Shown here: piece after piece, positions 1 to 26,249 of the stretch
Position numbering within the stretch: the first letter of the stretch is position 1
Layout of the letters: every line of letters starts with the position of its first letter
The notes under the pieces: generated by a model
Seen by the model: the letters and a program-made list of their open reading frames with translations, nothing else
Told to the model about the DNA's origin: nothing
The model's database searches: none
Made by a program: the position numbers and the translations under genes
Source of the DNA: a virus
Virus record (IMG/VR): IMGVR_UViG_3300007276_000254
Coordinates: 1 to 26,249 of that record
Reading direction: 5' to 3' (one strand)
Length of the DNA stretch: 26,249 bases

Positions 1-1
1 G

Positions 2-1945
2 CTAGCTAGGAAGGTGGCCGGGTCTATAGGAATAGACTTCTTCGATAATACGACCTTCGAAATTAATAGGCTTATGTACTGGCCTAGTAAGGCTAGCGAC
101 GTGCCTTACTACTTCGAACACCAAGCCGGCGACTGGCTAGACGTAGACGCCATACTAGCACAGTATCGCGACTGGCGCGACGTAAGCGAGTGGCCTACGA
201 ATAAGGCCAGCGAAGACGACGTAAAGGACCGCGCCGGCAAGCAGGAAGACCCAACGGAAAAGCGCGGCATAGTCGGCGCCTTCTGCCGGGCCTACACTAT
301 CGAAGAAGCACTAGAAACCTTCTTAGCCAAAGCTTACGAACCCGGCGCAGAAGGGCGCTATACTTACCTAAAAGGATCCACGGCTAACGGGCTAGTAGTC
401 TATTCGGATAAGTTCGCCTATAGCCACCACGGAACCGACCCCGCCGGCGGCATGCTATGCAATGCTTTCGACTTAGTACGCGTGCATAAGTTCGCCGACT
501 TAGACGCGGCGCCGAATAGCCTTAAGAGTTTTAAAGCTATGGAAGCCTTCGCTATGACTGATAAGCGTACGAAGGCTATTTTAGCGCGCGAATTAAAGGA
601 AGTCTACGCCTTAGATTTTGACGACGAAAGCGGCGAATACTCTAAGGCGGAAGAAGTAGATAATAGCTGGCTAGACGGTATGGACATGGACCACAAAGGG
701 ACTATTTTTCTAGCGACCGCCAAGAATATAGATTTGATATTCGAGAATGATCTAGGTTTAAAAGGCACCTTCGCGCTTAACTTATTCGACGGGAAGCCCT
801 ACGCCACCAAGGCGCCGCCGTGGCGCCGAATTAAGGCCGCCGAACCTATGGAAGACGTGGACCTAGCCGGGCTTCGTAACTACGTAGAAAAGGCTTACGG
901 CATAAGCAGTAAGGAAAAAGTAGCCGACACGCTTAAGCTGGAACTACACCGGAACGCGTGGCACCCTATCCGCGACTTCCTTAACGGGCTAGTATGGGAT
1001 GGCCAGCCCCGGGTAGATAATCTTTTTATAGACTACTTCGGAACCGCGGAAACGATCTACGAACGCGAAGCCGCGCGTAAGTCTTTAGTAGGGGCCGTAG
1101 CGCGTATCTTTTCGCCCGGCTGCAAATTTGATTTAATGCCGGTAATAGTAGGCGACGAAGGCCTATACAAGTCTACCTTCTGGAAGCGCTTAGGGAAGCA
1201 ATGGTTTAGCGATACCTTCTTTAAGGTAGACGGTAAGGACGCCTTAGAGCAAATACAGGGCGCGTGGATTATAGAGATAGCGGAACTAGCGGGCCTGCGT
1301 AAAGGCGACGCCGAAAGTATAAAGCACTTTATCACAAAGCAGGAAGACGAATTTAGGGCGGCTTACGGGCACTTTAAGAAGAAGTATTTAAGGCAGTGCA
1401 TTTTCGTAGGGACTACCAACTGGCGCGACTTCCTTAAGGATCCTACAGGAAACCGCCGCTTCCTTCCTATAGTAGCCCAACCAGAACGCGTTACGAAGTC
1501 GGTAGATACCGACCTAGTAGGCGAAGAAGTTAGTCAAATTTGGGCCGAAGCGGTAAGCTACTACATGCAAGGCGAAAAGCTTTACTTAAGCAAAGAAGCG
1601 CAGGCGCTAGCGTTCGCGATTCAGGCGGCCCACATGGAGCAAGACGACCGCGCCGGCTATATAGATACCTTCTTAACCTTACCGCTACCGGAAGACTGGA
1701 CTAAGCGCGACGCGTTCGACCGGCAGGCCTACTTCGCCGACCGCCGCAGCGCCGAAGGCGTACCGCGTACCGAAGTAACCGTAGCCGAAATCTGGGTAGA
1801 GTGCCTAGGCAAAGCGCGCGAAGATATGAGTAAGTATAATACGCGCGAAATTAACGACATGCTGCGCGGCCTAGGCTGGCAGTTTGGCGGAAGCGTTAAA
1901 AATATTCCGCTTTACGGCCGGCAGCGCGTCTTCGTTAAAAAATAA
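2..1945 (+). CDS. VapE-type phage primase/helicase, C-terminal part (5' end outside window)
   Basis: This is a virulence-associated-E (VapE/VirE) family protein. In phages and mobile elements such proteins are the ATPase/helicase half of a primase-helicase used to start DNA replication. The frame is open to the window edge, so the GTG at 14 (giving 643 aa) is only the first visible start. The first residues (RLMYWPS, then a segment ending WLDVD) look like the region that normally follows an archaeo-eukaryotic primase domain, so I infer that domain lies upstream. Numbering from the GTG, a Walker A-like VGDEGLYKST lies at about 379-388, a Walker B-like AWIIEIAELAG at about 417-427, and a sensor/arginine-finger-like TGNRRF follows. 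The methyltransferase gene starts 3 nt after the stop. The family call is strong; the exact N-terminus is not visible. Confidence 0.86.
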   Translation, partial: LARKVAGSIGIDFFDNTTFEINRLMYWPSKASDVPYYFEHQAGDWLDVDAILAQYRDWRDVSEWPTNKASEDDVKDRAGKQEDPTEKRGIVGAFCRAYTIEEALETFLAKAYEPGAEGRYTYLKGSTANGLVVYSDKFAYSHHGTDPAGGMLCNAFDLVRVHKFADLDAAPNSLKSFKAMEAFAMTDKRTKAILARELKEVYALDFDDESGEYSKAEEVDNSWLDGMDMDHKGTIFLATAKNIDLIFENDLGLKGTFALNLFDGKPYATKAPPWRRIKAAEPMEDVDLAGLRNYVEKAYGISSKEKVADTLKLELHRNAWHPIRDFLNGLVWDGQPRVDNLFIDYFGTAETIYEREAARKSLVGAVARIFSPGCKFDLMPVIVGDEGLYKSTFWKRLGKQWFSDTFFKVDGKDALEQIQGAWIIEIAELAGLRKGDAESIKHFITKQEDEFRAAYGHFKKKYLRQCIFVGTTNWRDFLKDPTGNRRFLPIVAQPERVTKSVDTDLVGEEVSQIWAEAVSYYMQGEKLYLSKEAQALAFAIQAAHMEQDDRAGYIDTFLTLPLPEDWTKRDAFDRQAYFADRRSAEGVPRTEVTVAEIWVECLGKAREDMSKYNTREINDMLRGLGWQFGGSVKNIPLYGRQRVFVKK

Positions 1946-1948
1946 GCT

Positions 1949-2650
1949 ATGCAATATTTCGGAGGTAAATTTAAGATAGCTAAGCAAGTAGCGGAGATTA
2001 TAAACGCTAATCTAATAGGCCCCGCGCCGGTCTACTACGAACCCTTCTGCGGGGCGCTAAATATTACGCAATACATAAAACCCGAAGCGCTACGAATAGC
2101 TAGCGACTATAACGAAGCACTTATAGTTTTACTAAAAGCCGTACAAGCCGGCTGGCTTCCGCCTGAACACGTAAGCGAAGAAGACTACCGGGCACTAAAG
2201 CAGCAAACCGAAAACACCCCGCTAAAAGCTTTCGCGGGCTTCGCCTGCAGCTTCGGCGCTAAGTACTTCGGAGGCTACGCGCGTAACACCCGGCGCGGCG
2301 GCGACAACTTCGCTGCCCGGGGCCGGCGTACCTTGCTTAAGAAGTTCGGAGCCTTAAAAGGCGTTACTTTTTGGCATCAAAATTTTATGAATTTAAACCC
2401 GCTGCCGGGCGCCGTGATTTATTGCGACCCGCCTTACGCAAATACTACAGGATATACAACCGGGGCTTTTGATAGCGCGGCCTTTTGGGAAAAAGTAAGA
2501 AGCCTTAGCGCTACTAACTTAGTAATAGTTAGCGAGTACGTAGCCCCGGCGGACTTTACGGAAGTAGCCGCTTTTAATACCGACCTGAGTATTAGAGGCG
2601 CTAACGGCGTGCGCGCGAAACGAGTAGAAAAGTTATTTACCCATATTTAA
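1949..2650 (+). CDS. D12-class adenine-specific DNA methyltransferase
   Basis: The product is a 233-aa N6-adenine DNA methyltransferase of the D12 (Dam-like) class, which transfers a methyl group from S-adenosylmethionine to adenine in a short target. The expected motif order is present: FGGK at residues 4-7 (motif X), EPFCGA at 31-36 (SAM-binding motif I) and DPPY at 160-163 (catalytic motif IV). It is slightly shorter than E. coli Dam (about 278 aa), so its target domain may be compact. It begins 3 nt after the primase stop, which suggests co-transcription. No cognate restriction enzyme is seen beside it, so protection of phage DNA from host restriction, or regulation, is more likely than a full restriction-modification system. 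The target sequence cannot be read from the protein. Confidence 0.9.
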   Translation: MQYFGGKFKIAKQVAEIINANLIGPAPVYYEPFCGALNITQYIKPEALRIASDYNEALIVLLKAVQAGWLPPEHVSEEDYRALKQQTENTPLKAFAGFACSFGAKYFGGYARNTRRGGDNFAARGRRTLLKKFGALKGVTFWHQNFMNLNPLPGAVIYCDPPYANTTGYTTGAFDSAAFWEKVRSLSATNLVIVSEYVAPADFTEVAAFNTDLSIRGANGVRAKRVEKLFTHI

Positions 2651-2667
2651 AAATAGCTTGCTTTTTA

Positions 2668-2709
2668 ATTAAACAAAGTTTAATATTACTCATTGATTTA
2701 AACCAAACC
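2668..2709 (+). promoter_or_regulatory. Dyad plus ATTTAAACC promoter/operator element, copy 1
   Basis: A 7-3-7 inverted repeat, ATTAAAC-AAA-GTTTAAT (2668-2684), is followed by TATTAC and then ATTTAAACCAAACC starting at 2696, 20 nt from the dyad centre. The ATG of the 49-aa gene is at 2720. The same layout recurs at 5867, 9994 and, on the minus strand, 17989. I infer a shared promoter or operator for these genes. Confidence 0.65.
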
Positions 2710-2719
2710 CCCTAATAAG

Positions 2720-2869
2720 ATGAACGATTTAACCTTTACCACGAAAGCCGAAGTTCTTAAGAAGTTCGAAGAATTATATATGAACCGGCCTAGCGATATT
2801 TATAATATGTATTTTATAAAAGCTTCGGCTACTTACGTACTACGAAAAGAGGCGCGAAGCAATGGTTAA
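2720..2869 (+). CDS. Small hypothetical protein (49 aa)
   Basis: A 49-codon frame starts at ATG 2720 and ends at TAA 2867-2869, overlapping the start of the PP-loop gene (ATG 2862) by 8 bp. It lies directly downstream of the dyad element and fills what would otherwise be a gap. Codon use (CTA, GAA, TTA) matches the genuine phage genes. The product is a small basic/amphipathic protein (begins MNDLTFTTKAEV) with a likely helical N-terminal half. I do not recognise a family. The overlap with the next gene suggests translational coupling. Confidence 0.6.
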   Translation: MNDLTFTTKAEVLKKFEELYMNRPSDIYNMYFIKASATYVLRKEARSNG

Positions 2870-3794
2870 GAAGAAACTACTTATAAGCTTTTCGGGGGGC
2901 GAAACTTCCGCCTACATGGCTGCGCGGCTTCTTACCGAAAAGCGCGACGAGTACGAAATAGCGCTAGTCTTCGCGAACACCGGGCAAGAAAACGAAGAAA
3001 CGCTAGTTTTCGTAGAAGCCTTCGCTAAGCATTTTAAAGTTAAAATTTATTGGATTGAAGGCCTACACTTCTACGGCCTCGGTAAAGGCACGCGCTTTAA
3101 ATTAGTAGACTTCGAAACCGCGGACCGGGTAGGGCGGACTTTTGAAAGCTTCGTAAGCGTTTACGGCCTGCCTAATTCTGCCGCGCCGCAATGCACCCGC
3201 GAACTAAAAGGCGCCCCTATAAAGGCCTTCGCGCGCTTATTTTTGGGCTGGCGTGGCTACTATACCGCGATAGGAATAAGGGCCGACGAAGCGGACCGTA
3301 TGACTAAAAGCGCTAGAAATAGCAAATTTATCTACCCGCTTATATCTACGTGGCCTACGACTAAGCCCGAGGTTAACGCTTTTTGGGCGGCTATGCCCTT
3401 TAGACTAAAGCTAAAAGGCTACGAGGGTAACTGCGTTTTTTGTTGGAAGAAGTCTAAAAAGAAGCTGCTAAAAATAGCGCAGGAACGGCCCGAAGTTTTC
3501 GCTTTTCCCGCACACCTAGAAGCTACTTACGGCGACTTTTTCCCGGCGCACCGTGCCGAAGCGTGGCGCAAAGCGGGCAAAGAAATACCCAAAAATATTA
3601 AGATGTTTAGGGGCAGCGTTAGCGCCTTAGATATCCTAGCCGAAGCCGCTACCCTGCCGCCAGTAGAAGTATCCGACGATAGCGTAGAAGTAGACATACT
3701 AGGCAGCCCTATAAACCCGGACGACTTAGACCTAGTAGGCGGCGATAGCTGCGAAGTTTGGGCAGACTGCCGAAGCGACGACGAACTAATATAA
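2862..3794 (+). CDS. PAPS-reductase-like PP-loop (ATP-pyrophosphatase) family protein
   Basis: This 310-aa protein belongs to the phosphoadenosine-phosphosulfate reductase/ATP-pyrophosphatase (PP-loop) superfamily. The PP-loop SGGETS lies at residues 11-16. The motif CTRELKGAPI at 111-120 matches the substrate-binding region of this group, and a CVFC cysteine pair lies at 191-194. Family members bind ATP and adenylate a substrate; in bacteria they act in sulfate assimilation, and the DndC subgroup acts in DNA phosphorothioation. In phages the substrate is usually unknown. Here the gene sits among DNA-modifying and DNA-processing genes, which hints at a nucleic-acid-related role, but that is inference. 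The last 60 or so residues are acidic and look like a low-complexity tail. Confidence 0.82.
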   Translation: MVKKKLLISFSGGETSAYMAARLLTEKRDEYEIALVFANTGQENEETLVFVEAFAKHFKVKIYWIEGLHFYGLGKGTRFKLVDFETADRVGRTFESFVSVYGLPNSAAPQCTRELKGAPIKAFARLFLGWRGYYTAIGIRADEADRMTKSARNSKFIYPLISTWPTTKPEVNAFWAAMPFRLKLKGYEGNCVFCWKKSKKKLLKIAQERPEVFAFPAHLEATYGDFFPAHRAEAWRKAGKEIPKNIKMFRGSVSALDILAEAATLPPVEVSDDSVEVDILGSPINPDDLDLVGGDSCEVWADCRSDDELI

Positions 3795-3812
3795 TTTTAA
3801 CTTCCTAATCTT

Positions 3813-4100
3813 ATGACCGAAAAACAAATAGAAAAGAAGCTACGCCTAGGCATTGAAAAGCTGGGCGGCTTATGTTTAAAATTCCCTGCTAGCTTCTTCG
3901 CCGGCATACCGGACCGCCTATGTATCTGCCCGGGCGGGCTAGTCTTCTTCGTAGAAACGAAGGGCGAAGGGCTTAAGCTGCGACCGCGCCAGCTACACGT
4001 AGCGAAGAAGCTCAAAGCGTTAGGCGTTCGCGTGTACGTCGCGAACTCCGCCGCTATGGTGGACAACCTTTTAATTTCACTTGGTGCCGTCTACACTTAA
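3813..4100 (+). CDS. VRR-NUC domain nuclease
   Basis: A compact 95-aa VRR-NUC (virus-type replication-repair nuclease) protein of the PD-(D/E)XK superfamily. The catalytic motifs are readable: an N-terminal glutamate in the first helix (MTEKQIEKKL), GIPD at residues 31-34 and ETK at 48-50, followed by the conserved RPRQ at 57-60. Stand-alone VRR-NUC proteins of about 90-100 aa are common in phage replication modules and act as structure-specific or Holliday-junction nucleases. The gene follows the PP-loop gene by 18 nt and precedes the SNF2-type helicase, a frequent partner of VRR-NUC genes in phages. The opposite-strand frame over the same bases is a shadow. Confidence 0.88.
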   Translation: MTEKQIEKKLRLGIEKLGGLCLKFPASFFAGIPDRLCICPGGLVFFVETKGEGLKLRPRQLHVAKKLKALGVRVYVANSAAMVDNLLISLGAVYT

Positions 4101-4139
4101 AATAAATTTTATATAAACGAGACTAAAAAACTTTAAAAA

Positions 4140-4466
4140 ATGATTCAGGAAAAAAAAGTATTTGAAACGCCAAACTTTGGCGGCGAAGGCGTGTTGCATT
4201 TTGATATCGAAAAGGACGCGGTTAATTACGTGGCTTTTTACGCCTTGGAAGAGATCCGAAACAATTACCCAAATAACGGGATAAGGGGACCCATTAAGAA
4301 AGCCGAGTTGCTTTACAATTCTATTAAATTATTAAACGCCAAGTCTCCAGAAATGCTTGAGTGTTTAATCGAGGCTGTCTCAAAGGTAGCATTTGAGGGC
4401 TTCCAAGAATTTAAAGATATTACGCCCGAAAGTCCTAAAGGTTATAACCCCGCAACCGCGTGCTAA
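4140..4466 (+). CDS. Hypothetical protein, atypical codon use
   Basis: A 108-aa protein that I do not recognise. It appears soluble, with alternating helices (the central part is predicted helical by eye) and no obvious catalytic or metal-binding motif. The ATG at 4140 is preceded by an A-rich leader (CTTTAAAAA) rather than a Shine-Dalgarno sequence. Its codons differ from its neighbours: it uses TTG, ATC and ATT with almost no CTA or ATA, whereas the flanking genes use CTA and ATA heavily. That suggests a later arrival from another genome. It overlaps the start of the helicase gene by 7 bp, so it is integrated into the operon. Confidence 0.65.
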   Translation: MIQEKKVFETPNFGGEGVLHFDIEKDAVNYVAFYALEEIRNNYPNNGIRGPIKKAELLYNSIKLLNAKSPEMLECLIEAVSKVAFEGFQEFKDITPESPKGYNPATAC

Positions 4467-5848
4467 GCCTTAACAACCTCCACGACTACCAGCGATTCGG
4501 CATTAAGCACGTACTAGAGCGCGAAGAGGGCGCCGGGCTTTTCCTAGACATGGGCCTAGGTAAAACGGTAATAGCCTTAACGGCCATACGCGAACTACTA
4601 GACCGGCTAGAAGTTAGCCGCGTGCTAGTAGTAGGTCCTAAGCGCGTAGTAGAATCAGTATGGACGCAGGAAGCTACGAAGTGGCAGCATACCGCCGGGC
4701 TAACTTTTAGCCTAGTAGCCGGTACCGCTAAGAAGCGCGAAGCAGCGCTAGAAGTGGAGGCCGACGTTTACCTAGTTAGCCGGGATAACATACCGTGGCT
4801 ATGCGGCCTTTACGGCGGCAGCTTCCTACCGTTCGATCTACTTATATTAGACGAACTAAGCAGCTTTAAGAACCACCAAAGCCAGCGCTTCAAAGCGCTT
4901 AAGCGGGTCCGCAAGTCCGTAGGCCGGGTAATAGGTCTAACCGGGACCCCGGCGCCTAACGGGTTAATTGACTTATGGGCGCAGGTATTTCTACTAGACG
5001 GCGGCGAACGCTTAGGCCATAGCGTAGGGCGCTACCGCGAAGCTTACTTTAAGCCCGACGCCCGTAACGGCGCTATGGTTTATAACTATAAGCTGAAAGA
5101 CGAAGCGCAGCAAGGTAGAATCTATAAGGCTATAGGCGACCTTTGTATAAGTATGAAGGCCGAAGACTTCTTAGATATGCCGGAAAAAATACTAATTGAC
5201 GAACGCGTAAGCTTCGGCCCTAAGCTGGCTAAGGACTACGCCGACTTCGAGAAGGAATTAGTACTAAGCTTACTTAGCGAACTGGGCGAAAAAGAAATAA
5301 GCGTAGCCAGCGCGGCGGCCCTATCTAATAAGCTGCTACAGTTCGCTAACGGTGCGGTATATGACGAAGACCGCGAAGCGCACGCCGTACACGATCTTAA
5401 GCTAGATAAGCTAGAAGACATACTGGAAGCCGCGAACGGGCGGCCGCTGCTAGTAGCGGTAGCTTTCCGCCATGACGCGGCCAGGATAATGAAACGATTT
5501 AAAAGCATTAAGCCCCGGCAGCTAAGTGGCCAGCAAGATATAGACGACTGGAACGCCGGGCGCGTATCTATGCTAATCTTACACCCTGCCAGCGGCGGGC
5601 ACGGTTTGAATATCCAACACGGTAGTAATTTTATAGTATGGTTCGGCCTTAATTGGAGCCTAGAACTTTATAAGCAGCTTAACGCCCGGCTATGGCGCCA
5701 AGGGCAGAAAGCTAAGCAGGTTTTTATCTACAGGATCCTAGCCGCCGGTACGCTAGACGAACGCGTAATTAGGACCTTAAGCGAAAAAGACAGCACCGAA
5801 GGCGAACTGCTTAGCGCCGTTAAAGCAATTATTAAAAAATATATTTAA
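4460..5848 (+). CDS. SNF2-type DEAD/DEAH-box helicase
   Basis: A 462-aa superfamily 2 helicase/translocase of the SNF2 type, ATP-driven and acting on double-stranded DNA. Motifs appear in order: a Q-motif-like HDYQRFG (residues 8-14), Walker A DMGLGKT (30-36), DELS as the DEAH-equivalent motif II (131-134), TGTPAPN as motif III (161-167), and RLWRQGQ as motif VI near 410-416. Length fits the short phage SNF2 helicases. The start is GTG at 4460; an in-frame TAA at 4445 excludes an earlier one, and the start overlaps the previous stop. Proximity to the VRR-NUC nuclease suggests both serve replication or recombination. Confidence 0.9.
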   Translation: MLSLNNLHDYQRFGIKHVLEREEGAGLFLDMGLGKTVIALTAIRELLDRLEVSRVLVVGPKRVVESVWTQEATKWQHTAGLTFSLVAGTAKKREAALEVEADVYLVSRDNIPWLCGLYGGSFLPFDLLILDELSSFKNHQSQRFKALKRVRKSVGRVIGLTGTPAPNGLIDLWAQVFLLDGGERLGHSVGRYREAYFKPDARNGAMVYNYKLKDEAQQGRIYKAIGDLCISMKAEDFLDMPEKILIDERVSFGPKLAKDYADFEKELVLSLLSELGEKEISVASAAALSNKLLQFANGAVYDEDREAHAVHDLKLDKLEDILEAANGRPLLVAVAFRHDAARIMKRFKSIKPRQLSGQQDIDDWNAGRVSMLILHPASGGHGLNIQHGSNFIVWFGLNWSLELYKQLNARLWRQGQKAKQVFIYRILAAGTLDERVIRTLSEKDSTEGELLSAVKAIIKKYI

Positions 5849-5866
5849 ATTTTGTTTGTTTATTAT

Positions 5867-5907
5867 TTAAACTTTGTTTAATATTACGTATTCATTTAAA
5901 CCAAACC
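5867..5907 (+). promoter_or_regulatory. Dyad plus ATTTAAACC promoter/operator element, copy 2
   Basis: TTAAAC-TTT-GTTTAA (5867-5881) is followed by TATTACG and ATTTAAACCAAACC from 5894, again 20 nt from the dyad centre. It sits in the gap between the helicase and the 179-aa gene (ATG 5920). The 14-base downstream block is identical to that of copy 1. Promoter/operator function is inferred. Confidence 0.65.
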
Positions 5908-5919
5908 TCTTAAAAAATT

Positions 5920-6459
5920 ATGCTTCCTAAACTACATTTATTAACCGCTAAAGACGACGGCCTGCGCCCAGCGCTTGCTTGCGTAAGAATTACAAAAAAG
6001 GACTTAAGAGCCTGCAGCGGCTTTATCGGGGCGATAATCCAAACCGAAAGCACCGGGCTAAAAATCGAACAACTGCCCGAAAGTCCGGTTTACATGAAGG
6101 CCGAAAGCTTTAAGCTGTTAACGACTCCGGACGTCGTAGCGATTATCTTTGAGGGCGAGTTTTTTAGAGTTCTTCTTAGAAATAAGCCCTATAAGTTGGC
6201 CCCTATATATGAGTTAGATGAAAATTACCCGGACTTAGATGCTGTTTTCCCTACCGGGGATCAGGCGAAGGATACCGGCGAAGTAGGTATCAACCCTACG
6301 CTTTTATCGCTTTTAGCGGAGGGGCTAACCCTGCCCAGCGAAAAAAATAAGAGTCTAAAGTTAAAGTTTTGCGGAACTAACAGGGCTATTTTAGTTAAGA
6401 CCTTCGCTTCGGAGCTGGACGCAAAAGGGATAATACTGCCGGTAGCTATTGAAAATTAA
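5920..6459 (+). CDS. Hypothetical protein, possibly sliding-clamp-like
   Basis: A 179-aa protein with no certain family. Two segments recall a bacterial beta sliding clamp (DnaN) fold: the N-terminal LTAKDDGLRPALACVRI resembles the start of a clamp subdomain, and the C-terminal GIILPVAIEN resembles the end of the last clamp domain. A full DnaN is about 370 aa, so this would be a half-length clamp-like protein. It has its own dyad element upstream and a hairpin terminator just downstream, so it forms a one-gene transcription unit within the replication region. The clamp idea is a weak pattern match. Confidence 0.6.
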   Translation: MLPKLHLLTAKDDGLRPALACVRITKKDLRACSGFIGAIIQTESTGLKIEQLPESPVYMKAESFKLLTTPDVVAIIFEGEFFRVLLRNKPYKLAPIYELDENYPDLDAVFPTGDQAKDTGEVGINPTLLSLLAEGLTLPSEKNKSLKLKFCGTNRAILVKTFASELDAKGIILPVAIEN

Positions 6460-6467
6460 ACCTAACC

Positions 6468-6485
6468 GGCCCTTCGGGGCCTTTA
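6468..6485 (+). terminator. Hairpin terminator after the 179-aa gene
   Basis: GGCCC-TTCG-GGGCC forms a 5-bp GC stem with a TTCG tetraloop (6468-6481), followed by a short TTTA tract. It begins 9 nt after the stop of the upstream gene. The U-tract is weak, so termination may be partial. Confidence 0.6.
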
Positions 6486-6503
6486 CCCTAACCCTTAAAT
6501 AAG

Positions 6504-6935
6504 ATGAACTTAAAAGAAACCCTAGCCCGTATAGCGGACGACCTTAAGACGCTAGACGCGCAGATAGCCGAAACGGTTAGCACTATTACGCTAGGCTGCG
6601 AAGTAGAAGTAGCCGACCTAGCAGCCGACTACGAACGCCAGCTAGGTCGCTTATCAGCTTCGCACGCGGAAACCGACGCAGCTACTAAAGCGCGCTACGA
6701 AGCCTACCTAGATACGCTTAAAGACAAGGCGGCCGAAGCCTTAGAAGAACTCGAAGAACTACAGCGGACTACCGAAGACGCGCTAGAACTGCAGGCCGAA
6801 TTAGAGATGGACCGCAGCGGCGTTCTACCTACCGGGAACCTTAAGCAGCGGCTAGCCTTCGACAAGCTGGCGGCGTGCTGGGAAACCTTAAATTTAGACA
6901 ATCTTGAAACCTATCTAGACTCATGTACAAAATAG
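6504..6935 (+). CDS. Hypothetical coiled-coil protein
   Basis: A 143-aa acidic protein that is helical almost throughout. Alanine, glutamate and leucine dominate, and heptad-like spacing runs from about residue 5 to 105 (for example LEELEELQRTTEDALELQAE near 80-99). No enzyme motif is visible. Position in the replication block suggests an accessory, single-stranded-DNA-related or scaffolding role, but this is not supported by sequence. The ATG at 6504 is preceded by an A/T-rich leader (CTTAAATAAG). The opposite-strand frame at 6704-6901 is a shadow of this coiled coil. Confidence 0.7.
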   Translation: MNLKETLARIADDLKTLDAQIAETVSTITLGCEVEVADLAADYERQLGRLSASHAETDAATKARYEAYLDTLKDKAAEALEELEELQRTTEDALELQAELEMDRSGVLPTGNLKQRLAFDKLAACWETLNLDNLETYLDSCTK

Positions 6936-7102
6936 AAATCAAGATAACCGGCCGCGGGAAGGCTAGAAGGCTAGCTACTTTCTTAGAGTTAGTTAACTTT
7001 TACGATAAGCCAAATATAAAAAAGACGCTTATAGTAGAAGAAGACCGGCAGCTAGCCTTTCTTTTTAGCCCGGAAATTAACTTAGAAATAATAGCGGAAT
7101 AG
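6923..7102 (+). CDS. Small hypothetical protein (59 aa)
   Basis: A 59-codon frame starts at ATG 6923, overlapping the end of the coiled-coil gene by 13 bp, and stops at TAG 7100-7102. The product is basic at the N-terminus (MYKIEIKITGRGKARR) and alternates hydrophobic and charged residues toward the C-terminus (a likely small alpha/beta fold). Codon use (CTA, ATA, TTA) matches the phage. A terminator follows 28 nt later, so this is probably the last gene of the replication block. No family recognised. Confidence 0.6.
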   Translation: MYKIEIKITGRGKARRLATFLELVNFYDKPNIKKTLIVEEDRQLAFLFSPEINLEIIAE

Positions 7103-7130
7103 TGGCTAAAAATAGCGAATGTTTAAAATT

Positions 7131-7150
7131 AGCGCCTACGGGCGCTTTTT
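7131..7150 (+). terminator. Rho-independent terminator ending the replication block
   Basis: AGCGCC-TACG-GGCGCT (7131-7146) forms a 6-bp stem followed immediately by TTTT. It lies 28 nt after the 59-aa gene and before the long non-coding region. Confidence 0.8.
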
Positions 7151-7162
7151 GCGTTTTAGCAG

Positions 7163-7216
7163 GGTAAACACAAAAGGCCCTGTTTACCTTTGTGTTTACC
7201 TCGGTGTTTACCTTCG
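7163..7216 (+). repeat. TGTTTACC iteron-like repeats
   Basis: Three direct copies of TGTTTACC start at 7181, 7193 and 7205, exactly 12 bp apart. An inverted copy (GGTAAACA) lies at 7163-7170. Further copies of the TGTTTAC core occur at 7391 and 7489, and inverted at 7448-7455. The region 7103-7546 otherwise holds no gene: it contains the terminator, these repeats, an AT-rich tract (7247-7300) and an inverted repeat (7307-7359). Regular spacing close to the helical repeat is typical of replication-initiator or packaging-protein sites; which one is unknown. Confidence 0.7.
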
Positions 7217-7306
7217 TAACTACTTAAGAGCCAATATGTTAGAACCTATTTACTATACTATATATACTATATATACAATAAGAAGAAGAAATATATAGAA
7301 GGCGAA

Positions 7307-7359
7307 GGGGTAGGGGTCTGCACGCGAGGCGCTAGCACCCGTATAGACACCCCTACCCC
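7307..7359. repeat. 11-bp inverted repeat in the non-coding region
   Basis: GGGGTAGGGGT (7307-7317) is exactly complementary to ACCCCTACCCC (7349-7359), with a 31-nt loop that contains the small palindrome GCTAGC. The arms are strand-biased (G-rich on one side, C-rich on the other). No U-tract follows, so it is not an obvious terminator. It lies next to the iteron-like repeats and AT-rich tract. Confidence 0.75.
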
Positions 7360-7546
7360 CGTAAGGATATATAGAGTTTTTTGTGTTCTTTGTTTACTTT
7401 GGCACTTTTTCGGCTTATAAGTAGCTGGCTATTAGCAAAGTAGTAGGGGTAAACAAAGAATTTACTTGAAGGGGTCCCGGCTTAGTTGTGTTTACTTTTG
7501 GCTTTTGTGGCTCTTTTTTCGTAAAATTGTTTAAAATAATAGAACT

Positions 7547-8020
7547 ATGGCAGCACCTTTCGGGAATGAATACTACCGCAATAGGATAAGAGTAGGGGCC
7601 CCGCGTAAGTTTGACACGCCGGAAGCCTTAGCCGAAGCTTTTAACGACTACTTCGAGGACGTGGAGGCTAACCCGCTAAAAGAATCTACACTAATAAAAG
7701 TTAAGGAAGGACTGAGCGAGAAAGTTAAAGTTTTTAAGCGCCCTTTGCCGCGTGCTATGACGCTGCAAGGCTTCTGCGCCTTTACCGGGCTGAGCATGGT
7801 TACGCTTTACGAGTACGATAAGCAAGATGGTTATACTAATATCATAGCGCAGGCGCGCGAAGTTATGTACGGCCAGAAGCTAGAAGGCGCTGCGGCTGGC
7901 TTATTTAACGCTTCGATAATAGCCCGCGAACTAGGCCTAGCCGAAAAGTCCGAACAAAGAATATTGCACGAACAGCCCCTTTTTGATGATAGCGACGACG
8001 CCGAAGAAGAAGACGCTTAA
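7547..8020 (+). CDS. Terminase small subunit
   Basis: A 157-aa DNA-packaging small subunit, which recognises phage DNA and hands it to the large subunit. The central part (MTLQGFCAFTGLSMVTLYEY, about residues 66-85) fits the helix-turn-helix DNA-binding domain of this family, and the helical C-terminal part (including NASIIARELGLAEK) fits the oligomerisation region and ends in an acidic tail. Its position directly before the large subunit, with a roughly 35-bp overlap, supports the call. The upstream non-coding repeats may include its recognition site. The ATG at 7547 is preceded by an A/T-rich leader with no Shine-Dalgarno sequence. Confidence 0.85.
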   Translation: MAAPFGNEYYRNRIRVGAPRKFDTPEALAEAFNDYFEDVEANPLKESTLIKVKEGLSEKVKVFKRPLPRAMTLQGFCAFTGLSMVTLYEYDKQDGYTNIIAQAREVMYGQKLEGAAAGLFNASIIARELGLAEKSEQRILHEQPLFDDSDDAEEEDA

Positions 8021-9314
8021 GAGGCTAGCCGGCTTTACCTATACCTCGGCCATAAAGAAGCTGCGAGCGCTGCGAAAGACCGGCGCCCGGACCTACGTAA
8101 TACCTGGCGGCACTTCGGCCGGTAAGACCTTCGGCATACTGCCTTTACTAATAGACCTAGCAGCTAAGGAGGCCGGGCTAAGTATTTCGGTAGTATCGGA
8201 AAGCATACCGCACTTAAAGAAGGGCGCTATAAAAGACTTTAAAAATATAATGACGGCTACCCGGCGCTGGGTAGACGGCCGGTATAATAAAACAGACCGC
8301 GTTTATAGTTTTGCCAATGGCAGCTATATAGAATTTTTTAGCGCGGATAGCGAAGGCCGGGTTAGGGGTCCGCGGCGAAATATCCTTTACATAAACGAAG
8401 CAAATAATATAAGCTTCGACACCTACTACCAGCTAGCTATTAGAACCGATCGCGAAATCTGGCTAGATTATAACCCTAGTAACGAGTTTTGGACGGACAC
8501 CGAACTAGGCGACGACGAAGACGCCGTTAAGTTAATTTTAACATATAAGGATAACGAAGCGCTGGCGCCTTCCATAGTTAAAGAAATAGAGAAGAACCGC
8601 GTTAAGGCCTTCTTCGACGAAAGCCTAGAAGGCGAAGCGCTATTTAGCGAAGCTAATATTAAGTCTAGTTATTGGGCGAATTGGTGGAAGGTCTACGGCC
8701 TAGGCCTAACCGGATCCCTTATGGGCGTGATCTTCCAAAATTGGAAGCAGATTGACGGCATACCGGTAGACGCCCGGCTACTAGGCTACGGGCAAGACTT
8801 CGGCTTTACGGCAGACCCGGCGGCTACTATAGCGGTTTACTCCTACGGCGAAAAGATAATAGCGCACGAACTAATCTACCAGCGCGGGCTACTTAATACC
8901 GACTTGGTAAAGCAGTACAAAGCTACCGGCGTAAAGCCCGGGCTTAAGATATGGGCAGACAAAGCGGAGCCTAAAAGCATTAAAGAAATAAGCGGCTACG
9001 GCTTTAATATCGACGGCGCCGACAAAGGGCCCGATAGCGTTAACTTCGGTATCGACTTACTGCAGGGCTTCGAAATTTTAGTAACTTCTTCTTCGCTTAA
9101 TCTTATACGCGAATTACGCAGCTATCTTTGGGAAGTAAACAAAAAGACCGGCAAGGCTACGACCGACCCGCAAGACGCTAATAACCACGCAATCGACGCG
9201 CTGCGCTATTTCGCGGTTATGGCGTTAACCAGCTACCAACCTACATACAAATCTAAAACCCATGGTAAAACTAAGCGGAAGACTAAAGGGCAGTACTATA
9301 GCGACATGCTTTAA
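7986..9314 (+). CDS. terL: Terminase large subunit (PBSX/terminase_3 type)
   Basis: The packaging motor: an ATPase that drives DNA into the prohead plus a nuclease that cuts the concatemer. Numbering from the TTG at 7983, Walker A GGTSAGKT is at 42-49, Walker B ILYINEA at 134-140, and the RNase-H-like nuclease acidic residues are D272 (in GQDFGF), D326 (in WADKAEP) and D405 (in HAIDALRYF). A TTG at 7983 could start one codon earlier; I prefer the ATG at 7986 (442 aa). It overlaps the small subunit, and the following gene begins inside its 3' end. Length and motif set are complete. Confidence 0.95.
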   Translation: MIATTPKKKTLKRLAGFTYTSAIKKLRALRKTGARTYVIPGGTSAGKTFGILPLLIDLAAKEAGLSISVVSESIPHLKKGAIKDFKNIMTATRRWVDGRYNKTDRVYSFANGSYIEFFSADSEGRVRGPRRNILYINEANNISFDTYYQLAIRTDREIWLDYNPSNEFWTDTELGDDEDAVKLILTYKDNEALAPSIVKEIEKNRVKAFFDESLEGEALFSEANIKSSYWANWWKVYGLGLTGSLMGVIFQNWKQIDGIPVDARLLGYGQDFGFTADPAATIAVYSYGEKIIAHELIYQRGLLNTDLVKQYKATGVKPGLKIWADKAEPKSIKEISGYGFNIDGADKGPDSVNFGIDLLQGFEILVTSSSLNLIRELRSYLWEVNKKTGKATTDPQDANNHAIDALRYFAVMALTSYQPTYKSKTHGKTKRKTKGQYYSDML

Positions 9315-9960
9315 CGGCCTAACCGGGGCTAGCCTCCACGCTATTAAAAAACATACGCCGCGCGAAGTACTGGCCGCGCTTTCTACGATACTGCCGGAAG
9401 CGCTGGCTAGCCTATCTACCGAAGAGGTCCTAGGCCTTTATGAGCTAGTAGCATTTGTAGACGATCTAGGCGAAGTAGCGGCGGCCCTACCTAGCGATAT
9501 AGCCCTGCCCGAAGTAGACGTAGCCGCCGGCACCTTCGAGCGCTTAGAACTAGCTAAAAAGAAGGCGCATCAAATACGCGAGCCCTACCGGCTTTTTGTA
9601 GAATTGGTGCGGGTCTACTTCGGCGAAGACTACTTAGCTAACCCGGCGCTAAGCTGCTTAGCTTTAGGCGCGATTATATTCGAAGACCTTACCGGCTTCT
9701 TAGTAAGATTTAAGGACCTAGGCCAAACCGACCCGCCTACCGAAGACGAAGAAGAAGCCGGGCTAGAAGCGCTGCACAGCTTCGGGCCTTACGGCATGGT
9801 AGAAGCTATAGCGGCTAAGTATCACGCTAGGCCCTTCGACGTATTCCAATGGACCGCCGAAGAAGTCTACCTAGAACTAACTTACCAGCAAGCTAAGAGC
9901 CGCTACCAAGAGAACCTAAGGGCCATAGAGCAAAGGAAGAACCAGCCAGCTAAAAAATAA
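9262..9960 (+). CDS. Hypothetical phage protein, possible tail-assembly chaperone
   Basis: A 232-aa, mostly helical, acidic protein. The C-terminal segment (PFDVFQWTAEEVYLELTYQQ followed by a charged end) resembles the end of tail-assembly chaperones, where a conserved W/M-x-x-x-x-V motif precedes a short helix. That similarity is suggestive only, and such genes normally sit just before the tape measure, whereas this one follows terminase. The ATG at 9262 lies 53 bp inside the terminase gene and is the only plausible start before about 9600. I saw no slippery heptamer suggesting a frameshifted G/GT product. Codon use matches the phage. Confidence 0.6.
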   Translation: MVKLSGRLKGSTIATCFNGLTGASLHAIKKHTPREVLAALSTILPEALASLSTEEVLGLYELVAFVDDLGEVAAALPSDIALPEVDVAAGTFERLELAKKKAHQIREPYRLFVELVRVYFGEDYLANPALSCLALGAIIFEDLTGFLVRFKDLGQTDPPTEDEEEAGLEALHSFGPYGMVEAIAAKYHARPFDVFQWTAEEVYLELTYQQAKSRYQENLRAIEQRKNQPAKK

Positions 9961-9993
9961 ATCACTTATTTTTAAAGAAAGTTTGCGTATTCG

Positions 9994-10027
9994 TTAAACA
10001 TTGTTTAATATTACGTAACAATTAAAC
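9994..10027 (+). promoter_or_regulatory. Dyad plus ATTAAAC promoter/operator element, copy 3
   Basis: TTAAAC-ATT-GTTTAA (9994-10008) is followed by TATTACG and ATTAAAC at 10021-10027. The central three bases differ from the other copies while both arms are kept. The downstream block is one base shorter than in copies 1 and 2. The ATG of the next gene is at 10037. Confidence 0.6.
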
Positions 10028-10036
10028 GATAAGGAA

Positions 10037-10420
10037 ATGAAAATTTTAGGCTTTACAGAAGATTTTACAGTTTGCGAGTGCTGCGGTAAGAAGAACCTTA
10101 AAGGCACTTTCGCCTTTAAGACTAACGAAGGCGAAGTTTTTTATTGGGGTTCTTCCTGCATTAAAAAGGCTTACCAACTGGACAAAAAAGGCTTTACCGC
10201 TAAGATTAAAGCAGACGAAAGCAACCGAAAAGCCGAAGCGCGCGCAGAATACTACGCTACCCCCGAAGGGGCTTTTTATAAAAGTTACATAGGAAGCGCC
10301 GCTCACGAAGCCGACTTAAAGGCCGGCGGCTTTTCGCTAGTGTTTAGCAAAATAGAGGCTTCCGAACTTAAGGCCAAAGAAATAAGGGCAAAGCACGGTT
10401 TTAGCTACCTTTCCTTTTAA
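10037..10420 (+). CDS. Cysteine-containing accessory protein, probable zinc-binding
   Basis: A 127-aa protein with an N-terminal CECCGKKNLKGTFAF (C13, C15, C16) and a later GSSC (C41). This pattern, cysteines then K-x-L-K-x-T and a Y-W-G-S-x-C motif, recurs in small phage proteins of unknown role and suggests a zinc knuckle; the C-terminal part is a charged helix. The gene has its own dyad element upstream (copy 3) and a strong terminator right after the stop, so it forms an independent transcription unit between packaging and tail genes. It is not obviously structural. Function unknown. Confidence 0.72.
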   Translation: MKILGFTEDFTVCECCGKKNLKGTFAFKTNEGEVFYWGSSCIKKAYQLDKKGFTAKIKADESNRKAEARAEYYATPEGAFYKSYIGSAAHEADLKAGGFSLVFSKIEASELKAKEIRAKHGFSYLSF

Positions 10421-10439
10421 GCCCTTCGGGGCTTTTTTT
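10419..10439 (+). terminator. Rho-independent terminator
   Basis: AAGCCC-TTCG-GGGCTT (10419-10434) followed by an uninterrupted T tract to 10439. The stem begins within the stop codon of the upstream gene, the typical layout of an efficient intrinsic terminator. Confidence 0.9.
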
Positions 10440-10468
10440 ATTGCTACGCTTTTTACTATTTTAGCTTT

Positions 10469-10807
10469 ATGAATAATAAGATACGCTGCCCGAAGTGCCA
10501 CGGCTTAGCCGTTACGCTGGGCTGGTCCGGGCGGCCGCAAATAACCAAAATAGGAAGCGGCGAAATACTAGCCAGCCCGTATATAGACCGGCTATTAAAC
10601 GACGACTTCTACCCGCAAGACAAGACGCCAAACGAAAACTTAGACGCGTGGCCGCGCTGCCCTACGTGCCTAGAGAAGCTGCCGGTAGACGAGAAGGACG
10701 CGGAACCCGAAGAACTATTTAGCCTTCCTAGCGTAGACCTATGGGTGCCGGCGATCTTCTTAGGCCTAGTATTTTTAGCCTTCCTGCTAGCACTTCTATT
10801 TTTTTAG
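10469..10807 (+). CDS. Small membrane protein with N-terminal zinc ribbon
   Basis: A 112-aa protein with two CxxC pairs (CPKC at residues 7-10 and CPTC at 64-67) that could form one zinc ribbon, then an acidic linker and a C-terminal hydrophobic helix (about 91-112, ending LALLFF). The layout predicts a tail-anchored membrane protein with its zinc domain in the cytoplasm. It is unusual between packaging and tail genes and may be an accessory (host-modifying) gene. Codon use is phage-like. The competing frame at 10495-10722 has no such features and is a shadow. Confidence 0.7.
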   Translation: MNNKIRCPKCHGLAVTLGWSGRPQITKIGSGEILASPYIDRLLNDDFYPQDKTPNENLDAWPRCPTCLEKLPVDEKDAEPEELFSLPSVDLWVPAIFLGLVFLAFLLALLFF

Positions 10808-10881
10808 CATTATATTAAGGCCCTTATGGCGAACTATCAAAATATTGTAAATGTCTGAGGGCCGCGGCAGCGCCTAGCGGC

Positions 10882-11241
10882 GTGCGATTTATTCATGGCC
10901 GGCTTATAGACTTTACGCAGGGCTATAGCGGTACCTACCCGCTTATAACTTTGTTACCTTTTACCGTAACCGACGCCCGCAGCACGCCGGACGCTATTTT
11001 TGATAGCGCCAGTATAGTAGTAGGCTTCTGGAAGCAGGACCGGCCGGACACTACCGCCGAAGAACGCGAAGCAATTATAGCCGAGATGGACGCGCTAAGC
11101 GATAGCTTCCTAAACGCCATACTAGAAAGCGACACTACAAAGCTTACCAATATCCAAAAAGAACCTCAGTACCAAATGTTTCAAGCGACGCTAAGCGGCT
11201 TCGCGGTAAGCTTTACTATTCAATTAATAGCGCCATGCTAA
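10882..11241 (+). CDS. Head-tail/tail completion-like protein, start region frameshifted
   Basis: The intact frame gives 119 aa from GTG 10882. It resembles Bacteroidota-phage neck/tail completion proteins of about 130-140 aa, with an H-G-x-L-x-D-F motif followed by a YPL hydrophobic strand (HGRLIDFTQG, then TYPLITLLPF). Its usual first 20 or so residues lie upstream: ATG 10826 encodes MANYQNIVNV and then meets TGA at 10856, while the 10882 frame read back to 10855 continues LRAAAAPSGVRF. Joining them restores a natural N-terminus and implies one missing C near 10855. Either the gene is mutated, the sequence has an error, or translation starts at the GTG. It overlaps the next gene by 7 bp. 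Confidence 0.75.
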   Translation: MRFIHGRLIDFTQGYSGTYPLITLLPFTVTDARSTPDAIFDSASIVVGFWKQDRPDTTAEEREAIIAEMDALSDSFLNAILESDTTKLTNIQKEPQYQMFQATLSGFAVSFTIQLIAPC

Positions 11242-11687
11242 GCGGCTTAGTCAACGCGATACTTAAGAATTTCGCCGAAGAAACTATAGCCGGCATACGG
11301 TCCCGAATTCCGAACGTAACCGGCGCCAGCGCGAATAGCTTAGGCTACCGAATAGACGCCGAAGGGCTTACTATCTTTTCTAGTATGAAATATTTTACCG
11401 TACTGGAAACCGGAAGGAAGCCTGGCAAGCGCCCGCCTATTAGCGTAATAGAACAATGGATTAAAGACAAGCCTATAGCTTCCGATATTAACCCGCGTAG
11501 CTTAGCCTTCTTAATCGCCCGTAAGATCGGCGAAGAGGGCAGCTTACTCTACCGGCAGGGCGGCAAATCGGGAGTAATTAGTGATAACATTAACGACAAA
11601 GTAATAAGCGAAAATTTAGTAGCTAACTTAAGCGACACCTTCCGCGACTACGTTATAAACGAGTTTCTTAAAAAGCCTACCGCATGA
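11235..11687 (+). CDS. HK97-gp10-like tail completion protein
   Basis: A 150-aa protein resembling HK97 gp10/virion-morphogenesis proteins, which finish the head-tail or tail terminator joint. Supporting sequence: a helical N-terminus, then SSMKYFTVLETGRKPG and RPPISVIEQWI in the middle (the Y-x-x-x-x-E-x-G core is typical of this family), and a SLAFLIARKI helix followed by GSLLYRQGG. Length is normal for the family. It starts with ATG 11235 inside the previous gene and ends overlapping the next start by 4 bp (ATGA), consistent with coupled translation. Confidence 0.7.
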   Translation: MLSGLVNAILKNFAEETIAGIRSRIPNVTGASANSLGYRIDAEGLTIFSSMKYFTVLETGRKPGKRPPISVIEQWIKDKPIASDINPRSLAFLIARKIGEEGSLLYRQGGKSGVISDNINDKVISENLVANLSDTFRDYVINEFLKKPTA

Positions 11688-13144
11688 GCGTAATTAACCA
11701 AATAACCGCGCCGGCTAACGGCGCCGACGTTTTTAGCCCTATGGTATTCGAGTTTAGCTTTGAAGCTGCTACGTGTAGCTTCGTAGATCTAACCGGCATA
11801 GCAGCTATAGACGTGCCACTAAGCTACGCTACGCTGCTAGAAGTAGGGGGCAGCGTGCGAATAACTAACGGCGCCTATTTGGGGGTCTACAGGATAACCG
11901 AAATAACGCCCGACGCGCTGCTAAGGCTTACGCTAAACACGCCTTTCATAGGTTCGTCTGCGGCTACCGGGTCTACTAGATTCACGCCAGAAGGCCCTAC
12001 AGTCTTTCAACTAATAGCGGGCTACAGCGCAGGCGACGAAGCGGCGGTTAAGCCATGGCAAGTTACCGACGAAATTAGAGTTAGCCCGAACCTTAGCGGC
12101 GTCTTCCGGGTAGACGTTAGCGGCTTCTTACGTTCGCGCTTTACAGTTACCGCGCCCGTAGTAGGCCCTAACGTACCTATAAGCATACGCTACGCGGTAC
12201 GGCTTAAGAGCGCTACCGATATACCCGACGACACCGGGGCGCTTACTGCTTACTATGGGCTAGAAGCGCTTACGCTGCCGCAGCAAGGCGGCGACGAGGT
12301 AGTAGGCGAAAGGCCTATTTTATTCTTCGGCGGAGCGCCTACGCTTTATAGCTTAGCGCTGGCTAAAGGAATTATTAACAATTTTATAGCGGATCCTAAC
12401 GCGCCCGGCGAAACTACCGCCGGGGCTACGGTGGACGTAAGACTTTTAAGCTGCCAGCCTAAAGTTATAAGCTGGTTAGGCACTTCGCCTACGGCCGGCT
12501 TTAGCGTTACGCCTGCGCTTCCTACGTGGATAGCCGCCACGGCCAACGGTAATAATATCGATTTAGTAATTAACCCATGCACGGCCGGCGCTGGCGACTA
12601 CCTTAGCGCCGACTATAGCCCGGTAGACTACTTAGTAGCTGGCGAAGTCAACAGCGTTACGGGCTGCTATAGTTTCGACTTCGACCTAGGCGGCTTACTG
12701 TTTACGCTGGGTATTTGTGTAACGCCTATAAGCGAAATAGTAGACGTATGCGCTAGCGATTCGCTAATCTTCGGCTGGCTAAACCAGCGCGGCGGCTTTT
12801 CTAGTATGGCCGTAGAAGGGCGCTACGTGAATGGCCGGGACTTCGGAAGCGATACGCTAACCGTAGACGCTAACCAAGTGCTGAAGCGCGTGCAATTTAA
12901 AGACGTTTACGATTATACCGATATACGCGGCGGCGTTATTTCTAAAAATCAAATAGACCTGCTAACTAGCCTACGGTCTGCTATTCAAGTCTACCTATAC
13001 AACACCGCTACGCAGGCCTTCGACATTCCTATAGTGCTAGACCGGGCTAGCTTTTCTACGTATGGCAACAAGTTTAACCAAAGCGAAACGCGCTACGGGT
13101 TTAGATTCAGACGGGCGCAGCGCCTAGTAATTCAATCGCAATAA
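11684..13144 (+). CDS. Tail/baseplate structural protein (unassigned)
   Basis: A 486-aa beta-rich protein with no enzyme motif. The N-terminal 160 residues alternate short strands and turns; a cysteine-containing middle follows (residues about 255-360), and the C-terminal 130 residues (beginning near FGWLNQRGGFSSM) form a distinct domain that I associate with Bacteroidota phage tail operons. Position between the tail completion gene and a large baseplate-like protein, upstream of the tape measure, supports a tail or baseplate role. The ATG at 11684 overlaps the preceding stop (ATGA). Function beyond 'structural' is not supported. Confidence 0.65.
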   Translation: MSVINQITAPANGADVFSPMVFEFSFEAATCSFVDLTGIAAIDVPLSYATLLEVGGSVRITNGAYLGVYRITEITPDALLRLTLNTPFIGSSAATGSTRFTPEGPTVFQLIAGYSAGDEAAVKPWQVTDEIRVSPNLSGVFRVDVSGFLRSRFTVTAPVVGPNVPISIRYAVRLKSATDIPDDTGALTAYYGLEALTLPQQGGDEVVGERPILFFGGAPTLYSLALAKGIINNFIADPNAPGETTAGATVDVRLLSCQPKVISWLGTSPTAGFSVTPALPTWIAATANGNNIDLVINPCTAGAGDYLSADYSPVDYLVAGEVNSVTGCYSFDFDLGGLLFTLGICVTPISEIVDVCASDSLIFGWLNQRGGFSSMAVEGRYVNGRDFGSDTLTVDANQVLKRVQFKDVYDYTDIRGGVISKNQIDLLTSLRSAIQVYLYNTATQAFDIPIVLDRASFSTYGNKFNQSETRYGFRFRRAQRLVIQSQ

Positions 13145-15193
13145 ATGACGACGCAGCTATATATAAACGGGCTTCTAGTAGATACGCAAAGCGCCGAAAT
13201 AGTACTAGACCTTCAGGCGTTTACCTTCGACAACCTAGGGAGCCGCCGCGGCAGTTATTCCAACGTCTTCGAGTTACCGAAAACGAATACGATTAAAGCG
13301 CTTTTCGATAACTGCGACATAGTTAACAGCTTAACACCGGTACCCTATAGCCGTAACACGTGCAAAATTTTTATGGACGGCGCGCTAGTTATCGACGGAT
13401 CCGCGGTTATACTGGAAGCTTCCGAAGCTTTCCGGGTTTATATTAGCGCGGGTAATAGCGACTTTTTTAAAAGTATTTCTTCGATAAAATTAGTAGACGT
13501 AGACCTAGTAGAATACGACCACATATACACCGGGCCGAACGTAACCGACCGGCGCGAAACTACCGAAGGCTTCGTTTACCCTAATGTAGATTACGGCTTT
13601 TTTGAGTATGCCGCACCCGGCGCCGCGTCTTATAGCTTTCGCTTCTTCCAGCCTAGTTTTTGGGCGAAGACTATAATAGGAAAGGCTATAAGCGATCTAG
13701 GCTACACGCTGGCCGGCGACATACTTAACGCGCTTACGTGGCGAAGCCTAGCCGTGCTATGCCGTGGCGCCGTGGCAGACCTGCTAGATAGCTTAGCGCA
13801 GTATCGCTTCACTATAGATTATAACCAGCTAACCGAAGACACCGCGCAAAAGATAAATTTCCCCGACCGGGTTTATGATAAGTCCGCGCTATATAAAGCC
13901 GACGCTACCGCAGGGCAGTTCGTTTACAGCCCGAACGTGGCCGACCGCACCGAAATAAGGTTTGAAATAAGCCTCAGCGGTAAGGTTATAACTAACTTAC
14001 CTAGGCGCTATACTAACGCCGAAGTATGGGTAGACCTGCTTATATACGACGCCGCCGGCACGCTGCTATTAACGCTTTCGCCTACGCCGGTAGTTTTCGA
14101 AGACCGCTTTTTCGGAGTCTTTAACGTCTACCGGGCGCCTTCTAGCGGGACCCTAGAACGTGATCTAAATTTTACTTACCCGTCAAGACGCGACGACGTA
14201 ACCGCCTTTAGCGCGCTGCTAGCCTCCACGGCCGACTTAACTACCTTACGCTTCGGCTGGCAGGTAAGGAGCAACCGCCCCGGCTACGGCCTTAAATATC
14301 TACGCTTCGAAAATTTAGAGTTTATAATAAACCAAGTACCAAACAACGGCACGCGCTTAGGCGGTCCGGTTATACCTATTAACGTAGCCGCGGCTAACGT
14401 GCTGCCGGCGGCGCCTACGGTAGGCGACCTACTGCTAACTATTGCTAACCTAGAAGGCCTAATTATACAAGTAGACGAAACAGCTAAGCGGGTTAACACT
14501 TCGCGACTAGACGGCCTAGTAGACCGCAAGGCCGACGCGCTAGACTGGTCTACTAAGCTAGACCTAACCGAAGACCCAAAGCTAACTTATTCGCTGGAAG
14601 GCTTAGCCCGGGTTAACTACTACGCCTTCGCCGGCGATGATAAGGATCCGCTGCTAGAGCCGAACGCAGGCCGCGGCCGGGTAGACGTACCTAACGAAAA
14701 CCTAGAAGCCGAAAAGACTATTTTTACTTCCAAGTTTAGCCCGGTGCCCGTGCTGCCGACGATGCAGAATAGCCGAACTATGGGCCGCGTCTTTACCGGT
14801 GAAAAGTACACCTTTGACGGGTTCAACTATAACCTAAACGACGATCTTAAACTAAGTGAATTCGGCGCCCGTATCGCCGTACTTTCGCCGGCTGAAGCTT
14901 CGCTAGATATTATAGTAGATGCTAACGTAATTAACTACGAAGTAAACGCCAGCGCGCTAAGCTTCGAACGGGCCATAAGAGATAACTACCGACTGCTAGA
15001 CGCGGTAACCGATAACACTAAAATAGTAGAAGCGCTATTCTTACTAGACCTTACCGATATTCAAAATATAGATTTTACTAGGCCCGTCTACGTAGACTAC
15101 TTCGGCGCTTTTTTCTATATTGAACGTATTAAGCAATTTAAGATTAACAGCCGCGAAAGCTGCTACGTACGACTAGTTAACTTAGCTATATGA
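13145..15193 (+). CDS. Large tail/baseplate protein
   Basis: A 682-aa protein whose N-terminus (residues 1-60: a short strand, then DLQAFTFDNLGSRRGSYSNV and FELPKT) matches a conserved start of large tail proteins from Bacteroidota phages, with an R-x-x-x-Y-S-N-x-F-x-L-P signature. The rest is beta-rich, with repeated Y/F-x-D patterns, and no hydrolase motif. It begins directly after the preceding TAA and shares an ATGA overlap with the following 49-aa gene. In siphoviruses such proteins sit at the tail tip near the tape measure gene. Distal-tail or baseplate hub identity is not resolved. Confidence 0.7.
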   Translation: MTTQLYINGLLVDTQSAEIVLDLQAFTFDNLGSRRGSYSNVFELPKTNTIKALFDNCDIVNSLTPVPYSRNTCKIFMDGALVIDGSAVILEASEAFRVYISAGNSDFFKSISSIKLVDVDLVEYDHIYTGPNVTDRRETTEGFVYPNVDYGFFEYAAPGAASYSFRFFQPSFWAKTIIGKAISDLGYTLAGDILNALTWRSLAVLCRGAVADLLDSLAQYRFTIDYNQLTEDTAQKINFPDRVYDKSALYKADATAGQFVYSPNVADRTEIRFEISLSGKVITNLPRRYTNAEVWVDLLIYDAAGTLLLTLSPTPVVFEDRFFGVFNVYRAPSSGTLERDLNFTYPSRRDDVTAFSALLASTADLTTLRFGWQVRSNRPGYGLKYLRFENLEFIINQVPNNGTRLGGPVIPINVAAANVLPAAPTVGDLLLTIANLEGLIIQVDETAKRVNTSRLDGLVDRKADALDWSTKLDLTEDPKLTYSLEGLARVNYYAFAGDDKDPLLEPNAGRGRVDVPNENLEAEKTIFTSKFSPVPVLPTMQNSRTMGRVFTGEKYTFDGFNYNLNDDLKLSEFGARIAVLSPAEASLDIIVDANVINYEVNASALSFERAIRDNYRLLDAVTDNTKIVEALFLLDLTDIQNIDFTRPVYVDYFGAFFYIERIKQFKINSRESCYVRLVNLAI

Positions 15194-15339
15194 AAGAATT
15201 AACCCTAGAAGACCTTAGCGCTAAGCTAGTAAAGGCTAAGGCCAGCTACGCCAAATGCGGCTGCAAAATATACAAAGAAGAAGCGGCAGCGCTTAGCGCC
15301 CGAATAAAGGAAATAGAAACCGGGCTAAAAGCCTTTTAA
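15190..15339 (+). CDS. Small hypothetical protein (49 aa)
   Basis: ATG 15190 overlaps the preceding TGA (ATGA) and the frame ends with TAA 15337-15339, 3 nt before the tape measure ATG. It fills the whole gap, has phage-like codons, and encodes a helical, charged peptide with a CGC (KCGCK) at residues 23-25. Its position just before the tape measure is where small tail chaperone or connector peptides can occur, but I do not recognise a family. Confidence 0.65.
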   Translation: MKELTLEDLSAKLVKAKASYAKCGCKIYKEEAAALSARIKEIETGLKAF

Positions 15340-15342
15340 GCT

Positions 15343-17727
15343 ATGGCAGAAGAAAGCATTTTATTAAGAGTAGGTATAGACGAAAACCAAATAGCCCGAA
15401 GCGAAGCGGCGGTAATTTCTGCGCGCGACAGTATAGACGCGCTACGCGAAGCGAATAAGAAGCTAGCCGACGAAGGCAAAAAGAATACGACCGAATACGT
15501 AAAAAACGAAACGGCGCTAAGGGAACTTAACACGACGGTAAGAGAAAACCAGCGCGTATTAGATGCTAACCAGAAGCTGCAGAAAAGCGCCGGCGGATCT
15601 ATACGGGAATTACGCGCCAACGTATCGCGGCTTAAGCAGGAATACGTGGACCTAAGCGGCGCCGAACGTGAAAACGCGCAGGTAGGCGGCGCCCTCCAAA
15701 AAGAACTACTAGCGCAGACCGAAGCGCTTAAAGCACTAGAAGGCGAAATAGGAGTAACCGGACGCAACGTCGGGAACTACACGGCTTCGATCTTGGAGGC
15801 TACAGACGGCACCGGGCTATTTAGCAAGGCGCAGCAAGCGCTAGCCGTAGCGCAGAAGGTAGCCAACGCCGCCACGGAAGGCGGAACTATAGCTACGCAG
15901 TCCTTCGGGAAAGCTTTAATAGCTACCGGCATAGGGGCGTTTATAGTTGTGATAGGTTCGCTTATTAGCTATTTAACCCGGACGCAGGAAGGTATGGACA
16001 AAGTAGCGCAGGCTACCGAAGCCGTAGGCACCTTTGTGGCCGTAGTATTCGACGAGTTTAGCCGCCTGGGTAAACAGGTAGCAGATAATATTATTCCTAC
16101 CTTCCAAGGCTTAGACGAAGTACTGGCCGGCATTTTTACGCTAGACTTCGACCGGGTTAGCCGCGGCATGGATAGGGTAGGCGAAGCGGTAGCTAATGTA
16201 GACGGCATTAACTTATTAGAAGTAGCCGGTAACGCTGCAGCGGCAGCGAAGGAAGCCGCCGGCCTAGAAAAGCAAATACAGAATATTACTAGAGCCGAAA
16301 AGGCGCTAGACCTAGAGCGCGCACAAGGGCGGCAAAACATAGAGGACCTTAAGAAGCTAGCCGAAGACACTACTAAAAGCACGGCTGAACGTGCGGCCGC
16401 TTCCGAAAAAGCCCTAGGCTTAGAACTGGCGCTAGAAGCTAAAGCTATAGGTTTACAGAAGCAACGGATAGAAGTACTAAAAGCTAAAAACGACCTAAGC
16501 AGTAGCACGGACGCCGACATTAACCGAGTAATAGACGCCGAAATAGAACTAGCCAACTTACAGCAAGAGAGCGCTACTAAGCAAATAGAACTAAATAACA
16601 AGCTTAACGCGCTACGAAAAGAAAGCGCGGCAGCGGGCGAAAAGCAGGCGGCCGACGAAAAGAAAGCGCAAGAAGTACGCGACGCGGACGCGGTAAAGCA
16701 AGCGACCGAAACTCAAAAGCAGCTTAACGCCGACTTCGTAGACGCGATTAAGAACCGGGCCGCCGAAGTGGACCTAGCTATAAGGGACTCCATTAATGAG
16801 GTCCGCCAACAATTCGCCGACGGGCTTATAGACCTAGAAACCTACCAGACACAACTAGACCAAGTAGAAGCGCTAGCGCTAGAAACGCGCCGCGCTGCGG
16901 TAGAAGGGCAGCTAGAAGTTAACCGCACTAACGCCGAAATCGACGCGCAGACGCGGCTAGCTATAGAGCGGGACCTACAAGCGCAGCTAAGACAATTACA
17001 AGATGAACAAGTAAGCGCCGGGGTAGCTAGTAGACAAGCCGAACTAAACGCCAATAAGGTATTAGCCGACGAGAAGAAGACGCTAGCCGACGAAACCGCC
17101 AGCGCTCAGATAGCCGCCGAAGACGCGGTATTAAATGCCGCTATTAGTATCTTCGGGGCGCAAAGCACCGCGGGTAAAATAGCTGCCAGCTTTCAGGCGT
17201 TACTAGATACCTACCGCGGGGCTAACTTAGCGCTAGGTACTATTCCGCCGCCTTTCGGGCAGATAGTGGCAGCGGCTACCGTAGCGCAGGGCTTAGCCAA
17301 CGTAGCGAAGATTAACAGCAAAGCGCCGCCTAAGTTCGAAGAAGGCGGCGGCATAGGAATAGACGGACCTAGCCACGCCGGTGGCGGGGTAGACGTAGCG
17401 GTAGGCGGGCAGACCGTGGCCAACGTAGAAGGCGGCGAGGGGCTTTTCGTAATGAAGAAAAGCGCCTATAAAAGTCTTCGCGCGCTTTCGGCCTTTAACC
17501 AAATGCACGGCGGGCGAAGCTGGCTTAGTGGAGGTAGTAGGCACCTAGCCGACGGCGGGGCTATAGCCCGATCTAGCGCGCCGGCTTTAGACCGCAGGGC
17601 TTTAATAGACAGCCAGCAAAACTTCGAGCAAGCTATAAGCCAGCTAGAAATAGTAACGAAAGTAACCGACATTAACCGCGTAAACGCAGAGGCTAAACTA
17701 GTTAGGATTAGCAGCGATTTAAGCTAA
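15343..17727 (+). CDS. Tail tape measure protein
   Basis: A 794-aa protein that sets tail length and leaves the tail at DNA ejection. Long coiled-coil segments (about residues 10-140 and 290-590, rich in A, E, K, Q and L) flank hydrophobic stretches, the clearest being ALIATGIGAFIVVIGSLISY at about 190-210, with another near 595-650. The C-terminus has a glycine-rich run (from about 665) containing EGGG and HAGGG patterns that often end tape measures. Three opposite-strand frames inside it are shadows of its biased codons. Length implies a tail of moderate length. It precedes the hairpin at 17734 directly. Confidence 0.88.
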   Translation: MAEESILLRVGIDENQIARSEAAVISARDSIDALREANKKLADEGKKNTTEYVKNETALRELNTTVRENQRVLDANQKLQKSAGGSIRELRANVSRLKQEYVDLSGAERENAQVGGALQKELLAQTEALKALEGEIGVTGRNVGNYTASILEATDGTGLFSKAQQALAVAQKVANAATEGGTIATQSFGKALIATGIGAFIVVIGSLISYLTRTQEGMDKVAQATEAVGTFVAVVFDEFSRLGKQVADNIIPTFQGLDEVLAGIFTLDFDRVSRGMDRVGEAVANVDGINLLEVAGNAAAAAKEAAGLEKQIQNITRAEKALDLERAQGRQNIEDLKKLAEDTTKSTAERAAASEKALGLELALEAKAIGLQKQRIEVLKAKNDLSSSTDADINRVIDAEIELANLQQESATKQIELNNKLNALRKESAAAGEKQAADEKKAQEVRDADAVKQATETQKQLNADFVDAIKNRAAEVDLAIRDSINEVRQQFADGLIDLETYQTQLDQVEALALETRRAAVEGQLEVNRTNAEIDAQTRLAIERDLQAQLRQLQDEQVSAGVASRQAELNANKVLADEKKTLADETASAQIAAEDAVLNAAISIFGAQSTAGKIAASFQALLDTYRGANLALGTIPPPFGQIVAAATVAQGLANVAKINSKAPPKFEEGGGIGIDGPSHAGGGVDVAVGGQTVANVEGGEGLFVMKKSAYKSLRALSAFNQMHGGRSWLSGGSRHLADGGAIARSSAPALDRRALIDSQQNFEQAISQLEIVTKVTDINRVNAEAKLVRISSDLS

Positions 17728-17749
17728 TAAAAAAAGCCCCGTAGGGCTT
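17728..17749 (-). terminator. Terminator, best for the minus-strand gene
   Basis: AAGCCC-CGTA-GGGCTT (17734-17749 on +). Read on the minus strand it is followed by an unbroken T tract (A-run at 17728-17735 on +), placing it just after the stop of the 62-aa minus gene. On the plus strand it is followed by AAATTTT and could also stop tape-measure transcripts weakly. Confidence 0.85.
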
Positions 17750-17754
17750 AAATT

Positions 17755-17943
17755 TTAGTAGTCGAAATAGCCCTCTAGTTCTCTTTCCCTTCTGGCGCCG
17801 CCTTCCGCCTCGGCGTAAAGGTTGAAAATTTCCGAGGTTGTTATCTCGTTTTCAGCGGCAAAAGTCTCTATAAACTTCTTCGCTTCCGCTCGGTCTTTTG
17901 TGTCTTTGCCTATGTAAGCGGCCACTTCAGTATAGGATGCCAT
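17755..17943 (-). CDS. Small hypothetical protein (62 aa), minus strand
   Basis: A 62-aa acidic, helical protein (begins MASYTEVAAYIGKDTK, ends GYFDY) on the strand opposite to all structural genes. It is supported by three independent signals: a complete dyad plus ATTTAAACC element (copy 4) upstream in the right orientation, an A-rich leader before the ATG, and a T-tailed hairpin terminator just past the stop. Codons differ somewhat from the flanking genes (more GAG, TTT, TCG). No recognised family. With the two small genes upstream it forms an accessory cluster between tail and capsid modules. Confidence 0.72.
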   Translation of the reverse strand: MASYTEVAAYIGKDTKDRAEAKKFIETFAAENEITTSEIFNLYAEAEGGARRERELEGYFDY

Positions 17944-17953
17944 ATTTTTGATT

Positions 17954-17989
17954 GGTTTAAATTAATACCCAATATTAAACAAAGTTTAA
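17954..17989 (-). promoter_or_regulatory. Dyad plus ATTTAAACC promoter/operator element, copy 4 (minus strand)
   Basis: On the minus strand the order is TTAAAC-TTT-GTTTAA (17989 to 17975), TATT, then ATTTAAACC beginning at 17962, exactly 20 nt from the dyad centre, as in copies 1 and 2. The 62-aa gene starts at 17943. A degenerate plus-oriented copy (CCAAAC-AAA-GTCTAA, 17997-18011, then ATTTAAAC) lies alongside. Confidence 0.65.
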
Positions 17990-18144
17990 ATAAATACCAA
18001 ACAAAGTCTAATATTTATTTAAACAATTTAAACCGGGCGCCGCCGGCGTGAACCCCGGAAGCCTACCGGGCGCGGAAGCTTATTTATAAGCCGGCGGTAA
18101 GTACCTAGCGCAGGGGCGCAGAAGTTAGCGTTAGAAGACATAGT
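17990..18144. other. Non-coding gap with GC-rich patch between minus-strand units
   Basis: The gap between the membrane-protein stop and copy 4 holds a degenerate plus-oriented dyad (17997-18011) and a GC-rich patch (about 18033-18120) with the direct repeat CCGGGCGC (18033-18040 and 18066-18073) and the palindromic GCTTATTTATAAGC. The largest frame here (minus, 18028-18141, 37 aa) is arginine-rich and unconvincing. A structured RNA is possible but not shown. Confidence 0.35.
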
Positions 18145-18306
18145 TTAGCGGGGTAGTTGTTTACCTATAAAGTACTTAGTAAGTTTTTCCGAAAGGTCTA
18201 CGCCGGTAACGACGTACCATATAGACAAGATAGGAAAGGCGACGAGAAAGGAAGCCAGCGCCACGAAAACAAGGATAGCAGCCGCTAAGCGTTTAAAGTA
18301 TATCAT
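18145..18306 (-). CDS. Small single-helix membrane protein (53 aa)
   Basis: A 53-codon minus-strand frame from ATG 18306 to TAA 18145. It has a short basic N-terminus (MIYFKR), one strongly hydrophobic segment (about residues 7-34) and a C-terminal soluble tail (TGVDLSEKLTKYF, then GKQLPR). The charge pattern fits a single-pass inner-membrane protein. Its ATG overlaps the stop of the upstream ribbon-helix-helix gene (ATGA), so the two are one operon. Small phage membrane proteins may act in superinfection exclusion or lysis, but nothing here decides this. Confidence 0.68.
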   Translation of the reverse strand: MIYFKRLAAAILVFVALASFLVAFPILSIWYVVTGVDLSEKLTKYFIGKQLPR

Positions 18307-18443
18307 TCTTTTAAATAGTTATGTATGTACGATTTTAGAACCCCGGTCTGCGTCTTATTTTCGCGTTTTACCTTAGCGGCGAAGCGGGTTTTTAAGGCTT
18401 TCGGCAGGTTCACTTTAATTTGGTCTAAGTCTTTTTCGGACAT
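18303..18443 (-). CDS. Ribbon-helix-helix DNA-binding protein (46 aa)
   Basis: A 46-codon minus-strand frame from ATG 18443 to TGA 18303. The sequence has the shape of a ribbon-helix-helix (Arc/CopG-type) protein: a short strand (DQIKVNLP, residues 6-13), helix A (KALKTRFAAKVKREN), and helix B beginning TQTGVLKSYIHNYL. Such proteins bind DNA as dimers through the paired strands and usually repress promoters. Length matches the minimal fold. It overlaps the membrane-protein gene by 4 bp. It is a candidate regulator of the dyad elements in this phage, an inference with no direct evidence. Confidence 0.7.
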   Translation of the reverse strand: MSEKDLDQIKVNLPKALKTRFAAKVKRENKTQTGVLKSYIHNYLKE

Positions 18444-18511
18444 ATCTTAAAATTTATAAGGGAAAGTACCGTGATTTTTTTGCAAATAAAAATTAATTTA
18501 CTAGCGAATTT

Positions 18512-19723
18512 ATGGAGGTACTAAATATAGAAGGCGTAATAGGGCAGAAAGGCGACACGATTTTAGCGCCGGGCGAAAAGGTTTTTAGCTTCGCCGACCT
18601 AGAAAACTTTCTGGCGTCTTACGGCGGCGGGCCTTTTGAGGCCGTAATAAAAAGCCCCGGCGGCAGCGTAGAAGAAGGCTTTAAGATATTCGATAAGCTT
18701 AAGGAGTACGACGTAACTACCGTAGCGCTAACCGCAAACAGCATAGCCAGCGTAATATTCTTAGCCGGTAAGGTTCGGAAAATTACGCCTACTTCGCAGC
18801 TTATTATACATAACGCGTGGATAAGTGGCGAAGACCTAGCAGGCGAAAAGCTTAACTTTCATACGCTGCAGGCGCTTACGCAAATCTTCGCCGAAACCGA
18901 CTTAAGAATACTTAGCGTATATTCGAGCGTATCGGGACCTAATAAGGCTAGTAAAATTCTGGCGCTTATGGCCGAAGAAACTAACCTAGACGCGGCTACC
19001 GCTATAGCGTTAGGCTTCGCTACCGAAATACTAGAAGAAGACTACGCCGCGCTGGCTTTCCGTAATCGGGTTATTACCTATAGCCAAAACTATATAAAAC
19101 TTATAGCGAAAGAAGAAGAGGCCAAAAAAGAACAAAACCAAATTTTAATAAATACAAAAATGAAAGACGAAGACAAAGTAGGCGCTTTCGAAAAGATGCT
19201 AAAAGGGCTTAAGAACCTTTTTAAATTGCAGCTTAAGAACATGGCGACCACAACGAGCGAAGGCGTAGCTATTTTTATAGCCGGAGCCGAAGAAGACGGC
19301 CTGCTAGGTAAGAGCGTTTACCTAGCCGAAGAAGGCCTGCCAACCGAAACGCCGGCGCCTGCGGGTAGCCACGTTTTAGAAGACGGCACTACTATAGTAG
19401 TAGACGAAGCCGGGCTAATTACCGAAGTAATCGAAGCCGCACCGGTAGAAGACGTGGAAGCGCTTAAGGCAGACTTCGCGGCGACTACCTTAGCAATGGA
19501 AGAAGAAAAGCAGAAGCTAGAAGCTAAAGTAGCGGCGCAGGCTAAGCTAATCGCAGACGGTAATAAGAAGCTAGAGAAGCTTAACGCGGACTTCCTAGAC
19601 TTGAAGAACGCGGTACTAGGCGACCCGGACGACAAGAAAAAAGAAGCACCGGTAGACTTCGCAAAACTTACGCCGGGCGAACGCATTAAAGCGCGCGCAA
19701 TGGCTAAGGCTGAAAATATTTAA
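18512..19723 (+). CDS. ClpP-like prohead protease with C-terminal scaffold-like region
   Basis: The N-terminal ~190 residues are a ClpP-type (S14) prohead protease: SPGG at 48-51, the nucleophile region NSIAS ending at S80, and H100 in IIHNAW. The third catalytic residue is less clear; it may lie near residues 156-160. The C-terminal 200 residues are not protease: a helical, Ala/Glu/Lys-rich coiled coil (about 315-375) ending in a basic tail, as in scaffolding proteins. An in-frame ATG at 19160 (residue 217) after an AT-rich stretch could give a separate 187-aa scaffold. The ATG at 18512 begins the capsid module, immediately upstream of the major capsid gene. Confidence 0.85.
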   Translation: MEVLNIEGVIGQKGDTILAPGEKVFSFADLENFLASYGGGPFEAVIKSPGGSVEEGFKIFDKLKEYDVTTVALTANSIASVIFLAGKVRKITPTSQLIIHNAWISGEDLAGEKLNFHTLQALTQIFAETDLRILSVYSSVSGPNKASKILALMAEETNLDAATAIALGFATEILEEDYAALAFRNRVITYSQNYIKLIAKEEEAKKEQNQILINTKMKDEDKVGAFEKMLKGLKNLFKLQLKNMATTTSEGVAIFIAGAEEDGLLGKSVYLAEEGLPTETPAPAGSHVLEDGTTIVVDEAGLITEVIEAAPVEDVEALKADFAATTLAMEEEKQKLEAKVAAQAKLIADGNKKLEKLNADFLDLKNAVLGDPDDKKKEAPVDFAKLTPGERIKARAMAKAENI

Positions 19724-19746
19724 CAACTAAAAAACCACTTAAAAAG

Positions 19747-20982
19747 ATGGCTAATATTAATTTTCCTAACGGAAACACCTACGCCGGGAAGCTATTCGCT
19801 GAATACCTTACGCCAGCAATCCTAGCGCCCGCGGGCCTAGTAAATAGGGGGTTAGTAACTCCTATTGAAACAGTAAAGAATAAGGAAACGCTAAGAGGCG
19901 TTAACCGCGTAATCGACTTACAGACGCCTAGCGCTATGTTTACCGCGCAGTCAGGCAATATCGAACTAAGCGAGAAGCAGCTAGAAATGGTAGCTTACGA
20001 AGTTATGGACCAAATCGACGCGGAACTGTTGCGTACTACTTGGGAATCGGAGCAGCAACGCCCGGGAAGCTTCGAGGACTACCGACTAACGCCGGACCTT
20101 TATAACTTCCTTCTAGAAAAAATCTACGTGCCTAGAATGGGTATCGCTAACGAGCAGCTTTATATCCTAGGTAAGGCGGGCGTAAATACTGGCGAAGTAG
20201 CTACGGCTTCTTTTTCCGCTGCTTACCCGGGGCTGCTTCCTTCTTTGGTAGCGGACGCTAGCGTGCCTAAGCGATCCTTACCGGACACCGCTAAGCAAAC
20301 TATTACGGCTATTACTAGCGGCGCGGCTAACGTGGCGTCTATTACCGTAGCCGACGCTTCTACTATTATAGTAGGCGACCCGCTTACCGTAATCGGAGCG
20401 GACGGAAACCAAACCGTAGGAGGCGCAACTATTAACGGCCAGACCGTTACGGTAGTAGCTATTAGCGCGAACGTCTTAACGGTAGCGGAAGCGATCACAG
20501 GCGCCACGGCGGCGACTTCGGGCACGGTTTTCTTTATTAACCCGTCTAACGTGCTAGCGGTCCTTACTTCGGTTTACATGAGTATTCCGCAGAAGATTAA
20601 AAAGCAAATGAGTAACACCGGCAACGGGCGAACTAAGATGCACGTAAGCGACAGAATCGCGGACGCGTACCGAGTAGCTAACGGCTTAATTTCGGGGCAG
20701 GGCGGAAGCTTTACTAGAGAAGGTTATTTTGCGCAGGATGCGTTAATACCTTACCTAGATATCGACTTAGTAGCCATGCCTTACTGGAATGAAAACCAAA
20801 TAGCGGTATGGAACCCGGGTAACGTCTTCCTAGGCTTCGACCTATTAAGCGACGAGGTTTACGCTAGAGTTTTGTATCTTGGGGACGTAACCGGCGACGA
20901 CGTTTACAGAATTAAGAACCGTATGAAATCGGATATCGAATATAAGTACGCGGCAGAAATTTTCTTATACAGACCGCAATAA
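19747..20982 (+). CDS. Major capsid protein (HK97-like)
   Basis: A 411-aa protein directly downstream of the protease/scaffold gene, the classical position of the major capsid protein. The N-terminal 180 residues and C-terminal 140 residues (including FTREGYFAQDALIPYLDIDLVAM and a final EYKYAAEIFLYRPQ) read as the P/A domains of Bacteroidota-phage HK97-type capsids. Between them, about residues 184-263, lies a Gly/Thr/Val/Ala-rich beta segment (repeats of T-V and A-I-T) that looks like an inserted, surface-exposed domain. The ATG at 19747 is preceded by an A-rich leader (CTTAAAAAG). A hairpin follows the stop. Confidence 0.85.
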   Translation: MANINFPNGNTYAGKLFAEYLTPAILAPAGLVNRGLVTPIETVKNKETLRGVNRVIDLQTPSAMFTAQSGNIELSEKQLEMVAYEVMDQIDAELLRTTWESEQQRPGSFEDYRLTPDLYNFLLEKIYVPRMGIANEQLYILGKAGVNTGEVATASFSAAYPGLLPSLVADASVPKRSLPDTAKQTITAITSGAANVASITVADASTIIVGDPLTVIGADGNQTVGGATINGQTVTVVAISANVLTVAEAITGATAATSGTVFFINPSNVLAVLTSVYMSIPQKIKKQMSNTGNGRTKMHVSDRIADAYRVANGLISGQGGSFTREGYFAQDALIPYLDIDLVAMPYWNENQIAVWNPGNVFLGFDLLSDEVYARVLYLGDVTGDDVYRIKNRMKSDIEYKYAAEIFLYRPQ

Positions 20983-20990
20983 GATAAGGG

Positions 20991-21017
20991 GCCGGGGTGA
21001 AAGCCGGCTTTCTTTTA
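20991..21017 (+). terminator. Hairpin downstream of the major capsid gene
   Basis: GCCGG (20991-20995) pairs with CCGGC (21004-21008) across an 8-nt loop, followed by TTTCTTTT. The stem is short and the T tract interrupted, so it may reduce rather than end transcription, as is common after abundant capsid genes. Confidence 0.55.
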
Positions 21018-21039
21018 ACCTTTAAATTAAAAATATCTT

Positions 21040-21627
21040 ATGGCATGTAATGAATTAGTAAGGGGTATAAATCCCGACTGCGAAGCAACCCGAAAGCCGG
21101 GAGGCTTAAATAAGCGCGTATATATTGGCCTTCTTTCCGACCTAGATAGCGCGGTATTCGCGACGGGTAATGTAATGACGGCTTTAACTTTTGCACTAGG
21201 TAAGGGCTTCATAACCTTTACCGGAAAGCGTGAAAAGCATAATAGCGCTATGGCGCTAGAAGTAGGCGAAAACTTTAATCTTCGTAACCACGGGCTAAAC
21301 CTAGTAGCCTATTATAACACCCCGGAAGAACTAGAAGCCCTAGACAGCTTGCTAGACGTGGAAGGGGTTTTTATGGTAGTAGAAACGAATAGCGGTGAAT
21401 TAGAAGTGTGGGGTATGAATAAAGGCGCAAACTTCGCAAACTTCGGCCTTAAGGCTTCGGGTATTGAAGGCGGAAGCGGTACGGCTATAGTAGATAGTAA
21501 TATCTATACGGTAGCCTTTAACGGTAACCACGAAAATCTGCAGCTATACTTCAAAAGCGTGCCGGGAACCTCCACGCTAGCGGAAGACTTAGCTATTTTA
21601 GACGCCTTAGTTATTTGGCCGGTTTAG
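21040..21627 (+). CDS. Putative tail tube or capsid-associated structural protein
   Basis: A 195-aa protein between the major capsid and a small unknown. Features: N-terminal two cysteines (MACNELV and NPDCE), G-G-L-x-K-R-V-Y-I start motif, then beta-rich repeats of hydrophobic/polar residues with no enzyme motif. Similar short, cysteine-starting proteins occur in Bacteroidota phages and are often called structural; a tail tube subunit is my best guess, because no other tube candidate appears here. The upstream leader is A/T-rich; a terminator follows. The reverse-strand frame over its 5' end is a shadow. Confidence 0.6.
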   Translation: MACNELVRGINPDCEATRKPGGLNKRVYIGLLSDLDSAVFATGNVMTALTFALGKGFITFTGKREKHNSAMALEVGENFNLRNHGLNLVAYYNTPEELEALDSLLDVEGVFMVVETNSGELEVWGMNKGANFANFGLKASGIEGGSGTAIVDSNIYTVAFNGNHENLQLYFKSVPGTSTLAEDLAILDALVIWPV

Positions 21628-21654
21628 TAGCACTTAACACTTAAAAATAAAAAG

Positions 21655-21685
21655 AAGCCCTGCCCTATTAGGGTTAGGGCTTTTT
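21655..21685 (+). terminator. Rho-independent terminator after the 195-aa gene
   Basis: Outer arms AAGCCCT and AGGGCTT enclose an inner CCCTA-T-TAGGG hairpin, with a small bulge between them, followed by a T tract (21681-21685). It is clearly placed after the stop codon at 21625-21627. Confidence 0.88.
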
Positions 21686-21710
21686 ACTTATCTTACCTAA
21701 AATTTCGACC

Positions 21711-21965
21711 ATGCTAAAATTTAAAAAGCGATACGAAAACCAGACTATAGTATTAAGCGACGGCACACTAATAAGCGCCGCGACTATAGCCAGCCCGCGA
21801 AATCAGAAACTTTTAAAAGCTTCGACTTCTTATAGCTACATGCTTGACGACGCTACGGCGAAAGCCGAAGAGCCTACTACAGCGGCGGACCCGCCGGTAA
21901 CGGGCGGCGGAGGGGCAGGCGACCCGCGGCCAGCTAAGAAAGCTACCACTAAAAAGAAATCTTAA
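21711..21965 (+). CDS. Small hypothetical protein (84 aa) with low-complexity tail
   Basis: An 84-aa protein: a basic N-terminal part (MLKFKKRYENQTIVLSD), then a Ser/Thr/Ala-rich middle and a Pro/Gly/Lys-rich tail ending in KKATTKKKS. The tail looks disordered and positively charged, able to contact nucleic acid or acidic surfaces. It lies 3 nt before the portal gene, so it may be a head-completion or decoration protein, but no family is recognised. The minus-strand frame at 21813-22112 is a shadow across both genes. Confidence 0.6.
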   Translation: MLKFKKRYENQTIVLSDGTLISAATIASPRNQKLLKASTSYSYMLDDATAKAEEPTTAADPPVTGGGGAGDPRPAKKATTKKKS

Positions 21966-21968
21966 GCA

Positions 21969-23519
21969 ATGGCTTCTAAGAAAGTAAACGCGGCGCAAAA
22001 AATTATAAACCTTTCGGCGCCTTCCGCGAGTACCGCGGGCGCAGGCTTTAGCGCTTCGCTTTCTTCTTTGAAGCGTAAGCTTTCGGAAGGCGCGCGTAAT
22101 GCGATAGCCCACATAAAGCGAAACGAGTCTAATAAATATTATTTTTACGGCGAACTAGATAACCTACCTAACGCAATTATAGCGGCGGTAGATAACAGCG
22201 GGACCGCTACGGCCTGCACTAACCGGCTTAGCCAGTTTATACAGGCCGACGGCTTTATAATGCCGGGCGTAGATACCGCTAAGGCCAATAAGCGGCAGAC
22301 GCTTCTAGGTCTGCTAGAAGACCTTACACTAAACGAAGCCTACTTAGAAGGCTTCGCGCTTCGTCTTATATTCGATAACGCCGGCGACATAGTTAAACTA
22401 TATAGCCTAGACGTTAAGACGCTGCGCCGCAAGGGCGCCGGCTTCGAGTTTAATCCGCTTATGGGCGAAATAGGTAAGAACCACGGCGAAACGAGAATCT
22501 ACCCGGAATATGACCCGGAGCGCGCGCCAGAAGAAAGGCGCCAAACTATAGCTAAACAAGTTAGGGACCACGGCGAGCAACTAGGCGAAGTTCTTTACGT
22601 ATTCCGCAAGGGCTTAGGGCTTTACTACGACGTTTACCCGGTGCCGCGTTTCTACGCCTCCATCGAAGACGTAATTAGCGACGGCAAAATAAGCCAGCTA
22701 GACCTAAGAAATATAGCACAAGGCTTTAGGACGCCGGTAATAATTTCGACCGGTCCTATAGATGATCAAAATAAAGACGACGACGGGCTAACCGCGCAGG
22801 ACTACTTCGACGAAAGCCTACAGGAATTTACCGGCGAAGACGCCAGCCCAATCTTACACCTAAAAGGCAATACCGAAGAATTTAAGCCAACCGTTACGAC
22901 TATTAACGTAGCCGAAATCTTAGACCAAACCGACCGCGCCAGCGATAGGATAGCTAAGCGGGTAGCTAGGATTTTTGATGTGCCCGAAGTACTCATAGGC
23001 ATAGCGAAAGAAGGCCAGCTAGGCAACGTACAGGAACTTAAAAACCAGTTAGCGCTATTCGCGCTTTCAGTATACAAGCGGCAGGCTAGAATCAAAGAAG
23101 CCTTCGACCTAATTAAGCCAAAACTTAAGCTTATGGGCCTGCCGGTTAATGCCGACTTTACGCTAAGCACGCTTAAGCCTTTCGACTTTATACCCGACGC
23201 CGTAATAGCAGGATTAACACCAGAGGAGCAAAAGGAATTATTTGAAATAGACCTTAAAAGCAGCCCGGCGCCAAGCGTGCAGCCCGCAACGCCCGAGGGC
23301 GCACCAGCGCCGGGCGCGGAGGCTAATAGCACTCTGACAAACTTAACCGGGCGCCAGATGCAGCACCTACTAAGAATCGTCAGGAAGTTTAATAAAGACG
23401 AGGTTACCTACGAACAAGCCGAGGCACTTTTGATCGGGGGAGGCTTCGCCGCCAATGAAGCCGAAGCGGCTAAGTGGCTAGTTACAAAAGAGGAAGAGGA
23501 TTTAAACCCAGCTCAATAA
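21969..23519 (+). CDS. Portal protein
   Basis: A 516-aa portal, the dodecameric ring that forms the DNA gate at the capsid vertex. The middle contains the expected portal pattern: a KRVARIFDVPEVLIGIAKE segment (about residues 332-350) followed by a long helix with LGNVQELKNQLALF, and an N-terminal half rich in helix-turn segments. The C-terminal ~60 residues (LTGRQMQHLLRIVRKF onward) form a module that I have seen at the end of Bacteroidota-phage portals. Codon style changes in this region (from about 23.2 kb). The gene lies downstream of the capsid rather than beside terminase, and its stop overlaps the next ATG (TAATG). Confidence 0.85.
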   Translation: MASKKVNAAQKIINLSAPSASTAGAGFSASLSSLKRKLSEGARNAIAHIKRNESNKYYFYGELDNLPNAIIAAVDNSGTATACTNRLSQFIQADGFIMPGVDTAKANKRQTLLGLLEDLTLNEAYLEGFALRLIFDNAGDIVKLYSLDVKTLRRKGAGFEFNPLMGEIGKNHGETRIYPEYDPERAPEERRQTIAKQVRDHGEQLGEVLYVFRKGLGLYYDVYPVPRFYASIEDVISDGKISQLDLRNIAQGFRTPVIISTGPIDDQNKDDDGLTAQDYFDESLQEFTGEDASPILHLKGNTEEFKPTVTTINVAEILDQTDRASDRIAKRVARIFDVPEVLIGIAKEGQLGNVQELKNQLALFALSVYKRQARIKEAFDLIKPKLKLMGLPVNADFTLSTLKPFDFIPDAVIAGLTPEEQKELFEIDLKSSPAPSVQPATPEGAPAPGAEANSTLTNLTGRQMQHLLRIVRKFNKDEVTYEQAEALLIGGGFAANEAEAAKWLVTKEEEDLNPAQ

Positions 23520-24067
23520 TGGCAACGACTTTAATGATTACCAAAGCAGATTTTGCAGCGGCAAACTTTGTTAAGTTTTCCCAGAATATTCCGGAGGATC
23601 AAATAAACCCCCACATATACGTCGCACAGGAATACGACCTTGCGCCGCGCCTAGGCGTGCAGTTATACGAGGATTTAGAATCATTGGCAGAGACGCCGGA
23701 TCCCGCAAGACCTGAACTGGCTTTTTTTCTTAACGGGCCGGTTAAACGCTACCTACTATTAGTATCCTATGCTCGATTTATCAGCTCGCACGGGTTAAAT
23801 GTCACTCAGTTCGGGCTGAGCAAAACAACGGACCCCCAGGGAACTTTTGAGCAAAGCAGCGCCGCGGAGCGGGCCGTACTGATTAGGCAGGCCAGCAGCG
23901 ACGCCAACATAGCCCTGGCGAAGCTTACCGCGGTTCCTTTCACTTTCGACGGCGTAAGTTATACGAAGACAGGCAAGGGCGCTAAGCAGTCGCAAAGCAT
24001 ACGGGCGCCAAAACGCCGCCGCGCTTTATTCGTCTCGGGTTTTTCATACTTAGATATTTTGAAATAA
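23519..24067 (+). CDS. Head-tail connector-like protein
   Basis: I choose the ATG at 23519 (182 aa), overlapping the portal stop as TAATG, over an upstream frame start at 23474 that would lie inside the portal gene. The N-terminal LMITKADFAAANFVKFSQNI, then INPHIYVAQEYDLAPRLG resembles adaptor/connector proteins in Bacteroidota phages (DUF6712-like, from memory), which dock under the portal. The middle is helical, and the C-terminus is basic (APKRRRALF). It overlaps the next gene by one base (TAATG). Codon use (TTT, GAT, TCC) differs from the upstream genes. Confidence 0.65.
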   Translation: MATTLMITKADFAAANFVKFSQNIPEDQINPHIYVAQEYDLAPRLGVQLYEDLESLAETPDPARPELAFFLNGPVKRYLLLVSYARFISSHGLNVTQFGLSKTTDPQGTFEQSSAAERAVLIRQASSDANIALAKLTAVPFTFDGVSYTKTGKGAKQSQSIRAPKRRRALFVSGFSYLDILK

Positions 24068-25443
24068 TGGCATACACTAAGCAGCAACTAGAAGCACTAA
24101 AAAATTCCCTGCTAGCTAGCGGCCAGCCTATTACCGCCGCTACGCATAGGGCGCTGGTTCAGAAATTAATTGACGAGCTTTACGACGCCCAAAGCCGCGG
24201 TAATTTATTGGCCGGCGTTCAAAACGATATTACTAACGTGTCGGGAGACGTGACGTTAGTAATTAGATCCGGGCAGGCGTACTTAATACCGACCTCAAAC
24301 TTAGTAGCAGCGGGCCTATCCTTTGATGACCTTAACGGAATAGTCGTAGTGGATCCACAAAACGGAGATCTGCTGGCGTACGACGCCCTTACTGACACTT
24401 GGCGAAATGTAGAAAACACTTTAACCGGTGACTTCGTGCCCTACGGCGGCGCATCAGCCAGCGTAGATTTAGGCGAGTTTGGTATGAAGGCCGGGTTTCT
24501 TCAACTCGACACAACGCCGACCGGCACGCCTGAAGAAGCAGGCGTGATTTTTTGGGACGCCGACGATTTGACCGTAGACATAAGGCTTAACGGCTACGTA
24601 ATGAAAATAGGCGAAGACCTTTTTTATCCGGTTACAAATCAAACGGGGTCCAGCATCCCAAAAGGGACGCCGGTAAGATTCGCGGGAACTTTAGGCGCGT
24701 CTGGGCGTCTACTTATCGCTCTTTTCTTAGCGGACGGGTCCTTAGAATCCCAAGTATTTATGGGGGTCACGGCGGAAACAATCGCCAACGGCGCCGCCGG
24801 AAAGGTTTTATGGTTCGGAAGGATACGCAAAATAAACACCAGCGCTTTTTCTGAAGGCGACATACTTTACGCTTCCCCTACAGTTGCGGGCGGCTTCACG
24901 TCTACTAAGCCTGCTGCGCCCAACAATATTATAAGCGTGGCGGCGGTAATTAATAGCAGCGCGAGTCAAGGCGTTATTTTTGTAAGGCCACAAATAGAAG
25001 TCGCTGCGGCAATCTTTAGCCCAATAGTTCAAGAAAATTTTACGCTAGTAGATTCTGCAGGAACCGTAACTTTTACTTATGATTACCGGTCCTTTATCTA
25101 CTATAGGCAAGGAAACACTATTTTCTGGTCTCTTAACGTATCGGGCGTAGCAACTGGGGCGCCTTCGGCGGGGGGAATTTGCAAGATAACCGGCATAGTT
25201 GCGCCTAGCTTTACCCCTATACCTACAAGTTTTGGGCTGTCTTCTGTTTCGTCGTCTCGGTTAAATTATATTTTTGGGTCCACTTTAACCCCTGCGCAGA
25301 TAGCCAACTTAAGAGTAAATCTCCCTTTTGGCGGAAATATCAATTTTAACTATAGAAAGGATAATCTTGCGGGCTACACTACCTTTTTGGGCAACGGGAA
25401 CCCCTTTCAAATAAGCTTAGAAGGCCATTACTATGTAGAATAA
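24067..25443 (+). CDS. Tail fibre/spike-like structural protein
   Basis: A 458-aa protein with modular structure. Residues 1-60 are helical and charged (MAYTKQQLEALKNSLLASGQ), suited to attachment; a central part (about 180-300) with NQTGSSIPKGTPVRF and GRIRKINTSAFSEGDILYA resembles a beta domain seen in phage tail-fibre-type proteins; the last ~140 residues are Ser/Thr/Gly/Asn-rich beta sequence ending GHYYVE, a typical receptor-binding or shaft end. No enzymatic motif. It starts at the TAATG overlap. Codon use is less CTA/ATA-biased than upstream genes. Receptor role is inferred. Confidence 0.6.
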   Translation: MAYTKQQLEALKNSLLASGQPITAATHRALVQKLIDELYDAQSRGNLLAGVQNDITNVSGDVTLVIRSGQAYLIPTSNLVAAGLSFDDLNGIVVVDPQNGDLLAYDALTDTWRNVENTLTGDFVPYGGASASVDLGEFGMKAGFLQLDTTPTGTPEEAGVIFWDADDLTVDIRLNGYVMKIGEDLFYPVTNQTGSSIPKGTPVRFAGTLGASGRLLIALFLADGSLESQVFMGVTAETIANGAAGKVLWFGRIRKINTSAFSEGDILYASPTVAGGFTSTKPAAPNNIISVAAVINSSASQGVIFVRPQIEVAAAIFSPIVQENFTLVDSAGTVTFTYDYRSFIYYRQGNTIFWSLNVSGVATGAPSAGGICKITGIVAPSFTPIPTSFGLSSVSSSRLNYIFGSTLTPAQIANLRVNLPFGGNINFNYRKDNLAGYTTFLGNGNPFQISLEGHYYVE

Positions 25444-25477
25444 ATAACCTTTAAAAAGCGTTTTAAAATATATCAAA

Positions 25478-25858
25478 ATGGCAACAATCGAAAAAGACAA
25501 GCAAGGCTTATTAAATATTCAGTTAATCCAGGGAGACGGCAAACCGATTTCTCTTACTTTCCTAATGACGACCCCGCTGGGGGCCATAGCGCCTATAGAT
25601 TTGAGAACGTACTCGGCTATTAGGTTAGACGTAAAAAGCCAGAAGGACGTGAATGAAAAACCTTTTATATCGCTAAGCCTTGGAAAAGGTCTGGTTATTT
25701 CGGGCTACAACTTTAATGTTTTATCTTTTGAACTATTAGAACAATTTAATAGAACTTCTTTAGCGTCCTGGTACTACGACGTTAAATTTACCAACGCCAG
25801 CGGCACCAAGCATTTAATCGCCGGACTAATTTCAATAGACAGATCAGTAACAAAATGA
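25478..25858 (+). CDS. Small beta-rich structural protein (baseplate/fibre-associated)
   Basis: A 126-aa protein with alternating short strands and no enzyme motif. The order (an N-terminal strand, a short helix-turn with I-D-L-R-T-Y-S-A-I-R-L-D-V, then further strands) recalls the N-terminal domain of BppU-type baseplate proteins, which anchor receptor-binding proteins; this is a tentative match. The ATG at 25478 is preceded by a long A-rich leader. Its stop overlaps the next gene's ATG (ATGA), so it is coupled to the repeat-rich fibre. Confidence 0.58.
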   Translation: MATIEKDKQGLLNIQLIQGDGKPISLTFLMTTPLGAIAPIDLRTYSAIRLDVKSQKDVNEKPFISLSLGKGLVISGYNFNVLSFELLEQFNRTSLASWYYDVKFTNASGTKHLIAGLISIDRSVTK

Positions 25859-26249
25859 GAGAAGTATTTATAACAGCCTTATCAGAGGCGATTCTAGTCA
25901 CTGTGACGCAGTCTGGCGAAGAGATGGCAAAACAGTACGCCTTGGAGGCGTTGGGCTATAAGGAGGAGGCCGAATTGGCCGAGATCGCAACAGCCGCCGA
26001 CAGGGTAGCTACTGGATTGGATGCCGCCGCAACAGCCGCCGACAGGGTAGCTACTGGATTGGATGCCGTCGCAACAAGTGAGGACAGGGTAGCTACTGGA
26101 TTGGACGCCGTCGCAACAGCCGCCGACAGGGTAGCTACTGGATTGGATGCCGTCGCAACAAGTGAGGACAGGGTAGCTACTGGATTGGATGCCGCCGCAA
26201 CAGCCGCCGACAGGGTAGCTACTGGATTGGATGCCGTCGCAACAAGTGA
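25855..26249 (+). CDS. Repeat-rich tail fibre protein, N-terminal part (3' end outside window)
   Basis: ATG 25855 overlaps the previous stop (ATGA), and the frame is open to the window end. The first 44 residues (MREVFITALSEAILVTVTQ then a charged helix) are unique; from 25987 the protein is a string of 14-residue repeats (ATAADRVATGLDAV and ATSEDRVATGLDAV, six full units plus the start of a seventh). Fourteen residues equal two heptads, so a coiled-coil shaft is likely, as in other phage fibres. Codons (TTG, GGA, AGG) are unlike the structural genes upstream. No receptor-binding domain is visible inside the window. Confidence 0.75.
   Translation, partial: MREVFITALSEAILVTVTQSGEEMAKQYALEALGYKEEAELAEIATAADRVATGLDAAATAADRVATGLDAVATSEDRVATGLDAVATAADRVATGLDAVATSEDRVATGLDAAATAADRVATGLDAVATS
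25987..26249 (+). repeat. 42-bp tandem repeat in the fibre gene
   Basis: Six full 42-bp units start at 25987, 26029, 26071, 26113, 26155 and 26197, and a partial seventh begins at 26239. Each begins GCAACA and contains GACAGGGTAGCTACTGGATT. Two unit types (AA-D and SE-D) alternate from 26029 on, giving an 84-bp higher-order period. The near-identity of codons implies recent duplication. Confidence 0.9.

Follow-up and report, generated by a model that had tools for sequence, protein, structure and literature searches.

Putative tandem operators in probable Bacteroidota-type promoters, repeated ahead of scattered genes in a phage and its relatives

The conserved inverted repeats of phage phiC31 place one operator sequence at many promoters. 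Similarly, the C1 repressor of phage P1 has 22 dispersed operator sites (PMC8546580). In cluster A mycobacteriophages, repressor sites are found across the genome as stoperators, which are asymmetric and stop elongation (PMC9283540). The SAS and ESAS elements of cluster K mycobacteriophages combine inverted repeats with a short block near a subset of start codons (PMC3203893). Dispersed operators under one phage repressor are already known, and so are inverted repeats that are linked to start codons (PMC8546580, PMC9283540, PMC3203893). In a limited literature search, which is not proof of absence, we found no description of such an operator set in Bacteroidota phages.

We analyzed a stretch of phage DNA of 26,249 nt (the window), which had been predicted to carry four dyads of the form TTAAAC-N3-GTTTAA, each followed by a second conserved block. 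The exact dyad TTAAACNNNGTTTAA has four matches in the window, versus a mean of 0.01 in dinucleotide shuffles, and none of the shuffles reached four. The dyads are at 2669-2683, 5867-5881, and 9994-10008 on the + strand and at 17975-17989 on the - strand (copies 1-4), and their centers are AAA, TTT, ATT, and TTT (minus), as predicted. The predicted starts at 5867, 9994, and 17989 were also correct, while copy 1 begins at 2669 instead of 2668. If two mismatches are allowed, there are 6 matches in the window versus 4.1 expected, which is no enrichment, so the signal is confined to the exact sites. The second block does start 20 nt from the dyad center. It has no mismatches in copies 1, 2, and 4 and three in copy 3, where it takes the expected shorter form ATTAAAC. 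The dyad followed by N12-ATTTAAAC has four matches in the window versus 0.02 expected. All four dyads are intergenic, with an ATG 23-33 nt downstream.

We found relatives of this phage by scanning viral contigs for TTG-N8-dyad-TATT and by a search with the terminase. The relatives whose terminase is 70-78% identical are G002, G003, G004, G005, G006, G007, and G012; G021-G024 were added afterwards through an HTH protein that we describe below. No gaps are needed to align the relatives' sites with those of the window (ATTTAAACTTTGTTTGGTATTTCATTAAACTTTGTTTAATATTGNNTATCAATTAAACC). The matrix used to gather the clade's 24 non-redundant sites had itself been trained on this element, so counts across them characterize the element without testing it independently.

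The alignment shows a larger element. TTTG lies 8 nt 5' of the dyad in 23/24 sites, and CTTG takes its place in the other (1/24); within the window, TTTG is exactly 8 nt upstream of the dyad in copies 2, 3, and 4, and copy 1 has CTTG. The TTTG/CTTG had been overlooked in the original prediction, as had a degenerate dyad 22 bp upstream. The consensus for promoters of the primary sigma factor of Bacteroidota is TTTG at -33 and TAnnTTTG at -7 (PMC7366714). The spacer between the putative -33 and -7 boxes is exactly 20 nt in all 24 sites. The -7 box is usually TAATATTG (or ends with A), which is one or two departures from TAnnTTTG, and the variants are TATATTTG, TTACTTTG, and TAACATTG. The statement that this was not a Bacteroidota promoter is not supported: every site is TTTG-N20-TAATATT(G/A) or a close variant, and two promoters have canonical boxes. 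These are the site at 6382 in G006 (TTTG-N20-TATATTTG) and the promoter of the HTH gene in G005 (TTTG-N19-TAGCTTTG). Both match the published consensus exactly, which gives independent support for the promoter reading. The resemblance to the primary-sigma promoters (TTTG, a spacer of 19-20 nt, and a TAnnTTTG-like box) holds at every site; what differs is a -7 box that mostly reads TAATATTG/A and a spacer that is fixed and palindromic rather than generic and AT-rich. Judging from these sequence features, each copy is very probably a Bacteroidota sigma-A-type promoter with the dyad as a putative operator in its spacer. A scan of the window for sigma-70 promoters found 15, versus 16.9 expected, which is no enrichment.

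All 24 sites are directly upstream of genes, with the ATG 19-42 nt 3' of the -7 box, and none is randomly placed inside a gene; two ORFs that had been flagged are upstream extensions of the true start. In near-complete G004, four strong sites and one weak site were found, all of them before genes. Like the stoperators, these are putative repressor sites spread over a phage genome, but here they are all at promoters, unlike stoperators. We also considered an N4-type hairpin promoter for a virion RNA polymerase. This was rejected because the arms are 6 bp with a 3-nt loop and the RNA fold is only -0.4 kcal/mol. Furthermore, we found no giant virion RNA polymerase: among the listed ORFs, which reach about 900 aa at most, none matches an RNA polymerase. 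A structured RNA was rejected as well, as the window has no Rfam match.

The positions before start codons bear out the prediction of a phage-specific promoter/operator set, and so does a search of 84,980 species genomes, in which the exact element has no match in Bacteroidota. The full element has 11 matches in this genome set, all in other or unnamed lineages, which is chance-like. We therefore rejected a host promoter motif as the explanation. The same search bears on whether a regulator of the host binds the dyad, with the phage having adopted host operators. A Bacteroidota match to the full element is lacking, the matches elsewhere look like chance, and the spacer motif differs between related phages (see below). 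We consider a host regulator to be highly improbable.

Each promoter contains more than one dyad. The spacer operator, O2 (TTAAACTTTGTTTAA), fills the spacer and extends into the -7 box. A degenerate dyad, O1 (TTAAA-N4-GTTTG), lies exactly 22 bp upstream of O2 and covers the -33 box. Across the 24 sites, O1 and O2 are 75% identical at an offset of 22, versus 25-51% at the remaining offsets between 15 and 30, and O1 matches 10.75 of 13 consensus bases, versus 5.2 after shuffling. As 22 bp is two helical turns, O1 and O2 would be on the same face of the DNA. Every promoter thus has two tandem putative operators for one dimeric regulator.

In copy 1 (+ strand), O1 (TTTAAAAATAGCTTG-type, degenerate) is at 2647-2661. 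It forms a 22-bp direct repeat with O2 and overlaps the stop codon of the methyltransferase ORF, which ends at 2650. The -33 box CTTG is at 2657-2660, O2 (TTAAACAAAGTTTAA) is at 2669-2683, the -7 box (TAATATTA) is at 2681-2688, and the second block, which we call the early-leader block (ATTTAAACC), is at 2696-2704. Copy 2 (+ strand) has O1 (TTTAAATTTTGTTTG-type) at 5845-5859, where it overlaps the stop of the SNF2 helicase ORF (end at 5848), followed by the -33 box TTTG at 5855-5858, O2 (TTAAACTTTGTTTAA) at 5867-5881, the -7 box (TAATATTA) at 5879-5886, and the leader block (ATTTAAACC) at 5894-5902. For copy 3 (+ strand), these features are O1 (TTTAAAGAAAGTTTG-type) at 9972-9986, TTTG at 9982-9985, O2 (TTAAACATTGTTTAA) at 9994-10008, the -7 box (TAATATTA) at 10006-10013, and the leader block ATTAAAC at 10021-10027. 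Copy 4 is on the - strand, with O1 (TTAGACTTTGTTTGG) at 17997-18011, TTTG at 17998-18001, O2 (TTAAACTTTGTTTAA) at 17975-17989, the -7 box (TAATATTG) at 17970-17977, and the leader block (ATTTAAACC) at 17954-17962.

The leader block sits near the presumed transcription start. It is better in register with the -7 box (the standard deviation of the distance is 1.3 nt) than with the ATG (3.2 nt), and it may be a third half-site or an early-leader signal. Like SAS/ESAS, the element combines inverted repeats with a short conserved block close to start codons. However, ESAS has 17-bp repeats at variable spacing beside a 13-bp translation-start block, while the element here has a constant spacing within a promoter and a downstream block whose register is with the -7 box more than with the ATG. 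A TTAAAC block is also found in G001, 3' of promoter-like sequence that lacks the dyad.

The promoters in the window start at or just after the stop codons of conserved genes (the methyltransferase, the SNF2 helicase, and the gene at 9262-9960), and in relatives, they likewise start at or just past the stops of the exonuclease and the DNA polymerase. The genes that precede copies 1-3 have matches in the relatives. No counterpart was found in the compared relatives for the ORFs at 2720, 2862, 10037, and 17755. Behind copy 1 (2720-3794, + strand) are a 49-aa ORF (2720-2869) and a 310-aa PAPS-reductase-like protein (2862-3794), and the first gene behind copy 2 encodes a RusA-like resolvase (5920-6459, + strand). 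Copy 3 is followed by a lineage-specific 127-aa ORF (10037-10420, + strand) and then a terminator-like hairpin (10419-10434); copy 4 is followed by a lineage-specific 62-aa ORF (17755-17943, - strand) and then another such hairpin (17749-17734). Both hairpins were picked out by a terminator scan, and copies 3 and 4 are promoter-gene-terminator morons. The slot after the methyltransferase illustrates how the cargo varies. The window has the 49-aa ORF and the PAPS-reductase-like gene there, G002 has an 86-aa ORF followed by RusA, and G004 carries a cytosine methyltransferase at this place. The promoters' cargo is often lineage-specific, and core genes, such as SSB, are behind some promoters too.

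Another explanation is that these are plain host-type promoters that were multiplied by duplication and shuffling within the phage, with a symmetry that has no dedicated binder. The core is indeed host-type, and copies that head lineage-specific cargo are what would be expected of portable promoters. But the sequence varies at the dyad center and in the 8 nt between the -33 box and the dyad, while the dyad arms and the 22-bp spacing are conserved; the dyad persists even where it lies downstream of the core (at the HTH gene of G005); and several promoters in G001 carry another spacer motif. This explanation is improbable.

What might bind the dyads? A 46-aa ribbon-helix-helix (RHH) protein, encoded at 18303-18443 on the - strand, had been proposed. 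Its gene is close to copy 4, and the protein weakly resembles ParG, CopG, and Arc-like regulators. The gene is present in the window, G005, G022, G023, and G001, and absent from G004, which has its five sites without it. Conversely, G001 has an RHH protein (64% identical) but lacks TTAAACNNNGTTTAA, and in the window, no exact dyad is upstream of the RHH gene. We rejected the RHH protein as the binder and consider it very improbable that it binds the dyads.

A Cro/CI-type HTH protein fits better. It has 131-133 amino acids (67 in G023/G024), and its gene is upstream of the exonuclease, SSB, and DNA-polymerase genes (28973-29365 in G004 and 4964-5365 in G005, both on the - strand). The window is a truncated contig and ends short of this region, so the link between the HTH protein and the dyads rests on the relatives. 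The gene is found in all four of the dyad-bearing lineages that cover the region (G004, G005/G021, G022, and G023/G024), and it is absent from G001, which lacks the dyads; this co-occurrence involves about five independent genomes. The HTH gene's own promoter has a dyad in its spacer in G004 (where it is degenerate) and in G023/G024, and in G005/G021, a dyad is immediately downstream of the core. Since the dyad in G005 is 3' of a canonical core, dyad and core promoter are separable. In G022, both the sites and the HTH protein have drifted, and we found no clear dyad at the promoter of its HTH gene.

The AlphaFold model of the HTH protein (pLDDT of 86.5) has an N-terminal helical domain. This domain overlays C.BclI, DdrO, and lambda repressor, which are of the Cro/CI type, with an rmsd of 2.0-2.8 Å and Foldseek E-values above 0.03; no match in the PDB was found by Foldseek at E ≤ 0.001. 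We found no Pfam HTH match for the protein, including to HTH_3, and the G005 protein hits PHROG 4583 ("transcriptional repressor") with only E = 0.0098. Distant homologs likewise precede replication genes in Croceibacter phage P2559Y and Bacteroides phage BF486P2. When we sought further relatives of the HTH protein, including via SSB, no dyad lineage was added. From its co-occurrence with the dyads and the dyads at its own promoter, the HTH protein is probably what binds them.

P2559Y was also considered as a bearer of the dyad. It has the HTH homolog in the same gene order, but it lacks TTAAACNNNGTTTAA, so we disregarded it. It does have TAAACAATCATTGTTTA repeats, only upstream of the HTH homolog's gene and near the end of the record, and these may be unrelated. 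The more distant terminase relatives (L026-L095) have no exact dyads and very few spacer palindromes. Several promoters of G001, a member of the same family judging by structural genes, carry a spacer motif of their own, TTAAATAAATTGTTTAATATT. Within 3 mismatches, this motif has 5 matches in G001 versus 0.01 expected, although one of them is the opposite strand of the same site. G001 also has TTAAATAAATTGTTTAA and an 82-aa HTH_26-like protein of its own (25649-25897). In the unrelated phage G008, the spacer of TTGACT-N17-TAATAT promoters contains TTAAACATCGTTTAA or a variant of it, and the earliest of these promoters precedes an HTH-like 71-aa gene. The HTH reading for G001 and G008 was chosen post hoc, so it supports the model and is not an independent test. 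The same layout in an unrelated phage suggests that an operator in the spacer is a recurrent solution.

We somewhat favor a model in which a phage repressor with a Cro/CI fold switches off scattered operons together, through sigma-A promoters with tandem operators. When the DNA enters the cell, host RNA polymerase would read all of the dyad promoters. The HTH regulator would then be made and would repress its own promoter. As it accumulates on O1 and O2, it would exclude polymerase from the -33 and -7 boxes, and the scattered early and accessory operons would be turned off together as the infection proceeds. We infer that binding of the dyads by the HTH protein, repression rather than activation, and this timing are most likely.

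Alternatively, the dyads might be bound by an activator. This would be an early or middle regulator of the phage, perhaps the HTH protein itself, and the promoters would be silent until it is made. The -7 box usually has one or two departures from TAnnTTTG, so these promoters could be weak unaided. Also, the fold of the HTH protein overlays restriction-modification controller proteins, which act as both activators and repressors from tandem operators. On the other hand, O2 in the spacer and into the -7 box, with O1 over the -33 box, are positions for exclusion, and a dyad in or just after the core of the HTH gene's own promoter is typical of autorepression. We view activation as unlikely. Because the operators cover the -33 and -7 boxes and the regulator's gene bears the same operator, we favor repression; an operator in the spacer suggests repression but does not prove it. 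Given a binder, it quite likely represses.

As with C1 of phage P1, one operator is found at many promoters genome-wide (four in the window and five in G004), and the regulator's gene is apparently under the same operator. But P1 is a temperate phage with asymmetric 17-mer sites, whereas the sites here are symmetric and come in pairs within Bacteroidota promoters. We also found no tyrosine integrase: Phage_integrase had no match in any of the 15 records, which include near-complete G004 and several fragments. We therefore take the circuit to be one that would time events during lytic growth, rather than one of immunity. The controllers of the C.Esp1396I type are similar in that a small Cro/CI-fold dimer (here, a candidate) acts at two operators about two turns apart on one promoter, and the nearest folds in the PDB to the HTH candidate include C.BclI and C.Csp231I. 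They differ in that the operators here are at many promoters, with no restriction gene and with another operator sequence.

More tentatively, we speculate that a single Cro-like protein, together with a uniform promoter with tandem operators, forms a plug-in standard in a phage in which no integrase was detected. Cargo would occupy fixed slots that follow conserved core genes. Every slot would begin with this promoter, so any new cargo would come under one shared control, on early and off late, and the divergent operators of related phages would insulate their regulons from each other. This broader idea is doubtful.

The element consists of a defined promoter, two putative operators, and a named candidate regulator, so it offers a testable regulatory element for Bacteroidota phages, in which the control of transcription is little studied. 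It also marks the slots of shifting accessory genes, including the PAPS-reductase-like protein, the RusA-like resolvase, a relative's cytosine methyltransferase, and small unknown proteins, and the motif can serve to locate cargo genes in phages.

The ATTTAAACC block lies downstream of the four dyad-containing promoters of the window, at 2696-2704, 5894-5902, 10021-10027 and 17954-17962. In the relative G001, this block is also found after a promoter-like sequence that has no dyad, upstream of the ORF at 11702-11914 (minus strand), so the block may be an early-leader signal that is independent of the operator. At their other ends, the single-gene cassettes behind copies 3 and 4 of the promoter finish in near-identical terminator-like hairpins (AAGCCC-TTCG/TACG-GGGCTT; 10419-10434 and 17734-17749). 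G010 has a similar hairpin at the copy-3 junction and no promoter copy there.

The window (1-26249) is a truncated contig: its first ORF, which encodes a VapE-like helicase, lacks the N-terminal part, and its last ORF is cut off by the contig end. Set against the 35.3-kb relative G004, the window is missing a region that encodes the DNA polymerase, SSB, the exonuclease, the HTH regulator (the candidate dyad-binding protein), endolysin, and holin. Because the portal region is split between, or adjacent at, the two ends of the G004 contig, G004 is probably a nearly complete genome, circular or permuted, of about 35-36 kb.

Spacer motifs are also present in an unrelated 39.7-kb phage, G008. About nine sigma-70-like promoters (14127-30853) contain TTAAACATCGTTTAA or variants of it between -35 and -10, and the earliest of these promoters precedes a gene for an HTH-like protein of 71 amino acids. 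The Croceibacter phage P2559Y has arrays of AAACAAT/ATTGTTTA repeats, one upstream of its HTH homolog and the other near the end of the record (19660-19768 and 38922-39154); these could be an origin or operators.

Several promoters of G001 (region 23268-32248) have a differing spacer motif, TTAAATAAATTGTTTAATATT, and its HTH-like protein differs too (82 amino acids; 25649-25897). Together, TTAAATAAATTGTTTAATATT and this protein are a natural candidate pair for operator/regulator co-evolution.

Follow-up and report, generated by a model that had tools for sequence, protein, structure and literature searches.

The gp15 superinfection-exclusion protein of the long-tailed phage HK97 is the product of a moron and a small predicted inner-membrane protein. 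HK97 is a temperate phage. Inner-membrane exclusion proteins of long-tailed phages have also been linked to tape measure proteins (PMC10883804, in the portion available). Among regulators, the minimal repressors of the CopG/Arc type (PF01402; CopG, Arc, ParG) are built from a strand region and the two helices of the ribbon-helix-helix (RHH) fold, and Arc contacts its bases through Gln9, Asn11 and Arg13 (PMC12645479, again in the portion available). In type II toxin-antitoxin modules, the antitoxin carries a toxin-binding segment beside its DNA-binding domain and the pairing of the two genes is obligate. Here we describe a phage locus in which a gene for a predicted RHH protein is coupled to one for a small predicted membrane protein. 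Comparison of related sequences indicates that these genes make up a real two-gene unit, conserved within a bacterial virus group of which little is known, and searches of an open-access library yielded no published account of this pair.

The window, that is the whole stretch of DNA that we analysed, is an entire virus record of 26,249 bases. Its features around the pair are as follows:

15343–17727: tape-measure-like gene, flanking the unit on one side
17734–17749: terminator-like hairpin, usable by transcripts of either strand, where the tape-measure-like and 62-aa genes converge
17755–17943, minus strand: 62-aa acidic ORF, accessory and outside the conserved pair; no relative found
17952–18011, minus strand: promoter-like block 5' of the 62-aa ORF, holding the dyad TTAAACnnnGTTTAA at 17975–17989
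18012–18144: G+C-rich gap from the membrane-protein stop codon to the dyad block; no unusual RNA fold
18145–18306, minus strand: 53-aa predicted membrane protein with a single helix; family in 14 of 16 records, model
18303–18443, minus strand: RHH, a predicted 46-aa DNA-binding protein, CopG/Arc-like; Pfam RHH_1, model, purifying selection
18444–18511, no strand: divergent intergenic region of 68 bp between RHH and the head protease
18455–18468: diverged window copy (9 of 14 positions identical) of TTTTGGGGAATTTA, a candidate RHH operator and/or promoter
18512–19723: head maturation protease gene, flanking the unit on the other side, with a 411-aa gene next

The coordinates, minus strand and lengths that a preliminary description had given for the three ORFs were exact, as was the ATGA overlap shared by the RHH and membrane-protein genes. 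These minus-strand genes do split the tail module from the capsid module, with the tape-measure-like gene on one side and the head protease and the 411-aa protein on the other. From its position and conservation, the 411-aa protein is presumably the major capsid protein. No tRNA genes were found in the window, and the lack of any match to Rfam led us to reject all Rfam RNA families. For the G+C-rich gap, the idea of a structured RNA was likewise rejected: the two strands of 18020–18150 gave z values of 1.10 and 0.32, and shuffled sequences folded equally well. Elsewhere in the window, a phosphoadenosine phosphosulfate reductase-like gene (2862–3794) lies within the phage replication block, and a tandem array (25932–26225; 42-nt spacing, copies 70–90% identical to a reference copy) lies inside the last plus-strand gene, which runs off the record.

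Relatives were gathered by protein scans of IMG/VR, and our record-level counts rest on 16 records. These counts leave out L029–L032 (4 of the 18 protease matches, at 25–33%), in which neither gene was seen; L068 and L075 start inside the protease, which places the corresponding junction outside those sequences, and the survey of the pair omitted the tape-measure relatives L008–L011 (27–32%). The pair is present in other phages, where the preliminary description had proposed to look for it. A profile of the membrane protein matched 14 of the 16 records (the window, or G000, together with G001–G012 and G015), G013 and G014 being the exceptions. In all 14, the membrane gene and the protease were on opposite strands, the former lying immediately upstream of the protease or of RHH, and 11 of them carried RHH at the same tape-measure/head-protease junction. 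The other three (G008, G009 and G010) had no RHH ORF, with about 80 bp separating the membrane gene from the protease. G013 and G014 have a 52-aa RHH-like ORF without the membrane gene, at the same junction and on the same strand, and this ORF shares 39% identity with one RHH protein of our set across 36 residues (E 0.006). The junction beside the tape-measure-like gene was inherited once and is therefore not independent evidence. The number of independent lineages is smaller than that of records, since some records nearly duplicate one another: the capsid-type protein is identical in G008 and G009, and G005, G006, G007, G012 and G015 form a close set.

Our evolutionary inference is based on a tree built from the capsid-type protein, which places the window itself with weak support. 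There, G008–G010 sit beside the RHH-bearing G003 (support 96/96), within the RHH-bearing group. Because of this nesting, the simplest history would be one loss of RHH with retention of the membrane gene. The membrane protein diverges fastest among its neighbours, with 31–43% identity to the window's copy, as against 61–74% for RHH, 58–61% for the protease, 67–69% for the tape-measure-like protein and 69–82% for the 411-aa capsid-type protein.

Both reading frames persist among relatives whose synonymous sites are saturated, which argues that they are not chance ORFs and agrees with the earlier view that minus-strand coding is real for these two genes. Among 28 pairs of RHH genes, pS was 0.52–1.02 and pN 0.16–0.30 in 27, the 28th pair being near-identical; for the membrane-protein gene, pN (0.33–0.46) was below pS (0.61–0.98) in every one of 28 pairs. 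The L022/L024 comparison of the latter gene gave pS 0.54 and pN 0.09, and among four near-identical records there were 4–8 synonymous versus 1–2 non-synonymous changes in five of six pairs, the sixth being identical. Measured against synonymous randomisation, codon use was phage-like for RHH (p 0.0006) and the 62-aa ORF (p 0.003) and not clearly so for the membrane gene (p 0.06), a weak test because a 37-aa ORF in the G+C-rich gap (18028–18141, minus strand), otherwise unsupported and not believed, also scores p 0.002. Window-wide, CTA, GTA and ATA are favoured and TCA, CTC and TTG are rare.

The RHH fold proposed earlier for the 46-aa protein is borne out by profile and model, both of which point to a fold like that of CopG, Arc and ParG. 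The predicted structure (pLDDT 81.5) has helices at 15–28 and 32–45 with a strand region ahead of both; the RHH strand needs a dimer and is invisible in a monomer model. Foldseek searches of the PDB ranked ParG, AmrZ, ORF56, PutA and CopG at the top with Arc lower (E 0.2–2.5, values of 0.2 or worse being expected at 46 residues), and repressors, CopG and RHH proteins were frequent among matches to viral models (E 0.08 or worse). With Pfam RHH_1, eight of ten members of the family score E ≤ 0.1, 7e-6 being the best value; the window's own RHH misses every profile cut-off, and its sequence had no match among solved chains at E ≤ 1. All ten aligned RHH proteins carry Q8 and K10, and nine carry H12, the window alone having N12. 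Equated by strand position, these residues would correspond to Gln9, Asn11 and Arg13 of Arc.

We scanned 11 records, eight of them RHH-bearing, for the 14-nt element TTTTGGGGAATTTA, allowing one substitution. It occurred once each in G001, G002, G003, G004, G006, G012 and G015 (seven of the eight), always in the RHH–protease interval only. Under the same rule it was found neither in the window nor in the RHH-less G008 and G010, nor in G014. Alignment of ten intervals revealed the diverged window copy listed above and a single change in L025. The element has been kept despite saturated synonymous sites, and is consistent with an RHH operator or, equally, with a promoter element of RHH. The window combines the sole N12 protein of the ten with a diverged copy of the element, a covariation that amounts to one case. 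A second half-site 22 bp away is not claimed, because the regions share ancestry, making the shuffle control unfair; offsets of 9–10 scored equally.

RHH had also been put forward as the candidate for binding the dyads TTAAACnnnGTTTAA. Exact sites number four in the window, one in G001, four in G008 and one in G010, and there were none in G002, G003, G004, G006, G012, G014 or G015 among the 11 records scanned. Since dyads are present in the RHH-less G008 and G010 and missing from six RHH-bearing records (all of those just named except G014), this assignment fails, and the dyads are probably bound by something other than RHH. In the window, promoter-like blocks with TTAAACnnnGTTTAA lie at 2647–2706, 5845–5904, 9981–10026 (+) and 17952–18011 (−), some 30–40 bp upstream of gene starts, and the last is complementary to 5845–5904 (87% over 60 nt).

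This last block precedes the 62-aa ORF, which had been credited with its own promoter and terminator. The idea stands in so far as the promoter-like block is common to other operons and the hairpin at the gene's end matches one at 10416–10442 (96% over 27 nt), although a generic terminator scan alone was at chance level. No relative of the 62-aa ORF was found in the gathered loci, in phage records or in IMG/VR, and it lies outside the conserved unit; the initial notion of a three-gene cassette was therefore overstated, RHH and the membrane protein being conserved as a pair. From the membrane gene to the tape-measure-like gene the sequence is variable, with a DUF5675 gene and a lipoprotein gene in G002 and G004, a 70-aa ORF in G006 and G012, and nothing notable in several relatives, and this stretch is an accessory slot. 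A DUF5675 gene followed by one for a lipoprotein whose C-terminal segment is hydrophobic was seen at 6732–7627 (−) in L017 and 12387–13297 (+) in L007, the slot being shared and the orientation reversed. The DUF5675 motif H-x-A-N...Q-L-x-G-C-I-A is kept in all four proteins aligned.

The 53-aa product is, as previously suggested, predicted to be a single-helix membrane protein, with a long hydrophobic helix at 2–34 and a short helix at 38–46; the family motif comprises R6, P25 and T34-G35-x-D37. It had no match of weight in Pfam, PHROG or NCBIfam. A search with 12 members of the family gave just two matches to PHROG holins, each from a single member (E 0.14 and 0.35), and a second search returned no holin family. 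A profile of the protein matched none of 395 Bacteroidota genomes, a set with no positive control. The idea that this protein is the phages' only holin was rejected: a separate Phage_holin_4_1 gene lies elsewhere in six of 14 records (G001, G003, G006, G008, G012 and G015), and all six carry the membrane gene.

Searches beyond the gathered records added little. A DNA search of phage records led nowhere, and tblastn in phage records gave no match for RHH, the membrane protein or the 62-aa ORF save six weak RHH matches (E 0.2–0.4); the capsid-type protein had no relative among the phage records searched. The sole genome match, L043, was a chance match within a 281-aa host protein. A capsid-type profile identified distant chromosomal relatives in 4 of 395 genomes (the phylum of a Bacteroidetes MAG), with neither RHH nor the membrane gene at their junctions, and these relatives suggest a host among the Bacteroidota. 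The DUF5675 protein of G004 matches Cellulophaga phages, but Vibrio phages more often, and so leaves the host undecided.

We tentatively propose, at a probability of about 0.42, that the pair is a moron-like unit set against the structural genes, in which an autoregulated RHH gene, divergent from the head operon, accompanies a small inner-membrane effector. RHH would form a CopG/Arc-type dimer and bind the divergent region common to the head-protease operon, at or around TTTTGGGGAATTTA, thereby repressing the bicistronic mRNA that encodes it and probably having some influence on the head operon as well. Translation of the second gene, coupled to that of the first, would give a small inner-membrane protein with the short conserved TGxD segment just past its helix, which may act on the cell envelope. 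The case for regulation by RHH is stronger than that for the role of the effector, for which a function of the superinfection-exclusion type is slightly more likely than one accessory to lysis, the two being close. It is also conceivable, though we regard it as improbable, that RHH acts as a bidirectional switch where the head operon begins, tying virion-gene expression to a lineage-specific membrane protein that excludes sister phages; this would be a superinfection-exclusion system of virulent phages with its own repressor and no sign of lysogeny, in which a change in the DNA-contact residue goes with one in the DNA element. The lysogeny-related role once entertained for the locus was not upheld, in that no tyrosine integrase (Phage_integrase) was found in any of the 16 records, all of which may be fragments. 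This absence is weak evidence, because end repeats were absent from all 11 records inspected for them.

Alternatively, the membrane protein might be an antiholin, pinholin or lysis-timing protein, with RHH timing its expression. In G004 the minus-strand order is RHH, membrane protein, DUF5675 and a lipoprotein whose C-terminal hydrophobic segment makes it u-spanin-like by anatomy, with junctions from 2 bp to overlapping. Because DUF5675 and the lipoprotein gene adjoin the pair so tightly, expression at lysis time is possible in this genome, and the operon favours a lysis-linked role over exclusion. The same two genes are convergent to the pair in G002, and in two Cellulophaga phages 33-aa and 44-aa proteins with a hydrophobic stretch precede DUF5675. 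Yet DUF5675 is present in just 2 of the 16 records, and its opposite orientations in G002 and G004, shared by the spanin-like gene, resemble those at an insertion hot spot. Moreover, the gene before DUF5675 passes the hydropathy cut in only one of five other phages (of the Cellulophaga proteins, the 44-aa one alone passes), the separate holin gene occurs alongside the membrane gene, and Phage_lysozyme is found in G003, G006 and G012 (3 of 11). Searches of solved structures with DUF5675 and with three possible lysis proteins found no match. We consider a lysis role for the pair somewhat unlikely.

A different division of labour, which we hold to be doubtful, would make RHH chiefly an older regulator of the structural operon and the membrane gene a later passenger of unrelated function. 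The position of TTTTGGGGAATTTA between RHH and the protease fits such a history, as does the solitary RHH-like gene of G013 and G014; however, G008–G010 manage without RHH, G014 lacks the element (G013 was outside the scan), and homology to these distant RHH proteins is weak. Two small coupled genes with the regulator first also recall a toxin-antitoxin module, as the preliminary description had remarked, with a membrane toxin and RHH as antitoxin. The genes are separable in both directions, which argues against this: three records have the membrane gene without RHH, two have the RHH-like gene without the membrane gene, and in G008–G010 RHH would have been lost with its partner retained. In addition, the modelled RHH ends at helix 2 without a toxin-binding tail, and PADLOC found no match for six proteins, so that neither the toxin-binding segment nor the obligate pairing of type II modules is seen here and a toxin-antitoxin function is very unlikely.

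The analysis thus removes two readings, that of a toxin-antitoxin module and that of RHH as dyad binder, and leaves a previously undescribed family of small membrane proteins that, in a group of uncultured phages, is associated with a minimal repressor and its candidate operator; both the regulator–operator pair and the effector are now directly testable. Compared with lysis cassettes containing DUF5675 and u-spanin-like genes, the locus is similar in that these genes trail the pair in one operon in G004, and differs in the separate Phage_holin_4_1 of six membrane-gene records and in a membrane protein without a meaningful holin-family match. Like HK97 gp15, the membrane protein is small and predicted to lie in the inner membrane of the host of a long-tailed phage, a likeness for which we claim no homology; HK97 is temperate, and here no integrase was found in the 16 records. 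The exclusion proteins described in the available portion of PMC10883804 offer a parallel by analogy only. Finally, the RHH protein resembles the minimal CopG/Arc-type repressors in its strand region and two helices, here within 46 aa, and departs from them in being coupled to a membrane protein, in sitting within a virion gene block and in having an operator that is as yet a candidate.
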